From the NCBI GenBank assembly GCA_947384955.1, contig CANDJC010000026.1, forward strand, positions 1 through 45,200: a DNA stretch of 45,200 nt. The letters run 5' to 3'. Each line of letters opens with the position of its first letter. Position 1 is the first letter of the stretch. A model generated the notes under the pieces. The model had not been told where the DNA came from. It saw only the letters and a program-made list of their open reading frames with translations, and made no database searches. Made by a program: the position numbers and the translations under genes. Positions 1 through 45,200 of the stretch are shown piece by piece. This DNA comes from an uncultured Eubacterium sp. (GTDB taxonomy: Bacteria; Bacillota; Clostridia; Lachnospirales; Lachnospiraceae).

Positions 1-68
1 GAAAACTTAGAACTTCCTGCTTTTTGGAAGCGGAACATCCGAAGGAAAACATTTCCCCGTCCGGCGTC
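1..68 (-). repeat. Structured intergenic repeat, copy A (edge fragment)
   Basis: The window opens inside one copy of the repeat family described at 15121-15414, in the opposite orientation. The first 25 bases match the conserved inner stem arm (CTTAGAACTTCC core), and the last part holds one outer arm followed by the GGCGTCC terminus. The outer arm differs from those of the other copies around GTCCGGC. Its pairing arm lies off the window, so the fold cannot be checked here. Confidence 0.7.
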
Positions 69-208
69 CCATCCCCAAAAAATAACGCATAACCTCATCA
101 AAATCTTTTTATTTCAAATATTTCCCATTTCTTTTTTTAAACTTGTATGTTAGAATGTACTTAGCGTTAAAAAATCAATAAAATGAATTGCATATTGGGA
201 GGATTATT

Positions 209-808
209 ATGAATAAAAAAGGAATTGCAGCACTGATTGTAACAGCATCCGTAGCCGTCGGCGCATTTTCGTTATCTATAAACGGAGCCGGTCCGGCCGT
301 ACCGCCATCTGTCAGTCCAGAGGCTCCGGTCGTCACAGTACAGGCGGCTTCTGCACCGTCAGCTTCTAAAGTTGCAAAAGCGGTCAAAAAAGCGTATGGT
401 GATGACTATCTGCCAAATTATAAACTGGGAAAATCTGAGATTAAAGATAAATACGGAGTAGCGTCGTCTCTATATTCGTCTGCATATGCGGAAGTGCCGA
501 TGATGAGCTCCCACGTAGATGAGCTTGTTGTATTTAAGGCAAAAAATTCATCTTCCAAAAAGAAAATTTTAAGTGCAGTGAAAAAATATCAGAAAAATTT
601 AAAGGAAAATACCCTGCAGTATCCGATGAACGTGTTGAAAATACAGGCATCCAAAGTATATACAAATGGTAAATATGTATGCTTTTTCATGCTTGGAGGA
701 TATGTTGATACTGCTGTTGAAGAAAACAGCTCGGAAGAACAGATTATAAAAGAATATAAAAATCTGAATCAGAAAGCTGTAAATGCTGTGAAAAAGAGTC
801 TGAAATAA
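209..808 (+). CDS. Secreted DUF4358 domain protein
   Basis: The product is 199 aa. Residues 1-28 look like a Sec signal peptide (MNKKG followed by a hydrophobic stretch), so it should be exported or anchored outside the membrane. A small-domain region from about residue 50 carries the features I associate with DUF4358: a VPM...VDELVVFKAK strand, a Lys-rich helix and QYPMNVLKIQASKV. Biochemical function is unknown. In Lachnospiraceae such genes commonly sit beside DHHW and MBOAT genes thought to O-acetylate cell-wall or surface glycans, and a DHHW gene follows here. The start is the ATG with GGGAGG 7 bases upstream; a TTG at 188 in the same frame has no such site. A possible -10 (TAGAAT) lies at 151-156 without a convincing -35. 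Confidence 0.8.
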   Translation: MNKKGIAALIVTASVAVGAFSLSINGAGPAVPPSVSPEAPVVTVQAASAPSASKVAKAVKKAYGDDYLPNYKLGKSEIKDKYGVASSLYSSAYAEVPMMSSHVDELVVFKAKNSSSKKKILSAVKKYQKNLKENTLQYPMNVLKIQASKVYTNGKYVCFFMLGGYVDTAVEENSSEEQIIKEYKNLNQKAVNAVKKSLK

Positions 809-881
809 CAATCGTCCGGCTTTTGCTGCTGATATGGTTAAAGCGGATGGCTGAAAATATCAAACAGATAGTAAAAGGTAT

Positions 882-2057
882 ATGCGTAAAAATATGATGC
901 ATGCAAAAAAAAGAAAAGAAGAAAATGGATGCATACAAATCCGGTTCCTGTGTTTTACAGGAGCCGTGATTTTGCTGTTATCCGCTTTTAGCATTTATAT
1001 CTGGCTTATGCCTGATAAGACCTATTCATCTTCGGAGCGTCGGCTGCTGGCAGAACGGCCGGATGTTACAAAAGAAAGTTTATTAAAGGGCAGTTTTCAG
1101 AAAGATTTTGAAACCTATTTATGCGAACAGATACCGGGGCGGACACGCTGGGTATCTTTGCAGTCCTATATGTCAAGGCTGCTTGGAAACAGGGATGTAA
1201 ACGGCGTTTATTTCGGAAAAGACGGTTATCTGCTGGAGCGTTACCTTACGCAGGATTTTAACTGGAAACAGGTGAAAAAGAATCTCCGGCGGACCGCAGC
1301 GTTTGTAAAAAAATATCCGCAGGCAAAAGTGATGTTTGTTCCGGTAAAGAGCAGTGTTTTATCCGAAAAACTGCCAGCATTTGCGCAGATTTCCGGGGAA
1401 GAACGTTTTTTTGAGCTGACAAAACAGATGATTCCCCAAAAGCAGCAAATCGAAGTAACGAAAATACTGCATGCTCATGATTCGGAATATATTTATTACC
1501 GGACAGACCACCACTGGACATCGTTAGGTGCATTTTACGCCTATGAAGCATGGGCGAAAGACATGGGATTTGTTCCGTTAACAGAAGACGATTTTAAAAT
1601 CAGTCCGGCAGGCACTGCATTTTGGGGCACGTCTTATGCAAAAACACGCACCGGGGGAGAAGCAGACACGATATCTTTGTACGAGAGGAAAAACGGGCCG
1701 GCATTCGCGCTTGATTATAATATGGGAGAATTTCAGTCGGACAGCTTTTTTGATTTTTCCAAATTAAAGGGAGATGACCCGTACAGTGTGTTTCTGGGCG
1801 GAAATCAGGCGCTGATAGATATACAGAACGATTCAGGTGATACAGACGGAAAAACGCTCTTGATTATAAAAGATTCTTTTGGCAACTGTTTTGCACCGTT
1901 TGCTGCGAATCATTATGCAAGGACTATTATCGCGGATCTGAGGTATGTCAATATTCCGGTTCATGCACTGTTAGAGATGTATCCGGCAGACGACATTCTG
2001 ATTTTGTATAACAGCGCGCAGTTTATGGAGGATAAAGATATCCGAAAGTTAAAATAA
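882..2057 (+). CDS. DHHW family protein, probable surface glycan O-acetylation factor
   Basis: The product is 391 aa with one N-terminal membrane helix (about residues 20-42: FLCFTGAVILLLSAFSIYIW), the rest being extracytoplasmic. The signature YRTDHHWTSLGAFYAYEAW gives the family its name, and a late IIKDSFGNCF segment resembles the GDSFG block of SGNH/AlgX-like proteins. Family members usually accompany an MBOAT acyltransferase in alginate-type O-acetylation modules; none is visible here, but one may lie upstream of base 1. The preceding DUF4358 gene is 73 bp away on the same strand, so the two are probably co-transcribed. The ribosome site is weak (AAAGG) and Met4 or Met5 could be the start. 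The protein acceptor or glycan is unknown. Confidence 0.8.
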   Translation: MRKNMMHAKKRKEENGCIQIRFLCFTGAVILLLSAFSIYIWLMPDKTYSSSERRLLAERPDVTKESLLKGSFQKDFETYLCEQIPGRTRWVSLQSYMSRLLGNRDVNGVYFGKDGYLLERYLTQDFNWKQVKKNLRRTAAFVKKYPQAKVMFVPVKSSVLSEKLPAFAQISGEERFFELTKQMIPQKQQIEVTKILHAHDSEYIYYRTDHHWTSLGAFYAYEAWAKDMGFVPLTEDDFKISPAGTAFWGTSYAKTRTGGEADTISLYERKNGPAFALDYNMGEFQSDSFFDFSKLKGDDPYSVFLGGNQALIDIQNDSGDTDGKTLLIIKDSFGNCFAPFAANHYARTIIADLRYVNIPVHALLEMYPADDILILYNSAQFMEDKDIRKLK

Positions 2058-2144
2058 ATCATTTGGGAACGTATGTCAGACAGAGGCTGCCAGAATCCGT
2101 TTCAGCAGCTTTCGTATAAAACAGGAAAGGAAGAGAAAAATATC

Positions 2145-3536
2145 GTGAAATATGACGTCATTATTGTCGGCGCGGGACCGGCAGGAATTTTTACAGCAAT
2201 GGAAATGGTAAAAAATAACAGTACCAAAAAAATTCTGCTTGTGGAAAAAGGAAAGGCGATTGAGGAGCGTAAATGTCCGAAAAGCAGGACGAAAAAATGC
2301 GTAAACTGCAAGCCGTGCAATATTACAACCGGTTTTTCCGGTGCAGGAGCTTTTTCGGATGGGAAACTGTCTTTAAGCTATGAGGTCGGCGGCGATTTTC
2401 CGATGCTTGTCGGCGCAGATTTTGCACAGGAATTAATCAATTATACAGATAAAATTTACCTGGAATTTGGTGCTGATACACGTATTGAAGGCGTGAGTGA
2501 GCCGTTAAAGGTACGGGAAATCAGAAAGCGCGCCATTCATGCCGGCCTGAAGCTGGTGGACTGTCCGATTCGTCATCTCGGCACGGAAAAGGCCCAGCAT
2601 ATTTACGGGGCAATTGAAACCTATTTGCAGGATAAAGGCGTTGAAATGCTGTTTGGCTACAGCTGCACGGACCTGATTATGGAAGAGGATGTCTGCAAAG
2701 GCGTTGTAATCACAAAAGAAGGGGACACAAAACAGCAGCGCCTGGAAGCACCTCATACGGTTGTTGCGGCAGGAAGGCGCGGGGCAGACTGGCTGCAGAC
2801 GCTTTGTGCAAAATATGATATTGCGCATAAGCCGGGGACAGTGGATATCGGAGTCCGGGTAGAAGTCCGGAATGAAATTATGGAAGAAGTAAATAAAGTG
2901 CTTTATGAGTCTAAGCTCATCGGCTATCCGAGACCGTTTAAGAATAAAGTCCGTACATTCTGCCAGAATCCGGGCGGATTTGTCAGCCAGGAAAATTATG
3001 ACAATGACCTTGCTGTTGTAAACGGACATTCCTACAAAGACCTGAAATCGGATAATACCAATCTTGCGATTTTATGTTCTCATAATTTTACAGAGCCGTT
3101 TAACCAGCCGATTTCTTATGCACAAAAAGTCGGAGAATTGACAAACATGCTTGGAGCAGGACAGATTATGGTACAGCGTTATGGAGACATTTTAGACGGC
3201 AAGCGTACCTGGCCGAAAGAACTGGCACAGTCGAATGTCCGCCCGACCCTGCCGGATGTCGTTGCAGGAGATATTACAGCCGCTATGCCGTACCGGGCAA
3301 TGGTGAATATCATCAACTTTATTCAGGCTATGGATCAGGTTGTTCCAGGTTTTGCAAGTACAGAAACACTGCTTTATTCGCCGGAGCTGAAATTTTACAG
3401 TAACAAAGTGCGTATGGATGAAAATCTTGTGACAAATGTAAAGGGACTGTACTGTCTCGGAGATTCAAGCGGCTGGACAAGAGGACTTATGATGGCTTCG
3501 GCAATGGGTGTCCTGATGGGAAGGAAGCTGCTTTAA
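2145..3536 (+). CDS. FAD-dependent oxidoreductase, COG2509-like
   Basis: The product is 463 aa. The N-terminal dinucleotide-binding motif VIIVGAGPAGIFTAMEM is followed by a Cys-rich segment (KCPKSRTKKCVNCKPCN) and GFSGAGAFSDGKLSL, then FCQNPGGFV, and ends with GDSSGWTRGLMMASAMG, which caps the FAD site. This order matches the uncharacterised FAD-dependent dehydrogenases of COG2509. Substrate is unknown. I chose the GTG at 2145 because AGGAAAGGAAG ends about 11 bases before it and the flavin-binding strand begins two residues later; an ATG at 2073 in frame would add 24 residues with no homology feel. A longer paralogue is encoded at 10573-12210. Confidence 0.8.
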   Translation: MKYDVIIVGAGPAGIFTAMEMVKNNSTKKILLVEKGKAIEERKCPKSRTKKCVNCKPCNITTGFSGAGAFSDGKLSLSYEVGGDFPMLVGADFAQELINYTDKIYLEFGADTRIEGVSEPLKVREIRKRAIHAGLKLVDCPIRHLGTEKAQHIYGAIETYLQDKGVEMLFGYSCTDLIMEEDVCKGVVITKEGDTKQQRLEAPHTVVAAGRRGADWLQTLCAKYDIAHKPGTVDIGVRVEVRNEIMEEVNKVLYESKLIGYPRPFKNKVRTFCQNPGGFVSQENYDNDLAVVNGHSYKDLKSDNTNLAILCSHNFTEPFNQPISYAQKVGELTNMLGAGQIMVQRYGDILDGKRTWPKELAQSNVRPTLPDVVAGDITAAMPYRAMVNIINFIQAMDQVVPGFASTETLLYSPELKFYSNKVRMDENLVTNVKGLYCLGDSSGWTRGLMMASAMGVLMGRKLL

Positions 3537-3633
3537 CATTCAAAGAAGGAAGGCTCACAGGGAAGAAGGTTCATAGGAAGGAAGGTGGCAGATTCTGAAG
3601 AAAAAAGATGGAAAGTCTTCTGTAAAAAGTGTT

Positions 3634-4548
3634 TTGTCCAGTAAAAACAGTATGGAAAATAAGCTGGAGCTAAAAGGCAATGACAGATTTCAGGACAGCT
3701 TTTTCAGAAGGCTGTTTAAAGAACCCAGATACAGGAAAGCATTATATACCGTTCTGTATCCTGAAGATGAAAACATCGATGATTCTGAATTTGAGAATAT
3801 CGAGCTGGATAATGTACTCAATATTGATATTTATAATGATATCTGTTTTACCGTACGCAGCCGGATGATAATACTGACAGAGCACCAGTCGACGCTGAAT
3901 TACAATATGCCGGTCCAGATATTGCTGTATCTGGCGGAAGAATATAAGCGGCTGCTTATGAGGAGTGAGTTTACTTCCGCACTGTATGCATCAGCGCTCG
4001 TAAAGATACCAAAACCGGAGTTTTACATTGTCTACACCGGTACAGATGCATGTGCTCCTGTCATGAAACTGTCAGATGCATTTTTGGAATGTCCCAGTGT
4101 AGGAAGAAATCCGGCCAGCAGAATAGAATTAATTGTTCCGGTGCTGACGGCAGGCGATTCAGAGGGGATTTTAGCGGAATATTTTGATATCATCAATTTT
4201 ATCAAAGAGGAACGCAGCCGCTATGGTTCGCTGGAAACAGCTGTCAGGCACGCAATACTAAAATACCAGTCTGGATATGAGATATCGGATTTTATTCGGA
4301 ATCAGAAAGGAGTGTATGAAACATTGTTTGAGCAGATGACCAGGGAAGAACTCTTAGCAAGACAGCTGGAGGCAAATGCAAAAGTAATAACCCAGCAGGT
4401 AACCCGTCAGGTAAAAAATGATGACATTGCTATTTCCTACAAAATGCTGCTTGAAGCCGGCATCGGGCCTGAGAATGCGGTACAGTCTATTATACGCAAT
4501 TACGGGCTGGATGAGAATGAACTGCGGGAGCTTTTGAAGCAGAAATAG
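3634..4548 (+). CDS. Rpn family PD-(D/E)XK nuclease / transposase-like protein
   Basis: The product is about 304 aa. The N-terminal half resembles Rpn/YhgA-like recombination-promoting nucleases: a DRFQDSFFRRLFKEP opening, an Asp-rich strand (NDICF), then LTEHQSTLNYNMPVQILLYL, where Glu-His-Gln is where the catalytic (D/E)XK residues usually sit. The C-terminal third is helical and charged (residues 220-304), as in family members called putative transposases. E. coli relatives cut DNA and raise RecA-independent recombination; whether this one is active is unknown. It stands alone between a flavoprotein and the convergent trkA. The start is uncertain: TTG 3634 is the longest option, while ATG 3652 gives MENKLELK. 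Neither has a clear ribosome site. Confidence 0.72.
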   Translation: MSSKNSMENKLELKGNDRFQDSFFRRLFKEPRYRKALYTVLYPEDENIDDSEFENIELDNVLNIDIYNDICFTVRSRMIILTEHQSTLNYNMPVQILLYLAEEYKRLLMRSEFTSALYASALVKIPKPEFYIVYTGTDACAPVMKLSDAFLECPSVGRNPASRIELIVPVLTAGDSEGILAEYFDIINFIKEERSRYGSLETAVRHAILKYQSGYEISDFIRNQKGVYETLFEQMTREELLARQLEANAKVITQQVTRQVKNDDIAISYKMLLEAGIGPENAVQSIIRNYGLDENELRELLKQK

Positions 4549-4570
4549 TATAGCTTTGGCTTTTCTTATG

Positions 4571-4616
4571 TATTATGCCGCCTGGGAAGGAAAATACCTG
4601 CTCAGGCGGTACATAT
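4571..4616. terminator. Weak hairpin between convergent genes
   Basis: CCGCCTG (4578-4584) pairs with CAGGCGG (4603-4609), with partial AT pairing outside. It lies in the 78-bp gap where the Rpn-like gene and trkA converge, so it may end transcription from both sides. There is no long T run on either strand, so the call is tentative. Confidence 0.3.
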
Positions 4617-4626
4617 TACAGCAGTA

Positions 4627-5289
4627 TCAGTCCAAAAGTTCTCCGATATATTTTTTATCAATCATTACAAGCACACTGTCGCCGCTGCAAAACGGGAGGT
4701 CTGGATTTATATCCGTAGTAAGTTCCCCGTCCCGGCGCAGCGCTACGACATTCAGCTTATGTTTCTGCCGCAGCGAAAGTTCTTTCAGGTTTCGTCCAAT
4801 CCATTCTTCTTTGACGGTAATTTCCACCATGCGGACACTTTTGGACAGTTCGATAAAATCAATAAAATTACCGTTTACGATATTTCTTGCGACACGGATG
4901 CCGCCGTCCCGTTCCGGGGTTACTATTTTATCAGCTCCAATCCGTTCAAAGATTTCTGACATCGTTGCATTGCGGGATTTGGCAAGGATAAATGGAACCC
5001 CGGCCTCTTTAGCAGCCATGATTGCCATAATGCTTGCTTCCAGACAGCTTGTAATCGTTACAATTACCCCGTCCATATTTGAAAGGCCAAGGGAATCAAA
5101 TGCGTGCAGTTCGGTAGCGTCCACCTGGACTGCCATTGTGACATCCGGTGCGATATCGCTTACCAGGTCTTCATCCTTATCAATTGCAAGCACATCCGCT
5201 CCTGCAGCCATTAATTCTTCTGCCACGCTTCTGCCAAATTCACCCAGGCCGAACACGGCATATGATTTTCTGCTTTCCTGTTTTCTCAT
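4627..5289 (-). CDS. trkA: Potassium uptake regulatory subunit, TrkA/KtrA type
   Basis: The product is 220 aa, the size of single-RCK KtrA-type subunits. Residues 10-28 hold the Rossmann motif YAVFGLGEFGRSVAEEL, followed by an acidic strand end (LAIDKDED) typical of nucleotide-binding RCK_N domains. The C-terminal about 75 residues form the RCK_C/TrkA_C domain (VRMVEITVKEEWIGRNL onward). It acts in the cytoplasm as the nucleotide-gated ring that opens the partner channel. The start is supported by AGGAGCGTAATT before ATG. It lies 110 bp downstream of the channel gene on the same strand and is probably transcribed from the promoter at 6839-6867. The gap contains a short direct duplication, GTCAGCTGTTATT twice. 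Confidence 0.9.
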   Translation of the reverse strand: MRKQESRKSYAVFGLGEFGRSVAEELMAAGADVLAIDKDEDLVSDIAPDVTMAVQVDATELHAFDSLGLSNMDGVIVTITSCLEASIMAIMAAKEAGVPFILAKSRNATMSEIFERIGADKIVTPERDGGIRVARNIVNGNFIDFIELSKSVRMVEITVKEEWIGRNLKELSLRQKHKLNVVALRRDGELTTDINPDLPFCSGDSVLVMIDKKYIGELLD

Positions 5290-5399
5290 AATTACGCTCC
5301 TGATTCTGTCAGCTGTTATTTGTCAGCTGTTATTCGTTAAATTTTCATTGTTCTATTTCTGCTGCCGGATGTTACAAGTAAAGCTGTTTCTAGAAAGAT

Positions 5400-6758
5400 T
5401 TATCCGACAGTAACTGTTTCTTCAGGCAGTTTCGCTGCTGTCTGGCGGTCACGCATAGTGAATACAAGCACCATTGTAATCGGGCCGATGCGTCCGAGAA
5501 ACATACAGATACAGAGTATGATTTTTCCGGCAAGGCCGATAAGGGATGTGTAATTTCTGGAAATACCTACCGTGCCAAGCGCGCTGTATACTTCAAAAAT
5601 CTGGTCCGCGGCGTCTCCCTGTTCAAAAATCATCATGGCAATGACTGCTGCAATACTTGCAAAAAAACTGATAAGTACAACGGCAAGCGCTTTTCTGGCA
5701 GTTTTATCAGAAATTCTTCTGTGAAAGCAGATAATATCCTCCCGGCCGCGCACGGTAGCAGTTACAGTTAAAAAGATAATGGCAAGCGTTGTTGTCTTTA
5801 CGCCTCCTGCAGTGCCAGCCGGAGAGCCGCCCGTAAACATTAGAAACAGCGTTACGATAACGGAAGGCGTTGTAAGCGCTTTTTGTGAAATCGTTACAAA
5901 TCCGGCGGTTCTTGTTGTTACTGACTGAAAGAAGGATGCCAGAATCTTTTGCCCGAGCGTGAAATTTCCTATCGTGCCCGGATTATAATATTCAAAAGCA
6001 AAGTAAAGCACAGCTCCTGCAAGAAGCAGGAAAGCTGTCATGACAAGCACAATTTTTGTATGAAGCCTGAGTGCGGAAAAAAATCTTTTCTGGTTGGAGT
6101 GCAGGTTTTTTTTCACGGTTTCAATAATATCAAACCAGACAATAAAGCCAAGGCCGCTTACGATAATCAGCGCCATTGTCACACCGTTTACCCAGACATT
6201 GTGTACAAAGGGCATAAGGCTGTCTGCTCCTATCAGATCGATTCCGGCGTTGCAGAAGGCTGAAACGGAATGAAAAATGGAATACCAGATGCCTTTTGCG
6301 CCGAACTGCGGAACAAACGCCGGCAGATAAAGCAGTGCACCGATTCCTTCTACAAGAAATGTGCCGAAAAATACTTTTCGAAGAAATTTAACAAGCCCCT
6401 GCAGTGTTTCCAGGTTAAACGCATCCCCTAAAAGTTTGCGGCTGCTTAAAGATATTTTTTTCCCAAGCAGCATCATAAAGACGGTAGCAAGAGCTATGAC
6501 ACCCAGCCCGCCAATCTGTATGAGTATCAGAATGATGATGTGGCCAAACAGGTTCCAGTGGAAAGCTGTCGTAACGGTTACAAGGCCGGTCACACAGACG
6601 CAGCTGGCTGCTGTGAACAGGGCGTCTTCAAAAGGTGTCACTGTGCCCTGCGCGGATGTGAACGGGGTCATTAAAAGAAGCGTACCGATGAATATGACGA
6701 GCAGGAAGCTTAGGGTAATGATTTGTGTTGTAGTCAGATGCTTTTTTAAAAATTCCAT
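5400..6758 (-). CDS. trkH: Potassium uptake channel subunit, TrkH/KtrB family
   Basis: The product is 452 aa with about ten hydrophobic segments. The four pore-loop motifs that form the K+ filter in this family are readable in order: CVTGL, CNAGI, RTAGF and GTVGI. Length is close to KtrB (about 445 aa). It should form the membrane pathway of a K+ (possibly Na+-coupled) transporter gated by the downstream RCK subunit. I place the start at ATG 6758 because CTGGAGGCATCC precedes it directly; the open frame continues 30 codons further upstream, but that part is not family-like. A sigma-A type promoter lies about 80 bp upstream. Confidence 0.9.
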   Translation of the reverse strand: MEFLKKHLTTTQIITLSFLLVIFIGTLLLMTPFTSAQGTVTPFEDALFTAASCVCVTGLVTVTTAFHWNLFGHIIILILIQIGGLGVIALATVFMMLLGKKISLSSRKLLGDAFNLETLQGLVKFLRKVFFGTFLVEGIGALLYLPAFVPQFGAKGIWYSIFHSVSAFCNAGIDLIGADSLMPFVHNVWVNGVTMALIIVSGLGFIVWFDIIETVKKNLHSNQKRFFSALRLHTKIVLVMTAFLLLAGAVLYFAFEYYNPGTIGNFTLGQKILASFFQSVTTRTAGFVTISQKALTTPSVIVTLFLMFTGGSPAGTAGGVKTTTLAIIFLTVTATVRGREDIICFHRRISDKTARKALAVVLISFFASIAAVIAMMIFEQGDAADQIFEVYSALGTVGISRNYTSLIGLAGKIILCICMFLGRIGPITMVLVFTMRDRQTAAKLPEETVTVG

Positions 6759-6838
6759 GGATGCCTCCAGAGTTCTTTCTATGCTGGGTGTGTGAAAAAT
6801 ATACCGCGGGGTGCGGGAAATTTTTTCAGACATGGATA

Positions 6839-6867
6839 AGTATAGCAAAGATTTGGGCGGTGTGCAA
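6839..6867 (-). promoter_or_regulatory. Sigma-A promoter of the trkH-trkA operon
   Basis: Read on the minus strand, TTGCAC is followed by 17 bases and then TATACT, a near-consensus vegetative promoter. Transcription would start near 6832, giving a leader of about 70 bases before the trkH start at 6758. Confidence 0.75.
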
Positions 6868-6926
6868 GCGGTGGGGGATTTTTTTCAGAGGAGGAGTAGT
6901 GGTTTAGACAGGGGGGTGCTGGCTGC

Positions 6927-7183
6927 GCGGACGCCGGGTGACGGGAAGATGCACCGGCTTTCTGTGACGGCTCCGGAATGTTAAGAATCCCTAAGCATTC
7001 TGCATTTACGCTGTGGCAGCGGACGGGACGCGGCACCTATTCGCCCTGGCTTACTGCCAGAAGCTACTGGTGCCGCTGCGGCTTTGCCGCCTGGTTATTG
7101 TGGCAGAAAGCTAAGGGATTCTAAACATTCCTCCGATGTCACAGAAAGCCGGTGCATCTTCCCGTCACCCGGCTGGTTTTAGC
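6927..7183 (+). repeat. Structured intergenic repeat, copy B (divergent)
   Basis: This is the shortest complete copy (257 bp). The outer arms 6933-6968 and 7138-7173 are perfect 36-bp inverted repeats starting GCCGGGTGACGG, a sequence unlike the arms of copies C-F apart from the end. The second stem (about 6974-7002 with 7108-7136) pairs at 26 of 29 positions and keeps the CTAAG:CTAAG pairing seen in the other copies. The apical hairpin is GCGGCACC/GGTGCCGC where other copies have GGCGCCTG/CAGGCGCC, so this stem is also compensated. The third hairpin is reduced to GCGGC-TTT-GCCGC. The termini keep GCGGACGCC and GGCTGGTTTT. Confidence 0.85.
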
Positions 7184-7357
7184 TGGCTTTACATGTAAAA
7201 CGGGAGACTTTATGCTGGATTTTTATTTGGCAGGAAGAGGGTAAACTGCTGCTGAAAAGCTGTCTGTACTTCGAAATTCATGCAGGTAACGCCAGCCAGA
7301 AAACAGATGGGAGAGGGGGATTCTTAATATTCTGGAAGCGCCGCAGAAAAATTGTGC
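7184..7357. other. Non-coding stretch between repeat B and terminator
   Basis: No plausible gene or known riboswitch was recognised in these 174 bases. Together with repeat B and the following terminator hairpin it fills the 839-bp gap between the divergent trkH and the flavin split-barrel gene. It may be the 3' part of a non-coding transcript covering repeat B. Confidence 0.4.
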
Positions 7358-7396
7358 AATTCCATCTCTCGGCGTACGGGAGAATGGAATTTTTTA
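7358..7396 (+). terminator. Rho-independent terminator with no obvious gene upstream
   Basis: AATTCCAT plus TCTC pairs with GAGAATGGAATT across a short loop and is followed by a run of T (GGAATTTTTT). It is a good intrinsic terminator on the plus strand, yet the nearest plus-strand feature upstream is repeat B, and trkH points away. It therefore suggests a non-coding transcript, or an attenuator in a long leader. Confidence 0.65.
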
Positions 7397-7451
7397 TGTC
7401 TGACTGATGCGTAACTTAATCTGGAGGGTCACAGATTTTCATAAAAAACAG

Positions 7452-7480
7452 TTGCTATTAAAGGAAATATTGAGTATATT
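7452..7480 (+). promoter_or_regulatory. Sigma-A promoter before the flavin split-barrel gene
   Basis: TTGCTA, 17 bases, TATATT. It lies about 120 bp upstream of the start at 7598 and downstream of the 7358-7396 terminator, so the gene probably has its own transcription start. Confidence 0.55.
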
Positions 7481-7597
7481 AAATAGAAATGAATCACTGG
7501 CGGAGACGGGAAAGCTTTCGTGTAAATGAAGCAGAGGGGTGGATTTTCTGCCTTATTTTTAGCATGGAGGATAAAAGAAGAAGAGGAGAATCGTTCA

Positions 7598-8020
7598 ATG
7601 AATAAATTAAGTTTAAATAAAGAAGCAGAAGAGATTATGACGGAGCGGTTTGGTAAAGATACGGTAATCGCGCTTGCAACTTTAGATAATCATATTCCCT
7701 GTGTAAGGTATGTAAATGCTTTTTATGAAAATGGCGCTTTTTATATTATTACGCATGCGCTTTCGAATAAAATGAAACAGATAGCGGACCGCCCTGTTGT
7801 GGGAATTGCCGGTGAATGGTTTACGGGACATGGTAAAGGTATCAGTCTTGGTTATTTTGGAAATGAGGAGAACAGCTGGATTGCCGGGAAGCTGAAAAAA
7901 GCTTTTGCAGAATGGATTGATAACGGGCATACGGATTTTGATGATGAAAATACAATTATTTTATGTCTGGAACTGACGGACGGGCAGCTGCTTTCTCACG
8001 GAAAGAAGTATGAATTATAA
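7598..8020 (+). CDS. Pyridoxamine 5'-phosphate oxidase-like flavin split-barrel protein
   Basis: The product is 140 aa, typical of the small FMN-binding split-barrel family. The core is recognisable from VIALATLDNHIPCVRYVNAFYENGAFYI through the ALSNKMKQIADRP helix to a late strand IILCLEL. Family members bind FMN or related cofactors and many are of unknown substrate; there is no reason to call this a true PdxH. The ATG at 7598 has GAGGAG 10 bases upstream; the frame is open back to 7526, but without a ribosome site. It appears monocistronic, although the MalY-like gene follows 98 bp later on the same strand. Confidence 0.8.
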   Translation: MNKLSLNKEAEEIMTERFGKDTVIALATLDNHIPCVRYVNAFYENGAFYIITHALSNKMKQIADRPVVGIAGEWFTGHGKGISLGYFGNEENSWIAGKLKKAFAEWIDNGHTDFDDENTIILCLELTDGQLLSHGKKYEL

Positions 8021-8118
8021 TCAGTAAGGTTATGAAATCAATGCAGAGGGAAGATGTTTTTTAACGGGAATAGTTTTTGTATCCATGGATTATTTTACAA
8101 TGAGGAGGAGCTTAAGTG

Positions 8119-9333
8119 ATGAAGTATGATTTTACATCCATCCTGGAACGGAATGGAAAAGATGCGATTGCCCTTGACGGGGCCGGAACGAAAGGAGCTC
8201 CTGGTCTTCCGAAAGAAGGATTTGACTTTATTCCGATGTGGGTTGCGGATATGAATTTTCCAACAGTGCCGAGTGTGCCAGAGGCTGTCATAAGGCGTGC
8301 CAGTCATCCGGCATATGGGTATTTTGAGCCCTGTGAACAGTATTTTCGTTCCATTATCAGCTGGCAGGAGCAGCAGCATCAGGTAAAAGGCCTGCAGAAA
8401 GAACATATTGGATATGAAAACGGTGTTCTTGGCGGTGTGATATCGGCACTGACCAGTTATGCGGCGCCTGGGGATGCGGTTTTGCTTCACAGTCCTGTTT
8501 ATATTGGTTTTTCGCAGTCTATTACACAAAACGGGTATCGAATGGTGTTAAGCGGGCTGAAAAAAGACAGCCAGAATGTATACCGCATGGATTATGAAGA
8601 TATGGAAAAGAAAATCAAAGAAAACCATATTCATGTGGCGGTTTTTTGTTCGCCGCATAATCCTTCCGGCCGGGTCTGGGAACGTGAAGAGCTGGAAACA
8701 GCGATGGAAATTTTTGAAAAATATGAAGTAACGGTTATTTCGGATGAAATCTGGTCAGATATTCTGTTAAATGGAAACATCCACATTCCGGTGCAGTCTG
8801 TCAGTGTATATGCCAGAGAACATACGGCGGCGTTTTATGCTCCGAGCAAAACGTTTAATCTGGCCGGACTGATTGGAAGCTATCATATTATTTATAACCG
8901 CACCATGCGCGACCGGATTCGTTCGAAGGGGGCAAAGACGCATTATAACAGCATGAATGTCCTTTCCATGCATGCACTGACTGGCGCATACGGAGAGGAA
9001 GGCCGGGAATGGGTGAAGGAACTCTGCCAGGTATTAAGCGGAAATGTCAATTATGCCTGTGATTTTATTGAGAAACATTTTGACGGCATTTCGGTTTCTA
9101 AGCCGCAGGGAACTTATATGCTGTTTTTAGACTGTACAGACTGGTGTATGAAACATGGAAAAACAATGGATGAGCTTTTAAGAGCCGGATGGGATGTCGG
9201 AGTGGGGTGGCAGGACGGAAGGCCTTTTTACGGTCCGTGTCATATCCGGATGAACCTGGCGCTGCCGCTTACAAGGGTACAGGAAGCATTCAGCCGTCTG
9301 AACAGGTATGTATTTGCGGAGAATGCAGAATGA
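8119..9333 (+). CDS. MalY/PatB-type PLP-dependent cysteine-S-conjugate beta-lyase
   Basis: The product is 404 aa, a class I/II fold aminotransferase of the MalY/PatB group. The motifs are: MWVADMNFPTVPSV near the N-terminus (the MWVADMDF block), HPAYGYFEP, ENGVLGGV, CSPHNPSGRVW, ISDEIWSDI, and the PLP lysine in APSKTFNLAGL (about Lys244). Members split cystathionine or cysteine conjugates to a thiol, pyruvate and ammonia. The start is ATG 8119 or the adjoining GTG 8116, both served by GAGGAGGAG at 8102-8110. The stop overlaps the next gene's start as ATGA, so the two are translationally coupled. Confidence 0.88.
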   Translation: MKYDFTSILERNGKDAIALDGAGTKGAPGLPKEGFDFIPMWVADMNFPTVPSVPEAVIRRASHPAYGYFEPCEQYFRSIISWQEQQHQVKGLQKEHIGYENGVLGGVISALTSYAAPGDAVLLHSPVYIGFSQSITQNGYRMVLSGLKKDSQNVYRMDYEDMEKKIKENHIHVAVFCSPHNPSGRVWEREELETAMEIFEKYEVTVISDEIWSDILLNGNIHIPVQSVSVYAREHTAAFYAPSKTFNLAGLIGSYHIIYNRTMRDRIRSKGAKTHYNSMNVLSMHALTGAYGEEGREWVKELCQVLSGNVNYACDFIEKHFDGISVSKPQGTYMLFLDCTDWCMKHGKTMDELLRAGWDVGVGWQDGRPFYGPCHIRMNLALPLTRVQEAFSRLNRYVFAENAE

Positions 9334-10616
9334 AAGCCCGTATTTATGATGCGGCTGTGATTGGAGCCGGTGCGTCCGGCCTTATGACAGCGATATGCGC
9401 GGCGCGAAGAGGCAGGGATGTTATACTGCTGGAACATATGGACCAGCCAGGGAAAAAAATTCTTGCTACCGGAAACGGAAAATGCAATTATACCAATGCA
9501 GACCAGGCGCTGGATGCTTATTACTGTGAAGACAGGTCATTTATCCGTACGGTACTTGAACAGTTTTCCTGTACAGATGCGATTCGTTTTTTTGAAGAGC
9601 TTGGCATCCGTCCGCTTCAAAAAAACGGGACCTGCATTTATCCTGAAAGCGAGCAGGCTTCATCCATAAGAAATGCACTGACAGCGGAAGTAAAACGGCT
9701 TCAGATACCGCTTGTGTTATCGGCCGCGGTTCAAAGCATCCAAAAGGACACGGATAAAAATATTTTTTTGATTCAGACGAAAGGACAGCCCGTATACTGT
9801 CGCAGCTGTGTCCTTGCTGCCGGCGGAATGGCCGCAAAAAAAACAGGCAGTGACGGAAGCGGTTATATTTATGCAAAACAGCTTGGACATACCATTACAA
9901 AACCACTGCCCGCTCTGACAGCACTGACTGCAGACTATTCCAGACGGAAGCTGCCAGCCGGTGTCCGTACCGGATGTCTGGCATCTTTGCTGATTGATAC
10001 AAAAACGAAGGCCAGAGAGCGTGGAGAGCTTCAGATTACGGACTACGGAATATCAGGCATTGTGATTTTTCAGTTCAGCCGGACGGCCGTACGCGCATTG
10101 TCAGAAAACAGACAGGTGCAGGTATCGCTGGATTTTAAGCCGGATATGTCTAAAAAAGAACTGACCGCGTATTTGAAAAACCGGTTTTTGGGCATTTATA
10201 CGGCACAGAAGGAAGCAGGGGAAGGTCTGAACGGCTTTCTGCCAGATAAACTTTCAGCAGTGATATTATCGCAGAGCGGCATTTTGCAAAACACACGATG
10301 CAGAGACCTGGACGAAACACAGATTCGAAACCTGGTGCGGTACATCAAGGACAACAGGGTTACCGTTACAGGATACAGGGATTTTGATTTTGCGCAGGTA
10401 ACAGCAGGAGGCGTGCCCGTATCGCAGATTCATCCCCGGACAATGGAATCCAGGCTGGTAAAAGGCCTGTTTTTTGCAGGAGAAATCATAGATGCAGATG
10501 CAAAATGCGGGGGATATAACCTGCAGTGGGCATGGGCAAGCGGATATATAGCAGGAAGGAGCATACAGGCACATGATTCGAATTCAGCAGATAAGAGTAC
10601 CTCTAAACCACAGTAA
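9330..10616 (+). CDS. NAD(P)/FAD-dependent oxidoreductase, HI0933/YhiN/BaiN-like
   Basis: The product is 428 aa. AAVIGAGASGLMTAICAAR is the ADP-binding motif, KKILATGNGKCNYTN is the hallmark of the HI0933 (YhiN) family, and GGVPVSQIHPRTMESR and FFAGEIIDADAKCGGYN close the FAD site near the C-terminus. A relative (BaiN) was reported in bile-acid dehydroxylating clostridia, but this family is broad and the substrate here is open. The start ATG overlaps the stop of the lyase gene (ATGA). The 3' end overlaps the next flavoprotein by 44 bases. Confidence 0.85.
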   Translation: MKARIYDAAVIGAGASGLMTAICAARRGRDVILLEHMDQPGKKILATGNGKCNYTNADQALDAYYCEDRSFIRTVLEQFSCTDAIRFFEELGIRPLQKNGTCIYPESEQASSIRNALTAEVKRLQIPLVLSAAVQSIQKDTDKNIFLIQTKGQPVYCRSCVLAAGGMAAKKTGSDGSGYIYAKQLGHTITKPLPALTALTADYSRRKLPAGVRTGCLASLLIDTKTKARERGELQITDYGISGIVIFQFSRTAVRALSENRQVQVSLDFKPDMSKKELTAYLKNRFLGIYTAQKEAGEGLNGFLPDKLSAVILSQSGILQNTRCRDLDETQIRNLVRYIKDNRVTVTGYRDFDFAQVTAGGVPVSQIHPRTMESRLVKGLFFAGEIIDADAKCGGYNLQWAWASGYIAGRSIQAHDSNSADKSTSKPQ

Positions 10617-12210
10617 AGATGATATTGAGCGCAAAATAAAAAAACTTCTGCGCATCCGTTCTGACCATCCGGCTGCCATCCGGATAAAAAAGCAGTCCAT
10701 CGACGCAAGACGCGGCAGGGAGGCGTGCTATGTTTATACCGCAGATGCAGATTTCGGAATGAATACAGAGCAGGAAGAAGAGCTTATCAAAAGGGTTTAC
10801 AATAAAAATATTATGTTAACTCCTAACGAGACTTCTTTGTATTCTTGCGGGAAAGACAGCTTAGCCGTACATTTTAAAAAGAAACTGCAGCACCGTCCGG
10901 TAATTGCCGGAAGCGGCCCCGCAGGATTATTTTGTGCGTATCTGCTGGCCATGCATGGTTTTGAGCCTGTAATTATTGAACGCGGAAAGAAAGCGGAGGA
11001 ACGAAAACAGGATGTAGAAAAATTCTGGAAGGACGGCGTCTTAAATCCTTCTTCCAATGTACAGTTTGGCGAGGGCGGCGCCGGGACCTTTTCTGACGGA
11101 AAACTGAACACACTGGTAAAAGATACCTTTGGGAGAAACCGTTTCGTGCTGGAAACGTTTGTAAAATTCGGGGCAGACAGCAGCATTCTGTATGTAAACA
11201 AGCCACACATCGGAACCGATATGCTGACTGGCATTCTAAAAAACATGCGGAAAGAAATCATCCGCCTTGGCGGTACTTTTTATTTTGAAACATGTCTGAC
11301 AGATATCGGGATACAGGATGAAAAAATCTGTTCCGTTACGCTGGAAAAAGATAAAAAGACGCGTCAGATACCGGCAGACGCACTTGTCCTTGCCATCGGA
11401 CACAGTGCCAGGGATACTTTTCAGATGCTGTATGAAAAGAAAATTCCAATGGAGCCGAAAGCATTTGCCGTAGGACTGCGGGCCGAACATCCGCAGAAAA
11501 TGATAAATGAACATCAGTACCATGGAGCGGATATGCGCTATCTTCCTGCGGCCTCTTATAAAGTCACAGCTTCTTTTGCACCGCAGCGGGGCGTTTATTC
11601 TTTCTGCATGTGTCCGGGCGGATATGTTGTAAATGCTTCTTCCGAACAAAATCACCTTGCCATAAACGGCATGAGTTATCAAAAACGGGATGGAAAAAAT
11701 GCCAACAGCGCAGTTATTGTTTCTGTTACGCCCGAAGATTTTGCACGGTTTGGAAATTCTCCTCTTAGCGGGATTGCATTTCAAAGAGAGCTCGAGGCGC
11801 GTGCCTTTGCTCTTGGAAATGGAAAAATTGTGCAGCAGCTGTATGGGGATTATAAAAAGGGACGGGTATCGTCAGCTTATGGCGAATTTGATTCCCAGAC
11901 AAAAGGAGCCTGTACGTTTGCTGACCTGGGAATGCTTCTGCCTGATGAATTGAAAGCAGCGTTTATTAACGGCATGGAACGCTTTGCTGACTATATTCCG
12001 GGGTTTAACCGTTATGATACGATTCTTTCCGGGATAGAAAGCAGGACTTCTTCTCCGGTACGAATTCTGCGTAACGGGCAGTATCAGAGTGCAGTGAAGG
12101 GGATTTATCCATGCGGGGAAGGTGCCGGGTATGCTGGCGGGATTATGTCGGCGGCAATGGATGGGATGAAAACAGCAGAGGCACTTGTAGGATGGAAGAT
12201 GGGTGAGTAA
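10573..12210 (+). CDS. FAD-dependent dehydrogenase, COG2509 (long form)
   Basis: The product is 545 aa. The first about 90 residues (MIRIQQIRVPLNHSKDDIE onward) are the small N-terminal domain typical of this group, followed by VIAGSGPAGLFCAYLLAMHG, NVQFGEGGAGTFSDGKLNT, FCMCPGGYVVNASSE, ESRTSSPVRI and CGEGAGYAGGIMSAAMDG, which together outline the FAD pocket. The reaction is unknown. The start lies 44 bases inside the preceding gene with AGGAAGGAG upstream, so expression is coupled. The 2145-3536 gene encodes a shorter relative that lacks the N-terminal domain and carries an extra Cys cluster. Confidence 0.85.
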   Translation: MIRIQQIRVPLNHSKDDIERKIKKLLRIRSDHPAAIRIKKQSIDARRGREACYVYTADADFGMNTEQEEELIKRVYNKNIMLTPNETSLYSCGKDSLAVHFKKKLQHRPVIAGSGPAGLFCAYLLAMHGFEPVIIERGKKAEERKQDVEKFWKDGVLNPSSNVQFGEGGAGTFSDGKLNTLVKDTFGRNRFVLETFVKFGADSSILYVNKPHIGTDMLTGILKNMRKEIIRLGGTFYFETCLTDIGIQDEKICSVTLEKDKKTRQIPADALVLAIGHSARDTFQMLYEKKIPMEPKAFAVGLRAEHPQKMINEHQYHGADMRYLPAASYKVTASFAPQRGVYSFCMCPGGYVVNASSEQNHLAINGMSYQKRDGKNANSAVIVSVTPEDFARFGNSPLSGIAFQRELEARAFALGNGKIVQQLYGDYKKGRVSSAYGEFDSQTKGACTFADLGMLLPDELKAAFINGMERFADYIPGFNRYDTILSGIESRTSSPVRILRNGQYQSAVKGIYPCGEGAGYAGGIMSAAMDGMKTAEALVGWKMGE

Positions 12211-12324
12211 CGGATTGTTTTAGGGAGCTTTCGGGACACCCTAAATAATGCCACTGATTCACATCCTGAATCCCTCTCACATCACCTCCTGCAACAATTT
12301 TCCAGCGTTTATGCACATTTGTAC
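12211..12324. other. Gap before mutS with weak hairpin and one DnaA-box-like site
   Basis: TTTAGGG (12219-12225) pairs with CCCTAAA (12239-12245), a possible weak end to the flavoprotein transcript without a T run. TTATGCACA at 12309-12317 matches the DnaA box consensus, but it is single. Nothing else is recognised. Confidence 0.3.
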
Positions 12325-12353
12325 TTGCCCATTTCTTTACAGAGGGTTATAAT
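12325..12353 (+). promoter_or_regulatory. Sigma-A promoter of mutS
   Basis: TTGCCC, 17 bases, TATAAT, ending 60 bp before the mutS ATG. The spacing and perfect -10 make this the likely start point for mutS. Confidence 0.65.
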
Positions 12354-12412
12354 ACCTTTGATTTATAAATAGAAATGAAAGATTTCAAAAGAAGAGAGAG
12401 GTTTCAAACTAA

Positions 12413-15076
12413 ATGGCAGATATGATGTCAGAAGCAACGCCGATGATGCGGCAGTATTTAAAAATGAAGGAGGATTATAAAGACTGCATTTTATTCTACC
12501 GTCTTGGTGATTTTTATGAAATGTTTTTTGAAGATGCGCTAAAAGCATCAAAAGAACTGGAATTAACGCTGACTGGAAAGAACTGCGGCCTGGAAGAGAG
12601 GGCTCCTATGTGCGGCGTTCCGTACCATTCCGTTGAAGGCTATTTAAATAAGCTGGTAGGAAAAGGATATAAAGTCGCCATCTGTGAACAGGTTGAAGAT
12701 CCAAAACAGGCCAGGGGCATTGTACACCGCGAAGTCATCCGGGTTGTAACGCCTGGCACGAATACGAATCTTCAGGCGCTGGATGAATCTAAAAATAATT
12801 ACATAATGTCTGTGATTTATTTAAACGGGCGCTACGGCATTTCGACTGCGGATGTAACAACAGGCGATTATTATGTGACCGAAGTGGAAACCGAGCAGAA
12901 ACTTATGGATGAGATAAATAAATTTGCGCCTTCTGAGATTATCTGCAACGAAGCTTTTTACATGAGCGGGATTGATATGGAAGAGATTCGTGCGCGGCTC
13001 GGTGTCAGTATTTCTTCGCTGGATGCCTGGTATTTTTCGGATGAAACAGCTTCGGCTGCACTGCTTGGACATTTTAAAGTCAACAGTGTGGAAGGACTTG
13101 GCTTAAAAGATTATCCTTACGGTACGACAGCTGCCGGGGCCCTTTTGAAATATCTGTATGAAACGCAGAAAACATCCATGGAACATCTGTCTTCCATTCA
13201 TCCTTATACAACCGGAATGTTTATGGTCATAGACAGCTCCACAAGGCGGAACCTGGAACTTGTAGAAACGATGAGGGAAAAGCAAAAGCGCGGCTCTTTG
13301 TTATGGGTATTGGATAAAACCAAAACAGCCATGGGTGCAAGGACTCTGCGCTCTTATGTGGAGCAGCCTTTAATCGAATGCAGCGAAATCGAACGGCGTT
13401 TAGATGCCATTGAAGAAATCAACAGCCGCGTCATAGACCGTGAAGAAATCCGCGAATATCTGCATCCGATTCATGACCTGGAGCGTCTGATTGCGCGTGT
13501 TACATACCAGACCGCCAATCCCAGAGATTTCATCGCGCTTCGCAATTCTTTAAAAATGATTGCGCCGCTGAAGCAGATTTTGGCTGAGTTTCACTGTTCT
13601 TTGTTAAAAGAAACGTTAAAAGACATGGACGAGCTGGAGGATATTTATGATTTGATTGAGTCCTCGATTGAAGAAGATGCCCCGATTTCCGTCCGGGAAG
13701 GCGGTATTATCAAAAACGGTTTCAAAGAAGACATCGACAGGCTGCGTGAGGCCAGGACAAACGGCAAGACCTGGTTAGCCGATGTGGAAAAGAAGGAGCG
13801 GGACGAAACAGGAATTAAAAATTTAAAAATCAAACATAACAAAGTATTCGGCTATTATCTGGAAGTTACAAATTCATATAAAAATCTGGTGCCGGAGCAT
13901 TATGTCCGAAGGCAGACACTGGCTAATGCCGAGCGTTACATTACACCGGAGCTAAAAGAGCTGGAGGATATGATTTTAGGAGCGGAAGATAAGCTGGTAG
14001 CGCTGGAATACGATTATTTTTGCGAAATACGCCAAAGCATTGCAAAAGAAGTTATCCGCATCCAGAAAACAGCAAAGGCGGTTGCCGTATTAGATGTGCT
14101 TGTATCGCTGGCTGTTGTGGCAGAAGAAGGCCGCTACTGCAGGCCCGGCCTGAATGAATCCGGTGTGATTGATATCCGCGAAGGCCGTCACCCGGTTGTT
14201 GAAAAAATGATAAGCCATGATATGTTTATTACAAATGATACGTATCTGGACCATGCGGACAGCCGTATTTCCATTATTACAGGCCCGAATATGGCAGGAA
14301 AGTCCACTTATATGCGCCAGACTGCACTAATTGTCATGATGGCGCAGATGGGCAGCTTTGTCCCGGCAAAATCTGCGGATATCGGCCTGGTAGACAGAGT
14401 CTTTACCAGAGTCGGCGCCTCGGACGACCTGGCCAGCGGGCAGAGCACGTTTATGGTGGAAATGAATGAGGTTGCAAATATTCTGCGCAATGCCACCGAT
14501 AAAAGCCTCCTGATTTTAGACGAAATCGGACGCGGCACCAGCACATTTGACGGATTAAGCATTGCCTGGGCAGTCGTCGAGCATATTTCAAATCCAAAGC
14601 TTCTGGGTGCCAAAACGTTATTCGCTACACATTATCATGAACTGACGGAGCTGGAGGGAAAGCTTGATAACGTAAATAATTACTGTATCGCTGTAAAAGA
14701 AAAGGGGGACGACATTGTATTCCTTCGCAAAATCGTAAAGGGAGGCGCCGACAAAAGCTACGGCATCCAGGTCGCCAAGCTGGCAGGCGTGCCGGAAAGC
14801 GTGATTGAGCGCGCGAAGGAAATTGTCGAGGAATTAAGCGAGCATGATATTACGGAAATTACAAAAAATCTGACGGTGAAGAATGCAGCCGCAAAACCGA
14901 AAAAGAAAAAAACGCAGCCGGATACGCTGGATTTGGAGCAGATTTCTTTGTTTGATACGGTGAAGGATGATGATATTATTGAGGAGCTGCGAAGTGTGGA
15001 TATTAGTTCTATGACACCGCTTGAGGCTATGAATAAACTGAATGAGCTGCAGAACAAAGTGAAAAATAGGTGGTAA
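12413..15076 (+). CDS. mutS: DNA mismatch repair ATPase MutS
   Basis: The product is 887 aa, full length for MutS1. Residues 20-45 hold the mismatch-probing motif in DFYEMFFEDA (Phe-X-Glu). Connector, lever and clamp regions follow, and the C-terminal ABC-type ATPase shows Walker A GPNMAGKSTYMRQ (about residue 625), LILDEIGRGTSTFDG and FATHYHELTEL. It recognises mispairs and loops in newly made DNA and recruits MutL. AGAGAGAGG lies 11 bases before the ATG. The usual mutS-mutL adjacency is kept but is separated by a 1.35-kb block of repeats and AT-rich DNA. Confidence 0.97.
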   Translation: MADMMSEATPMMRQYLKMKEDYKDCILFYRLGDFYEMFFEDALKASKELELTLTGKNCGLEERAPMCGVPYHSVEGYLNKLVGKGYKVAICEQVEDPKQARGIVHREVIRVVTPGTNTNLQALDESKNNYIMSVIYLNGRYGISTADVTTGDYYVTEVETEQKLMDEINKFAPSEIICNEAFYMSGIDMEEIRARLGVSISSLDAWYFSDETASAALLGHFKVNSVEGLGLKDYPYGTTAAGALLKYLYETQKTSMEHLSSIHPYTTGMFMVIDSSTRRNLELVETMREKQKRGSLLWVLDKTKTAMGARTLRSYVEQPLIECSEIERRLDAIEEINSRVIDREEIREYLHPIHDLERLIARVTYQTANPRDFIALRNSLKMIAPLKQILAEFHCSLLKETLKDMDELEDIYDLIESSIEEDAPISVREGGIIKNGFKEDIDRLREARTNGKTWLADVEKKERDETGIKNLKIKHNKVFGYYLEVTNSYKNLVPEHYVRRQTLANAERYITPELKELEDMILGAEDKLVALEYDYFCEIRQSIAKEVIRIQKTAKAVAVLDVLVSLAVVAEEGRYCRPGLNESGVIDIREGRHPVVEKMISHDMFITNDTYLDHADSRISIITGPNMAGKSTYMRQTALIVMMAQMGSFVPAKSADIGLVDRVFTRVGASDDLASGQSTFMVEMNEVANILRNATDKSLLILDEIGRGTSTFDGLSIAWAVVEHISNPKLLGAKTLFATHYHELTELEGKLDNVNNYCIAVKEKGDDIVFLRKIVKGGADKSYGIQVAKLAGVPESVIERAKEIVEELSEHDITEITKNLTVKNAAAKPKKKKTQPDTLDLEQISLFDTVKDDDIIEELRSVDISSMTPLEAMNKLNELQNKVKNRW

Positions 15077-15120
15077 TTTAAGGGGATACTCTGCATTTTA
15101 GGGGGAGGGGAGGGGGCTCC

Positions 15121-15414
15121 GCGGACGCTGGATGGAGAAACTTTTTCCTTCTGATGTTCCGTTTCCGAAAAGCAGGAAGTTCTAAGTTTTCTGCATTCAG
15201 GCTGTGGCTGCTTACGGACCGGCGCCTGATGCCCTGGCACAGAGAGAGTGCAAAGTTACTGGCACAGGCAGGCGCCTTTTGGGGCTTCAAGGTTTTATAA
15301 GGGGATAAACTGTGAGCCCCAAATCCTGGGTTTTGAGCAGAAAACTAAGAACTTCCAGCTTTTCTCCAAAGTCACATCAGAAGGAAAAAGTTTCTCCATC
15401 CAGCTGATTTTGGC
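15121..15414 (+). repeat. Structured intergenic repeat, copy C (reference copy)
   Basis: 294 bp starting 45 bp after mutS. The outer arms 15127-15156 and 15375-15404 are a perfect 30-bp inverted repeat (GCTGGATGGAG...). The second stem, 15167-15194 with 15337-15364, pairs at 26 of 28 positions; the two exceptions are A:A oppositions. Inside lie hairpin GGCGCCTG (15221-15228)/CAGGCGCC (15269-15276) and hairpin TTTGGGGCT (15278-15286)/AGCCCCAAA (15315-15323). The termini GCGGACGC and CAGCTGATTTTGGC are shared with other copies. No protein is encoded. The layout is that of a multi-stem structured RNA or a DNA cruciform. Confidence 0.9.
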
Positions 15415-16016
15415 GAGAATAAACGTTTGAATGGCGAAATGATATGTATTTAATTATAATTTTCTTTCTGACACCTGTTACAAATTTTTTATTCGATATC
15501 ATATGAAGATGATACAGCGATAATCAAATGTAATATATAGCGCACCAGTTATAAGCTTTTGATTTGATACAAGATACAGATTAAATAGAAGCGAATATAT
15601 ACAAGATATAATATTGATTATTACAAAAATATATCGAAATTTGAAAAATTGTAAATTGGTGTATATAGCATAGATTTTCACAAAAATACATTAAAATCAG
15701 TAAAGCTGTAAATGGGTGTTTTTGAGATACCAGTTTACAAGTTTTTGATTCTATGCCATATCTAAACCATAAGCTATAGCTAAATACAATATAATTTAGA
15801 TTTTCGTAATAATACATCAAAATCAGTAAATTTGTAAACCAGTATTATGTGAATATAAAATAAAATTTTTCAGGAGCAAAAACTTAAAACATATGTAAAC
15901 AACATTACATAACAAAAATAATTACCGCACAGATATTGAAAATCCGCCCTTAAAGTATTCACCATTTATGCCCGAAACAAGAACTCACCGTACAGCAAAA
16001 TAAACCGTAAAAAATT
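15415..16016. repeat. AT-rich spacer with degenerate tandem repeats between copies C and D
   Basis: About 600 bp of very AT-rich DNA with no convincing gene. A motif of roughly 46 bp occurs three times (15615-15660, 15672-15718, 15798-15843; core AAAATCAGTAAA..TGTAAA), and a second motif (CCAGTT.A.AAG.TTTTGATT) occurs at about 15545 and 15730. Together they imply an old direct duplication with a period of about 185 bp. Short reading frames here are AT-driven and lack ribosome sites. Confidence 0.6.
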
Positions 16017-16333
16017 GCCAAAGTCAGCCGGAGGGAGAAACTGTTTCCTTCTGATGTGACTTTGGAGAAAAGTTAGAAGTTCTTAGTTTTCTGCTCAAAA
16101 CCCAGGATTTGGGGCTCACAGCTTATCTCCTTATAAAACCTTAAAGCCCCAAAAGGCGCCTGCCAGTGCCAGTAACCTTGCACTCTCTCTGTGCCAGGGC
16201 AGGGCCCACCTCGTTTTATCGGGTGTCAGGCGCCGGTCCGTGAGCAGCCACAGCCTGAATGCAGAAAACTTAGAACTTCTTACTTTTCGGAAACGGAACA
16301 TCAGAAGGAAACAGTTTCTCCCTCTGGCGTCCG
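16017..16333 (-). repeat. Structured intergenic repeat, copy D (inverted partner of C)
   Basis: 317 bp in the opposite orientation to copy C, ending about 95 bp before mutL. The outer arms 16027-16056 and 16299-16328 match at 29 of 30 positions, and the exception is a G:T wobble. Relative to C the arm changed from ATGG to AGGG and from TTTTTC to TGTTTC, and both changes are compensated in the other arm. The second stem keeps the same two mismatch positions. The copy carries about 24 extra bases near 16203-16226 in the loop of the GGCGCC hairpin. Confidence 0.88.
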
Positions 16334-16429
16334 TTTCCAATTCCCCCTTTGACGCTTAAAAAAATCCCTCTCCAGCGTCACCCAGTCGCCTGAAAATGTA
16401 TCGCCACATTCAAAAAGGAGCCCGTCCTT

Positions 16430-18874
16430 ATGTCAAAAATACAAGTATTAGATGAACAGACCATCGATAAAATCGCCGCCGGAGAAGTCGTTGAACGGCC
16501 TTCTTCTGTTGTAAAAGAACTGGTAGAAAATGCCGTTGATGCAAGAGCAACCGCCATTACCATTGAAATCAAAGACGGCGGCATTTCCTTAATCCGGATT
16601 ACAGACAATGGCGAAGGCATTCCGAAGGAGCAGGTTGCCTCCGCATTTTTACGCCATGCCACCAGCAAGATAACAAGTGCGGAAGACCTTCTGACAGTTT
16701 CATCGCTTGGTTTTCGCGGGGAAGCTCTTTCGAGTATTGCGGCGGTTGCGCAGGTGGAGCTGATTACAAAAACCGCGTCGGAATTAACCGGGACGAAGTA
16801 TGTAATAGAAGGTTCCAAAGAAAAGAGCATAGAGGATATCGGCGCGCCGCAGGGGACGACGTTTCTTGTAAGAAACCTGTTTTATAATACGCCTGCAAGG
16901 CAGAAATTTTTAAAGTCGGCGCAGACGGAGGCTTCTTATATTGCTACGCTGGCAGAGCGTCTGGCGCTGTCGCATCCGGATATTTCTTTTCAGGTCATTG
17001 TGAATAACCAGCCGAGGCTGCATACAAATGGAAATACGCGGATTAAGGATATTATTTATCATATTTTCGGCAGAGATATTGCGGCGGGGACGGTACCTGT
17101 ACAGGAGAAAAAGGAGCTGCTGTCTGTAGAGGGATTTATTGGAAAGCCGTTTATTTCCAGGGGAAACCGGAATTTTGAAATATATTTTATTAACGGGCGC
17201 TATATTAAGAGTACGCTGATTACAAAGTGCATCGAAGACGCCTATAAGCCATTTATGATGAAGCATCAGTATCCGTTTACGGTGCTGCAGATTTCTATAG
17301 ACAGCGATTTGATAGATGTCAATGTCCATCCTGCGAAAATGGAAATCCGGTTTTGTCAGAGCGAGTCTGTTTACAGGGAGCTGACGGATATCCTTCAGGC
17401 TGCATTAAAGCACCAGGATATGATTCAGGATGTTTCCGCAGATAAAGAAACGAAAAAAAAGAAACCGGATACCAGACCTGTCAGCCGAAGGCCGGAACCG
17501 TTTGAAAAAAAGAGGCTGGAGGCGCTTTCAGCAGCCCTGAAATCTGACAGCCCTTATGAACGTAAATACGCAAAACCGCCTGCAGCAGAAAATGCGGAGC
17601 AGAAAGGATTAGCCGCTTCGGACTCTAAGCTGCGGGATGCTGCTGTTTCTGATAGCTGTGCTGAAAAGCAAATGTCTGGCGGCGTTCCGTCAGCATTCCT
17701 GAATAACCCAGGTCAGGATATCATTCTGAATACAGGCAGTCATTCCGTCTCTGGCGGTCATTTGAAAACAGCCGGCAATTCAGATACAGGCAGTCATTTA
17801 AATATGGACAGCCATTTGGATGAAGGTAGTCTTTTAGAAACGGCTAGCAATTTAAATACAGGCAGTTATTTGAAAACAGCCAGCCGCTCAGACACAGGCG
17901 GCCTCTTGGATGCAGCCAGCCGCTCGGACACAGGCGGCTTTTCGGATGCAGCCAGCTGCTCAGACACAGGCGGCCTTTCGGATGCAGCCAGCTGCTCAGA
18001 CACAGGCGGCCTTTCAGATGCAGCCAGCCTTTCGGATACAGGCGGCCATTTGGCTGCAGACAGTTACGCTGCCACAGGCAGCTATCCAGATATGCGCGGT
18101 TATGCAGTGAATGGAAAAGACACGGCTGCAGACAGCCAGACATCTGCCAGCAGCGATTCCGATATGGAAACACAGCCGCATACAGAAGCTTCAGCCGCAT
18201 GTAAAGACAGCTGCAGTACCGGTACATACAAATATGAACAGCTGTCCATTGCAGAGACGGAATTTTATCATACGGATTTTATCAAAGAAGCGAAGCGCCG
18301 CAATTACACCGTTATCGGCCAGATTTTTGATACATACTGGCTTGTTCAGGCTGAGAACGAACTGTTTCTGATTGACCAGCATGCGGCACACGAAAAAGTT
18401 CTGTATGAACGGATGATGAATCAGCTGAAAAAACAGGAATTTACCTCTCAGCAAATCAGCCCGCCCATCATTATTACCATGACGATGCAGGAGCAGGAAT
18501 TATTCCATAAATACGAGGAGCAGTTTTCGCAGATTGGATTTGAAATCAATGCATTTGGCGGAAGGGAGTATGCGCTGTGCGCGGTTCCTGATAATTTGTA
18601 CGGCCTTGACCCCAGAGAGCTTTTCCTGGAAATGTTAGACGGATTAAATCATGATACGAGAAGGCAGACGCCGGATATGATACTGGAAAAAATTGCGTCG
18701 ATGTCCTGCAAGGCAGCGGTGAAAGGGAAGCAGCGGCTGTCTGAACAAGAGGCGCGCAGCCTGCTTTCTGACCTGCTTGAGCTGGAAAATCCATATCACT
18801 GTCCGCACGGAAGGCCGGTCATTATCGCGATGTCGAAAACGGAAATTGAAAGAAAGTTTAAGCGGATTGTATAA
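16430..18874 (+). CDS. mutL: DNA mismatch repair endonuclease MutL with expanded repeat linker
   Basis: The product is 814 aa against a usual 600-680. The N-terminal GHKL ATPase is complete: IAAGEVVERPSSVVKELVEN, DNGEGIPKEQ and TSKITSAEDL..LGFRGEAL. The C-terminal domain keeps the metal-binding endonuclease signature DQHAAHEKVLYE, plus SCKAAVKG and CPHGRP, so it should nick DNA as in other methyl-independent systems. The excess length is in the linker, about residues 433-560, made of imperfect 12-residue repeats of the type SDTGGLSDAASC. AAAAAGGAGC precedes the ATG. It overlaps nothing and is followed 15 bp later by miaA. Confidence 0.96.
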   Translation: MSKIQVLDEQTIDKIAAGEVVERPSSVVKELVENAVDARATAITIEIKDGGISLIRITDNGEGIPKEQVASAFLRHATSKITSAEDLLTVSSLGFRGEALSSIAAVAQVELITKTASELTGTKYVIEGSKEKSIEDIGAPQGTTFLVRNLFYNTPARQKFLKSAQTEASYIATLAERLALSHPDISFQVIVNNQPRLHTNGNTRIKDIIYHIFGRDIAAGTVPVQEKKELLSVEGFIGKPFISRGNRNFEIYFINGRYIKSTLITKCIEDAYKPFMMKHQYPFTVLQISIDSDLIDVNVHPAKMEIRFCQSESVYRELTDILQAALKHQDMIQDVSADKETKKKKPDTRPVSRRPEPFEKKRLEALSAALKSDSPYERKYAKPPAAENAEQKGLAASDSKLRDAAVSDSCAEKQMSGGVPSAFLNNPGQDIILNTGSHSVSGGHLKTAGNSDTGSHLNMDSHLDEGSLLETASNLNTGSYLKTASRSDTGGLLDAASRSDTGGFSDAASCSDTGGLSDAASCSDTGGLSDAASLSDTGGHLAADSYAATGSYPDMRGYAVNGKDTAADSQTSASSDSDMETQPHTEASAACKDSCSTGTYKYEQLSIAETEFYHTDFIKEAKRRNYTVIGQIFDTYWLVQAENELFLIDQHAAHEKVLYERMMNQLKKQEFTSQQISPPIIITMTMQEQELFHKYEEQFSQIGFEINAFGGREYALCAVPDNLYGLDPRELFLEMLDGLNHDTRRQTPDMILEKIASMSCKAAVKGKQRLSEQEARSLLSDLLELENPYHCPHGRPVIIAMSKTEIERKFKRIV
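17727..18110 (+). repeat. In-frame 36-bp minisatellite in mutL
   Basis: Four closely matching 36-bp units run from 17888 to 18031 (SDTGG(L/F)(L/S)DAAS(R/C/L)), flanked on both sides by degenerate units with the same Ser-Asp-Thr-Gly rhythm. Because the unit is a multiple of three, gain or loss of a unit would change linker length without breaking the frame. Confidence 0.9.
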
Positions 18875-18889
18875 AGGAGCTTTTAGGTT

Positions 18890-19870
18890 ATGGATGAAAA
18901 ACAACGCAAAAAGCCGCTGATTATTTTAACCGGCCCTACGGCTGTCGGCAAAACGGATTTATCCATTCAGTTAGCAAAACGCATCGGCGGCGCTGTGATA
19001 TCTGCTGATTCCATGCAGGTTTATAAATATATGGATATCGGCTCCGCAAAGATTACACGGGATGAAATGCAGGGCGTGACGCACTATTTAATTGACGAGC
19101 TGATGCCGGACGAAGAATTTAATGTGGTCAGATTCCAGCAGTATGCAAAAAAGTATCTGCAGGAGATTTACGCAAAGGGCCAGATTCCGATTCTAACAGG
19201 CGGTACCGGGTTTTATATTCAGGCGGTGCTTTATGATATTGATTTTTCAAAGCAGGATGCGGATACGGCGTACCGGCAGAAGTTAGAAGCTCTTTCAAAA
19301 GAGCATGGAAACGCATATCTTCACCGGATGTTAGAAGAAATTGACCCGGCATCCGCGGCGGCGATTCATGAGAATAATAAAAAGCGGGTGATTCGGGCTT
19401 TGGAATTTTTTCAGTTGACAGGAGAGCGCATTTCTGAGCATAATGAAAGGGAGCACAAAAAACAGACGCCGTACTGTCCGGCTTATTTTGTATTAAATGA
19501 CAAAAGGGAGCATTTATACGAACGCATTGACCGGCGTGTCGATAAAATGATGGCAGACGGGCTGGTTACGGAGGTGCGCAGATTAAGAGAGCTTGGATAT
19601 ACGAAAAATCTGGTGTCCATGCAGGGGCTTGGCTATAAGGAGCTGTTTGCTTATTTTGACGGCGAATGCACCTTAGAGGAAGCGGTATCTGTAATAAAAC
19701 GCGATACCAGGCACTTCGCAAAGCGTCAGATTACGTGGTTTCGGCGGGAAAAAGATGTCATATGGGTGAATAAGGACATGTTTTCTTATGATAACGACAA
19801 AATTTTATCTTATATGAATGCTATACTGAAGCAGAAAGGAATCATTGAAAAGAATGAGTGCTGTGAATGA
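18890..19870 (+). CDS. miaA: tRNA dimethylallyltransferase MiaA
   Basis: The product is 326 aa. The N-terminal P-loop is ILTGPTAVGKTDLSIQLA, followed by ADSMQVYKYMDIGSAK, the DMAPP/tRNA-binding block of the family, then VTHYLIDELMPDEEFNV and GGTGFYIQAVLYDIDF. It transfers an isopentenyl group to A37 of tRNAs reading U-initial codons. It lies in the common mutS-mutL-miaA order, with its ribosome site (AAAGGAGC) overlapping the end of mutL. The last 17 bases overlap the next gene's likely start. Confidence 0.96.
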   Translation: MDEKQRKKPLIILTGPTAVGKTDLSIQLAKRIGGAVISADSMQVYKYMDIGSAKITRDEMQGVTHYLIDELMPDEEFNVVRFQQYAKKYLQEIYAKGQIPILTGGTGFYIQAVLYDIDFSKQDADTAYRQKLEALSKEHGNAYLHRMLEEIDPASAAAIHENNKKRVIRALEFFQLTGERISEHNEREHKKQTPYCPAYFVLNDKREHLYERIDRRVDKMMADGLVTEVRRLRELGYTKNLVSMQGLGYKELFAYFDGECTLEEAVSVIKRDTRHFAKRQITWFRREKDVIWVNKDMFSYDNDKILSYMNAILKQKGIIEKNECCE

Positions 19871-21161
19871 GAAACGCTGGTTACTGATAGAAATGTACGC
19901 GCAGATGGGTATTTCGAAAGAAACGGCAGAATTTGGGGAAACGATTGCAGAAAGCTTAAAGGAGCGGTTTGCACAGATTGACGAAACGGCGCAGCTAAAC
20001 CAGTTAAAGGTCATAAACGCCATGCAGAAAAACAAAGTAAGCGCCGCCTGTTTTCAGGGGAGCAGCGGCTACGGCTATGACGATTACGGACGGGATACGT
20101 TAGAAAAGGTTTATGCGGACTGTTTTCATACACAGGATGCGCTTGTGCGCCCGCAGATTACCTGCGGAACCCATGCGCTGGCACTGGCGCTTTTATCCAA
20201 TCTTCGTCCGGGAGACGAGCTTTTGTCTGCTTCCGGAAAACCTTACGATACATTAGAAGAAGTCATCGGTATCCGCCCGTCGAAAGGCTCGCTGGCTGAA
20301 TACGGCATTACGTACCGCCAGATAAACCTGCTTATGGACGGAAGTTTTGATTATGCAGGAATTAAAAATGCCATAAATGACAAGACTAAAATGGTAACGG
20401 TGCAGCGTTCCAAAGGCTATCAGACAAGACCGACCTTATCGGTATCGCAAATCGGAAAGCTGGTGTCGTTTGTAAAAAAAATCAATCCGGATATCATCTG
20501 CATGGTTGACAACTGCTATGGTGAATTTGTAGAATTAAAAGAGCCTTCGGATTTTGGCGCGGACATGGTCGTCGGTTCTTTGATTAAAAATCCGGGCGGG
20601 GGCCTTGCACCGAGCGGCGGTTATATTGCCGGGACAAAAGAATGCGTGGAAAATGCGGCATGCCGGCTGACTTCCCCGGGGCTTGGCAGGGAAGTGGGAG
20701 CTTCGCTCGGTATCATGCAGTCTTTTTACCAGGGACTGTTCCAGGCCCCGGTCGTAACGGCAGGGGCGTTAAAGGGAGCAATTTTTGCGGCAAATCTTTA
20801 TGAAAAGCTGGGGTTTGCGGTCTTTCCGGGTGCAGCTGAGCCGCGTTATGATATCATTCAGGCAGTGACCCTTGGCTCGCCGGAAGGGCTTTTAGCATTC
20901 TGCGAGGGGATTCAGGCGGCTGCTCCGGTAGACAGCTATGTAACGCCCGAGCCATGGGACATGCCCGGATATGACAGCAAAGTCATTATGGCTGCCGGAG
21001 CATTTGTACAGGGTTCTTCCATTGAACTGAGCGCGGACGGGCCGTTAAGGGAGCCGTACAACGTGTATTTTCAGGGAGGACTTACCTGGTATCATGCAAA
21101 ATTAGGAATTTTAATGTCTTTACAAAAACTTTATGAGCGAAATCTTGTTAATCTTGGATGA
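19854..21161 (+). CDS. Methionine gamma-lyase family protein (YnbB/COG4100)
   Basis: The product is 435 aa, a PLP enzyme of fold type I that is widespread after miaA in Firmicutes and often annotated as an aluminium resistance protein. SSGYGYDDYGRDTLEKVYA, PQITCGTHALALALL, MVDNCYGEFVE and the PLP-lysine stretch GSLIKNPGGGLAPSGGYIAG are readable. Exact activity is not established for most members; carbon-sulphur lysis of methionine or a related thioether is the inference. I prefer ATG 19854; TTG 19845 in frame is only four bases from the AAAGGA site, and 19854 is 13 bases away. It overlaps the end of miaA, implying coupling. Confidence 0.85.
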   Translation: MSAVNEKRWLLIEMYAQMGISKETAEFGETIAESLKERFAQIDETAQLNQLKVINAMQKNKVSAACFQGSSGYGYDDYGRDTLEKVYADCFHTQDALVRPQITCGTHALALALLSNLRPGDELLSASGKPYDTLEEVIGIRPSKGSLAEYGITYRQINLLMDGSFDYAGIKNAINDKTKMVTVQRSKGYQTRPTLSVSQIGKLVSFVKKINPDIICMVDNCYGEFVELKEPSDFGADMVVGSLIKNPGGGLAPSGGYIAGTKECVENAACRLTSPGLGREVGASLGIMQSFYQGLFQAPVVTAGALKGAIFAANLYEKLGFAVFPGAAEPRYDIIQAVTLGSPEGLLAFCEGIQAAAPVDSYVTPEPWDMPGYDSKVIMAAGAFVQGSSIELSADGPLREPYNVYFQGGLTWYHAKLGILMSLQKLYERNLVNLG

Positions 21162-21181
21162 ATATGCTAAGATTATATACT
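21154..21181 (+). promoter_or_regulatory. Possible sigma-A promoter before radC
   Basis: TTGGAT, 16 bases, TATACT; the -35 touches the end of the preceding gene. It is about 48 bp upstream of the radC start and could drive the whole radC-mre-min operon. Confidence 0.5.
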
Positions 21182-21228
21182 GTATATTCCTTTTTTACTC
21201 AGCCTGATAGAGAGTGGAAAGGATATTT

Positions 21229-21927
21229 ATGAAAAACAGACAAAAACACTTAACTATGAAAGAACTTCCGGATTCTGAAAAACCTTATGAAAAATGTATG
21301 GAATACGGGCCGGAATATTTATCGGATGCAGAACTGCTCGCAGTTTTTATCCGGACCGGAATGAAAGGAAAGACGTCGGTAGAGCTTGCAAGCCAGCTAT
21401 TATCAGATGGAAACAAAAATCTTTTGAATCTGTACGATTACAGCTTAAAAACGCTCATGCAGGTCCCTGGAATCGGCAAAGCCAAGGCCGTACAGCTAAA
21501 GTGCATCGCGGAAATATCCAGACGGATTGCAAAAACCGTGCGTTTTCGGGAACTGTCGTTTGACAACCCGGCATCGGTGGCGGATTTCTATATGGAAAAG
21601 CTGCGCCACGAAAAGCAGGAGTGCTTTACCGCCTGTCTTCTTGGCAGCGGAGGCCGCTATCTGGGCGATAAGGTGTTAACCATCGGCAGCGTCAGTGCTT
21701 CGATTGTATCACCGAGAGATTTGTTTATCCAGGCACTGCAGGCACAGGCCGCGTCGATTATCATTCTTCATAACCATCCAAGCGGCGAGCCGCAGCCGAG
21801 CCGCGAAGATATGCAGGTTACAAAATGCATCGCTGAGTGTGGAAAGATGCTGCAGATTCATTTAGACGACCACATCATCATCGGTGACAACAAATATTAC
21901 AGTTTTAGAGAAAAGGGACTGCTTTGA
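21229..21927 (+). CDS. radC: RadC/JAB-domain protein
   Basis: The product is 232 aa. The first half has a helix-hairpin-helix stretch, LMQVPGIGKAKAVQLKC. The second half is a JAMM/MPN-like domain with HNHPSGEPQPSREDMQVT, the His-X-His...Asp metal site of RadC. Despite its old name, a role in DNA repair is doubtful. The gene commonly precedes mreB in Firmicutes, as here. ATG 21229 has GGAAAGG 6 bases upstream; GTG 21214 in frame is the alternative. Confidence 0.93.
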   Translation: MKNRQKHLTMKELPDSEKPYEKCMEYGPEYLSDAELLAVFIRTGMKGKTSVELASQLLSDGNKNLLNLYDYSLKTLMQVPGIGKAKAVQLKCIAEISRRIAKTVRFRELSFDNPASVADFYMEKLRHEKQECFTACLLGSGGRYLGDKVLTIGSVSASIVSPRDLFIQALQAQAASIIILHNHPSGEPQPSREDMQVTKCIAECGKMLQIHLDDHIIIGDNKYYSFREKGLL

Positions 21928-21948
21928 GCCCTGATAGGAGACAAAATT

Positions 21949-22965
21949 ATGTCAGCAAATGTTTATGGCGTGGATTTAGGCACAGCCAATTTGAAAATCT
22001 ATTGCAAAGCCAGCGGAACGATTCTGAATGAAAAAAATACGATTGCGATTATCAATAAGAATCAGATGTATTCCTATGGCAATGACGCATATGCGATGTA
22101 TGAAAAGGCACCGGATCAGATTCAGGTCACTTTTCCGATTGTAAACGGAGTCATCGCAGACTACAACAATATGCAGACGATGCTGTTTGAATTTCTGGAA
22201 AAAAATGCAAAAGGAAAAATCCGGGGCGCGGAATTTGTAGTCGCCGTGCCGACGGATATTACCGAAGTGGAGAAAAAGGCGTTTTCCGATATCTTTTATA
22301 AGAGCAAGGCAAAGCCAAGGAGCGTCCTTTTGTGTGAAAAACCGATTGCCGATGCGGTCGGGCTTGGCTTAAATGTCAATGAGCCTACCGGGATTATGGT
22401 TGTGGATATCGGAGCGGATACGACGGAGATTTCCATCATTTCCTTAGGAGGACTCGTTATCAGCCATCTGCTGCATTTTGGCGGCAACCGGCTGGATGAA
22501 TCCATTATCAGCTTTATCCGTAAAAATTATAACCTGGTGATAGGCCGTAAAACCGCCTGCTCTTTAAAAGAACAGATAGGCTGTGCCTTAGACGGGCGCG
22601 AAGACAAAATGGTGATTGTAGGCCGGGACGTCGTAAGCGGACTTCCGATTGAAATGGAAATTACGGCATCGATTGTATACGAAGCGATTCGGGACCATCT
22701 GACAAATATCTGTACCAATATCAAGCTGATTCTGGAAAAAACGCCGCCGGAATTAGCAAAGGATATTATTTACGCAGGTATTTATATTACAGGCGGAAGC
22801 TCAAAAATCGAAAGGTTAGACCAGCTGTTTTCCGAAATTACAAATATCAAGGTAAACTGCTGTGATAATCCGGAAGAAAGCGTCGCCCAGGGCCTGATTA
22901 AAATCGTATCGGATAATGAATACAAACACCTTGCTTACAGCCTGAAATCCAGTATTTATAAATAG
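21949..22965 (+). CDS. mreB: Rod-shape actin homologue MreB (divergent)
   Basis: The product is 338 aa. VDLGTANLKIYCKASG (phosphate 1), VVDIGADTTEISIISLGG (phosphate 2) and YITGGSSKIERL (adenosine) are the actin-ATPase blocks. CEKPIADAVGLGL corresponds to the EEP(M/L)AAAIG stretch of MreB. Sequence is divergent from housekeeping MreB (LKIYCKASGTILNEKN in place of the usual end of the first block), so it may be an Mbl/MreBH-type paralogue. It forms membrane-attached filaments that guide lateral wall synthesis. Its position directly before mreC and mreD supports this role. A GATAGGAG ribosome site lies upstream. Confidence 0.92.
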   Translation: MSANVYGVDLGTANLKIYCKASGTILNEKNTIAIINKNQMYSYGNDAYAMYEKAPDQIQVTFPIVNGVIADYNNMQTMLFEFLEKNAKGKIRGAEFVVAVPTDITEVEKKAFSDIFYKSKAKPRSVLLCEKPIADAVGLGLNVNEPTGIMVVDIGADTTEISIISLGGLVISHLLHFGGNRLDESIISFIRKNYNLVIGRKTACSLKEQIGCALDGREDKMVIVGRDVVSGLPIEMEITASIVYEAIRDHLTNICTNIKLILEKTPPELAKDIIYAGIYITGGSSKIERLDQLFSEITNIKVNCCDNPEESVAQGLIKIVSDNEYKHLAYSLKSSIYK

Positions 22966-22976
22966 GAGTCCCTGGC

Positions 22977-23846
22977 ATGAAAAGAAGAAGAAAAGCGCGA
23001 TTTAAGATTCCGGCGAAATATATACTGATGACTCTGTCCGCGTTTTGTATTATCGCAATGTTTGCCAGTTTCCTGTTTGATGTTCAGTTTACGCCGCTGA
23101 ATACGGCTGCCGGCTATGTATTTATCCCGATGCAGAAGGGGATTAACAAGGCTGGCTCCATGGTCAGCGGCCTGGCGGATAATCTGACAGAGCTAAAAGA
23201 TGTGATGCAAAGAAACGAAGAACTCCAGGCGCAGGTAGACGAGCTTACGACAGAGCTGAATACGTACAAGCTGGAGCAGTCTGAAATCGAGGACATGCGC
23301 AAGCTGTTAGAGCTGGATGAAAAGTATAAATACGAAAAAGTCGGCGCAAGCATTATCGGCAAAGATGCCGGCAACTGGTTTGATACGTTTATTATTGACA
23401 AGGGCTATAATGACGGCATTGAAGTAGATATGAATGTCATTGCAGGAAGCGGGCTTGTCGGAATTGTGACAAATGTAGGCCCCAATTATGCCAACGTACG
23501 CTCGATTATTGACGACCGCAACAGTGTCAGCGCCATGGTGCTGACGACATCGGACGGCTGCTTTGTCGACGGCGACCTGGAAATGATGAGCAGGCTTCAG
23601 GTCATCGGCTTTACGGATTTAACAGACGAGGATAATAAAGTCGCTGTCGGAGACCAGGTCGTGACATCGGATACGAGCAGCAAATATGTGCCGGGACTGT
23701 TAATCGGACATATCAATGAGCTGAACATGGATTCGAATAATCTGACCAAGTCCGGGACGATTACGCCGGCGGTGGATTTTGAACATATTAAAAACGTGCT
23801 TGTCATTTTAGAGAAAAAGCAGGCTGTACAGGAAGAGGATAACTAG
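22977..23846 (+). CDS. mreC: Rod-shape protein MreC
   Basis: The product is 289 aa. A basic start (MKRRRKARF) leads into one transmembrane helix at about 15-37, then a coiled coil at about 70-110 (LKDVMQRNEELQAQVDEL), and the paired beta-barrel core (GASIIGKDAGNWFDTFIIDKG; VIAGSGLVGIVTNVG). It bridges the MreB filament and the penicillin-binding proteins outside the membrane. It begins 11 bp after mreB with TAGGAG overlapping the mreB stop. Confidence 0.95.
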   Translation: MKRRRKARFKIPAKYILMTLSAFCIIAMFASFLFDVQFTPLNTAAGYVFIPMQKGINKAGSMVSGLADNLTELKDVMQRNEELQAQVDELTTELNTYKLEQSEIEDMRKLLELDEKYKYEKVGASIIGKDAGNWFDTFIIDKGYNDGIEVDMNVIAGSGLVGIVTNVGPNYANVRSIIDDRNSVSAMVLTTSDGCFVDGDLEMMSRLQVIGFTDLTDEDNKVAVGDQVVTSDTSSKYVPGLLIGHINELNMDSNNLTKSGTITPAVDFEHIKNVLVILEKKQAVQEEDN

Positions 23847-23866
23847 CTTTACATGAGAGGTTTTGC

Positions 23867-24385
23867 ATGAAGAGAAAGATAACCGTATTTTTGATTATAT
23901 TCGTATGCTTTTTACTGCAGACGACACTGTTTCAGGCATTAGCATTAGCTTCTATCGCTCCGAACCTTCTGATTGTTGTAGTATCCTCGTTTGGCTTTAT
24001 GCGCGGGCGCAGGGAAGGCATGTACATCGGTTTTTTTACCGGGCTGGTATTTGATGCCTTTTACGGGACAATCTTCGGATTTTATTCTCTGGTATTTATG
24101 TATGCCGGATACTGCAACGGGATGTTCCGCAGGTTCTTTTTCCCGGACGATATCAAGCTGCCGATGCTTTTAATTTCGGTCAGCGATATTGTTTATAATG
24201 CAGCTGTCTATGTATTAAAATTTATGTTCCGCGGACAGTTTCACTTTGATTATTACCTTCTGCATGTAATCATACCAGAGCTGGTTTATACGGTGCTGAT
24301 TATGATTTTTCTGTATCCGCTTTTGTTAAAAATCAACCAGAAGCTGGAAGCATCTGAAAAAAGGAGTGGCATGAAATTTGTATGA
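23867..24385 (+). CDS. mreD: Rod-shape protein MreD
   Basis: The product is 172 aa with four or five hydrophobic segments and the family core SIAPNLLIVVVSSFGFMRGR, GLVFDAFYGTIFGFYSL. It is an integral membrane partner of MreC. GAGAGG lies upstream of the ATG. Its last eight bases overlap the PBP2 start codon. Confidence 0.92.
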   Translation: MKRKITVFLIIFVCFLLQTTLFQALALASIAPNLLIVVVSSFGFMRGRREGMYIGFFTGLVFDAFYGTIFGFYSLVFMYAGYCNGMFRRFFFPDDIKLPMLLISVSDIVYNAAVYVLKFMFRGQFHFDYYLLHVIIPELVYTVLIMIFLYPLLLKINQKLEASEKRSGMKFV

Positions 24386-27233
24386 ATATGATTCCATAAA
24401 AGATTTTTTGAAAAGTTTTATAAGTTCCAGACTGCTTGTGCTTTCCCTGATTATTATTTTAATGGGAGGGGTGCTGCTGCAGCGGCTGTTTACGCTGCAG
24501 ATTATTAACGGAGAGTCTTATCAGGAAAATTATACACTGCGCATCCGCAAGGAGCGTGTGTTAAACGGCACTCGCGGAAATATTTTAGACTGTAACGGAA
24601 AGGTGTTAGCATACAATGAACTGACCTATAAAGTAACCATTGAGGATAACGGCACATATTCGGGAGACACTGAAAGAAACGAAGCGTTAAACAGCATTCT
24701 TGCCCAGATTTTAAATGTACTTGAGGCAAACGGAGATAAATATGTCAATGATTTTGACATCCGTTTAAAAAAGAACGGAAAATACGCGTTTCAGTCAGAA
24801 GGCACAAGGCTGATGCGTTTCCGTGCAGATGTCTATGGAAAATCTAAAATTGAAGACCTTGGCTGGGATAAGAATAAAGGATACGATACATCAAAAGCCA
24901 GCGAGGAACAGATTATTTCCTACTTAAGCGAGCGGTACGGGCTGGATGAAACGGACTATCCGAAAAAGCTGCAGTATCAGATTTTAGTCATCCGCTATGC
25001 GCTTGCGCAGAACAGTTTTCAGAAATATATTTCCACAACGATTGCCGCGGATGTCAGTGACAATACACTGGCATATATCAAAGAAAATAAATCCAGCCTG
25101 CAGGGCGTCGAAATAGAAGAAGACTATATCCGCAAATATACCGACAGTGAATATTTTGCTTCCATTATCGGCTATACCGGAAAAATATCTACCACAGAAT
25201 ATGAAGAATTATCGGAAAAAAATGACTCTTATTCCTTAACCGACATTATCGGAAAAGCCGGTATCGAGCAGGTTATGGATGAAAAGCTGCAGGGAAAAAA
25301 GGGTTCGGAAACCGTGTTTGTAGATGTCCGCGGAAAAGAATTGGAAACAACGGATTATAAGGAACCGGCTGCGGGCAACAATGTCTATCTGTCCGTTGAC
25401 GCAGACCTGCAAAAGGCCGTGTATCATTTATTAGAGCAGGAGCTTGCCGGAATTTTATATAATCAAATTGAAAATATCAGAGAATATGTAAATACAACAG
25501 GGAAAGCATCGGATATTAAAATACCGATTTATGATGTGTATTTTGCTCTTATTAATAACGGTATCATCGATACTTCCCATTTTACACATAAATCTGCCTC
25601 CGATACGGAAAAAGCAGCAGCTGCAGTTTACCAGAACTATTTCGATTCCGTGCTTGCAAGAATCCGCGAACAGTGCACATCTTCCGCACCGGAAGCGTAT
25701 CAGGCGGCTTTGGAGGAATATCAGAATTATTACAGTTATATTATGAAAATGCTGCAGGACAATCAGGTACTGATAGCGGACCGCATTGATAAAGCAGATG
25801 AGACCTATCTTGCATGGACAAAAGAAGAAAGCATCAGCTTAAAAGAATATTTAAGCCACTGCATCAATGCCGGGTGGATTGATTATAATGTATTCCAGAC
25901 CGAAGAAAATTATTCGGATTCTTCTGAAATTTATGCGGACTTAATCGATTACATGATTGAATCCTTAAAAGACGATGAAGGATTTCAGAAAAAAATCTAT
26001 CAGTATCTGATTAAACAGGATATGATAAGCGGCACGCAGTTATGCCTGATTTTATATGATCAAAAGCTCATAAAACAGGATGCTGAAAAACGGGCGCAGT
26101 TAGAAAACGGCTCTGTTTCCGCGTTTGCTTTTTTGAAAGAGCGTATCCGGGATATGGAAATCACGCCGGCACAGTTAGCGTTAGACCCGTGTACGGCCTC
26201 CTGTGTAATTACAGATGTAAATACCGGGGAATTAAAAGCGCTCGTATCTTATCCGGGTTATGATAACAACCGCCTTGCAAATACGGTAGATGCCGAATAT
26301 TTTGCAAAGCTGCAGACCGACCGCTCGGAGCCGATGTATAATCATGCGACACAGGAGCGCACGGCGCCCGGTTCTACGTTTAAAATGGTTACGGCGACAA
26401 CCGGACTGACCGAAGGCATTATCAATCCTTCTACTCAGATAAACAGCCAGGGCAAATTTGAACTGGTAGATAACGAGCCGAGATGCTGGATTTACCCGTC
26501 CCGCCACGGAATGCTGGATGTAACGAACGCTATCCGGGTATCCTGCAACTACTTCTTTTACCAGGTCGGCTATGACTTAAGCCTTGTCGGCAGCACATAC
26601 AGCGACCCTACCGGTATCCGGAAAATTACAGATTATGCGAAAGAATACGGCCTTGGAGATAAGACCGGCATCGAAATACCGGAAAACGAGCCGAAAATTG
26701 CAGACCAGTTTCCGGTTATGGCCGCTATCGGGCAGAGTAATCACAACTTTGCAACCGTGCACTTAGCCCGCTATGTAACGGCAGTCGCAAACAGGGGCAC
26801 GGTTTATAACTATACGCTGTTAAAACAGCTGACGGATAATGAAGGAAATGTGATTAAAAAGTATAAGCCGTCTGTCAAAAATAAAATGGACAATATCGCG
26901 GACAGCAGCTGGGATGCCATTCAGGAAGGCAACCGCCTGGTTGTTGCAGACGCAAAAGAATTTACCGATTTTCCGATTGCTGTCGCAGGCAAGACCGGAA
27001 CGGCGCAGCAGGTGCCTACAAGGGGAAATCATGCTTTATTTGTCGGTTACGCTCCGTTTAAAAAACCGGAAATATCGATTGCGACAAAGATTGCATACGG
27101 ATATACATCGCATAATGCGGCAGATGTTTCTGCGCAGATACTGAAATATTACTTTGAGCTGGAAGATGCAGATACCCTGCTAAACGGCAAAGCAAAAGAT
27201 GTCGGCAATTCTTCCAATGGATTCACAGATTAG
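24378..27233 (+). CDS. mrdA: Penicillin-binding protein 2 (transpeptidase), large form
   Basis: The product is 951 aa, much longer than E. coli PBP2 (about 630). One transmembrane helix lies at about 17-38, then the pedestal opening GTRGNILDCNGKVLAYNE and a GKAGIEQVMDEKLQG block. The transpeptidase has SxxK as GSTFKMVT (Ser666), SxN as VSCNYFF and the KTGTAQ box. About residues 340-620 form an insertion rich in charged helices and Tyr, placed before the catalytic domain; large inserts are common in clostridial PBP2. The start is TTG 24378, overlapping mreD by 8 bases with AAGGAG 12 bases upstream; the next in-frame Met is inside the membrane helix. It acts with RodA in side-wall elongation. 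Confidence 0.92.
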   Translation: MYEYDSIKDFLKSFISSRLLVLSLIIILMGGVLLQRLFTLQIINGESYQENYTLRIRKERVLNGTRGNILDCNGKVLAYNELTYKVTIEDNGTYSGDTERNEALNSILAQILNVLEANGDKYVNDFDIRLKKNGKYAFQSEGTRLMRFRADVYGKSKIEDLGWDKNKGYDTSKASEEQIISYLSERYGLDETDYPKKLQYQILVIRYALAQNSFQKYISTTIAADVSDNTLAYIKENKSSLQGVEIEEDYIRKYTDSEYFASIIGYTGKISTTEYEELSEKNDSYSLTDIIGKAGIEQVMDEKLQGKKGSETVFVDVRGKELETTDYKEPAAGNNVYLSVDADLQKAVYHLLEQELAGILYNQIENIREYVNTTGKASDIKIPIYDVYFALINNGIIDTSHFTHKSASDTEKAAAAVYQNYFDSVLARIREQCTSSAPEAYQAALEEYQNYYSYIMKMLQDNQVLIADRIDKADETYLAWTKEESISLKEYLSHCINAGWIDYNVFQTEENYSDSSEIYADLIDYMIESLKDDEGFQKKIYQYLIKQDMISGTQLCLILYDQKLIKQDAEKRAQLENGSVSAFAFLKERIRDMEITPAQLALDPCTASCVITDVNTGELKALVSYPGYDNNRLANTVDAEYFAKLQTDRSEPMYNHATQERTAPGSTFKMVTATTGLTEGIINPSTQINSQGKFELVDNEPRCWIYPSRHGMLDVTNAIRVSCNYFFYQVGYDLSLVGSTYSDPTGIRKITDYAKEYGLGDKTGIEIPENEPKIADQFPVMAAIGQSNHNFATVHLARYVTAVANRGTVYNYTLLKQLTDNEGNVIKKYKPSVKNKMDNIADSSWDAIQEGNRLVVADAKEFTDFPIAVAGKTGTAQQVPTRGNHALFVGYAPFKKPEISIATKIAYGYTSHNAADVSAQILKYYFELEDADTLLNGKAKDVGNSSNGFTD

Positions 27234-27250
27234 CTTAAAGGGGGAAGAAA

Positions 27251-27952
27251 ATGACACAGGCAGTCATGATAAAAAGCAAGTCCTATGGAATTCATCTCGT
27301 TTTGAATCCCGGGATGACATTCCCGGACCTGTTAGAAGCGGTCACTGCAAAATTTGAAGAATCGGGCATGTTTTTTAAAGACGCAAAAATCGGAATCTCG
27401 TTTGAGGGATATCCGCTTACATTTGAACAGGAGTATGATTTAATCGCAGCCATAGAAGCGCATTCTACCATTCGCATTGTCTGCATTATGGAGCAGGACG
27501 GTATCCGGGAAGCCTGCGTGCTTGCGGATACCGAAGCGCTGATACGGGAAAAAGTAACAAACCATGCCGTATTTCATTACGGTTCCTTAAAGCCGGGAGA
27601 CGACCTTTCGTTTGATACCGGAGCGGTCGTGGTTGGAAATATCCCCAAAGGGGCCAGAATCAGAGCCGGCGGCAATATTATTGTATTCGGCGTATTAGAC
27701 GGCTTTGCCCATGCGGGGGCATATGAAGGAGATTCTGCTGCATGCATCGCAGCATTATCGATAGATACAAATCAGCTTCAAATCGGAAGCATCCTGTTTA
27801 TGCCGCAGGAAAAAGAAGAAAAGAAGAAAAACAAAGGCGGGCTTTTTAAAAGGAAAAAGCCGGACGAACTATCGTTTTCACCACAGATAGCGCGTGTTCA
27901 GGACGGACATGTCATAATGGAACCTTGTACAAAAGATTTATTACAATTTTAA
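27251..27952 (+). CDS. minC: Septum site-determining protein MinC
   Basis: The product is 233 aa. The C-terminal half is the Gly-rich beta-helix of MinC (GAVVVGNIPKGARIRAGGNI; FGVLDGFAHAGAYEGD). The N-terminal domain, which blocks FtsZ polymers, is more divergent. A basic, Lys-rich insertion (KEEKKKNKGGLFKRKKPDE) sits near the C-terminus. It works with the MinD encoded 21 bp downstream to keep division away from the poles. The ribosome site is GGGGAAG. Confidence 0.93.
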   Translation: MTQAVMIKSKSYGIHLVLNPGMTFPDLLEAVTAKFEESGMFFKDAKIGISFEGYPLTFEQEYDLIAAIEAHSTIRIVCIMEQDGIREACVLADTEALIREKVTNHAVFHYGSLKPGDDLSFDTGAVVVGNIPKGARIRAGGNIIVFGVLDGFAHAGAYEGDSAACIAALSIDTNQLQIGSILFMPQEKEEKKKNKGGLFKRKKPDELSFSPQIARVQDGHVIMEPCTKDLLQF

Positions 27953-27973
27953 TAAATCAGGAGGATTCATAAT

Positions 27974-28765
27974 ATGTGTGAAGTCATTGTAATTACATCA
28001 GGAAAAGGCGGTGTCGGCAAAACTACGACTACGGCAAATGTCGGATGCGCCCTTGCCATGCTCGGCAAAAAAGTCGTTTTAATCGACACCGATATCGGAC
28101 TCAGGAATCTGGATGTTGTCATGGGATTAGAAAACAGGATTTTATATAATCTTGTAGACGTTATCAAAGGCAGCTGCCGGATGAAGCAGGCGCTGATTAA
28201 GGATAAACGCCATCCGACCCTGTACCTGATTCCTTCCGCACAGACCTGTGATAAAACGGCCGTTACGCCGCAGCAGATGAAAAAACTGACGGACGGCTTA
28301 AGGGAGGAGTTTGATTACATACTTCTGGACTGTCCTGCAGGCATTGAGCAGGGATTTCAAAATGCGATTGCCGGAGCAGATCGGGCCATTGTCGTAACCA
28401 CACCGGAAGTATCGGCAATCCGTGACGCAGACCGCATTATCGGACTTTTAAAAAACGCCAGCATGCCGCAGATTGAGCTGTTAATCAACCGGGTCCGCAT
28501 GGATATGGTAAGGCGGGGCGACATGATGTCATTAAAGGATGTCTGCGAAATCCTGCCCATTCCGTTAATCGGCGCGGTGCCGGATGATGAAAACATTGTC
28601 ATTTCCACAAACCAGGGGGAACCTTTATCCGGTCTTGATTCTTTATCCGGACAGGCATATCAGAATATCTGCCGCCGCATCTGCGGTGAAAAGCTGCCTA
28701 TTATGGACCTAGGCCAGAAAAAAGTATGGTTTCAGCGTTTTCGCGGATTAACCAGGCGTGTATAG
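27974..28765 (+). CDS. minD: Septum site-determining ATPase MinD
   Basis: The product is 263 aa. The deviant Walker A ITSGKGGVGKTTTTANVG, LIDTDIGLRNLDVVMG and YILLDCPAGIEQGF are classic MinD/ParA motifs. The C-terminal tail (VWFQRFRGLTRRV) is amphipathic and probably the membrane-targeting helix. It binds the membrane as an ATP dimer and carries MinC. GGAGG lies 8 bases before the ATG. Confidence 0.97.
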   Translation: MCEVIVITSGKGGVGKTTTTANVGCALAMLGKKVVLIDTDIGLRNLDVVMGLENRILYNLVDVIKGSCRMKQALIKDKRHPTLYLIPSAQTCDKTAVTPQQMKKLTDGLREEFDYILLDCPAGIEQGFQNAIAGADRAIVVTTPEVSAIRDADRIIGLLKNASMPQIELLINRVRMDMVRRGDMMSLKDVCEILPIPLIGAVPDDENIVISTNQGEPLSGLDSLSGQAYQNICRRICGEKLPIMDLGQKKVWFQRFRGLTRRV

Positions 28766-28777
28766 GAGGCGTTATTC

Positions 28778-29065
28778 ATGAGATTTTTGCGTTTTATATT
28801 TCGAAGGAATTCTAAAGATGTGGCGATGGACCGCCTGAAGCTGCTGCTGATTTCAGACAGAACAGACTGTTCTGCAGATATGCTGGAAATGATAAAAAAC
28901 GATATTATCCAGGTGATTTCTAAATATATGGAAATCGATACGGAAGGACTTGACATTCAGATTACGCGCACGGCATCGCAGACGCATAACGGCACGGTCC
29001 CGGCGCTTTATGCAAACATTCCGATTGTATGTGTCAAGCACCAGCCGGAATATCAGGAGTCTTAA
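28778..29065 (+). CDS. minE: Division topological specificity factor MinE
   Basis: The product is 95 aa, the usual size. The first helix (MRFLRFIFRRNSKDVA) fits the membrane-binding start, followed by AMDRLKLLLISDRTDCSADM, the anti-MinCD region with the conserved R(L)KLLL block, and a topological-specificity domain. With MinC and MinD adjacent this is a complete Min oscillator set, so an oscillating system rather than only a DivIVA-anchored one is expected. Confidence 0.95.
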   Translation: MRFLRFIFRRNSKDVAMDRLKLLLISDRTDCSADMLEMIKNDIIQVISKYMEIDTEGLDIQITRTASQTHNGTVPALYANIPIVCVKHQPEYQES

Positions 29066-29121
29066 GATAAAAGAAAAAGACCTTTTACATACTACTCGAG
29101 AAAACCCGGAGGCATAATGAG

Positions 29122-30222
29122 ATGTTTAAAATGTATTCCATAAAAGATTACCGTTTCCGATTGTGCCTGTATGTCATTTCCGTGACTGTCATCGGCATTT
29201 TAGTAATCGGAAGCGCCAGGGAAGCGGTACAGGACAAGCAGGTGCTCGGCCTGATGCTCGGGCTTGCGGCCATGCTTGTGCTGTCGCTGTTTGACTATTC
29301 CTTTCTGCTGAAGCTGGCCTGGCCGATGTATTTCGGAAATATTGCCCTGCTTGCTGCCGTTATTCTTATGGGCAAGGGCTCGCATGGCGCAACAAGATGG
29401 ATTGAAATTGCCGGAATCCGCTTCCAGCCGTCCGAATTGTCAAAAATCGTGGTTATCCTGTTTTTTGCGTATTTTTTTATGCGCTATCAGGAACAGATCA
29501 ATACATTCCGCGCGTTAGCGGTGACGGGAGTGCTGATTGCGATTCCGCTCGGGCTGGTCTTACAGTCTGACCTGTCTACGACAATTGTAACGACATTAAT
29601 TTTCATTACCCTCTTGTTTATTGCCGGAATAAGTTATAAAATAATTGGAAGAGCGGCAGCTGTCTTAATACCGGCAGCAATCGTTGTACTGTACCTGATT
29701 ATGCAGCCGGACCAGACAATTATCAAAGGCTATCAGGTCAACCGGATTTTAGGCTGGCGCTATCCGCAGAAATATCCGGATATTGCATACCAGCAGCAGA
29801 ATTCCATTATGGCAATCGGTTCCGGCCAGCTGTGGGGCAAAGGGCTGAACAACGATAATTTTGATTCCGTTAAAAATGGAAATTTCATTTCGGAACCGCA
29901 GACAGATTTTATCTTCTCCGTGGTCGGGGAAGAGCTGGGGTTTGTCGGGTCAGCAGCGGTTATCATCCTGCTGATGCTGATTTCGCTGGAATGCATTCTG
30001 ATTGGCAGAAAAGCAAAAGATTTAGCCGGGCGCCTGATTTGCTGCGGCATGGCGGCTCTTGTCGGTTTTCAGAGTTTTGTAAATATTTCAGTTACAACCG
30101 GCCTTCTGCCAAATACGGGACTGCCGCTTCCATTTGTCAGTTACGGGCTGACATCTTTAGTTTCATTGTATATAGGGATAGGTATTGTACTAAATGTGGG
30201 CTTGCAGCCAAAAAAATATTAG
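29122..30222 (+). CDS. rodA: SEDS glycosyltransferase RodA
   Basis: The product is 366 aa with about ten membrane spans. Family blocks are GATRWIEIAGIRFQPSELSK, QSDLSTTIV, QNSIMAIGSGQLWGKGL, DFIFSVVGEELGF and NTGLPLPFVSYGLTS. It polymerises lipid II into glycan strands with PBP2. Location after minE and with PBP2 in the same run favours RodA over FtsW or SpoVE. CGGAGG precedes the ATG. An in-frame Met4 is the only alternative start. Confidence 0.92.
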   Translation: MFKMYSIKDYRFRLCLYVISVTVIGILVIGSAREAVQDKQVLGLMLGLAAMLVLSLFDYSFLLKLAWPMYFGNIALLAAVILMGKGSHGATRWIEIAGIRFQPSELSKIVVILFFAYFFMRYQEQINTFRALAVTGVLIAIPLGLVLQSDLSTTIVTTLIFITLLFIAGISYKIIGRAAAVLIPAAIVVLYLIMQPDQTIIKGYQVNRILGWRYPQKYPDIAYQQQNSIMAIGSGQLWGKGLNNDNFDSVKNGNFISEPQTDFIFSVVGEELGFVGSAAVIILLMLISLECILIGRKAKDLAGRLICCGMAALVGFQSFVNISVTTGLLPNTGLPLPFVSYGLTSLVSLYIGIGIVLNVGLQPKKY

Positions 30223-30241
30223 AAACGGGGTGATATACAGA

Positions 30242-30637
30242 ATGAATATTGGATTAATCGCACATGACTCGAAGAAAAAACTTATGCAGAATTTTTGTAT
30301 TGCATACCGTGGTATTTTATGTAAAAACGAATTGTTTGCAACAGGTACAACCGGACGTCTGATTGAAGAGGTGGCAAATCTTTCCATCCACAAATATCTG
30401 GCAGGGCATTTAGGAGGCGCACAGCAGCTGAGCGCACAGATTGAGCAAAATGACATTGACCTTGTAATATTCCTGCGTGACCCTATGACGCCGAAAAAAC
30501 ACGAACCGGATGTCAATAATGTTGTAAAACTGTGTGATACCTATAATATTCCGCTGGCAACTAATCTTGCTACAGCAGAGCTTTTAATTAAATCGTTAGA
30601 CAGAGGAGATTTAGAGTGGCGTGAGATGTACAGATAA
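30242..30637 (+). CDS. mgsA: Methylglyoxal synthase family protein with altered active site
   Basis: The product is 131 aa. IGLIAHDSKKKLM, ATGTTGRLIEE, FLRDPMTPKKHEPDV and NIPLATNLATAELLI match methylglyoxal synthase, which turns dihydroxyacetone phosphate into methylglyoxal. In E. coli the GGDQQ motif carries Asp71, the catalytic base; here it reads GGAQQ, so the activity may be altered or rely on another acidic residue. The start is the ATG at 30242 with GGGGTG upstream; the frame extends back into rodA, but without a ribosome site. The end overlaps the carboxypeptidase start by 17 bases. Confidence 0.85.
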   Translation: MNIGLIAHDSKKKLMQNFCIAYRGILCKNELFATGTTGRLIEEVANLSIHKYLAGHLGGAQQLSAQIEQNDIDLVIFLRDPMTPKKHEPDVNNVVKLCDTYNIPLATNLATAELLIKSLDRGDLEWREMYR

Positions 30638-31613
30638 CAGGCGGTACCGTCTGGCTGCGATTGCGGCTGCAGGCATGCTTTTGTTTTGCAGCTGCGGTTC
30701 AAAAACATATGAACTGGAACATCCTTATGATGTTTACGGGACACAGATTCATTATGAATCCCTGCAGCCGGAAGGGGAAACCGCCACAGATTCTCTTTCC
30801 TATTTTGCCAAAGATTTATGTACGGCCGAAGATGTTTCCATCAGCATACCGGCCGCTTTAGACAGCGCAGCCCAGGCCGCCGGTGTCTTTCACTTAAATG
30901 AACAGACCGTTACATATTCGAAAAACATTTATAAAAAACTGTATCCGGCCAGTACGACAAAAATACTGACCGCATACACCGCATTGAAACATGCAAATCT
31001 GACAGATATCGTAACCGTAAGCGCCCAGGCCGCTAATCAGGCAGGAGATTCCTCTGTCTGCGGCCTGAAGGCAGGCGACAGCCTTTCTCTGGAAGAGCTG
31101 CTGTACGGCCTGCTGCTCGAAAGCGGCAATGACGCGGCTGTAGCCATTGCAGAGCATGTATCAGGAAGCAGCGAGGCATTTGCGTCCCTGATGAATGAAG
31201 AGGCCGCTGCACTGGGCGCTACGCATTCTCATTTTTCGAATCCTCACGGGCTTCACGATGATGAACATTATACCTGCGTGTATGATTTGTATCTGATGCT
31301 GAACGCTGCGCTGCAGGATGAAAAATTCCAGACGATTGTGAGTGCACATTCGCATCATGCTGTTTATAAGGACGCTGGCGGGAATCAGGTGACCCAGGAA
31401 TGGGAAACGACGGATAAGTTCTTAAACGGGGAGGTGAATCCGCCGGACGGGGTTCGCGTGATTGGCGGGAAGACCGGGACTACGAATGCAGCGGGGTACT
31501 GCCTGGCGCTGTATAGCCAGAATGCGGCGGGGGAGCCGGTGATTTCGATTGTGCTTAAGGCGGACAGCAGTGAGAATCTTTATGGGCTGATGGGGGAGCT
31601 TATGCAGAGATAA
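30621..31613 (+). CDS. D-alanyl-D-alanine carboxypeptidase, peptidase S11 family
   Basis: The product is 330 aa. It starts at GTG inside mgsA (GGAG 13 bases upstream) with a basic and hydrophobic leader ending LLFCSCGSK, which looks like a lipoprotein signal with Cys as the anchor. The serine-hydrolase motifs are complete: SxxK in PASTTKILTA, SxN in ESGNDAAVA and KTG in GGKTGTTNAAG. It trims the terminal D-Ala of wall peptides. The C-terminal dimer-like domain of PBP5 is absent. It is the last gene of the radC-mre-min run, which ends in repeat E rather than in a clear terminator. Confidence 0.9.
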   Translation: MRCTDNRRYRLAAIAAAGMLLFCSCGSKTYELEHPYDVYGTQIHYESLQPEGETATDSLSYFAKDLCTAEDVSISIPAALDSAAQAAGVFHLNEQTVTYSKNIYKKLYPASTTKILTAYTALKHANLTDIVTVSAQAANQAGDSSVCGLKAGDSLSLEELLYGLLLESGNDAAVAIAEHVSGSSEAFASLMNEEAAALGATHSHFSNPHGLHDDEHYTCVYDLYLMLNAALQDEKFQTIVSAHSHHAVYKDAGGNQVTQEWETTDKFLNGEVNPPDGVRVIGGKTGTTNAAGYCLALYSQNAAGEPVISIVLKADSSENLYGLMGELMQR

Positions 31614-31643
31614 CTGGGGGCTGAAAAGGGGAGTGGCGGCTTC

Positions 31644-31942
31644 GCGGACGCCGGATAAGTGTGTCTGCCCTGTTTCAGTGTTCCGGTTTCAGAATGTAAG
31701 AAGCCCTAAGTATTCTGCGCCAGGGTTATGGCAAGCCGGACGGACCGGCGCCTGATGCCCTGGCGTTATTGTATACTCCAGGCAGTGGCTCTGGCAGGCG
31801 CCTTTTGGGGCTTCAGGGGTTTTGTAAAAAGATAAACTGTGAGCCCCAAATCCTGGGTATTGAGCAGAATACTAAGGGCTTCTAACATTCTTCCACAGTC
31901 ACACTGAAACAGGGCAGACACACTTATCCGGCTGGTTATTGG
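31644..31942 (+). repeat. Structured intergenic repeat, copy E
   Basis: 299 bp starting 30 bp after the carboxypeptidase gene. The outer arms 31650-31681 and 31901-31932 are a perfect 32-bp inverted repeat beginning GCCGGATAAGTGTG, a sequence different from copies B and C/F yet fully self-complementary. The second stem again has the two same-position A:A mismatches around CTAAG. The GGCGCCTG/CAGGCGCC and TTTGGGGCT/AGCCCCAAA hairpins are retained. The termini are GCGGACGCC and GGCTGGTTATTGG. Confidence 0.88.
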
Positions 31943-32208
31943 AAGACGGTACGTTTTTTTGTTTATCTGTATTTTTTATTCGTTATAAAACAATAACAGA
32001 CACTTTATCCGGCTGGTATTGAAATATGTTTCAATTTTAGAATTTATTGCAACATTAGAGTTTTAGACAAAGTAAATAGCACTGAAATGATGTGTTTGTG
32101 CTTTTTCCGTCTTACTTTTCAGCTTTGAATATAAGCATCCCCTGACCTTTACTTCATTTCTGCCTTCCAGAGAAAACTTAAAAACTGATTCAGAATAACC
32201 TGGACTAA
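31943..32208. other. Spacer between repeats E and F, with a duplicated end fragment
   Basis: No gene is seen in these 266 bases. At 31996-32020 about 25 bases (CAGACACTTTATCCGGCTGG...) repeat the right terminus of copy E, as if an end had been duplicated or a second copy lost. Immediately after it, ATTGAAA/TTTCAAT forms a short AT hairpin followed by TTTT at 32018-32036, a possible weak terminator. Confidence 0.5.
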
Positions 32209-32504
32209 GCCAAAAAACAGCTGGATGGAGAAACTTTTTCCTTCGGATGTGACTTTGGAGAAAAGTTAGAAGTTCTTAGTTTTCTGCTCAATCCCCAGGA
32301 TTTGGGGCTCACAGTTTATCTTCTTACAAAACCCTCGAAGCCCCAAAAGGCGCCTGCCAGCGCCACTGCTTAGAACTGCCAGTAACGCCAGGGCATCAGG
32401 CGCCGGTCCGTGAGCAGCCACAGCCTGAATGCAGAAAACTTAGAACTTCTTACTTTTCGGAAACGGAACATCCGAAGGAAAAAGTTTCTCCATCCAGCGT
32501 CCGC
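32209..32504 (-). repeat. Structured intergenic repeat, copy F (inverted partner of E)
   Basis: 296 bp in inverse orientation. The outer arms 32220-32249 and 32469-32498 are a perfect 30-bp inverted repeat. It is nearly the same arm as copy C but with CTTCGGATG in place of CTTCTGATG, and the opposite arm changed to match (CATCCGAAG). The second stem keeps both A:A (here T:T on the plus strand) mismatches. It ends 45 bp before the -35 of the P-loop gene promoter. Confidence 0.88.
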
Positions 32505-32548
32505 GCAGCCCCCCTCCCCCCTCTCCCGCACATTTTTTGAAATAGCGG

Positions 32549-32577
32549 TTGTATTTTACTCAAAAGTATTCTATAAT
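32549..32577 (+). promoter_or_regulatory. Sigma-A promoter of the P-loop gene
   Basis: TTGTAT, 17 bases, TATAAT. It lies just downstream of repeat F and 60 bp before the ATG at 32638. Confidence 0.75.
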
Positions 32578-32637
32578 AATGATATTAGATAGAATTCGCT
32601 AGAAGACTCATTTAATAACATGCAGGAGGAGAGAATA

Positions 32638-33057
32638 ATGGTCGAGATTATATGCGGAAAAAAGGGTAAAGGAAAAACAAAACATCTGCTGGACAAAGCA
32701 AATGTATCTATTAAAAGTGCGCAGGGGAATGTAGTATATCTGGACAAAAGCCAGAAGCATATGTATGAGCTGAACAATAAAATACGCCTAATCAATGTAA
32801 CAGACTTTCCTGTTTCAAACTGCGATGAATTTTTAGGATTTATCTGCGGCATCGTTTCCCAGGATCATGATTTGCAGGAGATGTATTTAGACAGCTTTGT
32901 TACGATTGCCGGTCTTAAGGACGAGCAGCTGCAGCATGCGATTGAAAAACTGGATATCATCAGCGAAAAATATAATGTAAAATTTATCTTAAGCATATCT
33001 AAGGACGAACAGGATTTACCAGAATGTGCTAAAGCAAAAGTAATTATATCTTTATAG
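32638..33057 (+). CDS. Small P-loop ATPase-like protein of unknown role
   Basis: The product is 139 aa. IICGKKGKGKTKHLLDKA is a Walker A motif and VVYLDKSQKHMYEL follows as in small P-loop proteins. A second hydrophobic strand (VKFILSIS) near the C-terminus could be part of the core sheet, but no clear Walker B aspartate follows it. Similar short proteins in Lachnospiraceae are often labelled twitching-motility PilT-like, which I do not trust, since no pilus genes are near. The ATG has AGGAGG 8 bases upstream; a weaker start at 32620 exists. It appears monocistronic, with its own promoter and terminator. Confidence 0.72.
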   Translation: MVEIICGKKGKGKTKHLLDKANVSIKSAQGNVVYLDKSQKHMYELNNKIRLINVTDFPVSNCDEFLGFICGIVSQDHDLQEMYLDSFVTIAGLKDEQLQHAIEKLDIISEKYNVKFILSISKDEQDLPECAKAKVIISL

Positions 33058-33095
33058 GAATTCGTATATAAGAATTTTTATATAGAATCGTATGT

Positions 33096-33128
33096 AAGGT
33101 GTCTTAAAATGCTTAAGACACCTTGTTT
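33096..33128. terminator. Strong hairpin terminator between convergent genes
   Basis: AAGGTGTCTTAA (33096-33107) pairs perfectly with TTAAGACACCTT (33113-33124) over a five-base loop, followed by GTTTT on the plus strand. It sits between the 3' ends of the P-loop gene and the minus-strand DUF378 gene and probably stops transcription of both. Confidence 0.85.
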
Positions 33129-33148
33129 TATGCCTGGCCTGTGCATGT

Positions 33149-33361
33149 TTATGCCTGGTCCATGGAGCGTATGCGGCCGTAAGCGCTGAGCAGATACAGC
33201 CCGCCGATGCCTACGAGCGCATATACAATTCTCGAAAGCCAGGACATATTTCCAAAAAGGAATGCTACTAAGTCAAACCGGAAGAATCCAATCAGCCCCC
33301 AGTTGACGGCACCAATAATTACAAGGGTCAGCAGCGTGTAATCTAAAAATTTTGAATTCAT
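33149..33361 (-). CDS. DUF378 family membrane protein
   Basis: The product is 70 aa with two transmembrane helices. The family block is LVIIGAVNWGLIGFFRFDLVAFLFG, followed by the second helix (LSRIVYALVGIGGLYLL). YuzA-like proteins of this family have no known function. The ATG at 33361 has AGGAGG 9 bases upstream on the minus strand. It diverges from the HlyD-like gene 131 bp away and converges with the P-loop gene. Confidence 0.85.
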   Translation of the reverse strand: MNSKFLDYTLLTLVIIGAVNWGLIGFFRFDLVAFLFGNMSWLSRIVYALVGIGGLYLLSAYGRIRSMDQA

Positions 33362-33438
33362 AAGAATTACCTCCTTTTCGGATAGTATAAACCAATCTGA
33401 AAAAAACATGCATCCAATATTTTGAAAATCAGACGGAA

Positions 33439-33467
33439 TTACGGATGCCGGAGTTTGTAAGTATAAT
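33439..33467 (+). promoter_or_regulatory. Possible promoter of the hlyD-like/sepF operon
   Basis: A perfect TATAAT at 33462-33467 with a poor -35 (TTACGG) at 17-bp spacing. It is 25 bases before the TTG start, so the leader would be short. Confidence 0.4.
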
Positions 33468-33492
33468 GTTAAAGAAAGAATAGGATACAGCC

Positions 33493-34908
33493 TTGGCAGT
33501 AAGAAAACGAAAAAGAAAGAAAAATATTGTCCGGTTTCCCCGCGGGGTTCATTTGAATATTGGAATTGTTGTATTTTCATTTGCTGCATTTTATATTGCC
33601 TATAATCTGTACAGTTACTTTACAGCCGTCCATGTCAGTCCTTATGAGGTGGAGCCGGGTACGATAGAAGTCAATACGTCTTATACAGGGCTGATTCTTC
33701 GGACCGAAACGGTTGTGAACGCCAGTGAGAGCGGGAGCCTGGATTATTATTTAAAAGACAATACGAAAGCTTCGAAAGGAACGCTTGTATGTTCTGTGGA
33801 TGAAAACGGAAATGTATCCAAACGGCTGAATGAAACCGTTGGCTCGAATGCTGTTCTGACCGAAGATAATATGAGAGACATTCAGTCTTCGATTCGCGAG
33901 TATGCCAAAGGATACCGGGATAATGCCTATTATACAACCTATAATTTTAAAACGGATTTAAGCGGAAGGCTTATGGAAGCGCTAAATCTCGGAGCTTTAG
34001 ATAAGATTTCAGAATATACCGAATTTGCCAGAGATAACCAGACGTTTCATTTATACCGTTCCGAACAGCCGGGCATTGTCGCTTATTATACAGACGGAAT
34101 GGAAGATGTGACCGCGGATTCGGTAACGGCGGATATGTTCGACCATTCTGCGCATCAAAAAGTGAGTCTTAAAACAGAGGGCTCGGTTCAGGCCGGACAG
34201 CCTGTTTATAAACTGATTTCTGATGAAAAGTGGCAGATTGCGGTTATGATTGAGCCGGATATGAAAAGAAACCTGCAGGACGGCGATACCATACAGATTC
34301 GGTTTAAAGAAGACCAGACGTCGGCATGGGCCGGATATACGATAGAACAGAAAAACGGGCAGGATTTTTTGTTTTTGAATTTTCACCATTCCATGATACG
34401 TTTTGCAAATGAGAGGTATGTGGATATTAATATTCTGCTAGACCAGCAGACAGGCCTTAAAATACCAAACAGTGCCATTACAACAAAAGCATTCGAGCTG
34501 GTGCCGGATGATTATTTTACCCAGAGCGGAACAGGAAGCCAGAAAGGGCTTTTGGTAGAGCATCTGCGGGATGACGGCAGCTACTCGGATGCAGAATTTG
34601 TTCCGGCAGCCGTATATTATGAAGATGAAGAAAACAAAATGGCTTATATTTCTCATGAAAATATAAAAAGGGGCGATTTAATCGTAAAGACCGGTTCCAA
34701 AGACCGTTATGAAATTTCAAAAACCGCAAGGCTTCGCGGCGTTTACAATATTAACCGCGGTTATGCTGTGTTTAAACAGATTGAGGAAATTTTCAGCAAC
34801 AGCAGTTATACCATTGTAAAAGCCGGAACGGAATACGGGATTATGCTGTATGACCATATCGCGCTGGACGGAGATTCTGTCACGGAAGACCAGATGATAA
34901 CACCATAA
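33493..34908 (+). CDS. HlyD-like membrane protein in the division operon
   Basis: The product is 471 aa. A basic start (MAVRKRKRKKN) leads into one transmembrane helix at about 20-44, then an extracytoplasmic region with a lipoyl/biotinyl-like beta segment (VNTSYTGLILRTETVVNA; KASKGTLVCSVDENGNV), as in HlyD/membrane-fusion proteins. No ABC transporter gene is adjacent. Instead it starts a run of yggS, sepF, ylmH, lspA and rluD, a position that suggests a role in envelope assembly or division. The start is TTG with a weak AGGA site, so the N-terminus is uncertain. Confidence 0.72.
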   Translation: MAVRKRKRKKNIVRFPRGVHLNIGIVVFSFAAFYIAYNLYSYFTAVHVSPYEVEPGTIEVNTSYTGLILRTETVVNASESGSLDYYLKDNTKASKGTLVCSVDENGNVSKRLNETVGSNAVLTEDNMRDIQSSIREYAKGYRDNAYYTTYNFKTDLSGRLMEALNLGALDKISEYTEFARDNQTFHLYRSEQPGIVAYYTDGMEDVTADSVTADMFDHSAHQKVSLKTEGSVQAGQPVYKLISDEKWQIAVMIEPDMKRNLQDGDTIQIRFKEDQTSAWAGYTIEQKNGQDFLFLNFHHSMIRFANERYVDINILLDQQTGLKIPNSAITTKAFELVPDDYFTQSGTGSQKGLLVEHLRDDGSYSDAEFVPAAVYYEDEENKMAYISHENIKRGDLIVKTGSKDRYEISKTARLRGVYNINRGYAVFKQIEEIFSNSSYTIVKAGTEYGIMLYDHIALDGDSVTEDQMITP

Positions 34909-34991
34909 AGCGATTGCAGCTGACAGATATCCAAAAGCATCACATCAGCTTTTCACGGATGATTTAGGAATAAAGAAGGGAGCAGTATATT

Positions 34992-35702
34992 GTGTTAAAA
35001 GAAAATTTAAAAAAAGTGGAAGAAACGGTACAGGCAGCATGTGAAAGGAGCGGGAGAGACCGCTCTGAGATAACGCTGATTGCTGTAAGCAAAACAAAGC
35101 CGGCAGAAATGCTGAAAGAAGTTTACGATGCGGGCGTCAGGGATTTTGGCGAGAACAAGGTTCAGGAAATCTGTGATAAGTATGAGACGCTTCCGTCTGA
35201 TATCAGATGGCATATGATTGGACATCTGCAGCGGAATAAAGTGAAGTATATTATTGACAAAGTGTGCATGATTCATTCGGTAGATTCTTACCGGCTGGCG
35301 GAGGAAATCAATATTCAGGCGAAAAAGCACCGGCTGGTTATGCCTGTGTTAATCGAAGTCAATATTGCAGACGAGCAGACGAAATTCGGTGTTTCCAAAG
35401 AAGATGCCCTGCAGCTGATTGAAGAAGTTTCTCATCTTGAAAATATCCGCATCCAAGGTCTGATGACGGTTGCTCCGTACGTGGAGGATGCGCAGGAGAA
35501 CAGGAAATATTTTCAGGAAATAAAGCAATTAGCTGTTGACATTCAGGCTAAAAACATTGATAATGTAGCTATGCGTGTACTTTCCATGGGAATGACCGGA
35601 GATTATGCTGTCGCAATTGAAGAAGGCGCTGATATGGTACGTGTAGGAACCGGCATTTTTGGTGAAAGGAATTATAGCCAGGAATCAAAAAGGAGAGATT
35701 AG
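34992..35702 (+). CDS. YggS/YlmE family PLP homeostasis protein
   Basis: The product is 236 aa, a single-domain PLP-barrel protein. ITLIAVSKTKPAEM carries the PLP lysine, and FGENKVQEI, WHMIGHLQRNK, LIEVNIADEQTKFGV, IQGLMTVAP and LSMGMTGDYAVAIEEGADMVRVG are the expected blocks. It binds PLP and balances vitamin B6 and amino acid pools but has no known enzymatic turnover. The GTG start has GGGAG 9 bases upstream. Its stop abuts the sepF ATG, so the two are coupled as in B. subtilis ylmE-sepF. Confidence 0.93.
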   Translation: MLKENLKKVEETVQAACERSGRDRSEITLIAVSKTKPAEMLKEVYDAGVRDFGENKVQEICDKYETLPSDIRWHMIGHLQRNKVKYIIDKVCMIHSVDSYRLAEEINIQAKKHRLVMPVLIEVNIADEQTKFGVSKEDALQLIEEVSHLENIRIQGLMTVAPYVEDAQENRKYFQEIKQLAVDIQAKNIDNVAMRVLSMGMTGDYAVAIEEGADMVRVGTGIFGERNYSQESKRRD

Positions 35703-36257
35703 ATGAGTTTAGTAGATTCCCTTTTAAATGTAATGCATATGAATCCAGACGATGACGAAGATTACTATGATGATTACTACGACGATGAGGACGAGGAGGA
35801 GGTGCCAAAGCGCCGCCGGAATCAGCCAAAAGAACCGGACGAGCCTGCCTATAAAAATTCAGGCAGCAATCAGCCGATTGATATTAACAGAAACCGTGAC
35901 CGTGTTACCGCAAAAACAAACAGCAAGGTAACTCCGATGCGGCCTTCATCCAAAAGGGCTTCTTCAGCTGCTTTGGAAGTGTGTGTCATTAAACCGGCTT
36001 CTTTTGAAGATGCCAGGGAAATAACAGAAACGCTTCTGATGAACCGCCCGGTTATTTTAAATGTGGAAGGGCTGGATGTGGATATCGCACAGCGGATTAT
36101 TGATTTTGCTTCCGGCTCCTGTTTTGCAATCAGCGGAAACTTACAAAAGATTTCCAATTATATATTTATCATTACACCGGCGAACGTTGAAATATCAGGG
36201 GATTTTCAGAGCCTTCTGGATACCTATGGAGAAACATCTATCCGTATGGATCTCTAG
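35703..36257 (+). CDS. sepF: Cell division protein SepF
   Basis: The product is 184 aa. The N-terminal membrane-binding helix (MSLVDSLLNVMHMN) is followed by a long acidic stretch (residues 17-33, Asp/Tyr/Glu rich), a linker, and the dimeric core VCVIKPASFEDAREITETLL, RPVILNVEGLD, AQRIIDFASGSCFAISG. It tethers FtsZ to the membrane and shapes the ring. The distance to yggS is zero, and ylmH follows by 9 bp. Confidence 0.95.
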   Translation: MSLVDSLLNVMHMNPDDDEDYYDDYYDDEDEEEVPKRRRNQPKEPDEPAYKNSGSNQPIDINRNRDRVTAKTNSKVTPMRPSSKRASSAALEVCVIKPASFEDAREITETLLMNRPVILNVEGLDVDIAQRIIDFASGSCFAISGNLQKISNYIFIITPANVEISGDFQSLLDTYGETSIRMDL

Positions 36258-36266
36258 GAGGGCTGT

Positions 36267-37019
36267 ATGGAACAGGATGAACTGTACTTAAAAAAACGTT
36301 TTCTGGAATTATCCAGACGCGCCAGTGATAAAAATATCGTTACCTTCAGTAATTTTTTAAATCTGAATGAGCTTCATATTTTCCACCAGATTTCAAAGGA
36401 ATTTCGCAGTTCCTTTCAGTTATCTGGCGGCTATTGTCATGCAGAGCGTCAGATGGCTGCTTTTGTCCCTGATGCTCTTTATTATGCATGGGAATATCCG
36501 ATAGATGCAGTTTTATTTACCCCTCTGAATGTAAAGTTTGCAGAAAACCTGACTCACCGGGATGTATTAGGCGCTCTTATGAATCTTGGAATCAAACGGG
36601 AAATGCTGGGTGACATACTGGTGCAGGATACAGAGATCATTCTGTTTTGCGTTACTTCCATGACGGAATATATCATAGAGCACTGTACAAAAATCCGGCA
36701 TACAATGGTAAGCGGCCGGATCATTCCATTGACAGATTTTTCTTACCAGCCCCGGCTGATTGAAAAAGAAAGTGTCGTTTCTTCACTCAGATTAGACACA
36801 ATTCTCGCAGATGTCTGTAAATTGACAAGATCCGCTGCACAAAAAATAATTTCTGAAGGAAATGCCTTCATAAATTCCCGCAAAATTCAGCAAAATGACT
36901 ATAACTGCCAGAGCGGAGATATTTTATCTGTACGCCATTATGGAAAATTTCAGATTGAGACATCTTATGGCACGACGAAAAAAGGAAGGATAAAATACCG
37001 GTATAAAATTTATTCTTAA
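36267..37019 (+). CDS. YlmH-like RNA-binding protein with S4 domain
   Basis: The product is 250 aa. The N-terminal two-thirds are the YlmH region (FLNLNELHIFHQI, GGYCHAERQMAAF, FTPLNVKFAENLTHRDVLG), and residues 177-245 are an S4 RNA-binding domain (SLRLDTILADVCKLTR..). YlmH-type proteins bind RNA and have been linked to ribosome-associated quality control and to division gene clusters. The ATG has TAGGAGGG upstream. Confidence 0.9.
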   Translation: MEQDELYLKKRFLELSRRASDKNIVTFSNFLNLNELHIFHQISKEFRSSFQLSGGYCHAERQMAAFVPDALYYAWEYPIDAVLFTPLNVKFAENLTHRDVLGALMNLGIKREMLGDILVQDTEIILFCVTSMTEYIIEHCTKIRHTMVSGRIIPLTDFSYQPRLIEKESVVSSLRLDTILADVCKLTRSAAQKIISEGNAFINSRKIQQNDYNCQSGDILSVRHYGKFQIETSYGTTKKGRIKYRYKIYS

Positions 37020-37033
37020 GGAGGTGTATGGCA

Positions 37034-37564
37034 ATGAAATCTCTGTCGGGAAAAATCAGCATGCTCTGCCTGGCTGTGAGCACCGTGCTGCTCGTACTTT
37101 TAGACCAGGTTACCAAGCAGGCCGCACTAAAGTTCCTGAAAGGGCAGGAGTCTGTAACGCTTATCGAAGGCGTCTTCGAACTGCAGTATCTGGAAAACAG
37201 AGGCTCTGCGTTCGGAATGCTGCAGGGAAAGCGGACGTTTTTTATTGTTATGGCTGCGCTGATGCTGGTTTTAATTCCATATATTTATGCTAAAATTCCG
37301 CTCACCAGGCATTTTCTGTTTCTTCGTATCACGGCCATTCTGTTTTTATCCGGCGCTGTGGGAAATGCGGCTGACCGGATTTTACATGGTTATGTAATAG
37401 ACTTCTTTTATTTTTCCCTGATTGATTTTCCGGTTTTTAATGTGGCAGATATTTATGTAACCGTCTCTGCGTCTCTGCTGATTCTGCTGATGCTGTTTTA
37501 TTACACAGATGAAGATTTTGAGCAGATTCGGCTCCTCCCGGGACACAGCAGGAAAGCTTCTTAA
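37034..37564 (+). CDS. lspA: Lipoprotein signal peptidase
   Basis: The product is 176 aa with four transmembrane helices. The catalytic aspartates are in GNAADRILHGYVIDF and FPVFNVADIYVT, and ENRGSAFGMLQG is the family's third block. It cleaves prolipoproteins after lipidation. I prefer ATG 37034 because GGAGG lies nine bases before it; ATG 37028 has only three. It is the fifth gene of the sepF operon. Confidence 0.93.
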   Translation: MKSLSGKISMLCLAVSTVLLVLLDQVTKQAALKFLKGQESVTLIEGVFELQYLENRGSAFGMLQGKRTFFIVMAALMLVLIPYIYAKIPLTRHFLFLRITAILFLSGAVGNAADRILHGYVIDFFYFSLIDFPVFNVADIYVTVSASLLILLMLFYYTDEDFEQIRLLPGHSRKAS

Positions 37565-37600
37565 ACAGAGAAGCATCTGAAAAGAAAGGAGCGAACCGTT

Positions 37601-38542
37601 GTGTGTCAGTCTAAAAACTGCATCGTTCAGATTTTTGAAGTGAATCCTGTATATGACGGAATGCGTCTGGATAAGTTTCTGGCTGATATTTATCCGAAAT
37701 TATCCAGGTCCTATTTTCAAAAACTGATTAAATCCGGACAGGTCTGCATCCAGGATGAACCTGCAAAGAAGTCCGGCTGCATCGTAAAAACAGGCGAGCT
37801 TGTAAATGTGGAAATCCCTGAGGCAGTCAGCGCGGACATTCTGCCGGAAAATATTCCGCTGGATATTTTGTACGAGGATGATGATATCCTGATTGTGAAT
37901 AAGCCGAAAGACATGGTGGTCCATCCGGCTCCCGGCCATTATACCGGAACGCTCGTCAATGCCGTTATGTATCACTGCCAGAATCATTTGTCCGGAATCA
38001 ACGGGGAAATCCGTCCCGGCATTGTTCATCGCATTGACAAAGATACGACTGGCTCTCTGATTGTATGTAAAAACGATTCCGCGCATGCCGCTATCGCCGC
38101 GCAGCTGAAAGAACATTCCGTAACCAGGCGCTACCGGGGCATTGTAGCCGGCCGTATCAGGGACGGGGAAGGGATTATAAACGCCGCTATCGGACGCGAC
38201 CCGAAAAACCGTCTGAAAATGGCGGCTGGTGTGAAAAACGGCCGTCCGGCTGTGACACATTACCGTGTTTTGGAACGTTACAGACAGCATTCTTATCTGG
38301 AATTTGAACTCGAAACGGGCAGAACACATCAAATCCGTGTGCATATGGCCAGTATCGGGCATCCGCTGTTAGGAGATTCCCTGTATGGTCCGGCAAAATG
38401 CAGGTTTCACTTGCAGGGACAGTGCCTGCATGCGATGGTGATTGGGTTTGCGCATCCGCGGGATGGCAGATATGTGGAGGTGACGGCTCCGCTTCCTGAG
38501 TATTTTTTGAAGCTGACGGACGCGGGGGAAATGATTTTGTAA
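37601..38542 (+). CDS. rluD: Pseudouridine synthase, RluD family
   Basis: The product is 313 aa. An N-terminal S4 domain (RLDKFLADIYPKLSRSYFQK) precedes the synthase fold, with the catalytic Asp in PGIVHRIDKDTTGSLIV, followed by LELETGRTHQIRVHMASIGHP. It converts uridine to pseudouridine in large-subunit rRNA or a tRNA; the exact site cannot be told from sequence. The GTG start has AAAGGAG 9 bases upstream. It ends the operon before a hairpin at 38662-38698. Confidence 0.92.
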   Translation: MCQSKNCIVQIFEVNPVYDGMRLDKFLADIYPKLSRSYFQKLIKSGQVCIQDEPAKKSGCIVKTGELVNVEIPEAVSADILPENIPLDILYEDDDILIVNKPKDMVVHPAPGHYTGTLVNAVMYHCQNHLSGINGEIRPGIVHRIDKDTTGSLIVCKNDSAHAAIAAQLKEHSVTRRYRGIVAGRIRDGEGIINAAIGRDPKNRLKMAAGVKNGRPAVTHYRVLERYRQHSYLEFELETGRTHQIRVHMASIGHPLLGDSLYGPAKCRFHLQGQCLHAMVIGFAHPRDGRYVEVTAPLPEYFLKLTDAGEMIL

Positions 38543-38661
38543 ACAGGAAACTGGATGTGACGAGGGGATTCACTTAAAAATCCGGCGGACAGTTTATAAC
38601 GAAAAGCAGATATTTTTGTGCCGGAATAAAATGATATTCCAGTATAATATTATTAAAATAG

Positions 38662-38699
38662 AACTCCCAGACGGTTATTTAATAATAGTCTGGGAGTTT
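38662..38699 (+). terminator. Hairpin terminator after rluD
   Basis: AACTCCCAGAC (38662-38672) pairs perfectly with GTCTGGGAGTT (38688-38698) across a 15-base AT-rich loop. Only a few T follow, so termination may be moderate. It is about 120 bp after rluD. Confidence 0.6.
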
Positions 38700-38763
38700 C
38701 TGCGTTTCGGATAGTTCTTTTTCCAATCTTCGGTAAAGAATCTAAAATTTGCTTCTATAAGAT

Positions 38764-38784
38764 AACATTTTACTATAAAATGTT
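38764..38784. promoter_or_regulatory. Palindromic operator-like site 1
   Basis: AACATTTT-ACTAT-AAAATGTT is a perfect 8-bp inverted repeat with a five-base centre. Its reverse complement differs from site 2 at one of 21 bases. Possible binding site for the XRE regulator encoded at 39148. Confidence 0.5.
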
Positions 38785-39058
38785 GCTCAAAAGAATTCTA
38801 CAACAATTTTTCTTCTTTTGCAACTCCTAAGATAATTTTGGTGATTTTTCTATATTTTTCTTTTAAATCTTCCCTTTTCAGACTGGATTTTTGGTTAGAT
38901 TGTATAAATTTTCAAGGATTATAAATTTATAGAAATAGTCTGATATTGATAAATTTAGATTTGTAATTGGATTAAAAACAGGTCTGAGGTGTTTGCTTAT
39001 GTTTCCGTCAGCCCCGCATAAATTAAGGCTTTTTGGACTTTTCAGAACCTATTTAGAG

Positions 39059-39085
39059 CATAACATTTTATAGTAAATTGTTATG
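39059..39085. promoter_or_regulatory. Palindromic operator-like site 2
   Basis: CATAACATTTT-ATAGT-AAATTGTTATG has 11-bp arms with one mismatch. The centre ATAGT is the reverse complement of the site 1 centre ACTAT, so the two sites are inverted copies about 290 bp apart. It ends 62 bp before the regulator's ATG, a position suited to autoregulation. Confidence 0.5.
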
Positions 39086-39147
39086 TACAGGAATTTGTCC
39101 CGCATCCTAAAAAATGCCGGCATGCAGATATCAGACAGGAGGAAGCT

Positions 39148-39510
39148 ATGCAGGAACTAGATTATAAAAGCATCGGAATGAGAATCCGTGCAGCAAGAAA
39201 ATCAAAAGGCTGGTCACAGGACGAGGCAGCATCCAGATGCGGCATCAGCCTTTCTTTTATGGGCCATATCGAACGCGGAACACGCTGCATGAGTCTGGAA
39301 ACGTTTGCCAGCCTCTGTGACATACTGGGTGCCGGAGCGGATGAGCTGCTCTGGGGCATCGTGCATCCGTCTCAGTCCGTGCTGGAAATGTGGAGCCTGC
39401 CGGAAAAAAAGAAAAAGAAAGACGGTGTCAGGACGGATAATTATGCAATGTATGTGAAAATCATGAGGTCGGTTGCAGAAATCATGAATGAAAGCAAAGA
39501 CTCTGAATGA
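39148..39510 (+). CDS. XRE-family transcriptional regulator
   Basis: The product is 120 aa. Residues 6-62 form a helix-turn-helix of the Cro/C1 type (IGMRIRAARKSKGWSQDEAA, CGISLSFMGHIERGTR, SLETFASLCDILGAGADELL). The tail is short and Lys-rich with no sensor domain. It lies just upstream of the Wzz-like gene, so control of the exopolysaccharide locus is an inference from position. AGGAGG lies 6 bases before the ATG. Confidence 0.85.
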   Translation: MQELDYKSIGMRIRAARKSKGWSQDEAASRCGISLSFMGHIERGTRCMSLETFASLCDILGAGADELLWGIVHPSQSVLEMWSLPEKKKKKDGVRTDNYAMYVKIMRSVAEIMNESKDSE

Positions 39511-39528
39511 AAAGGGAAATGCTCCTTA

Positions 39529-39560
39529 AAAATGAAACAGATTCAAAATGAAACAGGTTC
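39529..39560 (+). repeat. Two tandem 16-bp repeats before the Wzz-like gene
   Basis: AAAATGAAACAG(A/G)TTC occurs twice in succession, with a third partial GGAATGAAA following at 39561. It lies in the leader between the regulator and the Wzz-like gene. It may be a binding site or a slippage product. Confidence 0.5.
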
Positions 39561-39614
39561 GGAATGAAATTTTTAAAAATATTATTTCGAACACGGAAAG
39601 GATAAATAGCTGGA

Positions 39615-41174
39615 ATGGACAGAGTAAATTCCTGGAAAAAAACAGAAGAAATCGAAATTGATCTGGCAGATTTGCTGCACAGCCTTCTTATGAGGTGGAA
39701 ACAGATTGCTGTCTGCGCGCTGGCATGTGCCGTGGTTTTAGGCGCAGCCGGATGGCTGATAAACAGGAGCCGTGCAGATACCGGTACGGCTGCAGCGGCA
39801 GAAGACGCCGAACTGAGTGAGGCAGAGGAACAGGCTGTAGCAGATGCCGTTTTGCTGAAACAGGAAATCAGCGGACTGGAAAATTACCTGGAAAAATCCG
39901 TACTGATGCAGATAGATGCTTACAGGAAAAACCGTCAGATTATGCTTTACCGTATCGACGGTGCAAAACGCCAGGAACTGGCGGCTGTTACCGAAAGTTA
40001 CCTGAGTTTTCTTGTCAACGGAGGAGCCGCGGATGACCTGCTGAAATCAGACAGCGGACGGTCACTGGACAAAAACTTTCTGTCAGAGCTTATTTTCGCT
40101 TATCAGAAAACATACAGTTCTCCTTACCAGCTGTCCATAAACGAACAGGATGGAAAGGACATTTTGTCGGAATCGCTTTTTTATGCGGAAGTGACCGGAA
40201 AAGATGCCGGGGAAGCGCAAAAGCTGGCAGAGGATTTACAGGAGGTGCTGAAAGCATATGCGAAGAAAGTGCAAAAATCAGCCGGAAAACACAGGCTTTC
40301 ACTTGTAAGCTGCATGGAAAGCGTAACGGCAGACAGTGAGCTGTTACGTACACAGCACGATAAAAAAGCCGGGCTTTCGGCAAATAAAGCAAGCCTGAAA
40401 ACAATGACAGACGGTTTTAGCAGGGAGCAGATGGCTGTTTATGAAGAAGCTGTTCTTGAAGAAACCAGGAGCGTCCGCAAGGAAGAGGGAACAGCTTTGG
40501 ATAGCAGGGGCAGAACAGATGGAAACATTTCCGGTAAAACAGATTCTGAGCAAGAACTGGAGGAGAGATTGGCAGATGAAACTTTATCTGGCGAAGGCTA
40601 TGGAATAAAAACAGCGGTAAAATACATCGTGCTCGGATTTGCCGGGGGAATTTTTGCATACTGCTGCCTGTTTTCCTGCTGGTATATGTTCCGTGATACG
40701 GTAAAGAGCCTGGATGAGCTGAAACGGATTTATGCATTTCCGGTTTACGGGGTTATTCCGGCAGCAGAAAGCAGCCGGAATAAAAGCGGCAGCAAAAAAT
40801 TGCCAGGAGTACACCGGGATGCGTATGGACAAACCGTCGAACAGGTGCTGAACCGAATCCGGCTTTCCTGTCAGAAGCAGAAAATCACAAAACTGTGTGC
40901 AGTGTCGGATTTTCCGCGGGATGCAGCAGAAAGGAAATGTCTGGACAGCATGGCGGGGCAGCTGGAAGATTTCGGGATTGCTATGGATACGGCGGAAAAT
41001 GCCGGGGCAGATACTGCTGCATGGGATTCTCTGGCAGAAGCCGGGAATGTTTTGATGGTGTTTAAAATCGGTGTGACAACACACCGGATGATTGATGATG
41101 CGATGAGGTTTTACCTGGAAAACGGCATGGCTGTGGCTGGCGCAGCGGCGTTTTTACGGGATGGAAATGGATGA
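39615..41174 (+). CDS. Wzz-type chain-length protein with degenerate kinase-like tail
   Basis: The product is 519 aa. The N-terminal EIEIDLADLLHSLLMRWKQI leads into transmembrane helix 1 (about 35-52), as in Wzz/CpsC proteins. A long extracytoplasmic, helical region follows, then helix 2 (about 336-357, YIVLGFAGGIFAYCCLFSCW). The remaining about 150 cytoplasmic residues resemble a bacterial tyrosine kinase/CpsD layout (YGQTVEQVLNRIRLSC; late VLMVFKIGVTTHRMIDDAM), but no Walker A glycine-rich loop is seen, so ATP use is unlikely. It should control polysaccharide length or export with a Wzy partner. AAAGGA lies 12 bases before the ATG. Confidence 0.78.
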   Translation: MDRVNSWKKTEEIEIDLADLLHSLLMRWKQIAVCALACAVVLGAAGWLINRSRADTGTAAAAEDAELSEAEEQAVADAVLLKQEISGLENYLEKSVLMQIDAYRKNRQIMLYRIDGAKRQELAAVTESYLSFLVNGGAADDLLKSDSGRSLDKNFLSELIFAYQKTYSSPYQLSINEQDGKDILSESLFYAEVTGKDAGEAQKLAEDLQEVLKAYAKKVQKSAGKHRLSLVSCMESVTADSELLRTQHDKKAGLSANKASLKTMTDGFSREQMAVYEEAVLEETRSVRKEEGTALDSRGRTDGNISGKTDSEQELEERLADETLSGEGYGIKTAVKYIVLGFAGGIFAYCCLFSCWYMFRDTVKSLDELKRIYAFPVYGVIPAAESSRNKSGSKKLPGVHRDAYGQTVEQVLNRIRLSCQKQKITKLCAVSDFPRDAAERKCLDSMAGQLEDFGIAMDTAENAGADTAAWDSLAEAGNVLMVFKIGVTTHRMIDDAMRFYLENGMAVAGAAAFLRDGNG

Positions 41175-41374
41175 TGGTAAAAAACCGGAACCTGATGTGA
41201 GAGTCTGACGGCTGCATGGGCGGGGAAGGGGGTTAAAAGGGACTGCGTGCGGGAACATGCAGAAAACTGCCTGAAGCGGAAAATGGATGCTGCGGGAATG
41301 GCGAAGCATGCGCTGTTAATAAAGACAAACATATACCAGAATAAAAACGGTGAAAGGAACTCATAAAACCTATT

Positions 41375-42301
41375 ATGCAAAATGAACAGTTAAAGGAAAA
41401 TGCGCTTGGCGGCACTGGCATTTCTGTTACCTGCTTAGGATTTGGATGTGCGAGTATCTGGGGGAAAAATATAATTAGCGATAGAGAAGCGCAAAATTTA
41501 TTTGAAAAGGCATATGACCTTGGAATCCGTTATTTTGACACTGGGCACAGTTATGGGAATGCAGAAAAAAGAATCGGAAACATATTAAAAACATCTAATA
41601 CCATAAAACGTGAAAATATTGTTATTTCTACAAAATTTGGTACAAGACTTGCCGGCAGAAAACTGGTGCATGATGTTTCTCCTGAGTGGATGCGAAAAAG
41701 TGTTAAACTAAGTCTGCGGCGTATGGGAACATCCTATATTGACTGTCTGCAGATTCACGGTCCCCGAATATTGGATTTTACAAATGAATTGTACCAGGAA
41801 TTAAATGATTTGAAATCGAAAGGAATTGTCAGGGCAGTTGGGGCAAATTCATTTGATACAAATGTGCTGGAATTTATCTGCAGTGAACGGAAGCTTGATT
41901 TTGTAATGCTGGATTATAATATTATGAATCAGGAACGGGAAGCATTAATCCGCAGGCTTTATGAAAATGGAATCGGAATCATAGCCGGAGCGCCCCTTGC
42001 AGAATCATTATATTCAAACCGTATTTTCAAAATTAAGAATATAAAAGATATATGGTATTTTGCAAGAGCATTGAAGAATTTTCGCAGACAGCTGATTCAG
42101 GGGAGAAAATACCGGTTTATTAATCATATAGACGGATTAAGCGGTACACAGATAGCACTAAAATATGTGCTGGATAACCCGATGGTTTCTTCCGCGGTTT
42201 TTGGTACGGCTTCCATGATTCATTTGGAGGAAAATGTAAAATCCTGCCATATTCAGATTCCAAAAGAGATTTTGAAAGAAATAAGGCAGCAGAATAGATA
42301 A
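41375..42301 (+). CDS. Aldo/keto reductase
   Basis: The product is 308 aa. The catalytic tetrad is readable: Asp and Tyr in YFDTGHSYGNAE, Lys in VISTKFG and His in CLQIHGP. GVVRAVGANSF-type sequence (GIVRAVGANSFDTNVLE) and a late GTASMIHLEENV match NAD(P)H-binding regions of the family. Substrate is unknown; in this context it could reduce a sugar nucleotide intermediate, though that is only positional inference. The start ATG lacks a close ribosome site (AAAGGA is about 18 bases upstream). The 200 bases before it hold nothing recognisable. Confidence 0.82.
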   Translation: MQNEQLKENALGGTGISVTCLGFGCASIWGKNIISDREAQNLFEKAYDLGIRYFDTGHSYGNAEKRIGNILKTSNTIKRENIVISTKFGTRLAGRKLVHDVSPEWMRKSVKLSLRRMGTSYIDCLQIHGPRILDFTNELYQELNDLKSKGIVRAVGANSFDTNVLEFICSERKLDFVMLDYNIMNQEREALIRRLYENGIGIIAGAPLAESLYSNRIFKIKNIKDIWYFARALKNFRRQLIQGRKYRFINHIDGLSGTQIALKYVLDNPMVSSAVFGTASMIHLEENVKSCHIQIPKEILKEIRQQNR

Positions 42302-42313
42302 GGCGGGAATATT

Positions 42314-42988
42314 ATGAAAATTTTAGTTACCGGAGCAAATGGCTATCTGGGCAAAGGATTGGTAAAACAGCTTCTTGATGACGGAATAGATGTGATAGCT
42401 GCAGATTTGAATGATAATTTTATAGATAAACGTGCACGGATAAAAACATCTGATATGTTCCGCATCAAAGATCCATACAATTATTATGAAAGGCCGGATG
42501 TACTTGTACATATGGCATGGAGAGACGGATTTGTCCACAACTCCCTGAATCATGTGAATGATTTGCCAAAACATAATGAATTTTTAGAAAAGATGACAGA
42601 CAGCGGTGTAAAACGAATTGCAGTCATGGGTTCTGTTCACGAAATAGGATTTTTTGAAGGCAGTATCTGTGAAAATACACCTTGTAATCCGCAAAGTCTG
42701 TATGGTATAAGCAAAAACGCGCTTCGATTTCTGGCAGAACTTAAATGCCGCGAAAAAAAATGTACATTTCAATGGCTGCGAGGCTTTTATATCGTCGGCA
42801 ATACGCCGGACGGATCTTCTGTTTTTTCGAAAATTGTACAGGCAAATGATAAAGGACAGAAAGAGTTTCCATTTACACACGGGCTGAACCAATTCGATTT
42901 TCTTGATTATCATATTTTATCCGTAATGAAATTTATGAAGAATACAGGAAAGATTTTGCACACAGTAATTTCAGCGTATATCAGATAA
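42314..42988 (+). CDS. NAD-dependent epimerase/dehydratase, C-terminally truncated
   Basis: The product is 224 aa against about 280-320 for relatives. It has the Rossmann GXXGXXG start (ILVTGANGYLGKGLVKQLL), an acidic strand end (IAADLND), and YGISKNALRF with the catalytic Tyr-X3-Lys. After DFLDYHILSVMKFMKN the expected C-terminal domain is absent, and the frame runs out in ILHTVISAYIR, which is the wrong-frame reading of the following glycosyltransferase. This points to a deletion fusing the two genes near 42935-42955. The protein keeps the cofactor half but may not be functional. GGCGGG lies upstream. Confidence 0.72.
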   Translation: MKILVTGANGYLGKGLVKQLLDDGIDVIAADLNDNFIDKRARIKTSDMFRIKDPYNYYERPDVLVHMAWRDGFVHNSLNHVNDLPKHNEFLEKMTDSGVKRIAVMGSVHEIGFFEGSICENTPCNPQSLYGISKNALRFLAELKCREKKCTFQWLRGFYIVGNTPDGSSVFSKIVQANDKGQKEFPFTHGLNQFDFLDYHILSVMKFMKNTGKILHTVISAYIR

Positions 42989-43907
42989 GAGGAAGTCATA
43001 AAGCGGGAATGCTGGCATTCCAGACATTTGAAATACCAAAGCTAGTCCGTAAGTACCAGCTTTTAGCCGTTTTCTTTCCATCTCATGTATCAGGCTTCGG
43101 CTTATTTACCGGCTGCAGGGTTTTTATAAATCCACACGATCTTCAGCATAAATATTATCCTGAAAATTTCAGTATATTTCAAAAAATTTACCGGAACCTT
43201 ACATATGGACTGTCCTTTGTAAAATGCAGCCGTGTAATTGCAATTTCGGAATATGTGGAAAAACACTGCACGAATGTTATCCTCATATTCTGCGCGGTAA
43301 GGTACGTCAGATATATAATCCGGTCGTGTTTTGTGAAAAAAGTGAAAATGCACAAATGGAAGGGTTTCCTTATATTCTTTCTGTAAATGCGCATCGCAAG
43401 AATAAAAATCTGATTACACTTTTAAAGGCATACCGAAAGATTGCTGACAAAATCAGCCAGAAGCTTGTACTGACCGGTATCAAAATAAACGGCGGGGAAA
43501 ATCTGGAAGAATATGTAAAAACATATGGTCTGGAAGATAGAGTCATCATGGCCGGCTTTGTGCCGGATGCACAGCTGGCATGGCTGTATGAGCATGCGGA
43601 TTTATTTGTCACACCGTCATTATATGAAGGGTTTGGGATGACACCGGTGGAAGCAATGGGATATGGATGCCCGGTAATTTCATCCAAAGATACCTCTTTA
43701 TATGAAGTTACAAAGGGACTGGCGGTATATTACGAGCCGTCAGCAGATAAAAATGCTCTGGCAGAAACAATGCTTGCGGTTTTGGAGGGAAGAGTACCGG
43801 TAAACAGGGAATATAACAGGAAAACAATGCGTAAGGCATATGATTACAGGCATATATCTAAATTGTATTATAATTTTTTTCTGGAAGAAGCCGGAATTAA
43901 GGAATGA
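42940..43907 (+). pseudogene. Glycosyltransferase (GT4-like), 5'-truncated and frameshifted
   Basis: Two overlapping frames make one family-like protein. Frame one (from about 42940, first ATG 43009, open to 43386) encodes SNFSVYQIRGSHKAGM, CRVFINPHDLQHKYYPENFS and CSRVIAISEYVEKH, the N-terminal half. Near 43262-43285 similarity moves to another frame (open 43224-43907) with RGKVRQIYNPVVF, SVNAHRKNKNLITLL, VIMAGFVPDAQLAWLYEHAD and TPSLYEGFGMTPVEAMGYG, the donor-binding half of retaining GT4 enzymes. A one-base indel is the simplest cause. The usual first about 50 residues are missing, replaced by the truncated epimerase. A GT4 translated as one chain is not possible as read. Confidence 0.75.
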
Positions 43908-44016
43908 ATTGTTGTATTCTGGATAACGCAATTTTTTTGATATAGAAAGGTAGAGTTTTGTACAACCGTAGTTATAATAAAAAAGTTCCGTTTTTTAATT
44001 TTATAGAACCATTCAA

Positions 44017-45177
44017 ATGCCTCCATCGGATGGAAATAAATCTCTGGCTGCCAAAAAAATAGTCTTTCTGCTGATGATAGAAAGTATTATTGCAATGATG
44101 AGTTTCATTATAGACAGTATTGATTATCTTGCAATGCTGTCATTTATTGAAACAGTGACTGTAATTGCATGTATCTGTTTTTTAGGTTACGGGTTCTTTT
44201 CCATACCAGCATTATTTACATTGCTGACATTTGTATTTCACTGTTCGCAATTTTTTATACATGCTATGCATATAGATTATATATAGCCATTTGATGTAAT
44301 AGATACATTATCTGCAGCAGGCGAACATGCCAGCATTCAGGCGTTGCTTTTTTATATATTTAGCATGATATTTTTTTCATTCGGCCTTATTCTTTCCAGA
44401 AAAGCAGTTAAAATTAAAACATTATCTGGAAATTTACCAGTTGGCAGCTGTTTTTTTCGATACATCGGGAAATTATTAATGGCAGTCTGCTTTTTGCCAA
44501 GAATTTATGTAGATGCTGTCTGGTTCAGAGCATATCAGTCAGGCGGATATCTTGCTACTTTTAATACAAATCTCAGCGGAATTATCCAGACAGTATCGGA
44601 TGGTTTCTATACCGGAGCAGTATTTTTCCTACTGGGTTATAAAGAGAAAAAAAAGCTGTGCACGGCCGTATTGATTCTGGTAATGTTTTATTCAGCAGCT
44701 GCTATGTCTAGTGGCAGAAGGCAGGAAAAAGTTGGGCACATTCTTGTAATTTTATTTATTTATTTTCGATATGTCAGACAAAAAACGAAAAGAAAAACAT
44801 TGTTTTATTATCTGGCTTTGGCATGCATGATGTATTTTGCTCTGGTAACACTGGCTTCCTTTGGAGATATGAGGCTTACAGGAGGATTTACACTATCAAA
44901 TTTTTCATATTATTTTATACAGAACCTGACATTGAAAATGCTGCTCGACCAGATGATGGAATTTGGCATGGCAGGCTTAACTCTGGCTATGTCATTCAAA
45001 GCGTTTCCTCTGCTTCATCCATTTGAACTGGGAAAAACATATTTGTTTTCATGGGTTACTGTATTTCCAAGAGTCGGAGGCTTTCTGACACAGCTGATGG
45101 ACAGTCTTGGGTTTGTACAGTATATTCAAAAACGATGGATGTACGGATTAGGAGCTTCCTGTATAATTCATATATAA
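44017..45177 (+). pseudogene. Wzy-like O-antigen/exopolysaccharide polymerase with internal stop
   Basis: A polytopic membrane protein is read in one frame across 44017-45177 except for TAG at 44284-44286. The first part (89 aa, KKIVFLLMIESIIAMMSFII..) and the second (277 aa from 44344, LLFYIFSMIFFSFGLILSRK, SSGRRQEKVGHILVILFIYF, LGFVQYIQKRWMYGLG) together give about ten hydrophobic segments and resemble the O-antigen Wzy polymerase family. The sequence after YGLG leaves the expected frame near the window edge. A TTG at 43958 with AAAGG upstream might be the original start in another frame, implying a further lesion. A single base change of a sense codon would explain the TAG. Confidence 0.65.
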
Positions 45178-45200
45178 GGAATTCCAAGAAGGGTGGTTGA

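Follow-up and report, generated by a model that had tools for sequence, protein, structure and literature searches.

A high-copy family of convergent hairpin pairs in a Lachnospiraceae genus shares features with TwoAYGGAY and with mobile DNA

Since 2010, TwoAYGGAY (RF01731) has reportedly been listed among candidate structured RNAs. Covariation is the main evidence on which new structured RNAs are called, and for TwoAYGGAY binding to CsrA has been proposed from its AYGGAY loops (PMC4333381). Two-sided changes that restore a stem are also predicted, without selection on an RNA, where template switching maintains hairpin stems, as set out in PMC8794818. In the present study we analysed a 45,200-nucleotide stretch of DNA (the window) from an uncultured Eubacterium sp. 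of the Lachnospiraceae, which carries a family of long hairpins present in several hundred copies in its own genome and also in most of 12 congeners. Our results suggest that the family is probably a diverged branch of the TwoAYGGAY superfamily at genus level, and that it consists of non-autonomous, MITE-like mobile DNA in which templated copying homogenises the hairpin arms.

A sequence-only reading had placed five copies, B to F, in the window, and all five were found there as hairpins of ~260–320 nt with arms that differ between copies yet pair almost perfectly. Hairpin B (6927–7183, plus strand; arms 6933–7003 and 7103–7173) belongs to a short subtype of ~257 nt; nhmmer found no partner for it within the window, and its flank at 6903–6936 looks, on visual comparison, like the outer inverted repeat that congener units carry (see below). 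The other four copies form two units. In the first, hairpin C (15121–15414, plus strand; arms 15127–15194 and 15337–15404), identified by nhmmer and by an Rfam match on the minus strand, is the left member and hairpin D (16017–16333, minus strand) the right, with an A+T-rich spacer (15415–16016) containing degenerate repeated copies and stretches that resemble a second palindromic repeat. In the second, hairpins E on the left (31644–31942, plus strand; arms 31650–31718 and 31864–31932) and F on the right (32209–32504, minus strand; arms 32220–32287 and 32431–32498) enclose a spacer delimited by nhmmer (31943–32208). All five were located from the sequence, by repeat search and by nhmmer. A cut copy, A, detected by repeat search and as an nhmmer match to model positions 2–70, lies at 1–69 on the minus strand, where the contig starts inside the outer part of the hairpin; it was absent from the sequence-only reading, as were the conserved GGACG(C) outer terminus and the A.A mismatches of the inner stem. 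The outer stems measured about 36–37 bp in B, 32 bp in E and ~31 bp in C, D and F, where 36, 32 and 30 bp had been claimed. The single G.T pair in the outer stem of D and the compensated changes between C, D and F were present in the sequence as quoted.

An Rfam scan with a permissive setting matched the minus strand of copy C (15161–15370) to RF01731 TwoAYGGAY at 61.9 bits, above the gathering score of 43 (E 1.5e-9), a match missed with the default filter. For copy C at least, the earlier statement that no named family has this layout is therefore incorrect. Copies B, D, E and F gave no RF01731 match in the Rfam scan; five matches of 66.7–72.9 bits were found in 15 further loci of the same genome and none in five congener loci. 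Most copies fall short of the Rfam model. RF01731 itself was present in 35 of 200 Lachnospiraceae genomes and in 0 of 14 controls. When 20 loci with 29 RF01731 hits were analysed, seven of eight close neighbours were convergent, the outer flanks of all 29 hits formed inverted repeats scoring beyond the 99% point of mismatched partners, 23 of the 29 had one or more TAA/TAA mismatches, and two A.A mismatches had a spacing of 10 in 17 of 19 cases. The mismatch spacing and the paired but non-conserved outer stem were established in this analysis and lie outside the Rfam definition; both were found. AYGGAY was not seen by eye in the apical loops (~30 nt) of copy C in the RF01731 alignment, and none of five TwoAYGGAY single units showed a target duplication, their flanks running on as further inverted repeats. 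The kinship with RF01731, the convergent pairs and the outer inverted repeats of congeners are points that the sequence-only reading did not contain.

The pattern GCAGAAARCTAAGRRMTTCY, for which one copy may give up to two arm matches, found 425 and 440 matches in the window's own genome, compared with 1 and 4 for the reversed control. Eleven of the 13 genomes of the genus (own genome included) contained matches, from 0 to 677 per genome, against a control total of 1. Outside the genus, 48 other genomes had one or two matches each (50 in total; control 13 in 11 genomes), and the 29 of these loci scanned by nhmmer contained no element (best 10.6 bits). Two stretches of viral contigs also matched the pattern without an element in either (best 10.3 bits), and a search of plasmids and phages with copy B gave no match. 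Contig ends of the assembly often coincided with elements (24 of 40 ends in 20 contigs), and elements interrupt at least one operon (mutSL). The copies sit mostly between genes, with 11 of 165 midpoints inside ORFs of at least 120 aa, and the orientation of the genes around units was near background (21 of 29 tandem, five divergent and three convergent; background 299, 39 and 36 of 374).

Both window pairs converge (C>..<D and E>..<F), and this arrangement was general. Among distinct stretches, 109 of 112 '+ then −' neighbours were less than 2 kb apart, compared with 0 of 14 '− then +' neighbours (with overlapping loci included, 115 of 118 and 0 of 15) and 13 of 144 same-strand neighbours, of which eight were tandem fragments in C72 and C87. 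Partners within a unit were more alike than non-partners as whole elements, but their first arm bases were not, and we therefore dropped the idea of two fixed end types per unit. Tandem arrays were found in 23 of 53 own-genome spacers and 14 of 52 others, versus 2 of 53 control stretches. Of 111 distinct spacers, 12 contained an ORF of 90 aa or more; judged by eye, these ORFs were GNAT-, XRE-, YbaK- and Rpn-like, with ABC transporter genes in the longest spacer, other genes in another long spacer, and otherwise repeat junk. No transposase was recognised by eye in the 111 spacers, and a carrier gene was rejected on these grounds. An inner TTTACRT motif occurred in 40 of 103 own copies but in 2 of 110 others, and is therefore not a family feature.

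Unit C/D lies within the gap between mutS, which ends at 15076, and mutL, which starts at 16430 (15077–16429; genes assigned by Pfam), and splits two genes that are neighbours in most congeners: the distance is 1353 nt here and 6–72 nt in eight of the nine congener loci holding both genes, where the element pair is absent. It is quite unlikely, in our view, that the hairpins occupy fixed places in the chromosome as terminators, insulators or landmarks bound by proteins, with arms under selection and with chance transposon remains nearby. Such sites would agree with the constant pairwise orientation and the rarity of copies within genes, but not with the near-background orientation of flanking genes, the empty mutS–mutL gaps or a copy number that ranges from 0 to several hundred inside one genus.

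Units of three congeners had conserved outer inverted repeats, GTAACAGTTCAGATAGGGTGTTAC: in G007 and G010 these lay directly outside the hairpins, and in G009 three units had them at both ends. By pattern the repeat occurred in four of 12 congeners, mostly one-sided in G008, whereas in the window's own genome it was found three times; the hairpin flanks of that genome are degenerate and G-rich, and in them the repeat was not above shuffles. Over 37 pairs of outer inverted flanks the mean score was 11.1, compared with 9.8 for mismatched partners, with few loci standing out, and inverted flanks were dropped as a general feature. Among 16 two-ended units, all in congeners, two (L302 and L358) had an exact 8-bp target duplication at the tip, two (L361, with an 11-bp repeat, and L377) a shifted one, and 12 none. 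Owing to these outer repeats and target duplications, the unit looks like a MITE. The sequence-only reading had argued against MITEs on the ground that ends are not conserved between copies; this holds for the arms, but not for the adjoining GGACGC or, in some congeners, for the outer inverted repeat. The argument fails because the conserved transposon-like ends, seen in congeners and degenerate in the window's own genome, lie outside the variable arms.

Inverted pairs, mismatch-bearing hairpins and hundreds of mostly intergenic copies also recall REPINs, described as inverted doublets of REP sequences (PMC3116915), and on that reading a Y1/HuH (RAYT-type) transposase might mobilise the units in the form of single-stranded hairpins. 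Copy number, however, was uncorrelated with Y1_Tnp across congeners: G002 had 157 pattern matches and no Y1_Tnp at E <= 0.001, G011 had three Y1_Tnp and no pattern match, and in the own genome the 2.7-kb locus (L102) that holds the intact Y1 gene contained no element. Moreover, 8-bp duplications with outer inverted repeats are not expected from Y1 transposition. We thus rejected the Y1/HuH enzyme as the driver and regard a REPIN-like origin as very unlikely. IS66 elements have ends starting GTAA and make an 8-bp duplication, which suggested them as a parent. IS66 was rejected on its absence at E <= 1e-10 from G000, G003, G007 and G010, three of which (G000, G003 and G010) are high-copy; the outer repeat was not found in 30 IS66 loci of ~1.7–3.9 kb, which may not reach both ends of the IS. 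In neither the spacers nor the IS66 loci was a parent transposon with the same ends recognised.

To compare the arms, identical sequences were dropped from 230 full hits and 213 were kept, of which 208 were usable (three lacked the anchor and two had fewer than 20 of 26 matching positions). Arm complementarity was 97.3%, with a slight bias toward pairing as the 3' arm offset was picked for best complementarity. It fell to 53.2% (maximum 57.0% in 200 shuffles) when the 3' arms were redealt among copies in register and without re-fitting, and was 90.6% when each 3' arm was taken from the closest non-identical copy; it is thus far from chance. Position 3 was mismatched in 55 of the 208, 52 of them among the 106 congener copies, and was excluded because T.G is common there. 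The position-anchored count then gave 5111 Watson–Crick pairs (98.3%), 26 G.T, 43 A.C and 20 others, so that G.T was not above A.C. Two rougher parsers, both replaced by the anchored one, reversed this order: the first, which included position 3, gave 58 G.T and 27 A.C, and a looser block parser, which ran into the internal loop, gave 94 and 53. Mismatched states in nearest-neighbour comparisons, in which copies are counted repeatedly, were 41 G.T and 28 A.C. The balance of G.T and A.C depends on the counting method. Between nearest neighbours (136 comparisons), 146 sites had changed on both sides from one Watson–Crick pair to another, two on both sides otherwise and 90 on one side; without position 3 (143 comparisons) the numbers were 150, one and 87. 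With 98.3% Watson–Crick pairs, no G.T excess in the anchored count and two-sided changes outnumbering one-sided, these figures speak against selection acting on an RNA fold.

In each hairpin the GGACG ends are conserved, the outer stem varies, the inner stem contains two TAA/TAA mismatches and the apical part carries small hairpins. The A.A mismatch was found at inner-stem position 18 in 213 of 213 copies and at position 8 in 206 of 213. Mismatches conserved in this way have the look of selection acting on the fold, and copying alone gives no explanation for them. Together with the significant RF01731 matches, the stem kept while its sequence changes, the G.T surplus of the two rougher counts and the CsrA binding proposed for TwoAYGGAY, they are what one would expect if the family were a functional structured RNA (perhaps an sRNA that binds CsrA) under selection for pairing and multiplied by duplication. 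We nevertheless consider this unlikely, in view of the anchored G.T count, the AYGGAY loops not seen in copy C, the many convergent pairs, the split mutSL operon, the outer repeats and some target duplications. In addition, the plus strand gave the more stable RNA fold in 78 of 103 own-genome copies but in 36 of 110 congener copies; a one-strand folding preference was rejected on this flip. Of the two readings offered earlier from the sequence, DNA hairpins with arms copied from one another is therefore supported and the structured RNA disfavoured, because there is no clear G.U excess, changes are mostly two-sided, strand preference is inconsistent and the congener flanks are transposon-like.

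For mobile DNA of this kind we propose that a unit usually comprises two hairpins in inverted orientation with a spacer between them and an outer inverted repeat at either end, that single-hairpin units occur as well, and that a putative transposase acting in trans inserts units between genes with an 8-bp target duplication; the window copies would have arrived by the same route. After insertion, repeated DNA synthesis with one arm as template for the other, by template switching or by arm conversion at the inverted repeat, would keep the arms complementary. The mismatches, separated by one helical turn, presumably persist because a protein recognises either the hairpin once extruded or the sites in their DNA form. 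We lean slightly towards a wider view, namely that TwoAYGGAY is not primarily an RNA but a widespread mobile DNA superfamily of gut Clostridia with large convergent hairpin pairs as its ends, in which 'covariation' would arise from arm copying and the two phased mismatches would be a recognition mark for a putative transposase or host protein. If this is true, a family filed as RNA for its compensatory changes is a mobile DNA element, and the data offer a natural experiment on how far template switching alone mimics RNA covariation. Convergent pairs, phased A.A mismatches and a variable-but-paired outer stem would then mark the superfamily where the Rfam model fails.

Compared with known systems, the family is like TwoAYGGAY in its long hairpin with two apical hairpins, its outer stem without sequence conservation, its A.A mismatches (U.U when read on the Rfam strand) at a distance of 10 bp, its inverted pairs and its high copy number in some Lachnospiraceae genomes. 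It differs in that the window copies are longer (~260–320 nt), have a GGACGC end and often arms rich in GC, and carry other apical sequences lacking AYGGAY loops, and in that the short subtype of copy B is not recognised by the RF01731 model. Bacterial MITEs, as BrickBuilt of Porphyromonas gingivalis is described in PMC4596501, are similarly non-coding and mostly intergenic, bounded by terminal inverted repeats, with tandem arrays inside and, in some units, a target duplication; unlike what is described there, the interior here consists of one or two large self-complementary hairpins with co-evolving arms, and no parent IS was found. REPINs and REPs with their RAYT, on the account in PMC3116915, share the high copy number, intergenic location and inverted hairpin-forming doublets, but the present hairpins are much longer, with 8-bp duplications and outer repeats in congeners and Y1 transposases that are uncorrelated with them. 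Finally, maintenance by template switching is described in PMC8794818 for RNA genes, whereas here it would act on transposon-like DNA, in arms of ~30 bp and in hundreds of copies.

The five hairpin copies of the window (B–F) proposed in the sequence-only reading were confirmed as long hairpins with outer arms paired perfectly or almost so, each built of outer arms followed by an internal loop, then an inner stem with small hairpins at its apex. The outer stem was about 36–37 bp in B, 32 bp in E and ~31 bp in C, D and F, with one G.T pair in D, and a sixth copy was found cut by the window start. With copy C as the query, at least 41 near-full-length places, including itself, were found in the same genome (40 of 298 first-look candidates scored). 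An inner-stem pattern gave 425 forward and 440 reverse matches there, compared with 1 and 4 for a reversed control; as the pattern may match one copy twice, once per arm, these counts suggest several hundred copies. On contigs C101–C120 of this genome, 24 of the 40 ends were within 150 nt of an element, so the elements probably account for much of the assembly fragmentation.

No BLAST-level similarity (E ≤ 1e-20) was obtained outside this genome among 61 genomes, and profile searches detected the family in congeners. A degenerate pattern gave 0 to 677 matches in each of 13 genomes of the genus, presumably the Eubacterium plexicaudatum group; 11 were positive, own genome included, two of them with 1–2 matches each (control total 1 across the genus). 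One congener (G004), which we take to be E. plexicaudatum-like, had 91 IS66 and 54 Y1_Tnp matches, yet only 2 hairpin-element pattern matches. Family-wide (397 genomes), 48 other genomes had 1–2 matches each (total 50 versus 13 for the control), and among these matches the 29 loci retrieved held no hairpin element by nhmmer. Scanning GTDB genome contigs by pattern gave at least 90 stretches, and all of the 80 listed came from uncultured Eubacterium or Eubacteriaceae assemblies.

Arm pairing was analysed over the first 26 arm positions of 208 distinct full elements out of 213. The 5' arms differed from each other by a mean of 47% (174 distinct sequences); with position 3 omitted, 98.3% of arm pairs were Watson–Crick (5111, with 26 G.T, 43 A.C and 20 others), and 101 of the 208 elements had perfect arms. 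Among close relatives, 136 comparisons showed 146 sites changed on both arms and 90 changed on a single arm; without position 3 the counts were 150 and 87 in 143 comparisons. Passages of PMC8794818 describe template switching at inverted repeats as a known source of such two-sided changes. If the hairpins had a role as RNA, selection should give more G.U than A.C on one strand, and the position-anchored count of 26 versus 43 shows no such excess. Two rougher parsers pointed in the opposite direction, in favour of RNA (G.T 58 versus A.C 27, and 94 versus 53), and mismatched states among nearest neighbours without position 3 were 41 G.T versus 28 A.C, with copies counted repeatedly; the outcome varies with the counting method. 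The fold stability of the two strands was about equal across the 213 elements, and a small strand preference ran in opposite directions in the own genome and in congeners, which also argues against an RNA role, and we disfavour it. We consider it rather probable that the hairpins are mobile DNA of a MITE-like kind, arranged in convergent pairs and forming a divergent branch of the candidate structured RNA family TwoAYGGAY (Rfam RF01731), with arms complementary mainly via templated DNA copying. Thus the earlier observation of stems kept by pairing stands, and of its two interpretations, structured RNA or mutually copied DNA arms, the second is the one we retain.

The arms would be copied one from the other in place, after insertion, since arms in the own genome are still paired though the outer ends are no longer recognisable. 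Whole-element k-mer similarity was higher for unit partners than for non-partners (0.41 versus 0.23 in the own genome; 0.29 versus 0.21 elsewhere; 55 pairs), and the first arm bases of partners were no more alike than those of non-partners (0.71 versus 0.70; 0.62 versus 0.61). All 213 elements had an A.A mismatch in the inner stem, and 206 had a second exactly 10 positions off; among the other 26 inner-stem positions, 20 pair in over 95% of elements and the lowest in 85%. Because arm copying by itself would erase the mismatches, they have probably been retained through selection, and might, for example, mark the hairpin for a reading protein. A 10-bp spacing is approximately one turn of B-DNA, a closeness that is suggestive only.

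Neighbouring copies were mostly convergent: in distinct stretches, 109 of 112 '+ then -' neighbours lay under 2 kb apart and none of 14 '- then +' neighbours did (115 of 118 and 0 of 15 with overlapping loci included, the nearest '- then +' being 2574 nt apart). There were 18 same-strand neighbours, 13 of them under 2 kb, including eight tandem fragments in C72 and C87. The spacers at C87:1-950 and C72:1-1450 consist of tandem decayed copies of the hairpin 3' part, with a C87 period of about 118 nt, as though the inner end of the element had been duplicated over and over. The 111 distinct spacers ranged in length between 45 and 5188 nt, with a median of 314 nt and three spacers above 2 kb, and no transposase was recognised in them by eye. 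Own-genome spacers were mostly dissimilar, only 105 of 1378 pairs having any common sequence; in 74 of these pairs both spacers contained a second palindromic repeat. This repeat (about 115 nt, CCAGTTTACA...TGTAAACTGG) occurs in 16 of 53 own-genome spacers, e.g. at 15415-16016 in the window. Tandem arrays were present in 23 of 53 own-genome spacers and 14 of 52 others, compared with 2 of 53 control stretches. The midpoint fell within an ORF of 120 aa or more for 11 of 165 copies, gene orientations around units were close to background, and the median distance from unit end was about 65 nt to a gene 3' end (n=27) and 195 nt to a gene 5' end (n=31).

The interval separating mutS from mutL (15077-16429) contains unit C/D, which breaks the mutSL operon with a gap of 1353 nt (compared loci L113-L124). 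In congeners with both genes the gap was 6-72 nt by alignment ends at eight of nine loci, and 224 nt at the ninth, in G008. The G008 gap contains a short hairpin with GGACGCC adjoining the outer repeat in inverted form (TGAACGGTTAC); insertion may thus have struck here twice.

Directly outside the hairpins, on both sides, congeners G007 and G010 carry the conserved inverted repeat GTAACAGTTCAGATAGGGTGTTACATTTTGG; it was at both ends of three G009 units and mostly one-sided in G008. Its pattern matched 198 times in G010, 12 in G007, 10 in G008, 7 in G009 and 3 in the own genome, with zero matches in eight other congeners and in 298 other family genomes. Target duplications were checked in 13 two-ended G007/G010 units and the three G009 units. 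L302 (676 nt, a pair) and L358 (320 nt, a single hairpin) each carry, right at the tip, an exact direct repeat of 8 bp, and L361 (319 nt, a single hairpin) carries an 11-bp direct repeat with a 3-base shift; the other ten had none, or 5 bp only. In G009 unit L377 there was an 8-bp repeat, offset at one end by 4 bases, and the two remaining G009 units had no target duplication. Own-genome flanks are G-rich and end in TGGCTnCG adjoining GGACGC, with no outer repeat recognisable above shuffles. Transposon ends and duplications are therefore established in congeners only and for none of the window copies; the weak own-genome ends are consistent with older insertions, without proving them. The outer repeat is a TGTAACA...TGTTACA palindrome in its own right. 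It also appears, with no hairpin beside it, close to small ORFs and to genes that look HipA-like by eye (L350, own genome C169; L365, G010 C162), where it may be an operator or a relic. Rpn/PDDEXK_2-like nuclease genes, likewise identified by eye, were found within one unit and beside one outer repeat (L276 in G009; L349, own genome C190).

A default-filter Rfam scan of the window gave no matches. A permissive scan of short stretches matched the minus strand of copy C to RF01731 over the full model at 61.9 bits (E 1.5e-9), so that for this copy the earlier statement that no named family was known did not hold; B, D, E and F gave no RF01731 match when scanned. Another 20 loci, 15 from the own genome and 5 from congeners, gave five matches of 66.7-72.9 bits, all in the own genome. 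RF01731 was found in 35 of 200 Lachnospiraceae genomes versus 0 of 14 controls, and in 9 of the 35 all 13 scored candidates matched.

A close comparison covered 29 RF01731 hits at 20 loci. Close neighbours were convergent in the element's orientation in seven of eight cases (L429-L433, L439, L444), five of these seven loci and the tandem L434 having been chosen because already seen close together. At L434 two copies lie in tandem, not convergent, about 300 nt apart. Beyond the Rfam model, all 29 hits had inverted repeats; apart from a GGGTGTCAAAAGG end in several, these had no evident sequence in common, and with flanks alone all 29 exceeded the 99% point of mismatched partners. Three outer stems were perfect and gap-free (31, 31 and 39 bp), and the outer repeats held 45 G.T and 33 A.C in a rough alignment with loops included. 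Single hairpins L435 and L442, and more weakly L413 and L436, have the GGGTGTCAAAAGG end in common, beyond which the flank runs on as an inverted repeat (about 14 nt) specific to each locus; none of these four showed a target duplication.

Passages of the motif literature treat TwoAYGGAY as 'RNA: probably, cis-regulatory: probably not' (PMC2864571), propose CsrA binding and call the external stem not well conserved (PMC4333381), discuss its loop energies (PMC11661157) and add two covarying pairs (PMC11701678); these passages contain no description of it as mobile or paired. Its AYGGAY loops were not seen in copy C. TAA/TAA mismatches occurred twice in 14 of the 29 hits and once in 9, and the first two A.A were spaced 10 in 17 of the 19 hits with at least two. 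Since phased A.A mismatches, arm pairing and a paired outer stem are common to the window family and TwoAYGGAY, common descent is more likely than a chance match in shape.
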